Shown here: one piece after another, positions 1 through 64,000 of the stretch | How the letters are laid out: each line of letters starts with the position of its first letter | Position numbering within the stretch: position 1 is the first letter of the stretch | Position numbers and translations under genes: made by a program | DNA from: Tribonema minus | Taxonomy: Eukaryota; Sar; Xanthophyceae; Tribonematales; Tribonemataceae | Reading direction: 5' to 3' | Length of the DNA stretch: 64,000 nucleotides | Assembly: GCA_017506865.1 (NCBI GenBank) | Contig: JAFCMP010000543.1 | Coordinates: 310,001 to 374,000, forward strand | Notes under the pieces: generated by a model | Told to the model about the DNA's origin: nothing | Database searches by the model: none | Seen by the model: only the letters and a program-made list of their open reading frames with translations

Positions 1-52
1 TTGTTGCCATGCAGCGCAGGGGCAGACGCCTCTATGCTCACCAGCGCTCCCG

Positions 53-77
53 CTAACCCTAACCCTAACCCTAACCC
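53..77. repeat. Short telomere-type (CCCTAA)n run
   Basis: Four consecutive CTAACC-type units, the vertebrate/algal TTAGGG telomere motif read on the other strand. The run is too short to be a chromosome end, and similar runs recur in the middle of genes further along. The remaining bases up to the first methyltransferase exon hold no feature I can support. Confidence 0.8.
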
Positions 78-334
78 CTGTGCGCTGCAGCGACGATAAA
101 ATAGTACCTCTGCAGATGACAAGAGTAGCGCCGCGCTTGCACCTGGTGAGCCATGATTCTGGCCTGCCAGAGGTCGAGACTGGCCACGGCCTCCTGCCCA
201 GTGGCACGCGCAGCTGCAGCCAATATCATTGTATCGTGCGCGCGGTGAACGCATTGACTCTGACTTGCTCACAAAGACTCTGACTCCCTTGTGGCGATTC
301 TGCGCCGGCGCGCGCAGGCGGCGCGGCGGCGGCG

Positions 335-3300
335 ATGCCCCTGCCAATAACGAGCTCGGTTGGCACGCGCTGCGGCAGGTGCGGCGGCGCCGCGTCCGCA
401 GTGCCATTCAGCGAAGCGTCCGTGTGGCAGCGGCAGCGGCGCTACTACGCACGCAAGGGGATGGGGGCGTGGTCCAGGGGGGAGGTTCCGAGGGGGGTTT
501 CGTCGGGTGCGCCTGCGGCGCAGGCATACGCCGAGGTGGGTATGTAGCATGGGATGCGGCTGGTGGCAGTGCTCAGTTTGATGTGAAGCCAGATGTGCCC
601 AGCAGCGTGTCTGCTGTGCGTCTGCGGCAGCTGCGCCGCACACTACTGCTGCAGGCATAGGCACAAGTTGTGGGAGGGGGGGCGAGGGTCAGTAGGTGTC
701 AAATGGAAGGGGGTCACCACTTGGGCGAGGTGTAGTCGGGGTGACGTGTTGTCATGCTGGCCATGAGGACACCGGATTATTGCACTTGCATTTTCATCCA
801 TGCAAAGTAGAGCTTTGTGCATAGTGGAGGCGGGCCTTCATGTATGTGCACCTATGCCCTAGCTGCGGCGTGTTTACACGGAATCACGACCAATGCAATG
901 TTTTGCCATCAAGCGTGCACCAGCGCCTAACATGACCTGGTTTGGAGCAACAGCAGCGCCATTCTACGCCCAGGCACCATAACTGTTTTCTTACGCAAAT
1001 TTGCCTGTTTGAACTGGCGAATGTCTATGTCTGGCTCATGCACTGGTCAACATACCTACCTGGGTGCAAGCATGCACCAACTCAGCTGCTTATGCGTCAG
1101 TCAACGTAGTAGCGCATTGGAGACCCCTCAGTATGAGGTCGCCTGCGCTGCTGTTCAACTTCAACAGGTGGCGGTGGCATGGCTCAGAGACCGTGTTGCG
1201 CAGGGCACCGTACTGGACCCCTCGCAGCCCGCCTTCGTTGGTGAACTTGCACGCTGCTGTTCAACTTCAACAGGTGGCGGTGGCATGGCTCAGAGACTGC
1301 GTTGCTCAGGGCACCGTACTGGACCGCTCGCAGCCCGCCTACATCGTTGAACTAGGCGCGGGGCACTGCCAGCTAGGGTAAGTACGTACCTGCATGCAAG
1401 TGCTTCAGAGAGCTTCCGCAGTGTACTAGAGGATCGCATGGATGGTCTGGCCACAAGTGATGCGTTGTAGGACGAGCGCAACGGGTTCGTCGTGGACGCA
1501 GCAGCAACATTTAGAAGCATTTTGCACGTGCGGATGCGTGCACATCCCTTCCTATACGCGCCACTTGCGCGTACGCGTTGCCAGGATGGCGGCGCACGAA
1601 CAACCATGCGCACATCTGGGCATCTGCGAGTGTATTTGAGAGTGTGCCTTTGCATTCGGCAGGGCATGCGCACACGCAGGCACGCTTGTGCTGCTATGTA
1701 CGCATCGTCAGCTGCCGAGACTATGCCACTGTCGCGACCTCAGCGACTTTGGCGCTGCTGAAGCAGTCAGCGACCCGCTCACGTTTGCTCAGCAGTTGTC
1801 CCTGGCCGCTGAGCACTGATTGCTCATGGTAGGCATGCCCGTGGTACAGTGGCTTGGTGTCAGCCGCCAGCGCGGCACCTCTGCAGCAGCAGCGGCGCCA
1901 ATGCAATCAGTCAGTCAGTGACCCGCTCATCGTCTCTCTGTCGAGTTGTTCCTGGCAACTGAGCACTGAGTGCATGTCCGCATGGCCATTGGTATGTATG
2001 CATGTAAGCATTTGGTGGCCCGCTCATCATCGCTCAGTCAAGTTGTTCCAGACTGCTGAGCACTGACTGCGGAGACCACATTGCCCTCGGTATGTGTGTA
2101 TGGTCCTCCGCCCGCGCAGCTTCCTGGTCACCAAGGCCATCCAACGCATGTTGGCAGAGGGACAGCTGGGTCTGCATGGGCTGCAGGTAGGCAGAGGCAT
2201 CAAGTGCTCGAGTCGGGTGCGTTCAACTGCCTGGTGCTCAGCAAGTCTCAACTTCACAGTTACAGTATCAAACCTCACAATCTCTGCTGTACTGTACGCT
2301 GTAGTGAGTGTTCCTCCGGTGCGTAGGTGAAGCTGGTGGTGGTGCAGGTGGTGATGCAACCTCTCTGCTAGAGGCTGCACAGGACGTGACTAAGCATGTC
2401 CATGTGTGTGCGCGTGATATTGCCACTTATACTGATAGAAACAAGACATTGTCATCGCGTAGCAAGTGTCTTCTTGGTGCCACCCTCTCTGCCGTACCTA
2501 CTACATTCCATCTCAGATACGTGTGTCAGACCCCATTGCTGGCTGATGAACGCATGTCTTTATCACACACCACCTCCATGCGCACTGCGTCATCGAGCTG
2601 CCCCTGATGTCCCAGCGTCACCTGATGCGTTGCGCAAGTGTGCTGACTCGCTTCATCGACAGCAAGTCAACAACATGTCATACGTCTGCGCATTCCACTC
2701 CTCTCCCTGCGTGTTCTTCAAGCATAACTTCAATTGGTGACGCACACAGCAACGCTCGTCATTGCTCACAGCACTACTGCGGCCATTGTTGTGCAGGTGT
2801 GCGTGGTCATGACGGACTTCCACGACGTCGTGCTGCGCGAGCGCATGAGCAGCGCGTGCTTCCGCGAGCTGCTCGCAGCAGGTGCGCCGCAGGTCTTGCG
2901 CTTGTGACGCTCCCCATTGTCCCGCGCCTGCGACGCTCCCATTTGTCTTGCGGCGGTGACGCTCCAGCTTCACATGTGACGCTCCCACTGTGACGCTCCA
3001 GCTTCTCATGTGGCGCCCCCACTTATCTTGCAGTGACGCTTCAGCTTCACATGTGACGCTCTCACTTGTCTGTGCAGTGGTGACGTCAAGCTTCACAAAC
3101 AGTTTTTGTGGAGCCATGTCTGCCGCTAGCTGCTGCGCGCAGTGACCACAGATGTGCTGTGTCCACAGCGATCAACGCACACAGCACCAGGCGGCCCTCA
3201 AACGCTTGGTACACTCACTTGTGGTCAGCATCGCGCACTCGTGGCTGCTGCCGAAGGCCTTTGCTGCTGTGTCAGACACAGCAGCTGTACGGCCACAAAA

Positions 3301-6300
3301 TCCGCTGCACCGTTGTCACGAGTCTCGTCGACAAGCAGAGGGATCGCTTTGCAGGCGTTTTCAGTGAGACCTACCAGCCTCAGTAACTGTGCGTGCAATC
3401 CTGCCTGCCGCGCGCCGAGCAGGCGCTGTGGACTTTGCCGTGCTCGATGCTGGCTCAGCCCTGAGCGCTGCTGCCTCCTCTGCGCTGAGCGCTGCTGCTT
3501 CAACTACCAGAGGTCATGACGATGATGGACAGAACGCAGCAGCGCTCGACCTGCTCTACTCCCAGCGACGTCTAGGGCCGGGCTCTATCAAGTGAGTGCT
3601 CTGTGATGCTTTGATGTAGTCATCCATCATACACATCACACTTGCTTGAAGTCGTGATTGGTGTCTTTGCAGAGATGCACGTTGTGCACACTTTCAACTA
3701 CTCTTGCCAGAGGTTCTGGCACTTCAACTCAACATGTTCCGATGCAGTGTTGTAACACAGTAGTATCATGTCATCATCATCCAACAGTAGTATCATGTCA
3801 TCATCATCCAACTGCGGAGTTGCTGAGTTGTGGAATTTGCAGCCGGCTGTCGTAGCCCGCCAGTCTGCCACGAGCACAGTGCGCGTGGTCAAACGCCTCT
3901 CCGCCGCTCATTCTTTTCTCTTCTCATTACCACGCCTGCCTCGCAGGAACCCGCTGCTCATCATGGGCAACTACGTGCTGGACTCGCTGCCCGCCACCCT
4001 GTACCTCTCCGCTGAGGGCGGCCAGGTGTGGGAGGTCATGGAGCGAGCGTGCGCCGCGCGCTGCAGCGACGGCATCACAGCCGAGCGCTGCTGCAAAGGC
4101 GTCGCATCTGAGCACTGCTGTAGTAACGGTGTCGCATTGCCTGAGCGCTGCTGTGACGGCGCTGCTGTTGAGCGCTGTAGGCCAACGCTCAGCGGCAGCG
4201 GCGGCGGCAGCAGCGGCAGCAGCGACAGCGGCAGCGGCAGCGGCAGCGACAGCAGCGGCAGCGACAGTTGCAGCGACGATGACCGTTTCACCAGCGACAG
4301 AAGATGCAGCGGCACGGGAGGCAACAGCATTGCCGCAAACAGTAGTGGCAGCAGCGGCGGCAGCGAACGCCCGGTGGATGGCCGCAGCACCGATTGCACC
4401 ACCGCTGGCAACAGTGGCGACAAGCGCCAAAGCAACGACGGCGGCGACAACAGCATTGACAATGAAGGTCGCGCTCAGCGACAGCGGCGAAAGCGTCCGC
4501 GTGTGCTGGAGTCTAGCTACGTGCTGCGCCGCTGCTGCCTGAGTGGTGAGTTTGGGCGTAGCGCGCTTGAGCGCTCTGTGAGCAGCGGAATGTTTCACCA
4601 CGCCGGCATGCAGGACATTGATGACGACCGTGATGCCACCAACGACGGCAGTTGTGATGGTGTCTGGACTCCTGAGCTAGCAGCTTCCTGGATCAGGTCA
4701 CTCTGGCAATTGTTGTAATCCATAGCTTGTTGACGCACGGAGTTGGCTGGTCCCGCACAGCTCAACAGTGCGCCGCTGAAATGGCAACGCCACCAGCACA
4801 CATGTCTCCGGCAAACACTGTCAGTGCGTCATCTCCCCCTTTGCTGCTGCTCACCGCTGCATGTCCACACAGATGAAACCGACAGCCCGGACGCGGAGGA
4901 AGCGCGCGTGCTGCGCGCCTGCATCGCGCGCGGCCCCGGCCTGCACGCCATCCCCCGAGCGCTGCTGCACACGCTGCGCCGGCTGCGCGCCCTGCTGCAC
5001 TCCGGCGGCAGCAGCAGCTGCTGCGATTATGGAGGCATTACAGCCACGGCTGCTAATCCTACCTGTGACAACACTCCTGGCACCGCTGCTGCCGATGGCA
5101 GCGGCAGCTGTTGCGGCAGCGGCGGCAGCGGCAGTGGCGGCAGCGGCAGTGGCGGCAGCGGCAGCGGCAGTGGCGGCGGCGGCGGCGGCAGCGGCTTCTT
5201 CAGCGGCTACGCTCATGTGGAATGCGGCAGTAACGCCGGCCGCAGCGCCGGCGACGTCATGCCGTCGGTGGCAATGCTCATCGGAGATGCGGCGCTGGCA
5301 TACAATGACTTGCACTGGCGGTACGCAGCTGCAGCCGCTGCTGCCGTGGCTCGAGGTGCCAGTGGTTACAACGGCAGCGCTGCTGAAGACGTTGCTGCGC
5401 GCGCTGCCCGCGTTGCTGACCCACCGGCAGCAGCGGCTGACGCGCAGGACCGCAGCAGCAGCAGCAGCAGCAGAGCACACGGCGACTGCAGCAGCAGCGG
5501 CGGCGGCTGCACCTGCTCCGGCGCAGCTGTGCGCTGTCCTACTAGTTATATTGGTGACAGCCGCCAAGGCAGCGGTGCCAAGAGGTCATGCAGCAGCGGC
5601 CAGACTGCCCGTTTTTCTGAAGCAGGAGATGGGGGCGATGGCGGCGGTGGCGGCAACGGCGCTGCTGCATTTCTGGACTGGCCTGGGTTCGAGCCGCCCA
5701 GCATCAGTCCCCGAGAAGAGTGCTTCGCTATGCCTGTCGATTTCTTCGCTGCCGGGTGAGCTTCTTTAGTATGGTTCTTGTTGCACTTGCATCTGCTGGA
5801 GGCTTGCGCGCTGGTGTCTGCTTAGTGTTGGGGTCAGGATTAGCTGAAGTCCCCATGCTGATGTCCCAGCTTGCTTGAGATTAACGGAGTTGACAGATCA
5901 AGAAATCGAGGTTGAACAAACCATAGTGCATGCTGACTGGCATCCCTTCCGTTGCAACGCTGTTCTGGCTCTCCAGTGGCGGGCAAAGTTTGTTTACTCC
6001 CAGTGTGGCAACACGTGACGGCAAATGTTGCTCCCACAGCATGCAGCCCTGATGTTGTTGTGATTGTCGTATGCTGAAACACCCGCGCTCACAACTTTGT
6101 AGCGAACAAATGGCAGCGCACGCTTGGCATCGAGCTGAACATCATCACCAGTGCACCACAGGAGTGCTTTGCAGTGGTGCGCCCGGTGCACAGTAAGCTG
6201 CACATCAATGTCTCGCGTATTTTCAAACCATCAGCGCTCCGACTGCAGACTGCAGCCCGAGAGCGTCCAAACAGCGGAACACCAGCCGCTGATGCTGCTG

Positions 6301-8182
6301 CTGCCTGCCCCCTCACCACACTGCTGGCTTCCACGCACGCCGCGCCTGCACCGTGCGCGCAGCGCCGCGTTCGAGGCCGCCATGGGCACCAGCAGCAGCG
6401 CTCGACCGCTGCTGCAGAAAGTATCCCCCACAGTGCTCAGCAGCTTCACCGTCGCGCTGACAGCGCTCAGCATCCCTGGCGGCAGCGCTCATCCGGCTGC
6501 CGGCGCGCGAAGCGCCAGTTGCGGTTCCAGCTTCAAGTGCGGCGGTTGCGACGTGCACGACGGCGGCGACGGCGACGCAGTAGACGGCAGCAGCGCTCAC
6601 GGCAGCGCTCCTCGTCGAGCGGCGCTGCCGCTGTGCGATGACGCGTTTGCGCGGCGCCTGTGCGGCGGCACGGGTCCGGGCGACGTGGACGCGCTGCTCG
6701 GGCTGCTGCGCGAGAACGTGAGTGGCGCGCAGACAAGGAGTGATGCCTTTTTGTGCTGGTGTTGTTAAAGGTGGCGTGTGTTTTCGATGACAGCCTACAA
6801 GTATGAGGAGAGGGCAGGCGGATGAATGGGGGCAAGAAGGATGTGATTGCGCAACTCTGAAGCTGAGCATGGGCCGCGGAGCATCGCTGCTCATGCAAGC
6901 GTGCACGCCGCAAGAAGCTGATTGTGTGCTTTGTGCTGAGCGTCGCTGAAAGTGTGGCTGAGACTGCGGCGGATATTCCAGCCACTGATTATTACAATTA
7001 CCTGATCTAGTCATGCAGCCGCGCCGTTGCTGCGTCGACGTGACTCTGTTGCTGACTTCATACCGCAGCACTCAAATTTGAACATCCGCATGCCATCACT
7101 GATGTGCTACGAAAATTCCATGGTTGGTTTTCTCGGTACCAAACCTGCATACCCGGGCATTGGAAATTACTAGTTGGTGCATTCATTGCGTACTGAGCAG
7201 TGCTGTTGTTGTGCTGGTTCATTGTCGCACAGGACAATCTCATGCGCGCGGTGAGCGCATGTGAGTGGCGAGCGCTGCTGCGCCTTGCCGAGTACGACTA
7301 CGCTGTCTATCAGGTACAGGGACTGCCTGCGCACTAGGGAGTCGCGAGCAAGTGTCTGCCGTTGTAAGGCTGCACAACCAGTAGCACGTAAGCCCTTGTG
7401 CCTTATTACGGCAGGGGGCGCATGAAGTGGGAATGAGAGGTTACCCCTGATGGTGCTTGCATACTTTGCCATGTGCTACTAGTAGTCCTTTTGTGTAGAT
7501 TCATTGGGTGACAGACACCTTCAAAGATGCAGTGAACTCTGGGCCGCTGCCAACACACTTGAACCCTGCAATGAACTCTGGACCATTGCCAACTCACTTG
7601 AGCCCTGAGTCCAGAGCGCGCGATTCCCAAAGCAAATTTGTGTAGCTCACTTCAGTGCATGTAAAGGGCGTGCTTGTTAAGCGGGTTTAGCACGGCAAGT
7701 GTGCTCACAGCAGTACTTGACGCGTTTTTCGAAGCGGCTTCAGTGCATGTAGTGATAACCCCCACCACCCATTGCTAGGCCGCTGTTGCCTTGCAAGCAT
7801 CCAGTAACATTGAGATGCTCTGGCTTGAGGGGGGGGGCATGCATGTATATCGCAAAGTCAACAGTTCATGTTGCTGCAATGTCAAAAAGTGTGGCATCCT
7901 CTCTGCTTAGCTGCTCCTGGGCAATTGAAGTCAAATGCTGAGACATGCCGACAACTGTCCCAGATTTTTATCCTGTGGCAGTTTGGCACGGTGCGCAGGC
8001 CACGTCCTCTTGCACCCACCTCATCTGCTCTCTGACGCTTCCTTGTCGAATTGCATGGTGCTTGCGTTCATCTGCTGTTTTTGCAGGACATGCTGGAGTC
8101 TGGTCACACTTTGGATCTTCCTGCAGACAAGGACCTCGTGGCTGCCGTAATGGCTACGCACTTTCCAGTTGGCGAGGTGTAA
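335..8182 (+). CDS. Putative class I SAM-dependent methyltransferase (MidA/NDUFAF7-like layout), multi-exon
   Basis: Exons seen: 335-535, 1274-1377, 2120-2186, 2797-2881, 3423-3591, 3947-4545, 4873-5755, one ending at 6717 (start unsettled), 7233-7313 and 8087-8182 (TAA stop). Phases agree at each solved junction. Exon 1 gives a WQRQRRYYARKGMGAWSRG block. Exon 2 gives motif I, IVELGAGHCQLG, the glycine-rich SAM-binding loop. Exon 4 gives VCVVMTDFHD, exon 5 GAVDFAVLDAG and LGPGSIK, exon 6 NPLLIMGNYVLDSLP. The order resembles MidA/NDUFAF7 enzymes (IVE-G-G-G, then ANEFFDALP), but the substrate is unknown. Exons 6 and 7 contain long Ser/Gly/Asp and Ala/Gly/Ser low-complexity insertions. Later blocks are CFAMPVDFFAAG, CDDAFARRLCG and WRALLRLAEYDYAVYQ. 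The region 5756-6600 and possible exons between 7314 and 8086 are not resolved. The ATG at 335 is chosen as the in-frame start just before the first conserved block. Confidence 0.68.
1146..1357 (+). repeat. Tandem duplication of methyltransferase exon 2 with its acceptor (2 x 106 bp)
   Basis: Two 106-bp units, 1146-1251 and 1252-1357, each begin with the tract that forms the acceptor (TTCAACTTCAACAG) and then carry the exon. The second copy contains the intact SAM-binding motif and is followed by a GTAAGT donor. The first copy has lost the glycine-rich motif (it reads FVGEL and then runs into the repeat), so it cannot replace the second. The high identity suggests a fairly recent duplication. 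Confidence 0.85.
2882..3076 (+). repeat. Degenerate tandem repeat at the 5' end of a methyltransferase intron
   Basis: Four to five imperfect units built on GTGACGCTCCAGCTTCACAT follow directly after the donor of the exon ending at 2881. No protein is encoded. The array adds to the picture of introns expanded from their edges. Confidence 0.6.
3758..3811 (+). repeat. 27-bp perfect tandem duplication in intron
   Basis: Two head-to-tail 27-bp units beginning CAGTAGTATCATG lie in the intron before the exon that starts at 3947. They are noncoding. Confidence 0.85.
7528..7605 (+). repeat. 39-bp imperfect tandem duplication
   Basis: Two 39-bp units, each containing GAACTCTGG, lie between the exons ending at 7313 and starting at 8087. 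An open frame runs through both copies, so a small extra methyltransferase exon here cannot be excluded, but I see no conserved motif. Confidence 0.6.
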
Positions 8183-9635
8183 ATGCCTCGTGAGGCTCGG
8201 CCTTTGGAATATGATGCCTCAGAACAGCACCTGACTTTTGGCACATGCAATGCAAATGTCGCTGGTATACTTGCTGCCCCTCTCTGTTCTGTACTCTTGC
8301 TGCCATGTGTAATGCAAACTTTGTGCGCCTGCCCTGCGAAGGCATGCGTCGAGGTACGCAAGTGATACAACTACTGTGGCATGCGAACTGCAACAAGTAA
8401 CAGCCCTGGCTGGCTATGTAGTCGTCCAGATGTGGACTTGCCCCCTTGAGCTGCATAAGGGTCAGCTTGCACCGCACACACAGTCTCTGTGCCTGGAGTA
8501 CGTCCCATTGTGGCAAATACAGGTTCTGTCCAAGAACATTGTTGTCTCCTGTGCGCATCAGCGGCCGTGTCTCACAGTGCAAGCTGATGTGCCTGTGTGT
8601 GGGCCGCACCTGTGTCCATCAGCTCAAGCATGCAGACAGCAATATAAGGCGCTCGGATACGACGCACACAGCAGCAGTTTAATGATGCAGCTTGCTAGTC
8701 AGCCAAGCGAGAAGTGTAGACTACATCAGTTCATGTTGTATTGCACTGCTGCAACATTGAATGTACCCATCAGACAAGACAGGAAATGCTTTGCAACCGG
8801 CAAAGAATGTTTGCCAAAGCATGTGCAGTCAAATCCCATCAGACAAGACAGGAATGCTTTGCAACCGGCAAAGAATGTTTGCCAAAGCACGTGCAGTCAA
8901 ATCCGGGGGGGGGGGGTTGAACATCGCGAACAGTTTGCGCTTTCAAGGCAGCAGCTGCAGCAGCAGCGTAAGAGCACAGGACTTATCAAGCCTACAGTAG
9001 CGGAGCGGTGAACATCGGCTCTTCACATTGGGGGCCTGCTGCCAGAAGCGAACCAAGGAATCCGCTGGATCTAACCATTAGTGCGGCACACACAGGGGAT
9101 GCTAATGCTAAACAAAGCAGCCTCCAACGCCGCCCGCAAGGCCCCCCCGCCCCGTGACCTCAACCGTTGTTGAAACGCAGCAGAGAGGGGGGGGGGGGGC
9201 AAAACTACTGCAAAAGGAATCAATCAGAGTCCGTGCCCGGCAAGGCACCCAATACACGCGCCATTTCTCCCTGCCTGAAGTGGCAGTGGCGCATAACAGT
9301 AGGCCTGCCTGCACAGTAGCCATGTGGGGCAGCCACTGCTGGCGGGCAGCGGCGTGCGCAGCAGCAGCAGCAACAGCGGAGGCAGCGGCAGCCGCTGCAC
9401 AGCGCTGCGGTCGCGATAGCCGTTGCCCCGAGTGCACGCCACCATCTGCAGCGGGGCAACCGGCCCGCTGGGTGTGACCGCCTCACACCGTGGTACTTCC
9501 GGTCTTGCAACTCACACACACAACAGGACGGACCAGCAGGATGCCCCCCCCCCCCCCCCCCCCCCCCCCGCATAGGCCACAGGTTCATCGCGGTGCGGCG
9601 CAACGCTCGCTGCCGCCGCGGGCGCCAACGCCGCC
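8183..9635. other. Convergent intergenic region between the methyltransferase and myosin B 3' ends
   Basis: Stop codons of the two genes face each other here, so the region should hold both 3' UTRs. An open frame of 211 codons on the plus strand (8376-9011) shows no recognisable domain and crosses a tandem repeat and a G run, so I do not call it a gene. A 27-base C run lies at 9544-9570. No clear AATAAA signal was seen; a TGTAA lies near 8307. Confidence 0.5.
8766..8902 (+). repeat. 69/68-bp tandem duplication
   Basis: Two almost identical units (8766-8834 and 8835-8902), each starting CCCATCAGACAAGACAGG, differ by a one-base indel. They are intergenic or 3' UTR of the methyltransferase. Confidence 0.9.
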
Positions 9636-12600
9636 TCACGTGTTGGCGAGCTGGAACGAGGCGCTGTCGGCCTTTTTGCGCACGGGCATCCAGCCGCGCC
9701 CGTCGGCGAGCTTGATGAAGACGATGTCGCTGGCGTTGTGCGGGATGAAGCGCTCGCACGCCTTGACCTTGTCTCCAGGCTCCAGCATCTCGCCTGCGGA
9801 GGTGGCAGCGATCAGCGAGGCGAGGGGAGGTGACAGCGATCAGCGGGGCGAGAGGGGCGCGCGGCGCGTCACACGGGCGCCTTCGATTGCATCTCTGCGC
9901 GTGTGTGAACGCTGCAAAGAGCGTGAATGTGGGGGCAGGAATCGGGGGGGGGCAGAAGCGCGCCTGTGGCAGCAGAGACCTACAACTGTACTCTTCATTA
10001 AAGCGCTACCGTATTCTTGTGCCCTCAGGTGGTACTTGTGTGTACTTGTGCGCGCCTGCGTACAGCGGAGACTGGCACTGTGCGCGACCGAATCGACCCA
10101 TGATAGTGCATCTGCGAGCCGCCCTCGCTCTGATGGGGGCTGGTACGTCGCAGGACAGCGCCTGCGGCCCGCGCGCACCTCCCGCTTCCTGCTCGGTTGT
10201 CGAGCTGCCGGTAGAGTGTCTCGGGCCACAGCTGGGTAACATTTGCTCTCCGATCAGGCCACGGCGTGTTCACATACTATAAAAAAACTGCCTCTTCGTC
10301 TTACACCATTACGCCAGCATTGAGGTTCCTGTCAGCAGCTGCGAGCGTTCCGAGCTGCTCATGCGAGTGGTCACCTGTCCTGTTGTTGGGCCAGGCATCA
10401 CCTGTGAGTTGAGAATCGTTGCCGGGGCCGAAAAAGATGGGCACGGGCTCCACCAGCGTGGAAGGCAAGCCGTACGTCTTCTTGTCCTCCACTATCGTGC
10501 CGCCGACCTCCACGAACATTACGCTGTCGGTCTGAGCGATGTGACAACAGGGGCGGAGAGACGGGGGAGGGGGGGGGGGGAGGTTTAGTGGCATCACAGT
10601 GCAGAGGGGGGGGTCAGTGGCACCACAGTTCAGGGGGGGGGGGGGGGGGGGGGGAGGGGGTCAGTGGCACCACGGTGCATTGACCCTGGCAGTCCACTCA
10701 AGTATGAAAAAAGGGGCAGCGCGGCTGACAACAGCAGTGGTATCGGACCAGCCACCTGGGAAGCGCAGAACAAGAAAGAGGCACAGAGCTTCTGGAAAAA
10801 GGGCGACGTCATTTGCTGCAATGACGCAGCGCAGGGACGGGGGGGCGATCCCGCACGAATGATGCCAGACTACCCCTGACGCTGATCATGACCCTAACAG
10901 TACACGAGACAGCGACGTCAAGAAGGCGCCGCGCCGAAACGCACAAGCATTGGCCGTTCTCGAGCAGCGGCATGAAGGGAAGGCAGCGGTGCGCAAGACA
11001 GCCATCTATAAACAATACTTCTATGGTGTAAGGCCGCACAATACATGTTGCTGGGCAGTGCGGTACACGCATCCATTTATGTATGTACATCAAAATATGT
11101 ATGCATTTGCATATAAACATACTGAAGTATATGTATACGCATACACATGTACAAGGAGACTTGTTGTAAAACAGTATGGTACACGCATATACATATATGT
11201 ATACACTTCGAAGTACATGGTCTATATATATATGCTTCGGGTACAGAAATGTATGTGCAGAAGCGCTCACCTGTGGGTTCCGCAGGAACATCCAGCCGCG
11301 GTCGTCCGCCAGCCGCAGGTAGACGACGTCGCTCACAGTGAGGCGCTGCACCACCTCTATGACCTCGCCGGGGAACAGGCCCTCGCCTGCATTCATTCAT
11401 GAATTCATTCATAAGCATGAATTCATACATTGATGTTATAGATAACATCAAGGTCGCTGATGAGACCAAGTTCTGTGTGATGAGTTGGAGGTGTCACTTG
11501 GGGCGTGGTCAGTCATCCTCAGTGGCGCCTGCACGCATGCACTCATGTAATGACGCCAATCCATATTTATCATTTATCGAGTCATTCGCTGATGCACGGT
11601 CAGCCAATCGCCTGCTGCGCGCGGGGGTGGTCACCCGGCGTCGCAAGGAAAAGCGCCCGGTGCGGCCAGAACACTCGTGCCGCCGCATGTTCAGGAGACT
11701 TTCGTGTGCTGCGGCAGCGCCGCCGCCGCGGCATCGACGCATGCGGCGCCTCAAGACACGCAGCACTTCCCCCCAGACATGCACGTGCAGTAGCGCCACA
11801 CCGACTCGTGCAGCGCGGCGAAACACGCACTAGGTACTTCACCCCAGACATGCATGTACACAGTGTACAGTAGTGCTTGCGACGCGGCGCGCACCTGTGC
11901 CGCTGCCGCAACAGCTCGTGCGGCGCCGTACAAACACGCACTACTTGACCGCAGACATGCATGTACATTGTGCAGTAGTGCTTGCGACGCGGTGCGCTTC
12001 AAGTATATACATACATACCTGTGCGCGGGGCGTCCAGCTCCGGGTAGGTACGTATCCACTGCGCCGCGGCCTCGTCGACCATGCGGTAGAACTCGCGGAT
12101 GCGCGGGAACCCGTCGCGCCAGTACTTGTCCTCGGGAACAACGTACGTCTGGTGCCATGGGGCGCGGAGAAAGTGCAGGGGAAGGAGAGAGGGGGGGGGG
12201 GGTGAGGGGGGGGAGGGGAGGGAGGGCATTCGTACCTCAGCGGCAGGCAGAGAGCATGTGTGCGCAGCTCATGTGCGCTACCAAGTAGCTCTTTAGGTCA
12301 AGTTTGCCTCGAGCTGCAGGGGATCGCTGGTGTGCGCATGTTGCCGAGGCAGAGGTGGGGGCAGCTTGCAGCAGCAGCGCTGAGAGTGTCAGGTTGTCAG
12401 GCGGCTGCTCCGCACGTGCAGCTTGCTGGTGGTCAAAAGCGCGAGCGAGAGTGGCCCTCAGCGGCTTGTGCAGCAAAGCACAGTGAGTTCCGTGCGGCAC
12501 CGCTCGACACGCTCTGTGCAGCATGCGCAGCATCGTTTGAGCAGCATCGTTCAACCAGGAAGAGCTGTGTAGCATCATTGCTCAGCAGTTGTGTTCCGTT

Positions 12601-15600
12601 GCGCCCCCCGCGGCGGCGCACCTTGCAGCAAAACAGTGCGCACGCGCGCGCAAAAGTGCAGCATCGCTTGGCAAGTCAGCAGGTTTCTGTGCAGCATCGC
12701 CAGGCAACTTACGTGCAGCAGTGCTGGGCAGTCGCCTTGCAGTGATGCTGTGCGCTTGCGCTCGAAAGTGCAGCATTGCTCGGCAAGTAAGCAGTTTCTG
12801 TGCAGCAACGCTTGGCATTTTATGCGCAGCAACGCTCGGCATTGTTGAAAATGCGCAGCACTGCTCAGCAGTCACCTTGAGGTAGACGCTGTGCACGCGC
12901 GCATTGTGTGCGCGAGTGCGCAGCAGTGCTCACCTTGAGGTAGATGCTGCGCACTTGCGCGCGAAAGTGCAGCATTGCTCAACGACTCAAGTACTTCTGT
13001 GCACCAACGCTTGGCACTACTCTAACGTGCAGCAGTGCTGAGCACTCACCTTGAGGTAGAGATGCCGTGCACTTGCAACGCGCGCAAGTGCGGCATCGCT
13101 CAAAGACTCGGCAAGTTCTCTGCAGCGACGCTAAGCACTTGAAGTGCAGCAACGCTCGGCACTAATCTAAGGTGCAGCATCGCTCAGCTCTGACCTTGAG
13201 GTAGATGCCGTGCACTCGCGCGTTGTGTGCGCGACTGTGCAGCAGTGCTCACCTTGAGGTAGATGCCGGGCACTTGCGCGCGAAAGTGCAGCGTTGCTCA
13301 ACGACTCAGTTATTTCTGTGCAGCAACGCTCGGCACTAATCTAATGTGCAGCATTGCTCAGCACTCACCTTGAGGTAGAGATGCCGTGCACTTGCAGCGC
13401 GCGCAAGTGCGGCATCGCTCGAAGATTTGGCAAGCTCCCTGCAGCGACGCTTAGCACTTTGAAGTGCAGCAACGCTCGGCACTAATCTAATGTGCAGCAT
13501 TGCTCAGCACTAACCTGGAGGTAGATGCCGTGCACTTGCGCACAAAAGAGTGGCATTGTTCGACAACTCAGCAGATTGATACACTCGTGTCCTTGAGTGC
13601 GCAGACGGCATGCACCTGTAAGTTTCATTTTCAGCTGTTAAAAAGGTATGTGCAACAAGCGCTCGGCACTTATGTCATATGCAGCAAGCAGTGCTCACCT
13701 TGAGATAGATGCCGTGCACTTGCGCGTTGATGGCGGTCATCCAGCTGAACATGGTCTCCTCGTTCTGCGACAGCAGGAACCACACCTGGAGGCGGAGACG
13801 GAGTTCACGGCGCAGTACACAGTCAGTACATATACAGTGCACGGTGAGGCCCGGTGAACTTCAGCGGAACGTGGGCTACTCGCCCTGCGCCAGCGGAAAC
13901 CACAGGAGGACAAGGACTTGATGTGTTTGTAGACTCGTGTTTATATACTTGTGTTTATTAATCAACAAAAGTCCACAAACAAAAAACAAGTTATTGATCA
14001 ACACAAGTACACAAATACAGCAAGTCCTTTTGTGAATAAAAAGCCCCAATACTACAGACATAGAAGTATGATTCTACACACATGCTGAGCAAACATTGTG
14101 TTGAGTTGAAGTACGTCATGCGCGGCGACTCACCTCCTCGTCCGTGCGCACGCAGAAGCAGTTCTTGGTGTTGGTGTAGGACGTCACCGTCGAGCGCTGC
14201 AGCGGCATGGACTTCTTCTTGGCCGTGTTGACGTACGACTTCTTGTCGTAGTACTCCAGAAAGCCGTCCTCCAGCACCACGTAGCGCGGCTTCCACCTTT
14301 TGTCGAGCGATTTGCCGTTGATCAGAGGTTGAGGTTGACGCATGGGCTTCCAGCTTCAAGTTAACGATCGGCGCAGCGTCGCGGCATGTGATTGGACCAG
14401 AAGTGCAAGTTGTTTGTCATCCGATAAGTAGGTACTGACGGACGCGCATGCAGTCGCCGCTCACGAGGCATGAAGTGCGGTATACGTGTTGAAGTAGGAC
14501 ACTGCGCACTTCAAGTGTGCCTCGACCTGCCCCTAGACGACCACATGCGCACACCAGCGCAGTCAGACCCTCAACACTTTCACGTCTCACAAGTCCCTAT
14601 GCCCTCCTTCAACCACCAGGGGCTGGGGCTCCTGTTGACACGTCTGGCTTAATAACTTCCAGCAATGGCCACAGCAAGGCACCAGTGCCACCGGCTGTAA
14701 GGCCAGGCCAACACACTGCTGGAGTCCACCTGTCGAGGAAGCGCAACTGAAACCTTCAACAACTGCCTCATCATCAACACACGGCAGCAGTGCCAAAGCA
14801 CTGTTGAAGTTCACCTGTTGAGGAAGCGCGACTGCTTCATGAGGTGACCCTCCATCCTGCCGTGAGCGATGGCGTCCTCGAACAGCGTGTGGAACGTCTT
14901 CTGCCGCGGCGGCGGCGCCTGCACGCGATCGGGGAGAGGGAGTGTCGCAGTGTCATCATTCAGTGAAGTCACAGGCGCGCACACGCAACACTGACGTTCT
15001 GCACAAGATCAGCGGCAGGGTCACCCTTGCTACATTGTCACCGTTCGATTGAAATCGCCGGCGCGCTTAAACACTGACTTTTGCACAAGATCAGTGTCGA
15101 GGTCAAGCTTGCTGCGTTGTAACCGTTCAGTTGAAGTAGCGGGCGCGCGTAGACACTGGCTCTTTGCACATGATTAGCGCCAGGGTCACCCTTGCTACAG
15201 TCTACTGGGTGGCAAACGCCAGTGGCTGCTGCGCATTGCGGTTGCAGTGGCACGATCAACGCGCGCAATGCGCAGGCACTGTGCAGATTTGCGAGGCAGT
15301 GGCGCTGTTGACACCGCCCCCGAGTAAGACCAATTCCTGTGCAGTAGTCTACGCCAAAACGGTCACGCAAATGAGGCGCGTGCGGGGGGTGCTCGCTGTG
15401 CACCGCAGCCACGCTTGGTCCAATTTTATTGCCCGTCAAGCGAAACATTTATTGAAAGTACCTTTGCCAACGGAGCGAGCTGCTGGGCACTGCGACTGCG
15501 CGCGCGCCAGCGCACTGGCGCACGCTGCTGCACCGCCGCTGCTGGCACATAAACAGGGTTAAAGTTGGATTTGATGTTGAACTGTCTGCGACCCCAACAC

Positions 15601-18600
15601 CGCCGAGATCCTCATCCCTTACTCCTATCCCTCACCCTCAGCCACTACACTAAAATAGCAGGCGCTCAAATGTCATGAAAGACGCAGGCCCAGGTGCATC
15701 GCGCAACGTCGCTTTGCAATCGCATATGACCGACTAAGCAGGGGCACACACAAACACACTAATTGTAAGGAAGTTGATTATGCTCAAGTGCTCACCCCAT
15801 CGCTGAAGCCCGCAGGGCCCGCCGACAGCAGCACCGGCATCGACGGCTGCCGCGGCGCGCGCACGGGGCGACTCTGCGGGAAGGGAAGAGCGCGAGTCGA
15901 GTTGTGAGTCGCGCGTGCGTCGCGGCACGCTGTTGGATGCGCAAGATGAGCGGGCCGCCGCACATGTACAGTCGAAACGTGTATTGTGGGGAAACACGCG
16001 GAATTCATTCCACCTTACAAGCACATCACCACAGGATGCGACGCTTCACGAGGCCTGGTCTCTCTGCAAGTACGCCTCAGCTCGCGAGCAAAACTGCACT
16101 TCGACTACAACCTCAAGTGCAAACCTCAAACAACCCAAATTGTGCAACAGCGCCATATTGTAACAGCCTGCAAGCACACACGCGCAAGTTCGCGCCCTGA
16201 ACGAGAAGCTTTGCAAGCGCGCACACAGACGCACGCGTGTGTACATACATTCGCCTCCGGCTCCATGTCGTCATTGGCGGGCCGCAGCACCTCTGATCCG
16301 TTCTGGCGCTGGGGGCATGCAAAACAGCACAGCAGCGGCAACAATGATCACGGTTCAGTACTGCAGTGTCATGCACGGCAAGCGCAATCTGCTCAAGCTC
16401 TGCGTAGCGTGTGCGCTGCTTCAGACTCACACTCAATCTTGAAGATATGATATGAGTCCCGCAGCGTCAATGACGCGCGTGACGAAAACAGCAGTGCACA
16501 TCAATTTCATGCGGCCGTGACGTGACCGAGTTGGAGCAACTTAGGCTCTCACGAACCGCTCATCGCCGTAGTTGACGGCCCCTTCGCCTGCCACCCCTGA
16601 GCTTCGAATTTGCACTATCACTGTACCCTACCCCTGAAAAACCTTCCGCCCGCCCAGAAACCTGCAAAAAGCCCGCAGTTCTGGCTCACACCGACATCAT
16701 CCTTGGCCCCTCCTCCGCCGCCGTCCACCAGCCCCCCCCCCCCCCCCCCCCCCCGTCACCAAGCCGCCAAACCGGATCCGGCCCCAACCTCATATCCCAC
16801 CGCCAGCTTCAGCCTCGACTTTAACCATATCATTCATCACACACACCACCAAGTCATACCGGACTCAAAACCCTGGCCACCAAGCAAAACCAGACCGCCC
16901 CTGTCCCCCCCTCGTCTCTCGCCACCCCCTCCCCCACACCCGTCTCTCTCCATGAGCTCGCCGATCGCGTCCTTGGCGCCCTCCTCCGCCTTCGACTCCA
17001 CTTCCAGGAGGTCTATCATGACACTCATCACCCCCCCCCCACACACACCCCACCAAACCTAACCGGACCCCCCAGACCCCGGCCACCAAGCACAATCAGA
17101 CACCCCCCCCGCCCCCCCCCGTTATCTCACCACGAGCTCGCCGATCTCGTCCTTGGCCTCCTCCTCCGCCTTCTGCTCCATGTCCAGGAGGTCGCCCATG
17201 GTGCTCTGGCGCCGCGCGCGCGCGCTACCCGCGCCCGCCAGGAACCTAATGTTCTGTGACGCGTTAAAGTCTTTGTGGGACTCGATCATCGACAGCTTGT
17301 GGTCGCTGCTGCGGCGCCCGATGGCGGGCGGCGGCAGCTCGTCTGCCGCGGCGGCGGAGAACGCCGCCGCCGCCGCCGCCGCCGCTGCCTCTCGCTCGCG
17401 CTGCTCGCGCGCCGCCTGCGGCGGCACGAGGCGTGGGCAAGTAGAAAGCGACTCAGTATGGTTGATACACATTTCATATACTTCATCAATGAAACGCACG
17501 GCACGAGGCAGGGGCAAGGAGCAAGCGGCGCAGTACGACTGATGCACATGCCGTATACTCCATGAACGATGCGCTATGCGCTGCTTCCCTCTCACGGCGG
17601 TCGCGCGAGTGCCGTGCCTCGCACGCGCGCACGCCCATGAGCCAGGCCGGTAGGTATGTACAGGTAGCAGGTCAGTATGGCCGATTCCCTACGCTCTTAC
17701 GGCATTGATTTTCGGCGGGGCTGGTGCGGCAGGCCTGCTTGCCGCCGCGGCAGATGCATAGATCGACCGCCTCTTGTGCGCGAACGCCGAAGAAGAGACA
17801 GCACAGCGAGTCAATGTTGCGCTGCTGTCACCGCCATAGGTTGTGCTCAGACCGGCGCGCTGGTGGTTGCCGGCGCTGTGGCAGGCGGCGGAAACACTGC
17901 CGCAGCTGCTGCTGCCCCCATCTGGAGTACGGACTTGCGAGTAATTTCCGCTGGCTTCCGCGACCCCAGCGCTATCATTTTAGTGCGCAGTGCGTGCACT
18001 TTGGCTTTAATCTTAAGGTAAGAGCGGCTTTGGCCCACAAGCTCCCTGGAGACTCGTGATCGTGCAGAGCACGCTGCGCTGCCTTGTACGCTCCGCTACA
18101 GCACCACCTTCAAGCGGTGAGTGCACCGGGACGCCGCGCCGAATCGCGTGCGTGCGCCGCAGACCATGGCCGCCCCGCAGCTGCCACCCCCTTTCCGCGT
18201 ACACCCCTACATACCCCTACATACACACCTTGGCCCGCGCGTCCATCGCCGCGTCGTCCTCATCCAGCTGCGCCTGCCGCGCCACCTCGCGGAATTCCGT
18301 CCACGCCTTCCCCGCGACATCCGCCAGATCCACCGCCGTGGGCGCCGCCGCCGTCGCCGCCGCCAGCGCCGCGCGCTGCGCGTCCGCCGCGCCGTTCGCC
18401 GCCGTGCACGCCGTGCGCACCGTGGCGGCGCTCGCCGTAACTGTCGCCGCATACGCGCACGCCTCCGCCGCGCGCTCCTTGGCCTGCCAGCGGGGTCAAA
18501 TGGAGGGCGTAAGCTGAGCGCTGCTGCTGCGGCTACGCACCGTGCGGGCGGGCGCTGGCGCTGGGCGCGAGGCGCGGCGGAGAGTTGCCCCGCAGCAGCG

Positions 18601-21600
18601 AGCGGCGTTGCAGAAGCGGCGGTGCGCACGGATTGCCACTCCCTTGATTTAAGTTTTGGATGCAAGACAAACTTGCATGGGCCAGCAGTCAGAACAACCC
18701 TCAGTACAGTAATGTGCGTGGATAAGCTCCCCGACACTCGCAGTTCATGGTGTGTGGTGCTGCTGAGGCTGGCAGTTTAGGGTTAGCCTAACCCTAACCC
18801 AAATTCATCAACATCACATCCCGATCGATTCTTGACCTGAGGGCAGACTGGAGCGGTCACACACTCGCACTCATGCGCAGGCTGCGCGAAGCGCTTGTCA
18901 CTAGGCTGTTCGCCTCGCTACATACACCGCTGCTGCAAGGTCATGCGTGTGGTCTGTTGCGGGCGCCTTGAGGTGCAGCCCGCCCACAGTTGCACTACGA
19001 CCTGACAACGCCGACCAAGCAGCTGCGCAACGGTGCCTGGCTCGCACTCCAGAGAGAGCAGCACGCCTCTACATCCCCTGCTGCAACACCACAAGCCCGC
19101 CTGATACCATTGCCTCTCTGGCAGTTGTCCACGTGCAAAACATCAAATGCGACACCTCCATGTGCCCAAATTCAACTTTGTAGCAGCCGCAGCCAAATCA
19201 CCAGTCACCACGGCCTCTACTGCATCTTAGCTACTTCAACTGCGTACCAGCTGCGCGAGGCACTTGTCGGCGGCGTCCCACGCCGCGCGCGCCGCCGCCA
19301 CCAGCGCCGTGCGCGCGCGCTGCATCGCCGTCACCGCATCGCCGAGCTGATCCACCAGCGTGTCGCCGAGGTCGCCGCCGACGCCGCCGAGCGCTGCCTC
19401 CAGCGCATCCGCCGCGTCCCTGCAGCAGCGGCGATGCATGTAGAGTATTCAGTCGACTGATGAGGTGACCAACTGTGTATACACATTGTAGAGACCGTGG
19501 TATGGTGTGACCACGTGCCGCATGCTTTAAAGCGCACGCGCATGCCCACACAATACTTGAAGTTATGCTACCATGTTGGCCTGAGGCACAACTAGCAGTG
19601 CACTCAGTGCTACCTAAGCCTTTGCACTCAGCGCTACGCCTTTGCGCACATCGCGGCAGCCGATATCGCATGCTACAACGGACTGCCACATGTACTGTCA
19701 CATCAACGACAAGCAGCGTGCTCGCGCGAGCGCCTCTGCCAGCGCGCCCTTGCCGTCTCTGATGCTGCAGTGCTCCTCAAGGCGCTGCGTGCGTGCGCAC
19801 GACGGCGCTACAAATACACTCCAAGCGTACAGACTACATACTTGCAAGCATTTTGTCTCTTTTTTCTAGAACATCAACATAAGCTTTGAGCTGTTACATG
19901 TGCATACATGTAGGTATCTGGGTGTACGCACGTAGCCGCTCCCATACTCACTTGGCAGCGCGCGCCTTGGCGAGCGTGTCTTCCGCAGCGACGTCGAACT
20001 TGGCCTTGGCGTCCGGCGCGTACTGGCCCAGGTTGTCTACGCGCGAGGCCTCGATCAGCGCCTCCACTTGGTCGGGGGTCACCGACTTGCGCACGCGCTT
20101 CAGGGTCTGCCATGTGAAGTAGTGATTGCGTAGAGGAGACAAGGGGGGAGGGGGGATAGGCGGAGCTCTCAGGGTCAGCCATTCGAAGTAGTCATTACGT
20201 GGAGGGGGGGGGGGGGGGGGGGGGGGGGGGCGGTGAAAAAGAGGAGCGGTGAAAAGAGCAGCAGCAGCGCGAGTTGCCACGGTGCCGTCCTGATGATGGC
20301 AGGCCTTGGCATTGTGTGCTGGAAGCTGAATGTTTGACGTGCTTAAGTTCTGCGTTCTTCAAGGTGACCTGCTGCGGGGTTGCTTACGCACGCAGTGCTC
20401 AGACGTCCACAAGCGCTTCTTCCGGGCAGCTGCGAGGCTACTGTACACACTATATAGCACCCGCTTTTTCTGTACCAAACCATATGTTACTACCGTGCGC
20501 ACTTCCGTGACAGCACCCAGATGTGATGCTGCTGAGCAATGCTGAGCGTCTGCGTCTGCCTCCAGCACCTGCCCGCCCAGCGCTGCACTTGTGAAAGCAG
20601 TTGAAGTAGAGCACTTCAAAACATGCGACGCTCCTGACTGAGCTCCTGCAACTTTGTCAACGGCCCCGCCCGACACGGCGCTCACGAAGGCAGTTGGTGT
20701 AGAGCACTCCGCACTACCGGAGACAATACCAATGTGACGCCGCTACACACCTCGAGCTCCTGCGCTTCCGGCATCGGTCCGCCCAACACACACTTGCGAA
20801 GGCGGTTTAATATTTTGAAGTAGAGCACACAACAATTGCAACTCTGCTGAGCAATGCTGAGCAATGTTGACCTGGCTGAGTTCCTGCGACTCCGTCGTCA
20901 GCCCGCTCGAGAAAGCAGTTGAAGTAGACAACAATAAATGTGACGAGCAATGCTGACCTGGCAGAGCTCCTGCGACTCCGGCGTTGGCCTGCGCGAGAAA
21001 GCAGTTAAACTAGACAACCACGACAATGTGACGCTGCTGAGCAGTGCTGACCTGGCTGAGCTCCTGCGACTCTGGCATCAGCCCGCTCAAGAGAGCAGTT
21101 GCAGACTGCTCGAAGTACAACAAACGTGATGCTGCTGAGCAATGCTGACCTGGCTGAGCTCCTGTGACTCCGGCGCGTCGGCCCGCACGAGAAAGCAGTT
21201 TAAGTAGACTACTTGAAGGACAACAAATGTGACGCAGTGCTGACCTGGCTGAGCTCCTGCGACTCCGGCGTGGGCCCGCACGACACCGCGCTGGCCGCCT
21301 TCTTGGCCATCCCCGCATCTATCAGCCCCGTGCGGTACAGGTCCTCGGCCTCCTTGAGCAGCCTGTCCACCTCCTCGGCTTCCGCCTGGGGTGTAGGATT
21401 GAAGTTGGGGTTGAGGTTAGGGTTGGAGTAAGTTGAGGTTGGGGTGAGGGTTTGGGTTGGGGGTAGGGTAAGGGGCGCTGAGTTAGGTCAGGGGGTAAGG
21501 GTTAGGGTTGGTGGTAGGATTACGGTTAGGGTTAGGGTGGGGCAGCGGCGAAGCGGTGGGCTGCTGTAGCGCGCGCACACACGCGCAAGCTCTCTTGCAG

Positions 21601-24600
21601 ATGCGTATTGCGAGTGTAGTGACGTCCGCAGTCGAGCAAAGTGCTAGCTTCTTTAGCCATGTGGAGCGAGTGCTGCAGAGCATCCGTCGCGTGTGTGCGG
21701 GCGCCTGGGCGAAAGACATGACACCCAAACTTAGGGGTACGGCTGGCCAAACTTGAAGCACAACGCTTCTGCAGTGCTCAGCACCGCTCAGCCTTAACTA
21801 TACATGTGTCAGGCACAAAAGAAATAATATACTTCAAAGTAGTACTTGCGCAGCGCACACCACTGGACAGCACACGCTGATCAAACGTCAAAACTGTCTC
21901 GCTCAGGGCCCATGTGGGGCACACTTGGAGCTGAGCAACTGACAACACATGTGCATGCATGAAAGCCTGAATAACTAGTAATGATAGACCGGCTCACCTT
22001 GGCAGCCTGCCTGTCCGCCAGCGCCTGGCGCAGTCTGTCCATGATCCAGTCGCCCTTCTCCGCAGACGCATTCCTGGACCATGGCAACAAAAGATGTGGC
22101 GCGCACGCGCATGGTGAGCGCTGATGCAGCGCCTGTGGCAGCGCTCAGGCCCGCAGCCGGCGTGCAGTTTTCGGGGACAGCGCCTTCACACCCACATTTT
22201 ACAGTGCGCGGGCACAGGTGTGAAAACTGAAAAGTTGAAGTGCATGCAGGCGCCGTGCAAATCTCGCGTACGGTTCCCGCACACACACGCAAAGAAGCTG
22301 TGCTGTGCACAAACCTAGGGTCACGGTCAGCGGGCGTCAAACCTACACAATCTTGCATTCGCACACACGCGCATTGCGCAAAATGCGGAGGGAGAGTCGT
22401 TGAGCAATGCACACACCGCGCGCGCGCAGTACCAAGTTCAACTTGATGAAGCTCTCACTAGAGCAAGCCCTTGAGCAGCGCAATCTGCACATACACGCAC
22501 ACACACACACACGCACACGCATTGCGCAGAGCTGCAAAGCCACAGGTGTTGGGCGCTGCACACGGAGCGCGCGCACACCAGCACCAGCTTCAACTTAAAG
22601 TTCTCACTTGAGCAGGCCTTCGAGCAGCGCGATCTGCCCGGCCTTGAAGAATACGCGCGTCTTGCCGAGCTTGAAGGCGTCGCTCGGCACGTCGAACGCC
22701 CACAGCATGGCGCTGATGAGCGCCATCTCGGGCTCGCCCTCAAACAGCTTCTCCGCGGCCGCGGCGTGGTTCTTGAGCACGTCCTTGAGCTCCGTGTACG
22801 TCACGCGCGTCGGCAGGCCCACCTTGAGCACCTGTCGGGCGAACGACGGGGTATGTATGGGTATGGTGTGTCAGATGAAAGGGCTGCTCCGGCATGCGCG
22901 CGCGCTTTGGGACGAGGGTACTGTGGTGGCGCTCGCGATGTGGCGCCCGTGGCTTGAGCACCGCGACGGCGGAGAGTGTTGGGTGCGTCAAAACCTACTG
23001 TAACCCTGCTTGCGTGCGAGCTTCGCGTACATCACGCGCGTCGGTAGGCCCACCTTGAGCTTCTGTCGGATGGACGATGGGGTATGTATAGGTGTGACAA
23101 GTCCAGTCAGAGGACGCCTTGCGCGCATGTTGCGGACAACTTTCAAGGTTTGCCGGCGCGCTTGTTGCACAAAGCGCTGGCAACTTGTGCATGTGGGCAG
23201 GTGGATGAGCGGCAATGACGATTTTCTTCGCAGCACTTCCACATCAACGCTCTTCATTCACCACTGTGATGGTGCGTCACGGCACCCCGGCACGAGCGCG
23301 TCTTACAGACACAGAGTGCGTACAGGTATGGCGTTTCCGGTGAATGGCGATAGCAAACGTGCGTTGCAGTGCTTGAAGATTATGGCTATGCATTGACTGT
23401 AAACCCTGGGGCGTCCCCAGCATCCCCTCGGATACCCTTTCTTGAGGGGGATGCATCTGGATCATGTCTCCGGCTACATCGCATGCGCGCTTCACACCAA
23501 CAGCCAGCACGACAGGCATGTATGCAGTACTTCAAGTTTGACGTATGTAGTGCTTCAACTTGAAGTACGTTCAGTGACGGAGCGCACCTCGCACGTCTGG
23601 AGGATGCCGAGGCACTGCAGCTGGTCCACAACGTACTTGTTGTTGAACACGCCCAGCTTCATGTCGGCGTTGGGCTTGATGCACCTGGGGAGGGGGGGAA
23701 GGGGGGGGTAACAAGTAGGTCAGTGGCATGCCACGAAGTTGGCAGCCGTTGACACCACTGCGGAACCTCAACTCCTACCGCATCCAAGTTGTTGAATACG
23801 CCAAGCGCCATGTCGGCGTTGGGCTTGATGCACCTGCTTCCAAAATCCCTAGACTTGGATTTCAGGCCTTGCCCCCAGAAGCAGCGGCGGCCACACCCTG
23901 ACCCTAACCTAACCTTAACCCTACACGGCCGGCGCGCAGTCGTTTCCAGCACCATGCCCCCCCCCGGGCAGCTGTTCAGCAGCAGTGCCAGCGGCAGCAG
24001 CGCTCAGGTGCTGCAGCAGCGCTCCGCGCTCACCGCTCACCTGACAAAGCTGCAAGTCGTCTTCTCCAGCACCGCCTGCAGCTTCGTCATGCTGTCCATG
24101 AAGCCCCTGGCGACGGTGGGCTTGCTGCCGAGCGACGACTTGGTGCGCGCGTGCGCGCCGCCGCCGAACGTCCCCGACTTGACGCGCGCGTGCCCCGGCG
24201 CGGGCGCCGCCGCCGACAGCACCTTGGCCGCCCCCTGCACGGCCTCCAGTGAGCTCTTGGCGAGCACGTCCTGGGCATTGGAAGGGAGGGCGGGGGGGGC
24301 GGGGGGGGGGGGGGCACTGCGCTGAGCGTCGTGCATGCGGCGGCAACAGGCGAAGCAGGTACTTCAAGTATACGTTGAAGTAGGGAGTGCAGCTTGGTGA
24401 CCCTTTGTCCAGCACCACCTGCGGCCAATTCTCGGCTTTCCGAGATGCGGTCGTCATGGCACGTGATGCAGCCGTCGACAGTGCCTGCACGCGCCGCGCC
24501 TCTCAATCCCAACTTCAATTTGAAAACCTTCAACACCATGCAGCAGCGCTCACCTGGAAGGCCTCCGGGATGCGGTCATTGTTGCGCGTGATCCAGCCAT

Positions 24601-27600
24601 CGACCGTGTACTGCACGCGCCCGGCGTAGTGGCGCACCATGAAGGCGTCCTTCATAAACTTCTTGTGCACGGCGGGGAAGTGCTGGTCGCGCGCGTGCTT
24701 GGCGTGCAGCTGGCGCGTGTAGCCCTCATCCGTGGGCGCGGGCTCGCGGCACACGGCGTCGAGCAGCGTGATGATGCCGTTCTGCGCGATGCGCGCGGAA
24801 GAACGGCGGTTGAGCACTGGCGCAACATATGTTCAAGTTCAAGTGCAGCTGGCGCGTGTGTAGCCCTGGGCGAGGGCTCGCGGCACACGGCGACGAGCAG
24901 CGTGATGATGCCGGTCTCTACGAGACGTGCAAGGGAACAATGGTTGAGCACTGGCATTGCACAACTTCAAGTTCAAGTGCAGCAGGCGCACACACACAGC
25001 CACACACACAGCGTAAGCAGCATAATGATGCCAGTCTGCGCGTCAGGCACGAGAAAAATGGTTGAGCACTGGTTCTGCGCGTCAGGCACGAGAAAAATGG
25101 TTGAGCACTGGCGCTGCGCGAGTTCGAGTTCAAGCGGCGCCTGAACACAGCACGTAAACTGAAGACAGACGCGCCTGCACCAATAAGTATTGAAGAAAAC
25201 AACTCATCGGGCTGTACTCACGGGCTTGGACGACAGCAGCTTGATGCACTCCGAGTTGTCCGGGCAGGAGGACACCGCAACTTCAATACCCTCCTGCTCG
25301 TACAGGTGGATCTCGTTGATGAACACCTGCGCAAACAGGGTGGACACAAGAGTGGGCATCAAATCACGGAGTGTGTCGCAGGTGCCAGAGATGCACAAGC
25401 TACCCAATCCGTGTGTCCCCTTCAACGTGTCTGGCTCTTAGGCGTTGCATGCGCATGATCTCAAACTGCACAGAGCACGACTGCAAAGACTACGTTCAAG
25501 TACCAACAACGCCAAGAAGCACATCCAACAAAGCCACTGAAGAACTTCATCACTATTGCAGAGCCACACACATGCGCTAGTAGAACATGGACAGGGGCAA
25601 AGCGGGGGGAAGGGGGGGGCGAGCCCCCATGCAGCAACGCTCAGCGCTCTCACCTGCTTGTTGAAGATGTCCTGCAGCGACTCGTTGGTGAAGTTGATGA
25701 GGAGCTGCTCCATCTCGTTGCGCGCAAAGTTCTCAAACCCAAAGATGTCCAGGACGCCGATGAACGGCAGGTGCTCCGCGCCGCGCCCGAGCGAGTCGCT
25801 CACCGTCTTGACGACCCACAGGAAGACGCTCTCGTAGAGCGCCTTGGCGGCGGCGTCGCGCGCGTACGCCGCCTCCGGCAGCCCGTTGCGCTTCACGAAC
25901 GTCTCGCCGTGCGTCGTCATGGTGCGCGTCGTGAGCAGCTTGCTCACGTCGTCCGCCGTCACGCCCAGGAGCTCCGCGATGAGCTGCGGCGGCGGCGGCG
26001 GCAAAGTTCAAGTAGGAGTTGAAGTCGTGATGGCGATGGCGACGGCAATGGCAGCGGCAGTGGCGGCGGCAGCGGCAGCGGCGGCGTCGGCATCGGCGTC
26101 GGCGCGGAGATATGCGCGTCAACGGTATGGCTCAAGTACGTGATGTTGATGCTGCAAAGAGTGCCAAGCCACAAAGCACGCGGCCGTCGAACATCGCCAC
26201 GACGATGCGCGCCGTGAGCTCAGGGCTGGGTTTAGGGTTGCCTGACCCCAAACCTCGCCCTGACCCTCATCCCTCATGTCCACGCGCGCGGTCCGCACGT
26301 CACAGGGAGCTCCGCAGTTGGCAGCAGCACTGCGTCGCGGCGCACGCGGAGGCGCGCTGCGTCCGCACCCGCAGCCCGCGCTTGCAGGGGCACAGCTGTC
26401 CCCCAGCTGCCACGCTCTCCCCAGAGGTCATGGTCCATCCAAGCCCGCACCCCCCGCAAATCCTGTCAGCGCCAACGCGCACTGCGCGGCTGTGCAGGGG
26501 CAGCAAGCGCTGGCAGCTGTGCGCAGGGGCAACGCGCCGCCCCTCCCCGGGCCTGCACCCCCCCCCCCCCCCGGTAGCAGCGCATCTCAGCGCTGCCCCA
26601 CCGCCGCACTGGTGCTGGCAGGGGCGACAGCACACAGCCCACAGCACGCCTCCATCGCGGACCTCAAATCGCACGACACGTGTGGGCCGCTGTGCACAGC
26701 AGCGCCAGCGGCTCGATGTCGCAGTGAGCAATGCAGCGCATCCAGACGCCTGTACGTGCGCACCCACGAGCAAATTTGCGAGCCTCGCGCGGCTGTCTGT
26801 CTGCTGCCATTTCGAGCAGCAGGACCATACCATACATACCTCGCCTCCGCCGCCTCTTCCTCCACAGTTGCATCCACAGTGACCGCAAGCCTTGCTGTGA
26901 ATTGTCATGCGCACTGCCGATGCGCACGACTCTTAGAGTTATCTCTTTATGCCCTCATTACTAGACACTGCTCTGATATTCACTTTCTATGCCCTCAACA
27001 CTAGACACTGCCTGATAGTAACTGCCATGCGCGGTACCGATGCGCACATCCCTTACAGTTAACACAGGCCCTCAATACTTGTGGCTTTGTTACAGTTACC
27101 ATACGGTTACACGCCCGTAACCGCCGCAGCACTCACCTCCTGGTCCTTCTGCGGCACGGTGGCCACCTCGCCCTCCGCCGTCTCCTCTGCCGCAAACTTC
27201 ATGCACGCCGTGTGCAGCACCGCCGCCAGCATACGCCAGACCTGAGCAACGCGCAATGAAACAAGCAAACACCAGTAGAAATTGAAGACGATGAGCGACC
27301 TACCCGGCGGAGTTGGGGGCAGCACTCTTAAGGTGTTGGTGGTCATAATGAGCAATGCACCCAGTGTGGTTGGGGACATAACTGTTCTAAAGGTGGTGGT
27401 GGTGCGCACATACTGGAGGCATGGGTCTGGCGTCCAGAGAGCTGCTGTGCGAAGGACGCCTCAGGTGGTGGTTGGCAGGCTGCAGTGGCCTAGCACTTCA
27501 ACGCGATGAAGCGCTGCATGCTGCAGATGCACGACTCACGACTCGCTTTGATGCCGCTCCGTAAGGGCTTTCACCTGGGGCTCGCGCCGTCTCGTCTGCA

Positions 27601-30600
27601 ACGACCGTTCGCAGGCCAGCACCCCGCACAATTCCCGTGCTTCAGTGTCGACCATAACCCCAACCCTAGCCCTGAGTTTTGGCTGACAGCCCCGCACAAA
27701 CTCCACGTGTCAGCTCCGTTCTGCCGCGAGCCAGCGTCGATACACGCCCGGCGGCCAGCAACAGCGACATCTGTAAGCACCCTGTGGCAGCAGGCACGAA
27801 TTCGCCCTCTGCCACCCCCGCAAGCGTCCTTCACGGAGCTTTGCTACCAGCCACGAATCCCACAGGGGTTTCGCGCACACTCACCACCCTGACCGTTACT
27901 GCAAATGTAACTGTGACCCTAGCCCGTGACCCTCATTCTCACCTGCTCCTGCACCTCTGCCGTCAGCCCAACGGTGTTGAATGCGTGCACCACGCCGCGA
28001 AACTGCTCCGCATCGTCCACGCCCTCCAGCGTCGTGCAGCCGGACTGCGCGCAATGGCGACGGCAGCGCTCAGTATTGTGAGTAATGGGTATATATGTAT
28101 GTATGTTAGTATGTAAATATGAGGTGACAGCATGTTGTCGCAACATGCTGTCATTGTTGCGGCACTGCTCCGCGTCATCCACGCCCTCCAGCATCGTGCA
28201 GCCGGACTGCGTGCGTGCACGCATAGTGGCGACGGGAAAACCGGCGGCACAGCAGCACTCTGGCGATGAGTAGTATGCGATGTTACTGCTGGTCAAGTGA
28301 CTCGGGAGCATCCTGATTTGTTGCTCAAGCGGGATTTGCCTCACGGGTTCGCCAGACACATTCCAAGGTACATTGGGGGTGTCTTGAAGTTTGAGGTGCT
28401 TAGAACGCTGCCGGTGGTGGTAGGTGATCTGTTGCATACTAGCAACAGCCACAATACCTCTGTGTGCTTGCTTGTGAGCATTGCAAAACTGGCACCAGTC
28501 ATCAAGATGAGTACTGGTGCCTGGCAGCAGCAAGGAATTGCTGCTGCTTGCAAACATACTGCAACATGGACATATTCACCCCACCATGGCCCTCCACAGT
28601 TGTAACAGATCAGCTTCAGGATACATACCTGTGACAGGATGTGGTAGTACTGCGCGGAGCCAAAGCCTAACCGCCGCTTCAGTGAGGGGTCTGCGCCCGT
28701 CACCTATACCCATATACCCATACCCATACCTACCCTGTGACAAAATGTGACGATACCCATACATACCTGTGACAGGAGCCGAGGCGAGCCGCCGCTTCCA
28801 CCTATACCCATACCTACCCTGTGACAGGATGTGATACCCATACCCATGCACACATACGTACCTGAAACAGGATGTGGTAGTCCTTCGCGGAGCCCAGGCC
28901 GAGCCGCTTCTTCAGCGCGGGATCCGCGCCTGCCACGAGCTCGTAGAGAATGTGGAAGTTGCGCTCATTCTGCGCCTGCGACAGCACGCGCGACTTCTCC
29001 AGAAGGTACGTCTCCATGAAGCCGCCCGCCAGCGCCGCCGTGTCTGCCGTGAACTGCGAGCGCATGATGTATACAGCAGCAGCGCTCAGGACAGTGGCAT
29101 GCCGTGCACAGTCCTTGCTCCGGCTGCAGGCGACTTGTCCGCTGTGTGATCACGGTCACACTGCGAGTTTGTGTAACTTTGAATAATGTTCATTGTGGTA
29201 TACTAGAGCGATGGTGCGCACTGCCATTTCCGTGCTAAATGAACAACACCGTGAGGTATGCGAGAGCAGAACGCACACGCAGCGGGCGTCACAGAGAGCA
29301 CTCGTGTGCGCGCGCGAATGATGCCGCAGGAGTGGTCGCTGAACACTATTGCGCTGCACCGTCATCGCCTGACGGTCTAGCGGCAATGCTCGCAGCACAC
29401 AGAGGAGTTGCTAACCTAACCCTAACCCTAACCCTAATCCTAACCCTAACCCTGAGTTTGACCAAGGCCTCCCCGAGCCAGCCGCTGCACATTACTACCT
29501 CAAGTGCAAGTGCATCAGGAAAGCGTTACTTTTAAAGCTTACCTGCAGCTTGAGGAACTTTCCAAAGCGCGACGAGTTGGCATTTCTCAGCGTCTTGGCG
29601 TTGCCAAAGGACTCCAGAATCGGAGACGACTCTATGACGCGGTTGTCTAACCCGCCAACCTGCTCAGGCACAGAAATAACAGATTGTGAGGTCAGCCTGC
29701 ATATGAACACCGTAATCACGAGACGAGATGCCGATGGTAGCGCTCCGAACGATGGATCAAGTCGGCGATCTCAGCAGGTCCAACACTGCACTTCAAATCA
29801 CGTACTTCAAGTATGTATGCATGGAAACACGTGGCGCATGACGCCCATCAGCCATGTACTTTGAGCTGGAGGATGATGCTCCACCTCACGTGCTTGAAGT
29901 CCCAAACATGCAGCAAGAAGCTAGGTCGCTTCCCGATGTGGTGCGTCAGCGCAAGCCCCAGTACTTCAAGTTCAAAGCTGGGACACTGTGAAGCAAGCGC
30001 ATTCAGTTTCCTGGCATCCACGTAAATGGGCCAGCATGAGCAGAGAGTACTTCAAGACCGGCACATTGCTGCTCAAGGCAGCTCACTCACCCCCACCCCT
30101 CCGTGCGGTGCGACAGCCTCAGCTCCACAACTTCAACTTCCTTCAAGACCGGCACCCTGCTCATATGCAGCTCACGCCCCACCCTCCGTGCAGTACACCA
30201 GCCTGCGCTCCATCACTTCAACTTCAAGACTGGCACACCTGCTCAACGACAGCTCACGCCACCCCGGCCCGCGTGCAGTGCACAGCTCCACAACTTCAAC
30301 TTCAAGACCGGCACTTCAAGACCGGCACCTGCTCAGCTCACTCACCCCGCCCTGCGTGCGGTGCGCCAGGTACTTGATGATGATTTTGCTGGTCTCTGTC
30401 TTTCCCGCTCCGGACTCCCCCGACACCACCACCGACTGATTTGTCAGCCCGCCCGTGCCCAGCTTCATCTGGTGGTACGCCAGCTGCAGGGGCGATAGGA
30501 AAAGAGTTCCACGGTGTGTAAGTCATACCAGTGCCATGTCTCCATTGTGTGCCTTCATATATGACCGCAAGGCAATTATAATAGCACTTGAAAGAAATCA

Positions 30601-33155
30601 TTTGCCAAGTCTGCCCAGCGTTGTTTGGTGGTAAGCCAGCTGCGCAGGCCACGAGGAAGAATACTTTCACCTGTGTGAGTTGCTCGCGATACGCAGGCAA
30701 GGGACCACACAGCCTGTGGACACACAACAGTAACGACTGACACCAGTTGATGCGGCACCAGCTACGATGAGGCGACGGTGGTGACTCGAGTAGTGCCGCC
30801 TGTTGCAGGCGTGTGTGCCCGCGCGTGTTCCAACGGCGCCAGCGGTGCGCAGGAAGCACGCCTGCACAGTCATGGACGCACGTCAGCAATGGCGCGCGGC
30901 GTCGCTGCTTCCGCGCAACCTGCAAGCACGAAGCGCATACAGACTTGAAGAAGACAGAGCTCATTAATCACACTAGGCAGGTCTCACATTGCCAGAAGCA
31001 AGCTAATGCGGAGGCACAGGGTCTTTGCACATTCCACCCGGTAGTGCCAAATGCAACTCAGTGCGCAAGCATACGCAGCTATCATGTACGCTTTGTTTTC
31101 TTTTTTGCGCTTTGTAACAAGCACGCCGACGGCGGTGGTTACGGCAGTTACAAGCGGTCACGCACCTCGGCGATCGCGTACGGGTGCGGCGCCTCCGGGT
31201 CCAGCTGCTGCCCGACGTACGTCTCCATGGGCGGGTCGGGCACGACTTGCAGCGGGTTGACGCAGATGAGCAGCGTGCCCATGAACGTGTAGGGGCGCTG
31301 GTCGCGCAGGTCCGAGCGCACGCGCAGGTTGTGCAGTATGCCGGGCTCGTTGATGTGGAACAGCGCCGTCATGTCCGCCACCACCTTGGGGTTCTGCGGG
31401 TGGACCTCGGCGAAGCCCTGGGTGTGTGTGTGTGGGGGGGGGGTCATGGGGGGGGGGGGGGGGGGGGGGGGGGAGACAAGCGGATGCGTTATGTGTAGGA
31501 CTCAATGTTCGGCCGTCACCGACATTAGGGGTGTGGCGTGTTGGGGGTTGGGGGGAAGAGAGAAGCAGATGCATTAGGTGTATGATGAGGCGGTCTACTA
31601 ATTCGGTTATTAGGGGTCTGGGGGTGTGGGTGTACGGTGAGACGATTATTGGTAAGGGTGCGTGGCTTGCTGAACGCGCTAAATTTTCAGTTCAGACCAG
31701 AGTCAGGGTGTACTGTGCTACGTAAACATCAAAGTTTTGGCATGTTTTGTCAGCGCCAGGCTTTGAGGCATTGTGCTGTTACACTGCTCAATGGTCTTGG
31801 CTGGCACCCAGCCGGTAGACCTCGAACACGATGCGTGGAGCTAGAGGTTTATGATTTTTATTTCAAAAAGCAGCGATCCAAGTTCAGCCGATTTTGCCTC
31901 TGAACCGTGCCTCTCACTCATGTTTTAGGTAGCTGCGCACTGCAGCGTTTTGCAGCGACTGAGGAAAGCTGTTGTGTGCTGCAACGCGTCCATGCCAGTG
32001 GCCATGCATCAGGGTGCAATTGCAGGCTGCTGCTTGGCCATGCATCAGGGTGCAATTGCAGGCTGCTGCTTTGGCTGTCGCCTTTGCAAGTGTGGCGGCA
32101 AGGCCATTTTCAGCACGCGGCCATGCGCATGTTTTTCAAAAGAATGGAGCTGTAATTTAGCATAGTGACCCAGAAATACGATCTCAGAAGACCACAGTGC
32201 TCTACATGGTCAGTGGTGACAAATTGCGCGCTTCGGTGCTTTCAAACTTGCTTTATGGTCTGCGAGGCACGACTGGTGTAAAAGTGCTCCCCCTTGTGAA
32301 TGAGATGCAGGCGAAAGATATCGATTCGAGCCAGGCACCAAAGTGGCTTTCAGCATCCAGGGGTAAAGCAACAACATGTTGCCTTGCCCAAACTCTGCCA
32401 GGTCAACACCAGGGTATCCTAACCTGTCACACTTAAGCTATCTTTTACGCAGCCATGTGTTTGTAGCAAAATATCTTGTAGTGGATATCATAGGCCGGCT
32501 GAATTGCACGCCTCTTTCTGGCAGGTTAGGACTGAAAGCAAACAGGCCGATGCCGTGGCTATCATCAGTCGAAAAGCTAGCGATGGAGGGCAGACATGAC
32601 ACGAGGTTCCTGTCAACCCGAGCCTTCCTCAAGATTGTCGACGAGCGAGTTGAAATCACCTGCTTGATACTCCATTACTAGCTGCAGTCAAACTAATGGC
32701 GCCCTTGATAGGGCGAGGGCGAAGATGTTTGTAAACATGCTCCTAACCAGATCTGCCTACGACTGACGCGACAGCTGCATGAACAAAGCCTCTGTCTCTG
32801 GCTCTGAGGCTGAGGATTGGTAGATGCATTATGAATGTTATATTGAGCCACATCGCACAGGCGACTTTCATGTTGCGCACAGATCCGCGACCCAGACCAA
32901 GGCGGAGAGAGGTGATCGGCAGGTCATTGTGTTCAGCCGTCTCACCCTGTCAATTTCAACCCTTGCGCCTGTGGTATCGTCGACGACGGTGAGCAAAGCC
33001 GCTTTCTGCGACACCACCTTGGCCGGCAGCCATACGGCCTCGGTCTCGCTCTCCGTCCATACTCCAATGCCCGACTCAAATTTCTCAAAGAAGTTGGAGA
33101 GCTCCGATGGATCTAGGCCCTCTGAGAGGCTGACGCCGGAGACGTGAGGCGGCAT
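9636..33155 (-). CDS. Myosin heavy chain B: SH3-like N-terminus, motor, Ala-rich tail, PH domain, two SH3-like C-terminal modules
   Basis: Actin-based motor ATPase. 27 exons on the minus strand: 33155-32946, 31417-31166, 30483-30346, 29659-29543, 29053-28862, 28044-27943, 27241-27137, 25983-25654, 25326-25222, 24781-24554, 24270-24041, 23684-23588, 22831-22608, 22073-21998, 21385-21245, 20106-19952, 19419-19248, 18483-18229, 17415-17131, 15873-15796, 14918-14815, 14296-14134, 13785-13699, 12148-12019, 11386-11271, 10531-10402, 9793-9636. They total 4380 nt (1459 aa) with phase kept throughout. Motor landmarks: P-loop GESGAGKT (~176-183), switch [10 protein letters not shown] (~226-234), switch II DIFGFE (~451-456) and the SH1-region helix [12 protein letters not shown]. 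No IQ motif is visible after the converter (ends ~777). The Ala-rich tail is followed by a PH domain (~1186-1282, [12 protein letters not shown] to [15 protein letters not shown]), an SH3-like module (~1326-1364, [10 protein letters not shown]) and a last one (~1408-1459, [13 protein letters not shown]). The start at 33155 is the ATG best matching the paralog; one upstream ATG (33290) is in frame. Confidence 0.92.
10558..10656 (-). repeat. G-run cluster, a C-rich tract upstream of a myosin B acceptor
   Basis: Several runs of G on the plus strand, read as C on the myosin B sense strand, sit 30-125 bases upstream of the exon whose 5' edge is at 10531. They can serve as an extended polypyrimidine tract. 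A short unit ending CAGTGGCACCAC recurs here. Run lengths may be unreliable in assembly. Confidence 0.6.
11770..12018 (-). repeat. Three imperfect tandem copies in a myosin B intron
   Basis: A unit containing CAGACATGCATGTACA and GTAGTGCTTGCGACGCG occurs near 11773 (divergent), 11844 and 11955, directly downstream (in sense direction) of the exon 12148-12019. It is noncoding and looks like intron growth next to a donor. Confidence 0.6.
12876..13698 (-). repeat. Array of seven extra copies of the PH-exon 3' end plus donor, with 319-bp higher-order period
   Basis: The 3' edge of exon 13785-13699 (sense VHGIYLK followed by GTGAGC) is repeated seven more times in the downstream intron, with edges at about 12876, 12934, 13050, 13195, 13253, 13369 and 13514. 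Spacings run 58, 116, 145, 58, 116, 145, so a 319-bp block made of three subunits was itself duplicated. Most copies keep a GT donor. Only the copy at 13699 joins an open exon body. Confidence 0.85.
14729..14752 (-). repeat. Copy of the 3' edge of myosin B exon 14918-14815
   Basis: The donor-flanking exon end is found again about 85 bp downstream in sense direction, with similar CACCTGTCGAGGAAGCGC. It belongs to the same class of exon-edge copies found across the gene. Confidence 0.65.
16951..17021 (-). repeat. Copy of the 3' end of myosin B tail exon 17415-17131
   Basis: In sense direction this intronic stretch encodes a divergent version of the exon's last ~24 residues, with [15 protein letters not shown] against [15 protein letters not shown] in the exon. 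It keeps the reading frame but diverges at the donor. Confidence 0.75.
20167..20230 (-). repeat. Copy of the 5' edge of myosin B exon 20106-19952 plus a 27-base G run
   Basis: The acceptor region and first bases of the exon (plus-strand CAGGGTCTGCCATGTGAAGTAG) recur about 65 bp upstream in sense direction. The copy is followed by 27 uninterrupted G at 20204-20230, which is a C tract on the sense strand. Confidence 0.7.
20545..21244 (-). repeat. Array of copies of the 3' end of myosin B exon 21385-21245 plus donor
   Basis: The exon end encoding PESQELSQ, followed by GTCAGC, is repeated at edges of about 20637, 20751, 20872, 20958, 21052 and 21150, with the true edge at 21245. Unit length is 86-121 bp. 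Several copies keep PESQELSQ intact and most keep a usable GT. Spacers contain GAAAGCAGTT(G/T)AAGTAG. The paralog (exon 51646-51786) has no such array, so it arose after the genes split. Confidence 0.85.
21395..21545. repeat. Degenerate TTAGGG/TTGGGG-like tract inside a myosin B intron
   Basis: About 150 bases of loosely repeated GGGTTAGGGTT/GGGTTGGGGT units begin just upstream (sense direction) of the exon 21385-21245. On the sense strand this is C-rich and may act as the polypyrimidine tract. Confidence 0.6.
23017..23066 (-). repeat. Truncated copy of the 5' part of motor exon 22831-22608 with acceptor
   Basis: Sense direction reads [15 protein letters not shown], a copy of the exon opening [15 protein letters not shown], preceded by an intron end that matches the true one (CATACCCC then CCGACAG). 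The paralog has an equivalent truncated copy at 50059-50140, so the arrangement may predate the gene duplication. Confidence 0.75.
23779..23834 (-). repeat. Copy of the 5' part of motor exon 23684-23588 with acceptor
   Basis: Sense direction starts CAG then encodes [15 protein letters not shown], against [15 protein letters not shown] in the true exon. Nearly identical and in the upstream intron, so a fairly recent local duplication. Confidence 0.85.
24427..24490 (-). repeat. Diverged copy of the 3' part of motor exon 24781-24554
   Basis: Sense direction encodes [15 protein letters not shown], against [15 protein letters not shown] in the exon. It lies in the downstream intron. Confidence 0.7.
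24868..25110 (-). repeat. Two copies of the 5' part of motor exon 24781-24554 and a 39-bp tandem repeat
   Basis: Sense direction encodes [16 protein letters not shown] at about 24920-24868 and a more diverged [11 protein letters not shown] at about 25055-25013, against [16 protein letters not shown] in the exon. A perfect 39-bp tandem duplication containing GCACGAGAAAAATGG follows at about 25034-25110. Confidence 0.75.
25986..26032 (+). repeat. Short GCAAAGTTCAAGTAGGAGTTGA-type element next to a myosin B acceptor
   Basis: A ~45-bp stretch (GGCGGCGGCGGCAAA ... AGGAGTTGAAGT) abuts the acceptor of exon 25983-25654, in antisense orientation to the gene. A closely similar stretch lies in the sense orientation inside coding exon 46757-47125 of the paralog. 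It behaves like a short dispersed element. Confidence 0.6.
28150..28211 (-). repeat. Copy of the 5' part of myosin B exon 28044-27943 with acceptor
   Basis: Sense direction encodes [15 protein letters not shown], against [15 protein letters not shown] in the exon, preceded by a similar CAG acceptor. Confidence 0.85.
28622..28830 (-). repeat. Copies of the 3' part of motor exon 29053-28862 plus donor
   Basis: Sense direction at 28704-28631 encodes [20 protein letters not shown] and ends HILSQ followed by GTATGT, a close copy of the exon end ([19 protein letters not shown]). Shorter fragments recur near 28800-28764 and 28830. Spacers are built of CATACC-like repeats. Confidence 0.85.
29405..29454. 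repeat. Interstitial (CCCTAA)n telomere-type tract
   Basis: Seven to eight near-perfect CCCTAA units lie in the intron upstream (plus direction) of exon 29659-29543. Orientation and position inside a gene argue against a true telomere. Confidence 0.85.
30036..30345 (-). repeat. Array of copies of the P-loop exon 3' end plus donor in myosin B
   Basis: Three extra ~80-bp units copy the end of exon 30483-30346 with its donor and the start of the intron. Exon-like ends lie near 30088-30115, 30170-30197 and 30251-30284. Each unit ends in CTTCAAGACCGGCAC, usually beside ACTTCAACTTC, which is GAAGTTGAAGT on the sense strand. Confidence 0.8.
31448..31473 (-). repeat. 26-base G run upstream of a myosin B acceptor
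   Basis: On the sense strand this is an unbroken C tract starting 31 bases upstream of the exon whose 5' edge is at 31417. It is a likely polypyrimidine tract, and the exact length is uncertain. Confidence 0.7.
32001..32073. repeat. 36-bp tandem duplication in myosin B intron 1
   Basis: Two units containing CATGCATCAGGGTGCAATTG lie head to tail in the first, 1.5-kb intron. The rest of that intron holds no conserved coding signal. Confidence 0.85.
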
Positions 33156-33711
33156 TCTAGCCACGCCCCTGCTCCACCAGCTGCGATGCTCCTGTAATGA
33201 GGTCTCAGGAAGCAAGGTTGTTGTTTCTTCTGCAGAGAAAATCCTCCAGATCTCGATCCCCCCGGTGACCCCCCAGGGCGGGCTGTACATACATGAGCCG
33301 TACTACATCAAATGATGTGAGAGTTCCTGCTGTTGAAGTTTGTGTCGATCTTGGTAGAGTTGTGCAAGTCGGCTCCAGCCCAGGCTGACTGGTGCTGCAG
33401 CAGAGCATGCGCTAGTTTGCTGCTGCGGAAGTGAAACTGACGCTCACGGCAAAGTCGTGATAGATCGGTAACAGGATTTACAGGAAATCAGACAATTAAC
33501 CCCTTGCTTTCGCGCTGTTCAAAAGTGGACACACACAACACAGGCAGATATGGCGCGAAGCTCAACACACAAGCCGCTGGAAAGCCCCGTCTCCTTACCA
33601 CGCGATGGCGTCAATTGCGGAAGCTACGGCAGGAGGCGCGCCCGAATATCACTGCTGGTAGTGCTGCTTGTGCACAGCGCCAGCAGTAGTTGCGTGTTTG
33701 TGTCGTCTGGC
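33156..33711. promoter_or_regulatory. Putative bidirectional promoter region between myosin B and the Sec14-like gene
   Basis: The two start codons point away from each other with about 556 bp between them, so both 5' UTRs and promoters must lie here unless upstream noncoding exons exist. I see no clear TATA box or other defined motif. The call rests on gene order. Confidence 0.5.
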
Positions 33712-36700
33712 ATGGCCTATAGGAGGATCACCACTCAGGAACAGCTCTCAAGAGAGGTGGACGAGCTGCAATCCAGGCTGGCGGCTGTCGAACAGGTGTG
33801 TGCGATGCGATGCTCTGGTGCGCATGACAAGCGCATGTCATACGCTCAGACAATTCTAGACTTGAAGAAGAGCCTGTGGTTTCTCGACTGCATGACTTTA
33901 TCGCAGAAAATCGCACAATCTGCTATGAGTCGCCGCAATGCCACGCGGCGCTGAGGCGGCTGCAGCGGCGACAACCCGCTCGCACGAACTTCTGATGTTG
34001 ACGCCAATATGCATGTTCACTGAAGGCTGGTCATTGCTACCAAGCATCCACAAACTAGTTGTTGAGCCGATTGCGCTGCTGGCACACCACATCTACTTTG
34101 CTTGCATGTAGTGTGCTGTGCTGATCCGGCCACGGTGTGCTTGTTGAGGGCGCAGTGTACTTAATTGCAAGCACAGAGCCATGTGTGGATGACCATCCTG
34201 TGCATGCACCTCTCGCATGCGCATGCGCGCGTGAGCAGACTCTGGCGAGGCTGGTCAACGCTCTGGATCATACGCCCGGCTCGCTGCCGCCGGGCCTGGC
34301 AGGGCCAGCGCAATTACCGCCGCCAGTACCGCAGCAACAGCAGCAGCAGCAGCAGCCACGTGAGGCCTGGCAGCAGCCGTTTCACAGCAGCGCTCAACTG
34401 GCGGATGTCAGCGCCTCTGTCCCGGGGCCACCATTAGACAACACAGAGACTCTCAACACTGCGCTGGAACGAGCGCAGCCCACCAACGCTGCTGCCGCCG
34501 CCGCCGCAGAGGCACTCCAGCCGCTGGGCGCCGCGGGCGTGGCGGCAGAGGCAGAGGCGGCGGCGGCAGCGGCGGCGGCAGCGGCGGTGCAGCTGCGGCA
34601 GACGGAGGACGCGAGGGACGCGGAAGTGCGCGCCGGCACCGCCGCGCTGGTGGCGGCGCTGCCGTCGCAGCGGCGCGCGGCGCTGGACGCGCTGCGAGAG
34701 TTCGCGTACGGCGGCGGCAGCAGCGGCGGCGGCGGCAGCGGCGGCAGCAGCGCGGAGCGCTGCCTGCCAAGCGAGGACCTGGAGGCGCTGGCGGCGGTGG
34801 TCATGTGCGGCGACACGGACGGCATGCTGCTGTCGTTCCTGCGGCCGAGCAAGGTGCGTTACGCGCGCAGCAGTGCTCAGCGATCATGTCTCACTGCGCT
34901 GCACGCAGGGAATGGCACCAAAGCGGGCCGTGTTGGCCGTACTAGATGATGGTGGCTGCGCGTTGAAACGCGCTGCGTGTGTATTGAGGTTGAAAGGCCT
35001 GGAAAATTCATTGTCACCTGGTGTTGGTAAGATGGCACAGCCTTCACTATGACCGTGGCGCAACAGCAGATGCCGAAAGGCGGGCATGCTGCCCGACACG
35101 ATGGATACACCTGGCAGCGCGCCTTGCCTTGCCATCGTTGCATGCAGCATGAAGCTGCACCACACTTTATGATGAACACTTGTACGTCTATTGCACCAGC
35201 CTTTTCGCGCTGTGCAAGCTCCAAACCGCATCTCACCGCCGTCGACCGTGGACCGAAGTGCCTGGTGCCGATGCCGCAGCAGCAGTACAACTTCAACTGC
35301 TGCATACCTTTACAATGGTTCTGGCCTCTGCTCTAGGGCCGCGCCAGCGGCGCGCTGAGGGGCAGCAAATGGCGCTGATGTGGTGGAGCCGGTGCAGCAA
35401 CGCCGCCGAAGCCTTGCTCAAAGTTTGAGCCACTGCGGAGCAGAGCCGACGGCTTCAGCGCTCAGGCAGGAATGCCACAATGCCACCCCCCTCTCTTTTA
35501 GAAGAACGTGCAGGACGCCGAGGAGCCGATGCATGAGGCATGGCTGCTTCATTTCATGAAGCTTGAATGCGGTCACCGCGTTTGCATCTTCAGCCTTCAG
35601 AACTTCCAGAGTGTCAATGCACATACCTCCTAGGCGCTCCAACCCCCCCCCGCCCCCCCATGCAGTACCTCAATCCCCCAGCAGTACCCCCTCCCCCGCC
35701 CCCCCCGCCTGCCCGCTCTCCGCCCGCAATACGACGTGGAGAAGGCCAAAGACCTCATGCGCTCCTGCCCCCCCCCCCCCCCCCCCTGCAGTACCTCAAC
35801 CCCCCAGCGCCCCCCTTCCCTCCCCCTCCCCCCCCCCCCTCCCCCTCCGCCTGCAGTACGACCTGGAGAAGGCCAAGGACCTCATGCGCGCCGCGGCGCG
35901 CTGGCGCCGCGACAACGCCGCCAACGCCATGTTTGCGCGCCGCCCGCCGCCGCACAAGCTCGCGCGTCACCGCCGGCACTGGCCCACGAGCTTCCACGGC
36001 TTGGACAGGGAGGGGCGCCCCGTGCTGTACGACAGGATAGGGAGCGCGGACGTCGGAGCGATGCTGCGTGACCCCGGCGGCCTCACCCTGGTGCGTGCGT
36101 CAACTGCAACAACACGTTGAAATTGGCATGCATCGACTACAACGTGTTGCTTTAGAGTGTGCGTGCAGCATGAAGTGAACGTTGCCTCCAACGGAGCATT
36201 GAAGTAGGGCATGCGTGGCAACGTGTTGTATGGAAGTGCGCGTGCGTCATGAAGTTCCCCGGACAGGATAGGGAGCGCGGACGTCGGAGCGATGCTGCGC
36301 GACCCCGGCGGCCTCAGTTTGGTGCGTACTTCAACTACAATGGAGCGTTGAAGTAGGGCATGCGCGTCGGCTGCAATGCGTTGCACTGAAGTGTTCGTGC
36401 GTCGTGAGGTTCAGCATTTGTTGCCCAGATAGGATCGTGAGTGCCGGCCTTTGAGGGATGCTGTGCAGCCGTGGCGACCACACATACCGGTGCGCGCTTC
36501 AACAGAGCTACATACATCACCTTCTTCACACCGTGGCATAGAAATCAATCCGCACTGATGTACGTGAGGCGCCGCTGATGCGGCACGACGTGTTCGACTG
36601 CGCCCTGCAAGGGACCACGGGCCGGTCCCATGCTCACTGCTGCACTGTGCCCCCCCCCCCCCCCCCCCCGCCCCCCCCCCGCGCCCCCCCCGCGACGCCG

Positions 36701-39700
36701 CCAACACAGGATGAAGTTGTCCTGATATATTGCCTGAACATGGAGGTGCGGCGGCGCCTTATCCTCCCGGAGATGAGCCGCGCGCACGGCCGCCCCGTTA
36801 CGCAGTTTGTCACAGTGCTCGACCTCAAGTGAGTCGTACTTGCGAGTTGTGTACTTCAAGTGCTCAACCTCAAAAGCGTCAGTACAAGGATATCAGCTGA
36901 TGAAGCAATTGGCCGCGCGCACACCTGCCCCATCATAGTTCATGACGGTGGTTAACCTCAACTTGGACCTCAAGTGGGTCGCATATTTCTCGGCGAGTCG
37001 CACTTTGAGGATGGTCTACGGTACCGTCAGTGTCGTGTTGTGATTTTTTCTTTACGCTGTCTGTCGTGCGCGACGAGCGGAAGTAGCTCTTGACCTGCCA
37101 GGCTGTGGCTGCCTGCGCCCTTGCCGTGATACAATGTTGACGGTGTGTGGTGATATTTTCGCTGTACAGCTGGATATGAAGAGCGCATTAGGTGCGCAGC
37201 TGAAAGTATGTAACAAGATATGTTGCGCGCACGCACTGCACGGGGGCAGCGGCATGCACCACCTCTGCGGCAACGCGCGCGTGTATGGCCGTGGTGGATT
37301 TGTGTGTAAACTTTGAAATTTGCAACGATCATGATGCGTGTGTGCTGCGCAGGGGCATCGGTGCGCGCCACCTCAGCGTCGCCGCGCGCGCCTACATTCG
37401 CGGCCGTCGGCGCCATCTACGACGTCAACTACATCAGCTATGCTGCCACGATATGTGTGGACAAATGCAGATCGTTGTGTATGCGCTGCGCATCAACTAC
37501 TCACCAATAATGTGATTAACATAGCAGTACATATCATGCACGTGCACCGCGCAGAGGCATTGGTGCACGTCACCTGAGCGGCGACGCGCGCGCGTACATG
37601 GCCGCCGTCGGCGCCATCTTCGACGTCAACTACCGTGATATGGTGGCGCGCCTGTACATTGTCAACGCGCCGTGGGCGTTCGCCGCGGCGTGGCGCGCCG
37701 CGCAGGCAGTGCTCAGTGCGCACACGCTCGAGAAGGTGAGGCGGACCAACTTGAAGTTCAAGAATGATGGATTTTGACTCGTGGTCAATGACTGCAACAG
37801 CGGCGACCACCGTTATTTGTGGAAGGTACTTGCGGCTAACCATTCTTTGTCACCTAGTCTAGAGCTCTACGATATTTCGATTCGTTTCCATTCAAGTTAG
37901 CGCTGCACAGGCAGTGCTCAGTGCGCACACGCCCGAGAAGGTGAGTCGGCACGTCAACTTCAAGATGGCATTTGGACAGCACTATCTTGATACTGAAAAA
38001 GGATAGGTTTGAAGTTGGCGCCGGGCAGGCAGCTCAGCACGCACACACTTGCGGCCCACAGCGAGAGGTGAACATCAGCCCCGGATGACTTGGTGTGCTC
38101 ATGTTGCAACACATGCCCCAACGCAACATCCCTAAGAAAAGCCTTCTGGAAACGTGACAGCACTAGCTGGTCCTCGCCAACGCCAGTGCAGAGGCCCGGT
38201 TCAATGTAAGGAATGTGGCAGAGTGTGCCCCTCTCTTTGTGCATGCCGCATGTGCGCGTACTCTGGATCCTACTGCCTGCCCACATGCGCCGCACATCCA
38301 GGTGCTTTCACATTCCCTAATTCTAGCCCTAATGGCGCCACCCCTCAGTCACCTCCAACGCCAACCCTGATCACGACCTCCGCACGCATCACAGATCCAG
38401 GTGCTGTCAAACCTGGAAGATGTTATCGCGCCGGAGCACATCCCGCGCGAGCTGGGCGGCCTGTCGCCTGCCGCCATCGGACCGGACAACCCTATGTGGC
38501 TCGAAATCGACGCCGCAATGGCGCGCCTCGCCGGCGAAACCAGGTACTTCCAAGTACTATACACTGAGGGCGCAGTGCAGGCTCGATTGCTGCATAGGAT
38601 CTTGTTGTGGGTCCATAAACCCTAGGAGCTGCAAGTCCACGAGCACACTGTGCATGGCTGTGAATTCTGTGCTGCTCGACGCCGCAATGGCGCGCCTCGC
38701 CGGCGAAATCAGGTACACTGAGGGGGCGCAGTGCAGGCTGAAGTGCTGCATACGATGTACACTTTTTGAATTCTTGCTCAGGGCGCGAAAAAGCCCAGAT
38801 GGTGGATGTCCAGCTTGCAAAACCAGAATCTGCGTACGCGTTGTGACGCACATGGCGGAGTGTAAGGGGGGGGGCAGGTGGACGAGCACTGTGAGGGGCG
38901 GGAGATGCCATATGGCGATGTCATTTAGAAGTGATCGGCAATGCGCACTGGGGCACTTTCAAGGTGTTCACAAAGACGCATGGGATGTACTTCTGGCGTA
39001 CGTGAACCCTAGGAACACACGGGACGCTCCCAGGGGGGTCTCTGGTAACTGCAAGTCCCTAGGTACACTGCGCGTGGCTGTCAAATGTGTGCGGCTTGGA
39101 ATCGACGCCGCCATGGCGCGACGGCGAAACCAGGAATGCATCGCCGTCAGACGCGGGCTCCGACGCGCCATTGCACACACGGTCTTGTTGTCTGGTCGCT
39201 CAGGTGCAAGACAGGCAGGACGATGAAGACTGTGCCAGAGTGTCCGTTGCCTCATCGTGCAGTGACTCAAGCCGTAGGCGAAGGGTTCCAGTATGCTGAA
39301 CGTTATTTCCGCGTAGCGCCGCAACAGGGCATTGTGGCGCATGCAGTCCAATAGCCCACTGCGTCGTGCTTGTTTGCAGCAGGCAAAGGGTTAGGATGAG
39401 GGTTAGTGTGCGATTGGCTGCGCAAAGTGCGCGCACAGGCGCGGGGCGCATTGGTAGGTTCGCCAATACCTGATTCAACGCCGATTTTATGGCAATGTGT
39501 GCCCCTGCAAGCATGCACAGGCACTTGTGCACTGACGCCACCCACGCACACATCGGGGTGCAGAGGGATGGCGCAGCGGCACAGTTGCACCATCGCTGGT
39601 GTGACACCAATGGCTCGGGCTCGATGTCGTCCGTGGCTGCAGTTGCCCCGCTGGCTCCTATGCTGCCGCTGCAGGTGCCAGCGGCCGTTTGCGCGTAGGC

Positions 39701-40440
39701 TGCGCGGAATGGCTTACCCAGGCTCTGCAAGTATGCTGGCGTGCACGCGCTTTGAAGCACCGCGGCTGCTGACTGGCTCGATCACGTGCGTCAGAAGCAC
39801 CCTCACTGCAACAGGCGACCACTGACACAAGTGTATCTCGCTTGTATGCCATGCCCACAGCGGCTTCAACGATGACACAACGGCACAAGAGGAGCCTATA
39901 GTAGCAGCCACACAGGCGTCAGCCACAGATGCCGGCAGCGTCGACCGCGCTCCTGCTGCTGCCGCCGCTGCTGCTGCGTCTGCTGCAGCTGCCGCTGCCG
40001 CGACCAGCGCTGAGCGCAGCGCACCGCAGAGCCGGCAGCACGCGGGCCCGCCCCCGCCGCACGCCGCGGCAGCAGCCAAGCGGCATCACGCGCAGCGCCG
40101 CGGCGGCAGCAGCAGCAGCGCTCACGCACGGCGGCGAGGGCAGCAGCAGCAGCGCGATGCCGCGGCCGCACGCGGCGCCGCGCCGCAAGAGCCCGTGCAG
40201 CTACTGCTGAGCATGGGTCGGCACGCGGCGGAGGTCGCCACGGGTGCGGTGGCGGCGCTCGTCGCGGTAGTGGCGGCGCTGCTGCGGCAGGCGCTGCAGC
40301 TCGCGGAGCGCACGGCGCGGCGCGCGCTGCACGCGCTGCTGGAGGCGACCGGCGAAAACGGCGCGCATGCGTTGAGCGATGGGGTAGAGGAGGAGGGGGA
40401 GGGGGGGTATTCCAGCACCGGGGATGACAGCGAGGCGTAG
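33712..40440 (+). CDS. Sec14-like (CRAL-TRIO) lipid-binding/transfer protein
   Basis: Seven exons: 33712-33795, 34239-34853, 35857-36090, 36710-36828, 37555-37735, 38395-38543 and 39861-40440. They total 1962 nt (653 aa plus TAG) with all phases matching. The N-terminus starts with a short coiled-coil-like segment (QLSREVDELQSRLAAVEQ), then Pro/Gln/Ala-rich sequence including eight Gln. The CRAL-TRIO N-lobe begins LLSFLRPSKYDLEKAKDLM (~225-243) and continues with DREGRPVLYDRIG. The lipid-binding core aligns with yeast Sec14: VTVLDLKGIGARHL (Sec14 IMDLKGISIS), LYIVNAPWAF (YIINAPFGF), then EHIPRELGG (ENLPVKFGG). These proteins bind or exchange phosphoinositides and other small lipids at membranes. 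The last exon adds ~190 residues absent from yeast Sec14: an Ala-rich stretch, a hydrophobic run (ATGAVAALVAVVAALL) that could be a membrane anchor or amphipathic helix, and an acidic tail. The last junction (38543 to 39861) is the least certain. Confidence 0.86.
35730..35767 (+). repeat. Copy of the 5' edge of Sec14-like exon 35857-36090
   Basis: Encodes YDVEKAKDLMRS, against YDLEKAKDLMRA at the start of the true exon 127 bp further on. Both are preceded by C-rich tracts, but this copy is preceded by GCAAT rather than a clean AG. Confidence 0.85.
36261..36321 (+). repeat. Copy of the 3' edge of Sec14-like exon 35857-36090 plus donor
   Basis: About 60 bp nearly identical to the end of the exon (DRIGSADVGAMLRDPGGL) followed by the same GTGCGT donor and a similar intron start. 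It lies 170 bp into the downstream intron. Confidence 0.9.
37231..37440 (+). repeat. Two upstream copies of the 5' half of Sec14-like exon 37555-37735
   Basis: A diverged copy lies at about 37231-37293 and a better one at 37353-37440, which encodes GIGARHLSVAARAYI before drifting out of frame. The true exon encodes GIGARHLSGDARAYM. Both copies keep an acceptor-like context, but only the third copy continues through the Sec14 core. Confidence 0.8.
37902..37940 (+). repeat. Copy of the 3' edge of Sec14-like exon 37555-37735 plus donor
   Basis: Encodes AQAVLSAHTPEK, against AQAVLSAHTLEK in the exon, followed by GTGAGT. It lies 166 bp into the intron. Confidence 0.88.
38672..39131 (+). repeat. 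Two copies of the 3' edge of Sec14-like exon 38395-38543
   Basis: Copies of the LDAAMARLAGE... exon end lie at about 38672-38712 (with GTACAC donor) and about 39094-39131 (diverged). Flanking intron sequence such as AACCCTAGGA and TGCAAGTCC is shared between the copies, so larger blocks were duplicated. Confidence 0.78.
38788..38992 (-). mobile_element. Copy 1 of a short repeat with an AAAAAGCCCAGATGGTGG end
   Basis: A ~200-bp segment in the last Sec14-like intron. Its body is the reverse complement of the segment at 41171-41359 (shared words include GCCATATGGC, AAGTGATCGGCAATGCGC and CACATGGCGGAGTGTAAG), yet both carry AAAAAGCCCAGATGGTGGA at their left end on the plus strand. This is what one expects if the element has terminal inverted repeats and each copy kept the opposite end. 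No transposase is recognisable. Confidence 0.55.
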
Positions 40441-43001
40441 GCATCGCTTCAGACAATTTGCACGCATGTGTGGGCTTGCCACTGAGACAATGGTGGCGTT
40501 GACGCGTACGGATTACGGCTCCTGCGTGAATGCTGCGGCCGCGCAGGGGCGGAGGAACAGTACGTGGTGTCCACCGCCAATGGCTGGTTCGATGGTGAGG
40601 GCGACCAAGACAGCGGTGCGCATCTAGACGTTACGTTGCTGCCTGCGCCTGCAAGTGGCTGCACCAGCTGCGATGAACGGAATGTCTTGAGCAGTTGCGG
40701 TGCTGGGGGGCGAAGCTGCTGGCTGTGGAAATGGTGCTGCTCGCTTGCACGTTAGGCACCAGTTGGGCTGACCTTCGGATTGTCGCATGGGCTTGGACGA
40801 GCTCTCATCACTCACAAGCCATCTCTGGACACTGCGCTCGTGCATGTCGTTGCCACTGTGCAGCGTTGGGGGACCCTAGTGTCCAGTCCCCTGGAGGGAT
40901 CTGTGTGCCCAGCGGGTGCAGGAGTGTAAGTATGAAGTGCAAGCGCTAGAATGACGCTTGCGCACTGTTGCCTGTTGCGCAGTGTACAGGGTGTACACAG
41001 TCGATCATGCCGATAATATAATAACTTGTCAACTTGTTGGTGGATGGCATTCAATTTGACGACAACCACACCTGGTCACCTGAGGTCTACGATCTTTTCA
41101 ATGGTTTCCATGACAACTTTGTTCGACCAATGTTTGTCTATCCATAACGAGCCTTCAATACATAGGGGGCAAAAAAGCCCAGATGGTGGACAACCATGGA
41201 CTTACAAAGAATCTACATGTGTCTTTGGGAATACTTTGAAAGTCTCAATGCGCATTGCCGATCACTTCTCAACGACATTGCCATATGGCATCTCCCCCCC
41301 CTTGAAGTCCCTGTCTATCTGCCCCCCTTACACTCCGCCATGTGCGTCATAACACGCAAAGCGTATACCATGCGGAGTGCTGCCAACAGAGCTGAACGGA
41401 CGTGCGCCAGTGCTACACCTCTTCGGGTTAGATGACTGGCTGCTCCAGGCACCGACCTCCTGATCGCATACTCCGTCACGATGGCGACAGCCTCCATGCA
41501 ACAGCTTCTGCCCCTGCGCCCAATGCTGCCAAATTACACGATTGCCGAAGTGGCAAGTTTGTACCAATTCTGGTCATAGTGACCAGATGTGGGTCTGTTT
41601 GGCCGCCTCTTGGTCACGGCAGCATCGCTCAGGATCCTCTGCAGTCTTCGCCGCCCGCGACTGCGCCTGTGCCTCGAAGCGAGCGACATCCACCATGAGC
41701 AGCAGCTGGCGCGTCACGTCGTCGTAGCCGGTGGCCGGTGTGCAAACTGCCGCCCGGCGACTTCTTGCACAGCTTGCAGCGCGCCGCCTGCTGCTCTACT
41801 CCGATGAAGCGCTCGCGCTTAAAAGGCCAGCTGCCAAGGCACTGTCAAACGCAGCCGTTGTAAAGTAGTAGATTGGCTCGTTGAGAAAGCCATGCCGATC
41901 GAGTGCATGTGGCGCTGCAATCAGAACCGAGCAGTAGAACCGAGCAGTGGTGTGGTCTCCGTTTACCGGTGCGTAATACTTCAACATCTCTGCCTCTTTT
42001 CCAGGGCTACATGGCTACTAAAAGTAAAGGACTTCTCTGGTAAAGTCGCTGAAGCAGGCGAATAGCTCTGCCATGATCGTGGCGCCGTCGCCACGATACC
42101 CATGCTGCCCCTCCTCGAGTCGAACGGGGCCCGGCGACAGCCGCGGGGCGGCCAGTATCACGAGAATTGCTAGGAAGTTCTATTGATCATCGTCAACCCA
42201 AGTAAACGTTCCGTGGCCGCATCAACCAACAATGGGGCGTCGTGTGTCGATGAAAAGCCTGAACGTGGGTGCATGAATGCATACCTTTGGGATACCTCCA
42301 ATCTTGGGGGTAAAAGCTCCAATGCATGCGAAGCCACTTGGCAATGAGGAATCTACGGAGATGATCGTTGCGCCACTTCGGGTTGAATGCCAGTGGCGTG
42401 CTGTGGAAGTGCAATGACCGGGACTGCTGCAACCGCATCCGCTGCGCATGCGCAATAGAGCCAAGCTGCTCAGGTGGCCATCCACATAAGGCTTCGGGGT
42501 CCTGTGTTATTGTCTTGATAAAAGCACTGAGCAAAATGAACAGCAATGAGGGGGGCTTCGCTGTGTTGCTTGCCGACGCCCTTTGCCATCGCGCGAGACG
42601 TGCCCAGCGCTGCTGCTGTGACTACGCCGACGGCTAAAGGGAGCAAAATTCAATCAGAGATTTTACACACTGGCAGATACCACGGCATGTAGATCACGGC
42701 ATGTAGATCACGGCAGTATGTGTAGATCACCTATTCGAGCGAAGAGCTGGGGGTCCGCATCGGGGGGGGTTTTTGGGGTTGGTGACCTTCCCGTTGTCTG
42801 CCATCACGCATCTCCCCTACACACATCAGAGTGCGCGCAGTGTGTGCCTGGTTGGACGGAGCACCGCCGCCTGCCTCTATCTGTGAGCCGTGGCTTGTGG
42901 TTACGCTTTGAAGAATCGCTCAAAAACTCAACGGTGCCGAGGCACCTGCGACGCACCACATACAGTAGTACAGATCGTGCCACCCCTGCTGGTGCTGCGG
43001 C
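40441..43001. other. Intergenic region between the Sec14-like gene and myosin C
   Basis: Presumed to hold the Sec14-like 3' UTR and the myosin C promoter. Several open frames of 70-120 codons exist, for example 42193-42546 on the minus strand, but none shows a motif or exon structure I can support. Copy 2 of the short inverted element lies inside. Confidence 0.5.
41171..41359 (+). mobile_element. Copy 2 of the short repeat with an AAAAAAGCCCAGATGGTGG end
   Basis: Partner of 38788-38992 with the body inverted and the same terminal word at the left end. It could be a MITE-like DNA transposon remnant. An open frame of 79 codons crosses it without a known domain. Confidence 0.55.
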
Positions 43002-46000
43002 ATGGCGCCTCTGTCGATGCCTGAGACTGGAGGAGGTGCGGAGCTGCAGCATTTTCCTGCTGGCAGCCTAGTGTGGGCAGCCGACAGTGAAGGCAACTGG
43101 AGCCAAGCGAAAGTTGTCGATCAGCAGGAAGCTGCTCTGACAATCACATCTGGCTCCCGGGAGAGGACCATGGACATGGTGAGTGCAGCGGAAAAGGTGC
43201 TGATAGTACTTATGCTGGCATCTTCCCTTCAGGCGTGCGACATGCCGTGATGAGATGCTATCATAGCTTGCAGGTGACTCTTTCCTACTAAGTGATTTCT
43301 TTGGGAGCAGCTTGGATGGAGTATAGCTGTGTGTCAAGGGCAAGCCAGCAGTTTCGGAAGCAACAGACACATGTTTTCTCCCACAGCACACTGCTCTGTC
43401 TTTTTGCAGAGCCCTCTACTAGCGCGTTGTAGCCGGAATGCTGCTTTTGGTCTCGTTCCTCTCCGGTATGTGCTTCTTCTTCTCACCCGTGACTCGCTGC
43501 TAAAAATTCACCGCTGTCGCCGCCTCCGCTGCCTCCTGTTGCTCGCAGAAGCAGGAGCAGGTTCACATGCAGAACCCCAAGGTGGTGGCGGACATGACAG
43601 CGCTGCACCACATCAACGAGCCCGGCATTCTGCACAACCTGCGCGTCCGATCGGACTTGCGCAATCAGAGGCCCTACACATACATGGGGACAATTCTGAT
43701 CTGCGTGAACCCTCTTAGGACGGTGCCTGATCCGCCCATGTCGGAGTTTCTCGACGTCTCACTGGACCCGGAGAAGCCGCATCCTTATGCCATCGCTGAG
43801 GTACGCAACGGAAGCCACAGGGTTCTGATTGCACGCAATTCAACACCATCAGCGCATGCTGTCTGATGGAGCTGGACTTGCTGCTAGCACAATTCCTCGA
43901 CACCTGTGCGCCCAGTAATTCTAATTTGTAAAGCAACCGAAACCTCGAGCGTTCGTCTGGATGATGCATGCCAATCAGCATCAGCAGCAATACGTACCGT
44001 ACATACACAGGGCAGTGGCGCAACAAGCACCTGCATGCATCATCTGGTACAACACCTTAACATCGGAGCGGCACAATTGGGACAAGCAATGTTTTTGCGG
44101 CGCGTACGCTCTGTCACTGTGATGAGCCAAATGACAAATGTGGATAGAAGTACATCCCATCAGGATGTCACTGCCAGTTCATGCCGTGAACACGGCAAGA
44201 TTGGGCGGTTGTGCTGGCGCGGCGATTCTCACGCATGAGAACGTCAATTTCTGAGTTGTCAGTTTTTTTGGGAGAGTTGCGCATGGTCACCGCTGTGTTA
44301 GATGCACGCAGCAGACAGAAATTGGTGCACACATTTAGCACACGCGTGGTATGAATTGTATGTTCTAACTCACAATGCACTGCGCGCGAATCGTGCTGCT
44401 GCAGACCTTGGCACTCGCGCATCTGATGCACGCAAATCCCTCACCGCCACTGTACTTCTGTTTCCTCTCACGCAGCTGGCGTACCACCAGATGAAGCTGG
44501 GCAGTGGGGGCTGCACCAACCAGTCCATTGTGGTGTCGGGGGAGTCGGGGGCGGGGAAGACGGAGACCAGCAAAATCATCATCAAGTACCTGGCGCACCG
44601 GACCAAGGGCGGGGTGAGTACGGTGGAGTACACTGGAGTACACTGATGGACTGTGACTGAGGACGCTGGACTGGATGAGCGCCGTCCGTCGCATCTGCTG
44701 TTGTCGCATCTTGACCTGTCGTTCAGTACATGCGTCAACAAGTCTATTTGCAGGCACTGGGCGCTGCACTATTGCTCTCAGGCGTCTTTTACTTTGTGCA
44801 AGCGTGTATGCAGTGATTGGCGCACCCCTTCCCGCTGACCATTGCCGCCACTGTAGCGTCTGCTTGCCCCTCATTTCGTGCTGCTCACAGTTCCAGTATT
44901 TGACATTGTTGCCTGTCATGTGCGCCTCATGCAGGTGGGGGGTCTGGATCAGCGAGTCATTGAGTCATCGCCCATTCTGGAGTCGTTTGGCAACGCCAAG
45001 ACGCTGCGAAACGCCAACTCGTCGCGCTTCGGAAAGTTCCTGAAGCTGCAGGTGAGCTCAAGGGGGTGGTGACATGGCAGCAGGCTTCACAGAGTTTTCT
45101 CTCGTCAGGTGCTTCTCGGCATGCATCCAGCAGCGAAAACGCTGCCATTTTGCGCGGGCATGTCACGCTTTTGAGGCGGAACACGAAAGCGAGCGATTTG
45201 GTGCCGCATCTGCGGCTACATGCCCGAGTGTGTGTGAGGGGGGCGCCACACTTAATGGAGCGTCACTAGCCCGAAACTTCATGGAGCGTCACTAGCCACA
45301 AACTTCATGGGAGCGTCACCAGTCACCAGTTCAACTACGCGCACTTCACCTCCACACACTTTGGCACTCCCATTGAGCGCAACGCCCTGTACACGACTCA
45401 CGACTCGTGACTCACCCCCTTCCCCGCGCTTGCCCGCAGTTCACCAAGGACACTGCGGCGCTGGCGGGCGGCTACATGGAGACGTACCTGCTGGAGAAGT
45501 CGCGCGTGCTGTCGCAGGCGCGCGGCGAGCGCAACTTCCACATTCTCTACGAGCTCGTGGCGGGCGCGGACCCCGCGCTCAAGCGGCAGCTCGGCCTGGG
45601 CTCCGCGCAGGACTACCACATCCTGTCCCAGGTATGTATGGCTATTTGTCACAGGGTAGGTTAGGGTATGGGTGTAGGTGGGGCACGAACGCCGTGCGCA
45701 ACCCCGGCGGCGCGGTCCCGCGGCGGGTGGCCGCATCGCGCTGGACGGCGTCGACGACACGGCGCAGCTCCGTCAACGCAGACCGACCTCATGATTACCT
45801 GCAGTGTACATATGCTGAGCACTGTCGGCGACGCTGCGCACAGGGCGGCTGCGTTGCGCAGTCCCGCTACGCATACATACCCACCCATGGACTATCAAAA
45901 CTGAGCACTGCATCTGATACTGCGCGCGCAGGGCGGCTGCATCGCGCTGGACGGCGTGGACGACGCGGCGCAGTTCCGCGACGTCGTGCACGCGTTTGGC

Positions 46001-49000
46001 ACGGTGGGCCTAGACGCGGCGACGCAGGGCCAGGTCTGGCGCCTGCTCGCCGCCGTGCTGCACGTGGCGTGCCTCGCGTTCGACGTGGAGGAGACGGCGG
46101 AGGGCGAGGTCGCGGCGGTGCCCAAGGAGGCGCAGAAGGTGAGCGAGCGCGCGCGCCGCCGCGGCGACAGTTACGCTCAGACAGTTACGCTTCAGAGCTT
46201 TTCGCTCAAACAGTTTTGCTTGTAACTGTGGCAGTCGTTGGTCAGATGTTGGAGAGGCGGCAGGCGCCGAGGTCGCAGCGGTGCCCAAGGCGGCGCAGCA
46301 GGTGACTGGTGCTCAGAGCAGCCATGGCGTTGAAGGGCACGGAGCTGACCGCGCTGCTGCTACTGCGACGCGCGCTCACACCGCAGCGCTGCGCTCGCAG
46401 CTGCATCGGCCACAGCCGCCCGCGGGCAGCCCAGGCGCCGACGATGCATCTTATTGTACACACTGTAGCGGCGCAGGGGATTGCAGAAGGCGCGGGGGCG
46501 GTGGGAAGGGGGCAGGCGCTGCGTGCGCCTCCAAGTCTCCGTGGCGCGCGGCAGCGCATGCCCGATGTCACTTCCTGCTTGAGCTTCTTCGCTGATTCGG
46601 GTTTGTCTCCGCGCTGCTGCCGCGCGCCGCCGCTGCGACGCCACGACTTCAACTGACTCAGACTCCGAGTCAGAGGTCACCGGCACCTCAATGACATGCT
46701 GCCATCGTCTTGAAGTTGCTAATCATGTATATGCGTTTGAACTTTGCCGCGCGCAGCTCATCGCGGAGCTCCTGGGCGTGTCGGCGCGTGACGTGAGCGA
46801 CCTGCTCACGACGCGCACCATGACGACGCGCGGCGAGACGTTCGTCAAGCGCTCGGACCCCGCGGGCGCGGCGTACGCGCGCGACGCCGTCGCCAAGGCG
46901 CTCTACGAGAGCGTCTTCCAGTGGGTCGTCCGCACCGTCAGCGACTCGCTCGGGCGCGGCGGCGGCGGCAAACCTCAAGCAGGAGTTGAAGTTGGAGCGG
47001 CGAGCGCGCTGCCGTTCATCGGCGTCCTGGACATCTTTGGGTTTGAGAACTTCCCGCGCAACGAGCTCGAGCAGCTCCTCATCAACTTCACCAACGAGTC
47101 GCTGCAGGACATCTTCAACAAGCAGGTGAGGGGCAGGGGGAAAGAGGGGGGGGGGGCAACGTGTGAGGGGGGGGGGGGTGCACGGGGCTGTGCTGAGCAC
47201 TGCTGCTGCTGCTGCTGCCCAGTTGAGATTTGCCAAAGACCTCTATACTGCTGGCGCGTGAATTCTTTGGACCTTAGGTGCACGCACACATGTATCCTGC
47301 TGCCGCAAAATGAGCCTTGCGCACTCTCATGTCAACCCCTTTGTTGACGAGGCGTGCGAGGCAAATGCAGGATGCTGCGTTCACGGATACATACCCCCCT
47401 TTCATTTGCTACTTCTGTTCGGCCGCCACTGCTGCACAGGTGTTTGTGAACGAGATAAGCCTATACAAGCAGGAGGGCATTGAGGTGGCCGTGTCGCCGT
47501 GTCCCGACAACTCGGCGTGCATCCGGCTGCTGTCCGCCAAGCCGGTGAGTTCTTCGCGCAGAAGGGGCATGTATCATGTATTTGGGGTAGGTATGGGGTA
47601 CTTGGGGTATGTATCGGGTATAATAAGGCATGAGTGCGGCGTTTGCCTTCCGAGTTTGAAATCGATGCACTTGTTGCCATGCACAGCCGTGTCGCCAATC
47701 AGCACATGCCTACATACCTACCCACTGCTCGCGGAACGGTCATTGTACCTGCCCCTTGCGCAGTGCTCGACGCGATGCGAAACGCGTCCGTGCCAGCGGT
47801 GCGCGCCGCGGCGCCCCCGTACGCATCGCACTCGAAGCCTTCCAGCGCGCAGCTGCGTGCGCCGTTCCGCGACATGCATCACGAATCATGAACACGCGGG
47901 TCATCAGTGGATTCACATCTCAAAGAGTCTGCAGACTTCAGATGATAAAGCGCCCCGTCTGCAAACCCCCTGATGCCCCCCCCCCCCCCCCCCCCCTGCC
48001 CCCCCCTTTTCCCCGCAGTTCGGCATCATCAGCCTGCTCGACACTGTGTGCCGCGAGCCCGACCCGAGCGACAAGCGCTTCTGCGCGGCGCTGCACGCGC
48101 GGCACGCACGCGACGCGCACTTCCCCGCCGTCCACAAGAAGGACGCCAACGACTCCTTCATGGTGCGCCACTACGCGGGGCGCGTGCGCTACACGGTGGA
48201 GGGGTGGATGGCGCGCAACAACGACCGCGTGCCGGAGGCCTTCCAGGTGAGCGCTGCCGTGCGTATTGAAGTTGAAGTTGGGATACGTGCCGAAGGCATT
48301 CCAGGTGAGCGCTGCTGCACATGTGGAAGTTGCAGTTGCAGTTGGGCTGCATGCATGCGTGCGCTACATACACGGTGGGGCGCAACAACGACCGCGCGCC
48401 GGAGGCCTTCCAGGTGAGCGCTGCTGCACATGTTGAAGTTGAATACAAGCCCGTGTGCCGGGTTCCACGCGTATCTGCGCGCCTCACAACTCCCTTTGCA
48501 AACGCAACAGGACGTGCTCGGCGCGAGCAGCGTGTGTTGGCGGCGCGCGAGGCGGCGGAGGCCGTCGCGGCGGTCGCGGCGAGCACTTCTGCAGCACCAG
48601 CGCTCATCATACGCAATCAGCACACTCGCTACCTGCAGCACCAACAGCGCTGACCAACGCCGCGCCTGCTGCACTCCTCTTGTGTTATCACACACAAAAC
48701 AGGACGTGCTAGGTGCGAGCAGCATGTTGGCAGCGCGCGAGGCGGCGGAGGCCGTCGCGGCGGTCGCGGCGAGCGCGGCGCCGGCGCTGTCCGCGTCCGG
48801 GCGCGCGCGCGGCGCGGCGATGCGCAGCAGCCGCAGCGGGCTCGGCCTGAGCACCATGGCGCTGGCCAAGCCGACCGTCGCGCAGGGCTTCATGGACAGC
48901 ATGGCGGAGCTCGCACGCGTGCTGGAGCTCACCACGTGCAGCTTTGTCAGGTGAGCGCTGCTGCGGCGTTGGTGGCCGTCTGAGCCCTTGTGAGAGGGTT

Positions 49001-52000
49001 GGTTAGGGTTGGGGTTAGGGTTGGGGTCATTGAGAGGGGTAGGGTTGGAGCTCATCACGTGCAGCTTTGTGAGGTGAGCGCTGCCGCACTGGTCATCGAG
49101 CGCTGCTGCTGCTGAGCACTGAAGCACAGGGGGGCTATACCCCCTACGACCCCCCCAATGCTGGGGGGGTGCCACGTCACTTACGCAGACGTGGAGGATG
49201 ATCGTCAAGGAGCGCACGTACATTCAGATATGTAGTGCAGCACGCAGCCATGCATGGCGTGCAAAAAGAGTAGTAACAGCTGAAGTTGTGCCGCGGCTCT
49301 GGCCTTTGCGGGGTCTCAAGCCACATGCCAGAGTTGAAGTTTGAGTTGAAGGCTGGATGTCGCACAAGTAGCCGTTGAGATGTGTTGAAGTTCAAGTTGG
49401 ACCTTTGCATGACCATTACGTCGCCTACAATGTATGAGCGTCCGCTGTTGCAACCGCCGCACTCACTGACTTACCTACCCCACCCCCCGCCACCCCTCCT
49501 GCAGCCAACCGCCGCACTCACTTGCTCACTTGCTGACCTACTGTACCCCCCCCCCCCCCGGCCTCGGCCCGCAGGTGCATCAAGCCCAACGCGGACATGG
49601 CGGAGGGCCAGTTTGACCGCCGCTACGTGCTGGAGCAGCTGCAGTGCCTCGGCATCCTGCAGACGTGCGAGGTATGTGCGCAGTCGGTCAAACTTCACGT
49701 GCAACTGCAACAACTGTCATGTTATACGCACATCAGTGCCTGCGCCTCCTGCAGACGGGCGATGTGCGCGCAGTGCTTAGGGTTAGGGTTAGGGTTAGGG
49801 TTTGCCGCTCTCATTCCAAAGCCTGACCCTCGCGCGTGTGCATCGCGCGCGCGCGCGTCGCGTCGCGAGCGCTGCTGCGGTAGTGCTCCGGCCCGATCGC
49901 GCGCATGCAGGGCCAGGTTCTGACACGCTTACACTCACCACCGTCGCGCGCGCCACGACCGATGATCATTGCCATCAGGTTCAGGTTTTGACACGCTCGC
50001 ACTCACCGCCGTTGCGCGCGCGACATACCTATACATACCCCATTGCCCATCCGACAGGTGCTGCGCGTGGGCCTGCCGACGCGCGTGAGCTACGCGGAGC
50101 TCAAGGACGTGCTGCGGGGGCGCGTGGGCGAAGCGGAGCAGCTCACTGAGCGCAGCGCACCCGCCCCAATCGCGCGCAAGCAGGGTTACGCTAGGTCTTG
50201 ACACACTCACTCACCGCCGTTAGGTTCTGACACACGCTCACGCTCACTGCCGTCGCGCGCGCGACAAACGACACAGGTTTTGAAGGTGGGCCTGCCGACG
50301 CGCGTGAGCTACGCGGAGCTCAAGGACGTGCTGCGGGGGCACGTGGGGGAAGCGGAGCGGCTGTTTGCGGGCGAGCCAGAGCAGGTGCTGATCAGCGCCG
50401 TGCTGTGGGCGTTCGACGTGCCAAGCGCTGCCTTCCGGCTCGGGCGCACGCGCGTCTTCTTCAGGGCTGGGCAGATCTCGGCGCTCGAGGGGATCCTCAA
50501 GTGAGTACTTCACGTTGAATTTCAAAGAAACTTCAGGTTTTGTAATCTCTTGCAGCTGGCGGCGATTGCACAGGATGCGCGTGTTCTTCAGGGCGGGGCA
50601 GATCTCAGCGCGCTCGAGGAGAAAGAACTTCAAGTTGAAGTTCCAAGACCTGTTGACGTACGTTGACTTGACGTTGTGTAGACGCTTGCAGTACAATACA
50701 TGGGGCAGGCTGGGCTGAGTGCACAGGGCACGCATCTTGTACGATACAGGGCAGATCTCGGTGCTCAGGGCAAGTGAGCACTCGAAGTTGACATTATTGA
50801 AGTTGGAGGGTTGTACACATGCACGCAGACTGGGTGTGCTCAGAATGGCGCTGCAGCAAGCGTGCAGGACGTCCAACGTCCCTTGGGGCTAGGTTTAGGG
50901 TTAGGGTTAGGGTTAGGGTCCCATCGCCACCGCGAGCATGCATTCACAAAGTAAATCAAGTGGCGCGCTGAGTCGCAGTGGGAGTCCACAGCCGGTGCGC
51001 ACGCGTGCTGGAGCTCCGCACGCGCAGTCCAGAGTGCCCCATACACCTCACGCCGTGTGTCCTCAAAGATGAACCTCATTGTCGAAGTCATCCGCACCTG
51101 CTGACCAATGCACGCATGCGGCCACCGGCTTCTCGTGTTCCCCGTGCCCAGGAACGGGAGCGTGGAGGCGACTTGGACTTCATTATTGAAGTTGATGCAC
51201 GCCAGCTGACTTGCACTGCCCTTGCCGCTTTCTGTCCCGTGCCTCAGGAACGGCAGCGCGGAACGGGGCGACTGGATTGTGCAGCGCCTCAAGAAGGCGC
51301 TCGAGGACCGGAAGGTCGCCAAGGTGAGCACTGACGCAGAGGGCATACATACCCTACCCATGTGTGTGCCTTGAGGTTGCATCCGCTCAGCGCCAGGGCT
51401 TTCTGCAACCGCCAACAGCAACCGCTGATGCATGCGCGCCTTCATCCCTACAGCGTCACCGCTGCAGTGCCCCCACACTTCTCGAACTTGCCCCCCCATG
51501 GGCACCCGAGAGCACGTGATACCTGACCCCCCCTTTTCCATCACGGAGCGTCACCATTTGCGCTTGACCGCTGCCGCGCTACCTACCTACCCCCGCAATG
51601 CATCACGGAGCGTCACCACTTGCACTTGTCCGCTCTCGCGCACAGGCGCACGCCGCGGAGGCGCAGGGCCTGCTGGCGGAGGCCGCGGCGGCGGTGGCGG
51701 GCGTGACGACGGGCAGCAGCGCTCAGGCGCGCGGCCAGGACGCAGGCCCCTCGTCCGCGCTGGCGACGCTGCGCGAGTACAACGGGGTGAGCGCTGCTGC
51801 TGAGCTGTTACCTAAAGTTGTGTGCGCGTGCGGCCACGAGACAGGGATCAGCGCTGCTGCTGTAGCAGATGCTTGAAGTTTGCACGCACGTGCGGCGGGG
51901 GGACGGGGGGTCAGCGCTGCTGTAGCCCTAACTTGAAGTTGTGTTCAGAGGGTCCGTGGGCCGGTGACGGGGGGGGGGGGTCAGCGCTGCTGCTGCAGCA

Positions 52001-55000
52001 GGCACTGAAAACTGTGTGCATGCGCAGCCAGGCGGCGCGGCCGCCATCAAGGTCACACTTTGCGAGCACACGTGCTTGGGCTGAGTCCTGCTGCAATTGC
52101 GGTAGCCAACACTTGAAGTGGCGCGTCTGCTGTGCGCGCGCGCATGCGCTCGTGCTGATTATCACATCAGGCACCGCATGCCCTTCAGCGTGTATGCATG
52201 CTCGATCACGAATCGCGCAGCGCCCGCGCTCTCCGCTTGTGGCGCGCCTGGCCAGCGCGAGTGCTGCCACTGCGTCGCCGCCGCCCGCCGCTTGCCGCGC
52301 CTTGCAGCGAGCCCTCTCCTCTGCCGGGCCCTCTGCGCTGCGACCGTCCGTGCTCACATGCACACCTGCCTGCCCTTGGCTGGGCGCTGCGCTGCGGCGC
52401 GCGCGCGGCGGCGTCAAGGCAGATCAGCAGCGCGCTCGCACCCGGCCACAGCATTCAACAAGCGAAAAGGGTGTGTCTTGCATTTAGCCCTCTTGTGTGT
52501 TGCGACTGCCCTTGCTCATTCGCGCACCTGTGCTTGCGCACTTGCTGCTCTGCGCGCAGGTGCTGCGGCGCGCGCGCGGCGGCGTCAAGGTGGACCAGAT
52601 CCAGGCGCTGCTCAAGGCGTCGCGCGAGGCGGGGCTCGGCACGCACGCGCCGCAGGCTGCAGCAGCGCTCAACGAGGCTGCCAGCGACGCCACCGCCAAG
52701 GCGCAGGCCTCCAAGTACGTCCCGCCGCGTTCATTTGCTCGGTTTCGTAACAGGCTTGGTACACTTAAGTTATTTTTTGTGTACGAGACACGGTATGTTG
52801 CGACTCTCGTGATTGCGGGCCGCGGCAGCGCTCAACGAGGCCGCCAGCGGCGCCACCGCCAAGGCGCAGGCCTCCAAGTGCGTCCCGCCGCATGCTTTCA
52901 TTTGCTCGGTTTCGCAACGGGCTTGGTACACTCAAGTTATTTTGTGTGTACGAGACACGGTATGTTGTGATATGCGGGCTGCGGCGGCGCGCCATTACGC
53001 TGCCAACAGCACCATCACCAGGGCGCAGGCCTCCAAGTGCGTGCCGCTGCTCTCATGCTCTTACGATTTTTCAAGTACCTTTGGTTACATGAAAGCTGTG
53101 GAAGAGGCTTTGTAAGCTGAAGCTTTTTTGTGTGTGTACAAGACCACGGTGTGTCGAGACTCAAGTGACCGCGGGCTGCGGCGGCGTTCAGCGACGCTAC
53201 CAACGGCACCACCGCCAGGGCGCAGGCCTCCAAATACGCCCCACTGCCCTTCATTTGCTACCAGTTGTAAACAAGATTATTTATTTGACCGCTCTCGACA
53301 ACGCTCACCCGTGCGCTCTCGCAGGGGCGCAGCGGACGCTCTCGACAGCGCGCTGGCGGCGGCGGGCGTCGACAGCAGCGAGCGCCTCGCGCAGCGCCTC
53401 GGCGCGACGCTCGCCATGGTGGCGGCGCTGCGCGCGGAGCTGAGCGGCGCCGCCGCCGCCGCCGCGGACGCCGCCAACAAGTGCCAGGCGCAGGAGGTGA
53501 GGGGGCGCGTCGCCGCACATTTGAAGTTGAAGTTGCCTTGCGTGTTGGCGCGCTCCGAAAGGTGGTTGCGGGCGTCGCGTACCGCCGCGGACGCCGCCAC
53601 CAAGTGCCTGGCGCTGGAGGTGAGGGGGGGGCGCGTACTCACATGTTGAAGTTGCAGCTGCTGTTACGTCGGGCATGCTTCAAAAGGTGGAGGCAGGTGT
53701 TCGGTAAGGAAGCGGTGAGTGTTTTGAAGTTGAAGGTGAAGTCGTGGACGCGTGCGTCGCTGGTGTGCGCCTTGCAGGAAGTTGCGTGTTGATGTGGTGC
53801 AGCAGCAAGTTGTAGTTGGGTGTCCTGCCACAGCGCTACTCGAGAGAGGGAGCGGCGGCGCACACTGTGGCCACGGCAGCAAGTAGTGCTGCCTCCCCCC
53901 CACCCCGCAACGCAGCAGCATTTGCAGCAATCAAGACGTGTACACTAATCCTAGACCCGTGTTCCTTGCCGCCGCCGCTGCTGCCGCATTCGCAGGCGCA
54001 GCGCAGCGCCGCCAAGGCGCGCGACCTGGCGGCGCGCATCCAGGAGGGCTGCGCGCAGGCACGCGCCGGCTCCGCGGCGGCGGACAGCGCCGCCGAGCAG
54101 CTGCGCGCGGCGCTGGCGGGCGCGGGCGCGGCGGCGGCGGTGTGCGCGGAACGCGCGGACGCCGCCGCCGCAGCGTGGGCGCGCGTGCGCGATGTCGCCG
54201 CCGCCACCAACACACAGGTGAAGCGCTGCTGAACTTCACGTATGAACTTTGCACAAAGTTCAATAGTGATTTAAAGTTGCGTGGGCGCGCGTGCGCGACG
54301 TCGCCGCGGCCACCAACGCGCAGGTGTGCACTGCTGAGGTTGACGTGTGAACGTTGCACAAGGTTCAATGTTGATTTGAGGTTTGCGCACGCGGCGTCGC
54401 CTCAGCCATCGACGCTTTCCCCACGGCAGGATTCACACGACGTTGGCTGCGCTGCGGAATGCTGCACGGCTGATGCGCGGCTGCTGCAGCAGTGACGCGT
54501 GTGACGCCCCTAAGCCCGCTTAAAGTTCAATGATGACTTTGAAGCTGGAGAGGGCGCGCACGCGTCTGACAATGTCGCGGCCACCGACGCCTTGGTGAGC
54601 GATGCTGAACTTGAGCCGCGGTCGCCCGCGCAAAAAGTCCAATAATGATTTGAAGTTGTGCAGAGGTGCGCGCGCGCTATGGCTCGCTCTCCTCACAGGC
54701 GCAGCGAGCGCGCCCCGAGTGTCACTTGAGCAAGTGCACATGACCCACCTGCCAGGTTCAATGCCGACAAACCCCGTGCTGAGTCGGATGCTGTAACAAA
54801 TTGTTGCGATAGCTGAACGCGGCTACAACACCCAAACATTCCCATCGCACCGCTACAGGAACGTGAAGCGGCGGCGGCAGCGGCGGCGGCAGCGGAAGCG
54901 GCAGCGGCCGAGAAGGCGGCGGCGCGCAAGGCGGCGCGGCAGCGCGAAGCGGCGGCGGCGGCGGCAGCTGGCGCGGCGGCGGCGACGGCGGTGGCTGTGG

Positions 55001-58000
55001 GCGCGGCAGGCAGCAGCGGCAGCGGCGCGGCTGCTGCCGGCAGCAGCAGCAGCAGAGGCGCGGCGCCGATGGCGTCGGTCAATCCGCGCGGGTCGGCCGC
55101 TCGGGTGCGTCTCGTGTTTTGTTTGCGCACTGTGCTGTGGAAAATGGTCGTGTGCAGGCGCGGCACGAGAGCGCCATCTTTGTTACTTCAGTGTCAGAGT
55201 GTGCGCGTCGGGGCTGGTGCAGAAGGAGTTCGCGGCGCCCGCGACATGCCCGACACGCACTTCAAATTTGAAGTTGTGGCTGAGCAACCCGCCTCTTCGC
55301 GTACTTCAAGTACACCCCCCTCCCCGGCGTGAGCGCTGCCTCGGAGCTACACGCTCCTCTGACTCCCCCCCCCCCCCCCCCCCCCCCTCCTCTTCCGTAT
55401 CTGCCGCTACAGAAAGTGGCGGCGGCGGCGGCGTCGGCGCGCGTCGGCGCGGAGAAGCTGACGGCGGCCGACAGCGACACGTCCGATACGGAGGACACGC
55501 TGGACGAGAGCGGCAACCCCGAGATTGTGCGGCCGTCCATCAGCAAGCAGAAGTCGACGCTGCGCGCGGTGCTCGAGGAGGCGGAGCGCCTCGCGCGCGA
55601 GGAGTCCACGGTGAGCGCTGCTGCTTCTTCACGCTATGTACTTCCATATGCGCTGCGCGCTGTATGTTGTATGTAGGTATGTACGGGCAGATGGCCAAGT
55701 GCTGGGGTGAGGGTCGGGATCGGGCGTGTGCGTAAAAGGGTTAGGGTTCGCTCGCGCGCTAGGAGTCCACGGTGAGCGCTGCTGCTGCTGCTGCTGCTGC
55801 GCGCTGTGTGTATGTATGCGCTGCTGCTGTGTACTGTATGTATGTATGGGCGCGCGAGGAGTCCACGGTGAGCGCTGCCTTTGCGCGCTGTGCGTAGGTG
55901 TGGCGTAGGAGGCAAAGGGCTACGGTTAGCAAATGGGGGTAAATTGGGGTTTACGGGGGGGGGGGGGGGGTAGGAAATGCTGTGCAAGGTAATCGGAGCG
56001 CTCTATGCGCAATGAGTTCCCGGCGCAGTGCGTGTGCGCATGTATGCTCGTGAAGCCCACCGTGTGTGTCGCCATTGGGAAACCGTTTGCAACAACGCAG
56101 CTCACCAGCTGCTGCCCCTGCTGCCGCTGCTGCTGCTGCTGCCGCTGCTGCTGTCCCATCTGCAGACCACGCTGCTGGCGCCGCTGGAGAAGGCGCCACG
56201 GCCTGGCATGCACATGAGGGTACGTATATATATATGCATGTGGTCATGCAGGTCTGCAGCGCAACCATCCCGACATTACCACGGCGACAGGTGTCGAGCG
56301 TGCCAAGCACACGCTCCAAGAGCAGGAGATAGGTTTAGGGTTCAGCTAAGTCGCGACTGGTTGGGGGAGGTCACAGCAGGGCTGAAAGGCCGCGCGCGGC
56401 TGCATTTGCTCATTTGGCCGCCTTTTGCTCATTTGGCCGGCATTTGCTGATTCGAGTCAGCGCCAAAGGGTGATTGGTCGGGATCCCAGTTCATGAACCC
56501 TCTTCAACTGAGGCAGCAGCTCGATCTGGACTTGTCGATGCGGCAGCAATGCTCCGTGCCGCCCTTGCGCACAGGGCAGCTGGTTGCTGCCGTCCTCCCT
56601 TCGCACTGCTTGCGCTAGGCGCGCCGATGCGATGTGAGCATCATCCGCGGCATCATGTCGCTGGCTCAAACGATGAATGTCACTTCTGATTCCCGCGTCG
56701 CTGCGTTGCTCGTTGTGCGCCCGTTCACCGCGCAGGCGCAGAGTTTCGGCTTCAGCGGCAGCACCAGCACCACGCGCACCACCAACCAGGTGAGAACTTC
56801 AACTTCAACTTCAATTCTTTCATGCACGAGTGTAGGGGGTAGGGGGCAGCGGTTCGCCCACGCGTGCACTTCAACCCATGCTGCGTAGTTTAAACCAGCA
56901 CGCCGTCGTTTGATGCGTACGTCGTGTATATGGAATGCCCTCACCGACTGACGCACTGTTGGCGCGTACTGTACCGTGTGCATGCAAGTGTGTACGTCTC
57001 GATTGACGCAACTGCTCGCCGTCGCGTTCCGCCTGCTGCTGTGCGCTGCCGCAGTTCCGGTCGATGACGCGCATGGGCCAGCAGCCCGGGTACCACTCCA
57101 ACAACACCTCCGCATCATCCACGCCGCGGCCCATCGACTACACGGAAGTGCGCCGCGCCTCACAGGTATGTATGTGTGCGTGTGCACGCGGGGTATGTAC
57201 TGTAGGCATTGTATTGAAACGCCTCCGCGTCGTCCACGCAGCAACCCATCGATACGGTATGCATGCATGTCTTTAGACGTGTGAACGCGGGGAGGCCCCC
57301 GAGCGGTACGAGTGTGTTTCGGGGATAAAATTGTGATGTGCTGTGACTCAGCCTGTGAGCAAGCGATCTCGACAGCCGCGCAGGACTGCGCAGCGCTGTG
57401 ATGGCGGCAGTGGACAGCCCTTTGCGGAAGGGTCACCGGGCCACGCAGCAACCCATCGATACGGTATGCATGCATGTCTTTAGACGTGTGAACGCGGGGA
57501 GGCCCCCGAGCGGTACGAGTGTGTTTCGGGGATAAAATTGTGATGTGCTGTGACTCAGCCTGTGAGCAAGCGATCTCGAAAGCCGCGCAGGACTGCGCAG
57601 CGCTGTGATGGCGGCAGTGGACAGCCCTTTGCGGAAGGGTCACCGGGCCACGCAGCAACCCATCGATACGGTATGCATGCATGTCTTTAGACGTGTGAAC
57701 GCGGGGAGGCCCCCGAGCGGTACGAGTGTGTTTCGGGGATAAAATTGTGATGTGCTGTGACTCAGCCTGTGAGCAAGCGATCTCGAAAGCCGCGCAGGAC
57801 TGCGCAGCGCTGTGATGGCGGCAGTGGACAGCCCTTTGCGGAAGGGTCACCGGGCCCCCCCCGCGCCGACTCGTTGTCAGCACCGCTCAGTCATCAGCAG
57901 CGCTCAGCATACCGGCACGCTTTCGCGCCGCCGCAACACAACGGCGAAGGGCATAAAATCTGCGGTGCTGCGCATCTATCCGAGAGCTCACCTGGCCTCG

Positions 58001-61000
58001 TGCCTGGCCCTGCACGCTGACAGCGACGGCGTTGTGCTTGCCTACACTCACCTCAAACCCTAACCCTAAACCCCAAAAACCGTAACTCTAAACCCCAACC
58101 CTTGTTGCAGGTGGCGGCGCGCCAGCGGGAGTCGTACAAGACCAAGTTTGTGGCAGCGCTCCGCGCGGACAAGGTGGAGGGCTCGCTCAAGAAGAAGACC
58201 AAGGTTCTCGACAGGTGCGCGCGAGCGCGGCGCGGCAGCGCTCAGCAGAACATGTACTCGTCCAGCATATTGTACTGTGTACTGTGAACTGCAAGTACAC
58301 TCACTCACTTCAGCTGCCTTCTTCTGTGATGAAACCCGTGCATACTGAAATTCTTTCTCAGAGCGCCTGAGGCTCCTGGCTTGCCTCTGGGCGCAGCATG
58401 CGTCTAATTTCAAACCCCAACCCTATGCCAGCTCTGTGTAATTCGTTCAGTCACTCGTCGGGCGCTAGCATGGTGTACCTACCGACGCCTTCCGCCTGCG
58501 GGCCGTGCCTATGATGGATCTGTTGCTGCACGTCGCAAATCTGCCGACCGGTGCCACTGCGGCGAAGGTGGAAGGCGCAGTGTTCCACGTTGTGCATTCG
58601 ATCATGCGCATTCGCATGTTCACTTGCTCATTCATCCTGCGCGGTCGGCACTGCATGCGTACCTACCCCTCAGGTGGAAGGCGCGGTGTTTTGTCCTTCA
58701 ACAACACGGCGCTCTCGTACTGCAACAAGAATACAATTCATCGTACATTCACTCATCCATCTGCATGATTGGGTCACATACGTACGAACCCCTCAGGTGG
58801 AAGGCACGGTGGTTTGTCCTTGAGAACACAGCGCTCGAGTACTACGACAAGAAGGCGCTGCTGGGCTCGGACAAGAAGAAGACGCTGCCCATCACGTCAA
58901 CGAGGTACGTTGCACGGCGCCGCACGCTGTCATGTTGTTGGCGTAGGAGACGTTGGCGGCGAAGGCCTATCCCTGACCCTAACCCTATCATGTAGCAGAC
59001 AAGAAGAAGACCCCGCCCATCACCCTGACCAGCTACGTTGTGCGGCGCCGCATGCTGTCGTGCTGCTACAAGACGACTAGCTGCTTTGCGTGTTGGTCGC
59101 TGCCTTCACGTGTTTATGTCGCACTCACCGGATGCTGGGGGTCCTCTGTGGCGAGATGCCCTTCTTCTTAGTTCAACTGCAGCGTACAAACTTCATTTGT
59201 CAAGTCCCGCCGCATGGCTGTCGCAGCGCGAAGTCGGACTGCTTATGCGTCAAGACAGGGTCCAATGGTGGCCCCTGCGGTGTTTGCATCTGCACTTCTC
59301 TCAGCCCTCGCGGCGCAGTTGTCCCTGACCCTGCTACCACAACCCTGCTTGTCGCAGCGTGACCTCGGCGGAGAATCTCAAGGGCTGCTTCTGCGTCAAA
59401 ACGAGATTCAACAGTGGCTCCCGCAGTGCTAGTGCTGCTTTAGCAGTTCTCGACGAGTGACGCATAGCTATTCAGACCCTACTGGTCACTAACCCTACTG
59501 CCGTAACCCTACTTGTCCGCAGCGTGACGTCCGCGACGAACCTCAAGGACTGCTTCTGCGTCAAGACGGGCGACGAGCTGTGGTTCCTGCTGGCCAAGGA
59601 CGACGCCGAGAAGGACAAATGGATGACCGCCGTCAACGCCCTCATCTACGCGCTCTACGTGCAGGTACGTACCGCTGCTATGTATTGCAGCTGAGCGCTG
59701 ACCGACGTATTGCAGATCATGCATAGTCGGCAATGAACGTTTTTTTCCCATTAGCGTATAGCCAAGTGGATGACGGCCATCAGCGCCCTCGTCTACGCGC
59801 TCTACGTGCAGGTACCGTCGCTGACCGCCTCTGCTTGCTGGAGAATAATTACCGCGATCGAAGACACGTGTTCTCCGCAAGCACGGCGGCACGAGAGTTG
59901 CGCGACCATGACCTCGAGCTGTTGTCAGAGAAGCACGCGCGCGCGCGCTGCGCAACCGCCAGGGTGCAGTCTACCACCTTCTCGTCCACGCCGTTCGCAG
60001 TGTCCTCCATGGCCTCGCATCCTCCTCCTGTCCCCGCACATGCGTCGCGCGGTCGCAGTCGTACCGCCCGCCCCAGGACAGCTGTGCATGCGCGAGGGCG
60101 TAGCCTATTGCACACCTTCTCATTCGCGCTGTCCTGCGTCGCGTCCTCATCACCTCAAGACCTCGTTATGTCCCCCTACACACGCGTCGCGCGCGCGTGC
60201 AGTCGTACCGCCCGCCCCAGGACAACTACTGGGAGGCGGAGGGCGCCACCAACATGCACGGCTTCTTCAGGGCCATCGAGGCCTCCACGCCGCAGTGGGT
60301 GCGCGCGTTCCCGGAGCTGGACGCGCCGCGCACAGGTGTGTATGGTGTATGTATATATACGCATGGAGGTATCTGTGAAATATGCATTTGTAGTCTTATG
60401 TGTGCAAGCGTATACTGTAGGTTTGTTTGTATATGGATAGGCCATTGAGGCGTCCACCGCGTTCCCGGAGCTGGACGCGCCGCTCACGGGTACGTATGTA
60501 TACATGTGTAAATGTGAAGTATGCATTTTCTGTAGTCCATGTGTGGGGGGGCTAGATAGAATGTACTGCAGGCTCACCAGCGATGGGGGGCGTTGCGCGC
60601 ATGATGATAGAGCGCACTGCGTCGGACTGTCGCACGCCTGTGAACTTGGCGCGTAAGCTTGACCAGTGGCGGCAGAGTGCCGCTCGCTGTGGCATGACCA
60701 GGCAGACGCAAAGCACCCGAGCTGAGACTACTCCCAATGAGAGAGCACGTGTGACCACTTGCACGAACGAGCGAAGATCGCTTACGCATGAATCTCGTTC
60801 ATGAATACCTGTCAATGGATGACCGCAGTCAATGACCTCGATCCCGTCAAGGTCGTGACAATGTCGTCGCCGTGCTCCCGATGGACTGCTTGCATTCCGC
60901 TCAGGACGTGAACTTGCATGAACAGATGCATCACTGAATGAATTCCACTCATGATGCGCATGAATTTCATGAATGAGTGCAGGCGATGGCGTCGTCCCCG

Positions 61001-63048
61001 GCGAGGTCGTGGAGGTCGAGCAAGCCATCGAGAAGCGCATTTCTGCTATGATCCTGATCGAATGCTCCTTTCAATGAATGAACTCCACTCATGACGCGAA
61101 TGAATTCCACTCATGAATGAATGCAGGCGACGGCGTCGTCCCCGGCGAGGTCGTCGAGGTGGAGCAGGCCATTGAGAAGCGCAGCGGCGCAGTCTTCCTG
61201 CGCCTCGCCGACGAGCGCGGCTGGGTGCTGCTGCGGTCGCCACATGTGAGCGCTGCCGCATAATCAACAAAATTCAAGTTTTCATTTGCAGTTTTCAAAG
61301 AAACGCATTGAATTCACTTGAATTTTTCACAAGGACATGTTCCCGCGGCTCGCCGACGAGCGCGGCTGGGTGCTGCTGCGGTCACCACATGTAAGTTTGA
61401 AGTTGTACTTGCAGCTATCGCCGCAGTGTTTTAACTTGAAAGTACTAGTTCAAAGTTTTTACTCAAAGTTACTACATGAATGTGTTCCCGCGGCTCGCCG
61501 ACGAGGGCGGCTGCGTGCTGCTGCGGTCACCACATGTGAGCGCTGCCACATCATCAACTTAAAGTTGTTCCTTGAAGTACACCAACACAAGCTTGAATTC
61601 AAGGTTGTTGCTTGATGTTTCACGCAGGAAGTCTTCACTTCGCAGCTGTCATGCGAACATGTATCTTGCTCAAGTTGCCACGCTCCGCCGCGTACTTCAA
61701 CGAGCGCGGCTGGGCGCGCTGCTGCCACAATGTTGAGCGCTGCCACACAATGCCCCCGTCGCTGCTACAACAAACTTCACTCTCAGCTGCGAAGGCTTTT
61801 CAGGAGCACTCAAATGCCGGATCAAGTGCCATGTCTCCGCTCCGTTGCTGCTGCAGTCGACGCGACTCGTGCAACATCACTTCGCATTTGCCTGCACGCT
61901 CTTTGTGTCCAGACGATTCCCAATGCCGTGCAAGCAGCCGGAGCTACTGCTAGCATCGTCTCCCTCTACACAGGCCTCAGCAAGGCACATGTGCACATGT
62001 TGTAACTGACCGGGGGCTCTTTTGTGTTGCACTTGTCATGTACTTGTGTGTTGTACCTGTGGCCGCAGAGGAGCACGGCGCTGTTTGAGCAGCTGCGAGG
62101 CGACGCCACGGTGGACAACAAGCTTTACGGTGAGCTGAGTGCGATGGCAATTCCCCGCTTTGATCTCTGCTTAGATCTTGCAGCAGGGACCAACAACAGA
62201 TGTGCACAAGAATACACACAGCTGCTTGACAGCACTTCTGACAGCAAGATTTGGGATGCGGTGCGTGCGCATGGCTTGCAGCATGTGCGTGCTTGTGGAT
62301 CACGTGCCCAAAACCGCTGCACTCTTTCGCGTTCGTTCAGCATGCACTTACCCTAATTCTTGACCCTTGCCCTAATCCCGTTGCGAGCAGGCTTCCTGGA
62401 CCCCAAGATGCAGCCCGTGCCCATCTATGCGGGCCCCGGCCTCAAGTCCAAGCCGACGGGTGAGCACTCGATGACTGTCTACAATGATGCTAATTTGCAG
62501 CATAGTTTACCTCACACGAATGGGGAAGTACAGCAGCAGAGCCAGCTTGAGCGCTAAACGACCATAGACGACGCTGCCTGATGGCTGGCTCGCACAGTTG
62601 AAGATTGGAAGGGCAAACAGCCCTCTAGCTCAAGCCATTGTCGGAGTCGGGTGGCGTTGCCACTGTGCAGGCAAGTCGATGGAACGTCACTCTCCTGCAT
62701 TGAGAACCTCAAGTGCTGATGAGATGGACCACTTTTCTGCGCAGCGCCACATGTACAGCTCCAGGACTGGCAATCACTCTGGAACCGTACTCCGCTTGTA
62801 TTTCTGCCCAACAACACAGTGCGCGTCATCACATGGGTGTGCCTGCCTTGAAGTTGCAGAGAGGACCAACCTGAGGTTACCGACACCTACTTACCCCCCC
62901 CCCCCCCCACATTTCCCCAGGCGACTCGCTCACCCCCGGCTGCAAGGTCCAGGCCGCCATGCGCTTCCTGCCGTACGACCTCTCCGGCATGATGTTCATC
63001 AAGCTCGCCGACGGGCGCGGGTGGGTGCCCGTCAGGAGGAACCTCTGA
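43002..63048 (+). CDS. Myosin heavy chain C, paralog of B: SH3-like N-terminus, motor, Ala-rich tail, PH domain, two SH3-like C-terminal modules
   Basis: 30 exons: 43002-43178, 43549-43800, 44476-44613, 44935-45051, 45440-45631, 45932-46138, 46757-47125, 47440-47544, 48019-48246, 48703-48950, 49575-49671, 50277-50500, 51248-51323, 51646-51786, 52560-52714, 53325-53496, 53996-54217, 54859-55104, 55413-55610, 56166-56219, 56736-56789, 57055-57165, 58111-58214, 58797-58904, 59523-59664, 60203-60335, 61127-61245, 62069-62129, 62391-62459, 62921-63048. They total 4647 nt (1548 aa) with phase kept. P-loop GESGAGKT is at ~165-172, switch [10 protein letters not shown] at ~215-223 and switch II DIFGFE at ~453-458. 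No IQ motif is visible. The tail is strongly Ala-rich, and the PH domain spans ~1283-1379 ([12 protein letters not shown] to [15 protein letters not shown]). SH3-like modules contain [13 protein letters not shown] (~1424-1463) and [13 protein letters not shown] (~1507-1548). The motor has a 13-residue insertion before [13 protein letters not shown] that B lacks. Confidence 0.93.
45722..45776 (+). repeat. Copy of the 5' part of myosin C exon 45932-46138
   Basis: Sequence GCATCGCGCTGGACGGCGT and the following GACGAC...GCGCAG block match the exon start ([11 protein letters not shown]). A shorter fragment of the acceptor region recurs near 45838-45860. Confidence 0.8.
46248..46301 (+). repeat. 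Copy of the 3' edge of myosin C exon 45932-46138 plus donor
   Basis: Encodes [12 protein letters not shown], against [12 protein letters not shown] in the exon, followed by GTGACT. It lies in the downstream intron. Confidence 0.85.
46957..47000 (+). repeat. Short dispersed element forming a coding insertion in the myosin C motor
   Basis: Inside exon 46757-47125, this stretch (GGCGGCGGCGGCAAACC ... AGGAGTTGAAGTTGG) creates a 13-residue net insertion ([13 protein letters not shown] region) just before [11 protein letters not shown]. It closely matches the intronic element at 25986-26032 of the paralog and contains the GAGTTGAAGTTG word common in introns here. The frame stays open. Confidence 0.62.
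48281..48413 (+). repeat. Two copies of the 3' edge of myosin C exon 48019-48246 plus donor
   Basis: Copies end GTGCCGAAGGCATTCCAG at 48303 and CGGAGGCCTTCCAG at 48413, each followed by GTGAGCGCTGCTGCACATG, with the GAAGTTGAAGTTG-type word nearby. The longer copy reaches back to the RNNDR part of the exon. Confidence 0.9.
48510..48595 (+). repeat. Copy of the 5' part of myosin C exon 48703-48950 with acceptor
   Basis: An AACAG acceptor followed by GACGTGCTCGGCGCGAGCAG and the [14 protein letters not shown]-coding stretch repeats the exon opening with a small length change that breaks the frame. It lies about 190 bp upstream. Confidence 0.88.
49046..49073 (+). repeat. Copy of the 3' edge of myosin C exon 48703-48950 plus donor
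   Basis: About 27 bp (GAGCTCATCACGTGCAGCTT and the splice site) followed by GTGAGCGCTGCCGC. The true edge reads ELTTCSFVR with GTGAGCGCTGCTGC. Loose TTAGGG/TTGGGG repeats separate the two. Confidence 0.88.
49731..49765 (+). repeat. Copy of the 3' edge of myosin C exon 49575-49671
   Basis: A CAGTGCCTGCGCCTCCTGCA-type block followed by GATGTGCGCGCAGT mirrors the exon end and donor region. A TTAGGG run (49779-49801) follows directly. Confidence 0.75.
49779..49801. repeat. Interstitial (TTAGGG)n tract
   Basis: Nearly four perfect TTAGGG units in a myosin C intron. Confidence 0.85.
49914..50276 (+). repeat. Repeated intron block with a truncated copy of myosin C exon 50277-50500
   Basis: A motif resembling TTCTGACACGCTCACACTCA ... 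CGTCGCGCGCGCGAC occurs about four times. Between the second and third occurrence lies 50059-50140, an acceptor plus the first ~80 bp of the motor exon ([18 protein letters not shown]), which then diverges. The intron end before this partial copy (CATACATACCCC ... CCGACAG) matches the intron end in myosin B, while the one before the complete exon does not. Confidence 0.82.
50568..50772 (+). repeat. Two copies of the 3' edge of myosin C exon 50277-50500
   Basis: Encodes [11 protein letters not shown] at about 50575-50610 (exon [11 protein letters not shown]). A shorter GGGCAGATCTCGGTGCTC copy lies at about 50747-50765 followed by GTGAGC-like sequence. GAACTTCAAGTTGAAGTTCC lies between them. Confidence 0.85.
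50886..50922. repeat. Interstitial (TTAGGG)n tract
   Basis: Four to five TTAGGG-type units in a myosin C intron. Confidence 0.85.
51144..51182 (+). repeat. Copy of the 5' edge of myosin C exon 51248-51323 with acceptor
   Basis: CCCGTGCCCAG then GAACGGGAGCGTGGAGGCGAC repeats the exon start, whose acceptor reads CCCGTGCCTCAG. It lies about 100 bp upstream. Confidence 0.85.
52389..52440 (+). repeat. Copy of the 5' edge of myosin C exon 52560-52714
   Basis: Repeats GCGGCGCGCGCGCGGCGGCG (exon RRARGGVK) in the upstream intron, then diverges. Confidence 0.75.
52715..53233 (+). repeat. Array of three copies of the 3' edge of myosin C exon 52560-52714
   Basis: Copies of the [16 protein letters not shown]-coding exon end lie at about 52822-52878, 52986-53038 and 53178-53233. 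They are separated by spacers sharing TTTGTGTGTACGAGACACGG. The first two keep a GTGCGT donor; the last has lost GT. Units are 150-195 bp. Confidence 0.88.
53577..53619 (+). repeat. Copy of the 3' edge of myosin C exon 53325-53496 plus donor
   Basis: Encodes [12 protein letters not shown], against [12 protein letters not shown] in the exon, followed by the same GTGAGGGGG donor context. Confidence 0.9.
54278..54594 (+). repeat. Two or three copies of the 3' edge of myosin C exon 53996-54217
   Basis: A close copy at 54278-54322 encodes [14 protein letters not shown] (exon [14 protein letters not shown]) followed by GTGTGC. A diverged one at about 54545-54594 ends in GTGAGCGATGCTG. A third, weak trace lies near 54385-54428. 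GATTTAAAGTTG/GATTTGAAGTTG words recur between them. Confidence 0.85.
55747..55868 (+). repeat. Two copies of the 3' edge of myosin C exon 55413-55610 plus donor
   Basis: The exon end GAGGAGTCCACG followed by GTGAGCGCTGC recurs with edges at about 55771 and 55868. Spacers share GCGCTGTGTGTATGTATG-like sequence with the true intron start. Confidence 0.88.
57235..57855 (+). repeat. Three nearly identical 207-bp tandem repeats in a myosin C intron
   Basis: Units begin at 57235, 57442 and 57649 with CACGCAGCAACCCATCGATA. The start of each unit copies part of exon 57055-57165 ([10 protein letters not shown] region). A long antisense open frame across the array is a by-product of 207 being divisible by three. 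The near-identity points to a very recent expansion. Confidence 0.93.
58566..58735 (+). repeat. Two upstream copies of the 5' part of PH exon 58797-58904
   Basis: GGTGGAAGGCGC(A/G)GTGTT blocks at about 58566-58590 and 58676-58735 repeat the exon start (WKARWFVL). The better one encodes WKARCFVL and then diverges. Its CCCTCAG acceptor matches the true exon's. Confidence 0.87.
58997..59070 (+). repeat. Copy of the 3' edge of PH exon 58797-58904 with intron start
   Basis: GACAAGAAGAAGAC...CCCATCAC repeats the DKKKTLPIT exon end. The following intron sequence (ACGTTG...CGGCGCCGCA) is copied too. Confidence 0.88.
59217..59410 (+). repeat. Two upstream copies of the 5' part of PH exon 59523-59664
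   Basis: CTGCTTCTGCGTCAAAACGA-like blocks (exon DCFCVKTG) lie at about 59222-59262 and 59357-59410, each following a CGCAG acceptor-like context. Confidence 0.82.
59759..59811 (+). repeat. Copy of the 3' part of PH exon 59523-59664 plus donor
   Basis: Encodes [16 protein letters not shown] followed by GTACCG. The exon encodes [16 protein letters not shown] followed by GTACGT. The frame and donor are both intact. Confidence 0.92.
60056..60490 (+). repeat. Copies of both edges of myosin C exon 60203-60335
   Basis: A 5' copy (GCAG then SYRPPQD) lies at about 60056-60081. A 3' copy (FPELDAP with GGTACGTA) lies at about 60439-60490, including the GCCATTGAGGCGTCCAC part of the exon. Confidence 0.88.
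60980..61045 (+). repeat. Copy of the 5' part of SH3-like exon 61127-61245 with acceptor
   Basis: Begins TGCAGGCGATGGCGTCGTCC and encodes [18 protein letters not shown], identical in meaning to the exon start, then ends. ATGAATGAATTCCACTCATGA repeats surround both copies. Confidence 0.92.
61334..61735 (+). repeat. Three copies of the 3' part of SH3-like exon 61127-61245 plus donor
   Basis: Copies at about 61337-61390 and 61484-61540 encode [15 protein letters not shown] and [15 protein letters not shown], followed by GTAAGT and GTGAGC. A third, diverged one lies at about 61690-61735. All sit in the downstream intron. Confidence 0.9.
62887..62908 (+). repeat. C-rich run upstream of the last myosin C acceptor
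   Basis: A C run ends about a dozen bases before the CCCCAG acceptor at 62920. It is a typical example of the C-type polypyrimidine tract used by all genes in the window. Confidence 0.7.
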
Positions 63049-64000
63049 GCGCTGCCGCAGCCCTCCCCCCTCCCAACGTACCCCATCGTCGCATAGACCA
63101 ATCAACACAGAGGACAGCAGAGCCCGGCTGCTTTCCGTCCCCTCTCTCCCCCCCCCCCCCCCCTTCAAACGAGCTGGGAGTCTGCTGGCTCAGGGCCCCC
63201 GCGCCTCTGTGCCCATAGTTTCCGCCACTGTTCCTTGAGGAGGGACCCCCGCCTGGGGGGGTTGCGATCACGGCTCAGCTGCAGTGCTGCCATGCGGGTC
63301 AGTGCGCCCCCTTCTCGCAGCCCCCCCCCCCCCCCCCCCCCCTTTGCCTTGCGGGAGTGAGCCGGTAGTACGGCCCCCCCGTCGCAGCCCCTGAGCGGTT
63401 TGCGCGCCCCCTCCAGGTGGCGCTGCGCTCAGGGCGCGGCGCCCGTGTGTTTTCCGTTGTGTGTTTTGGGGGCCGGTGAGTGTGTGGCAGAGGGGGGGAG
63501 GGGGGGCAGCGCTGCGCACAGCGGCGTCTGCTTCGACAGTCGTAATTACGCCCCCTTGCTCCCCCTGGCAGCACTGCCGGCTCTCGTTGTCCGCGCGCGA
63601 GTCTTACCGCTTCCACGCCGCCGCCGTCACACACACCACTGGACCGAATCCATGCCCTTTTCTTTGTGCGCGCGGGCGCGCGCGGGGGGCGACATGCCCC
63701 GCCGCTGCCTGCGCCGCTGCCCCCTTGCAGTTGTCTCTAAGATGTGCGCTTCTTCAGGTTCCATAGTGCGCGCGCGCGAGTGTTGTTCAGAGAGGTAATC
63801 GAGAGAGGAAACAAGAGGGGAGCGGCCGCTGCGGCAGACGTCTGCAGCGGCGGCGTTTTTTGGGCCGAGGGGGCATGCTGCCGCAGGGCAGCAGCGCTCG
63901 TCCGTGTGCCGCACAACTGTTTATTCGGGGGTACCCTACTTTTACAGCATGTAAGAGCACGGTCGGCGCTTGCTGGCACACGTGCGGGCCATCAGTGGAC
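63049..64000. other. Region downstream of myosin C, no gene recognised
   Basis: Contains C runs (about 63149-63164 and 63321-63342), G-rich patches and GC-rich open frames on both strands, none with a recognisable motif. It should include the myosin C 3' UTR. Confidence 0.5.

What the first reader, a model, noticed from the sequence alone, without database searches (positions are those of the whole stretch)
335..63048. Systematic duplication of exon edges together with their splice sites in all four genes
I count more than 40 intronic fragments that copy the end or the start of the neighbouring exon, including the donor or acceptor. 3'-edge copies are always downstream of their exon and 5'-edge copies always upstream, as expected from local tandem duplications that span an exon-intron boundary. 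Many keep an intact reading frame and splice site (59759-59811, 61334-61390, 37902-37940, 36261-36321). This is far more than chance and affects two unrelated gene families plus a paralog pair. It may be a main way introns grow here, and may supply decoy, alternative or recursive splice sites.
Basis: seen in the sequence. Interest (0 to 1): 0.88.

Follow-up and report, generated by a model that had tools for sequence, protein, structure and literature searches.

The report
Tandem duplications straddling exon-intron borders
In this stretch of an unidentified eukaryotic genome, short pieces of DNA that straddle exon-intron borders have been copied side by side again and again, leaving introns with extra, often intact-looking splice sites that the cell must apparently ignore.

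Summary
I built exon models for a head-to-head pair of paralogous myosin-PH genes (A, B), a CRAL_TRIO gene (S) and, tentatively, an unidentified gene (G). Of 82 exon edges tested, 31 have a same-strand copy in the adjoining intron: A 15/30, B 11/34, S 4/6, G 1/12. For the 64 edges of A and B, 0/64 have a reverse-complement copy, 0/56 a wrong-side copy, and unrelated introns predict 0.08 hits.

Most copies look like one unit of a local head-to-tail duplication (mostly 90-290 bp, median about 150). 24 of 26 resemble their own exon more than the paralog's, so most postdate the A/B split. Their substitutions are nearly even over codon positions, as in non-coding relics. 13 of 28 copied splice sites score as well as the real ones, yet 20 of 24 tested would meet a stop codon.

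Intron interiors duplicate too, but edges carry 2.6-3.9 times more, more than exon conservation alone should give. Best reading: break- or nick-repair tandem duplication that survives when it spans a border because splicing keeps the exon-proximal site. Decoy use, the organism and genome-wide extent are untested.

The parts
43549..63048 (+). Gene A: myosin motor (exons e1-e14, 43549-52714) with downstream PH-domain and tail exons (p1-p5, 58797-63048); exons between 52714 and 58797 not modelled; end of p5 not established
   Evidence: Exons from paralog alignment, models; Myosin_head E 7.7e-178 for the A motor
9675..31405 (-). Gene B: paralog of A in inverted, head-to-head arrangement; motor 75% identical to A
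   Evidence: PH domain E 2.5e-15 on the assembled B tail exons
35857..37735 (+). Gene S: CRAL_TRIO-domain gene, three exons modelled (35857-36090, 36710-36828, 37555-37735)
   Evidence: Pfam CRAL_TRIO E 1.2e-17
335..5755 (+). Gene G: unidentified gene, seven tentative exons; only one edge copy
   Evidence: no Pfam hit for its long ORFs or for an assembly of part of it
46217..46383 (+). Copy of 3' edge of A e5-6 with donor, offset 163
48357..48517 (+). Copy of 3' edge of A e9, donor CAG|GTGAGC identical to the real one, offset 167
49042..49137 (+). Copy of 3' edge of A e10, offset 123; telomere-like TTAGGG repeats lie between exon and copy (does not exceed the tandem null)
49728..49774 (+). Copy of 3' edge of A e11, offset about 92 (junction not in the alignment); TTAGGG repeats begin right after it (does not exceed the tandem null)
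50573..50691 (+). Copy of 3' edge of A e12, offset about 127-133 (junction not in the alignment)
59761..59885 (+). Copy of 3' edge of A p2, offset 147
60440..60545 (+). Copy of 3' edge of A p3, offset 154 (153)
61337..61714 (+). Two further copies of the 3' edge of A p4, at offsets 145 and 290
45717..45871 (+). Copy of 5' edge of A e5-6, offset 206, AG lost
48478..48649 (+). Copy of 5' edge of A e10 with acceptor, offset 192
49888..50156 (+). Copy of 5' edge of A e12 with acceptor, offset 219
51073..51175 (+). Copy of 5' edge of A e13 with acceptor, offset 96
52297..52446 (+). Copy of 5' edge of A e14, offset 171, AG lost
59949..60082 (+). Copy of 5' edge of A p3 with acceptor, offset 144
60909..61039 (+). 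Copy of 5' edge of A p4 with acceptor, offset 144
   Evidence: also TRF period 144
30596..30680 (-). Copy of 5' edge of B e2, offset 156
30049..30201 (-). Copy of 3' edge of B e2, within an 85-bp array (offset 255, 170)
28621..28837 (-). Copy of 3' edge of B e4, offset 233; the one copy closer to the paralog's exon
28159..28336 (-). Copy of 5' edge of B e5, offset 162; frame open into the real exon
24855..24988 (-). Copy of 5' edge of B e9, offset 134
   Evidence: TRF period 134
24394..24501 (-). Copy of 3' edge of B e9, offset about 125 (weakest, score 42; junction not in the alignment)
23713..23836 (-). Copy of 5' edge of B e11, offset 149
22899..23129 (-). Copy of 5' edge of B e12, offset 231
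22344..22490 (-). Copy of 3' edge of B e12, offset 149
13838..13948 (-). Copy of 5' edge of B p2, offset about 120 (junction not in the alignment); lies in an intron whose position may not be shared with A
12954..13272 (-). Region with a copy of the 3' edge of B p2, inside a 319-bp tandem array (copy junction near 13252, offset 446; 504)
35620..35765 (+). Copy of 5' edge of S s1, offset 127, AG changed to AA
36262..36410 (+). Copy of 3' edge of S s1 with GTGCGT donor, offset 231
37331..37432 (+). Copy of 5' edge of S s3 with acceptor, offset 202
37900..37977 (+). Copy of 3' edge of S s3 with GTGAGT donor, offset 205
1146..1247 (+). Copy of 5' edge of G x2 with acceptor, offset 106

Best explanation
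Short DNA segments (mostly 90-290 bp) are duplicated head-to-tail at a high rate in this genome, most likely by error-prone repair of DNA breaks or paired nicks. A duplication that straddles an exon-intron border leaves two copies of the exon edge and two splice sites. If splicing keeps using the site next to the intact rest of the exon, the protein is unchanged and the second edge remains in the intron as a slowly decaying relic that still looks like a splice site. Shown here: same-strand, local, mostly head-to-tail copies in unrelated genes; largely independent origin in the two paralogs; non-coding-like decay; decoy sites often at full strength; edges hit more often than intron interiors. 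Inferred: the repair mechanism, use of the exon-proximal site only, and tolerance through exon-based recognition of splice sites.
For: Own-intron copies at 26 of 64 edges against an expected 0.08; none inverted (0/64) or wrong-sided (0/56); S 4/6, G 1/12. Head-to-tail arrangement: similarity exceeds that of a null keeping only the edge core in 21 of 26 cases; median gap between copies 23 nt against 59 in the null. Within 32 introns plus 120-nt exon flanks, edge copies included: 80 same-strand against 1 inverted repeat pair. Exon windows more than 60 nt from an edge rarely have a copy: 1.4% of 71 at 60-100 nt and 5.3% of 19 beyond. 24 of 26 copies closer to own exon than to the paralog's, 1 tie, 1 opposite; at 5 of 5 edges copied in both paralogs each copy resembles its own exon more. 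Mismatch by codon position 0.157/0.145/0.184 in copies against 0.185/0.172/0.297 between real A and B exons. The motors read fully open from the exon-proximal sites, though edges were chosen at GT and AG sites, so canonical sites are not independent evidence. Repair-based tandem duplication is documented elsewhere (PMC8355091, passages including part of the abstract).
Against: Uniform duplication plus slower decay of the exon side does not fully account for the edge excess: observed edge/interior ratio 1.79 against 0.43-0.58 in 6 and 0.42-1.00 in 16 simulated settings, and 0.406 against a one-sided interior rate of 0.155. Something extra (border hot spots, preferential retention or gene conversion) is therefore likely. 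Five of 26 duplications do not exceed the edge-only null, so for these a short inserted copy is not excluded. Gene G has only 1 of 12. No break-repair footprint is proven. No RNA evidence shows which sites are used.
Confidence: 0.72

Rival explanations
1. The duplications are targeted to, or preferentially kept at, exon borders: exon-intron junctions are hot spots (transcription- or splicing-linked breaks), or border duplication is favoured.
For: Edges exceed one-sided interior windows 2.6-fold pooled and 3.9-fold per intron at the main threshold, sign-flip P <= 0.00025 at all five thresholds; simulations of uniform duplication give ratios below the observed 1.79. On the intron side alone, 14 of 64 windows touching an edge have a copy further into the intron (0.219), against 0.155 for one-sided interior windows and 0.021-0.161 in the 16 simulated settings.
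Against: The intron-side excess is small. The exon side decays more slowly, which by itself allows up to about twofold. Gene conversion from the exon could also keep copies recognisable. The simulations rest on simple rates and random sequence.
Confidence: 0.33
2. The copies are functional: decoy, alternative or recursive splice sites that regulate these genes.
For: GT is kept in 13 of 13 and AG in 12 of 15 copied sites whose junction could be aligned; 6 of 13 donors and 7 of 15 acceptors score at least as well as the real site. Acceptor offsets are multiples of three in 9 of 12 A/B cases. Two acceptor copies (A e10, B e5) read open and in frame into the exon.
Against: 11 of 12 donor read-throughs and 9 of 12 acceptor entries tested meet a stop, and a further one (B e9) shifts the frame (five donor offsets there, for A e12, A p3, B e2, B e9 and B p2, come and miss or differ from the sites). 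Copies decay almost without codon bias. Most copies are not shared between paralogs. Adding the S and G acceptors makes the multiple-of-three count 9 of 15, a post hoc and weak signal.
Confidence: 0.08
3. The copies mark the birth of the introns themselves (AGGT tandem-duplication intron gain).
For: The mechanism is documented (PMC3443670 and PMC4974935, passages); 16 of 45 modelled acceptors are followed by GT.
Against: Birth by this route puts the upstream exon's end just before the acceptor and the downstream exon's start just after the donor; here offsets are mostly well short of the intron length and copies carry flanking intron. The B-only intron 27942-27242 has no such copy.
Confidence: 0.04
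4. Assembly artefact or collapsed haplotypes.
For: One near-identical array, 3 x 207 bp at 57234-57856, could be misassembled.
Against: Edge copies differ from their exons by a graded 4-28% or so, unlike assembly duplicates, and lie on the intron side of edges.
Confidence: 0.03

Closest known systems
Small tandem duplications from break or paired-nick repair (e.g. PMC8355091; its text points to plant and human work)
   Same: Local, same-strand, head-to-tail duplication without a mobile element
   Different: Here known only from old, diverged products; enzymes, end structure and microhomology untested; density at exon borders seems high, though I had no other genome to compare
[quoted passage not shown] potato RdRp gene, PMC4974935; review PMC3443670)
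   Same: Tandem duplication within a gene that copies splice signals; in the potato case the duplicated unit was an intron-exon stretch including the 3' splice site
   Different: There the duplicated sites are spliced and a new intron and exon arise; here the protein appears unchanged and the second site seems unused
Drosophila novel intron positions by tandem duplication or intron sliding (PMC2891723)
   Same: Tandem duplication of coding sequence supplies duplicated splice motifs
   Different: There 5 of 31 near intron pairs, from 12 Drosophila genomes, were put down to tandem duplication, and new intron positions arose; here 31 of 82 edges carry copies and intron positions do not appear to move

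Membership tests
Local tandem duplication (repair-type) | Copies in direct orientation and close by | tested here: met
   26/64 own-strand against 0/64 inverted; 80 against 1 repeat pairs in introns with flanks
Local tandem duplication (repair-type) | Units adjoin head-to-tail and the whole unit is copied | tested here: met
   21 of 26 exceed the edge-only null; median gap 23 nt against 59; 5 of 26 inconclusive
Local tandem duplication (repair-type) | Break-repair chemistry (overhang fill-in, end joining) | not testable with these tools
   Only old products visible; telomere-like repeats next to two edge copies are suggestive at most
[quoted passage not shown]
   25 of 26 A/B copies lie in introns at positions shared by both paralogs (the B p1-p2 intron may not be shared); the B-only e5-e6 intron has no edge copy
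Functional alternative splice sites | Use of the copied site in RNA | not testable with these tools
   No transcripts; 20 of 24 tested uses would meet a stop
Introner or transposon insertion | The same element at many unrelated sites | tested here: not met
   Edges hit unrelated introns at a rate of 0.1% at score >=40. A short dispersed 12-mer exists but is not what the edge copies are made of

The most novel reading that the evidence does not exclude
Exon-intron borders are themselves hot spots for tandem duplication in this lineage, perhaps because breaks arise where splicing and transcription meet. The resulting full-strength decoy splice sites are ignored because splice sites are paired across exons. 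The genome would then be a standing natural experiment on how the spliceosome chooses between identical sites, and a reservoir of half-made introns.
Probability: 0.22. Interest if true: 0.78.

Novelty: new variant of a known kind. Interest (0 to 1): 0.52.

Why it matters
A 2012 review (PMC3443670, passages) names tandem duplication as the one route of intron gain shown in vivo, but its intermediates are rarely described. Here 30 of 70 tested edges in three genes carry a border-spanning copy. Near-identical real and decoy sites, mostly 90-290 nt apart in the same transcript, would give a natural test of splice-site choice. Gene finders could also mis-call such decoys as exon ends.

Tried and rejected
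Acceptor offsets that are multiples of three (9 of 12, P 0.004) looked like a reading-frame footprint. Donors show 4 of 12, adding the S and G acceptors (127, 202 and 106) makes 9 of 15, and most such extensions contain stops, so I do not rely on it.

The intron stretch between exon and copy is at least 60 nt in 27 of 30 cases, against about 18 expected. Suggestive only.

I first reasoned that slower decay alone explained the edge excess. Simulation and one-sided interior controls showed that this was too generous.

Weaker splice sites in the copies: mean scores are lower but not significantly (Wilcoxon P 0.10 and 0.14).

Relatives: no hit for the A/B myosin motor in viral contigs or bacterial/archaeal genomes and no phage match for window 57000-60000; no whole genome is held. 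Pfam scans of 20 long ORFs found nothing at E <= 0.01. No tRNA by the bacterial-code scan and no Rfam match. The organism stays unidentified.

Rows dropped before counts: the A p1-p2 intron (exon edges uncertain) and introns over 2 kb were left out and later tests. Four of the 26 copies (3 donors, 1 acceptor) have their junction outside the alignment and are not in the site-intactness counts. Two of the 26 (A e11 donor, B p2 acceptor) had no junction offset, so they are not among the 24.

Full report
What the window holds. It is eukaryotic DNA (about 60% G+C) from an unidentified organism. Self-comparison shows one pair of paralogous genes in inverted, head-to-head order: gene A on the + strand from 43549 and gene B on the - strand from 31405. 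Paralog alignment gave exon edges, and the models give fully open motor regions of 802 and 779 residues, 75% identical. The A motor matches Myosin_head (E 7.7e-178), and the assembled B tail exons match a PH domain (E 2.5e-15). That motor and PH exons belong to one gene is my inference from their order on both strands. A third gene, S, is a CRAL_TRIO gene on the + strand. Gene G (335-5755, tentative exons) has no Pfam match in its long ORFs or in a partial assembly.

Is the observation there? For each of 64 edges of 32 introns in A and B, I took up to 45 exon bases plus 15 intron bases and searched the rest of that intron. 26 edges score >=40: 13 donors and 13 acceptors. Controls: reverse complement 0 of 64; wrong side of the exon 0 of 56; shuffled introns 0.1%; unrelated introns 0.1%, i.e. 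0.08 expected. Gene S adds 4 of 6 and gene G 1 of 12. The pattern is uneven: A 15/30, B 11/34, S 4/6, G 1/12.

What are the copies? They are local duplications: offsets 92-446 nt, median 155; the largest lies in a 319-bp array. When the intron outside the edge core and its copy was shuffled, the real similarity exceeded the best of 12 nulls in 21 of 26 cases; median span was 0.85 of the offset against 0.64, and median gap 23 nt against 59. Tandem Repeats Finder independently calls several of them, for example periods 134, 144 and 106. So most are tandem duplications whose unit crosses the border. Five of 26 are inconclusive on this point.

When did they arise? 24 of 26 copies match their own exon better than the paralog's, one ties and one (B e4 donor) is closer to the paralog. 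At the 5 edges copied in both paralogs, each copy resembles its own exon more than the paralog's exon or the other copy (margins are small for e12). The events are thus mostly younger than the A/B split. Real exons differ by 0.185/0.172/0.297 per codon position, with 31% of fourfold sites changed, whereas copies differ from their exons by 0.157/0.145/0.184, which is close to non-coding decay. Identity is 0.84 in the exon-derived part and 0.78 in the intron-derived part.

Are exon edges special? Local duplication occurs within introns too: 22.7% of 825 interior windows have a same-strand copy against 1.1% inverted, and over 32 introns with 120-nt flanks (edge copies included) there are 80 same-strand against 1 inverted repeat pair, with 19% of intron bases recognisable as copies. 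Across the window, 20.5% of 1760 windows left after a low-complexity filter have a same-strand copy within 600 nt against 0.3% inverted. Deep in exons copies are rare: 1.4% of 71 windows at 60-100 nt from an edge and 5.3% of 19 beyond. But edges exceed interiors. With the same one-sided search, interiors score 0.146 and 0.165 (pooled 0.155; per-intron mean 0.104) against 0.406 for edges, and the excess holds at five thresholds. A neutral simulation with uniform duplications and constrained exons gave edge/interior ratios of 0.43-0.58 in 6 settings and 0.42-1.00 in 16, against 1.79 observed. Slower decay of the exon side can give at most about twofold (my reasoning). On the intron side alone, windows touching an edge have copies in 14 of 64 cases (0.219): somewhat above one-sided interiors (0.155) and above the simulated 0.021-0.161. 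I conclude there is a real but modest extra excess of unknown cause. Base composition does not explain it: interior windows with and without copies have the same mean G+C.

What do they do? Of copied sites whose junction is in the alignment, all 13 donor entries keep GT and 12 of 15 acceptors keep AG; 6 of 13 and 7 of 15 score at least as well as the real site, while 0.5% of 2243 intronic GTs reach the median real score. Yet reading into or through the copy meets a stop in 11 of 12 donor and 9 of 12 acceptor cases; two acceptor copies (A e10, B e5) are open and in frame, and one (B e9) shifts the frame without a stop in the stretch shown. The conserved motor is encoded from the exon-proximal sites. 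In A and B exons are short (median 133) and introns longer (median 624, those over 2 kb left out), the architecture in which sites are thought to be paired across exons (general knowledge). By geometry any intronic decoy shortens the intron and lengthens the exon, so tolerance of many strong decoys fits pairing across exons. This is inference, not shown.

Mechanism. Small tandem duplications arise at breaks with overhangs by fill-in and end joining (PMC8355091, passages including part of the abstract). Thirteen clusters of telomere-like TTAGGG repeats occur in the window (36 matches, none in 100 shuffles), and two adjoin edge copies at 49003 and 49777. Both belong to copies that did not exceed the tandem null. 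Interstitial telomeric repeats are reported as repair footprints (PMC2246262, PMC7215372; abstract starts in the search listing only). I did not test this association further, and two of thirteen could be chance.

What is known. Tandem duplication as a route of intron gain is established (PMC3443670, passages). A potato case duplicated an intron-exon stretch with its 3' splice site (PMC4974935, passages). In Drosophila, 5 of 31 near intron pairs were put down to it (PMC2891723, passages). My searches of the held open-access library for widespread border-spanning duplications that leave splicing unchanged showed no such report in the rows listed, which were only the best-ranked part for several of them. 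That library omits most subscription papers, so absence is not proof. I rate this a new variant of a known kind.

Noticed in passing
51-80, 18786, 21405-21543, 23907, 27652-27675, 29414-29455, 38315, 39391, 49003-49026, 49777-49806, 50883-50918, 58052-58075, 58965-58988: Thirteen clusters of telomere-like (TTAGGG)n repeats, 36 matches against none in 100 shuffles, seven of them inside modelled introns of A and B; two adjoin edge copies.
   Followed up: partly
27242-27942 (-): An intron present in B (e5-e6) is absent in A, where the exon runs through 45932-46138; the p1/p2 intron position also seems to differ. No edge copy at the B-only intron.
   Followed up: partly
whole window: The 12-mer GAGCGCTGCTGC (up to 1 mismatch) occurs 57 times against 2.8 expected, several times at or just after a donor; CAACTTCAACTTC occurs 12 times against 0.07. 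Origin unknown.
   Followed up: no
57234-57856: Three nearly identical 207-bp tandem units (99% matches): a very recent duplication or an assembly effect.
   Followed up: no
38837-38982 and 41216-41356: Inverted repeat, 83% identical, between the two divergent myosin genes; it may be part of the inverted gene duplication.
   Followed up: no
46982-46994: Exon e7 of A carries 13 extra residues relative to B, with a CAACTTCAACTCC motif on the minus strand like those common in introns.
   Followed up: no
28621-28837 (-): The copy of the B e4 donor edge is closer to A's exon than to B's and has A's GTATGT donor; it may preserve an older state.
   Followed up: no
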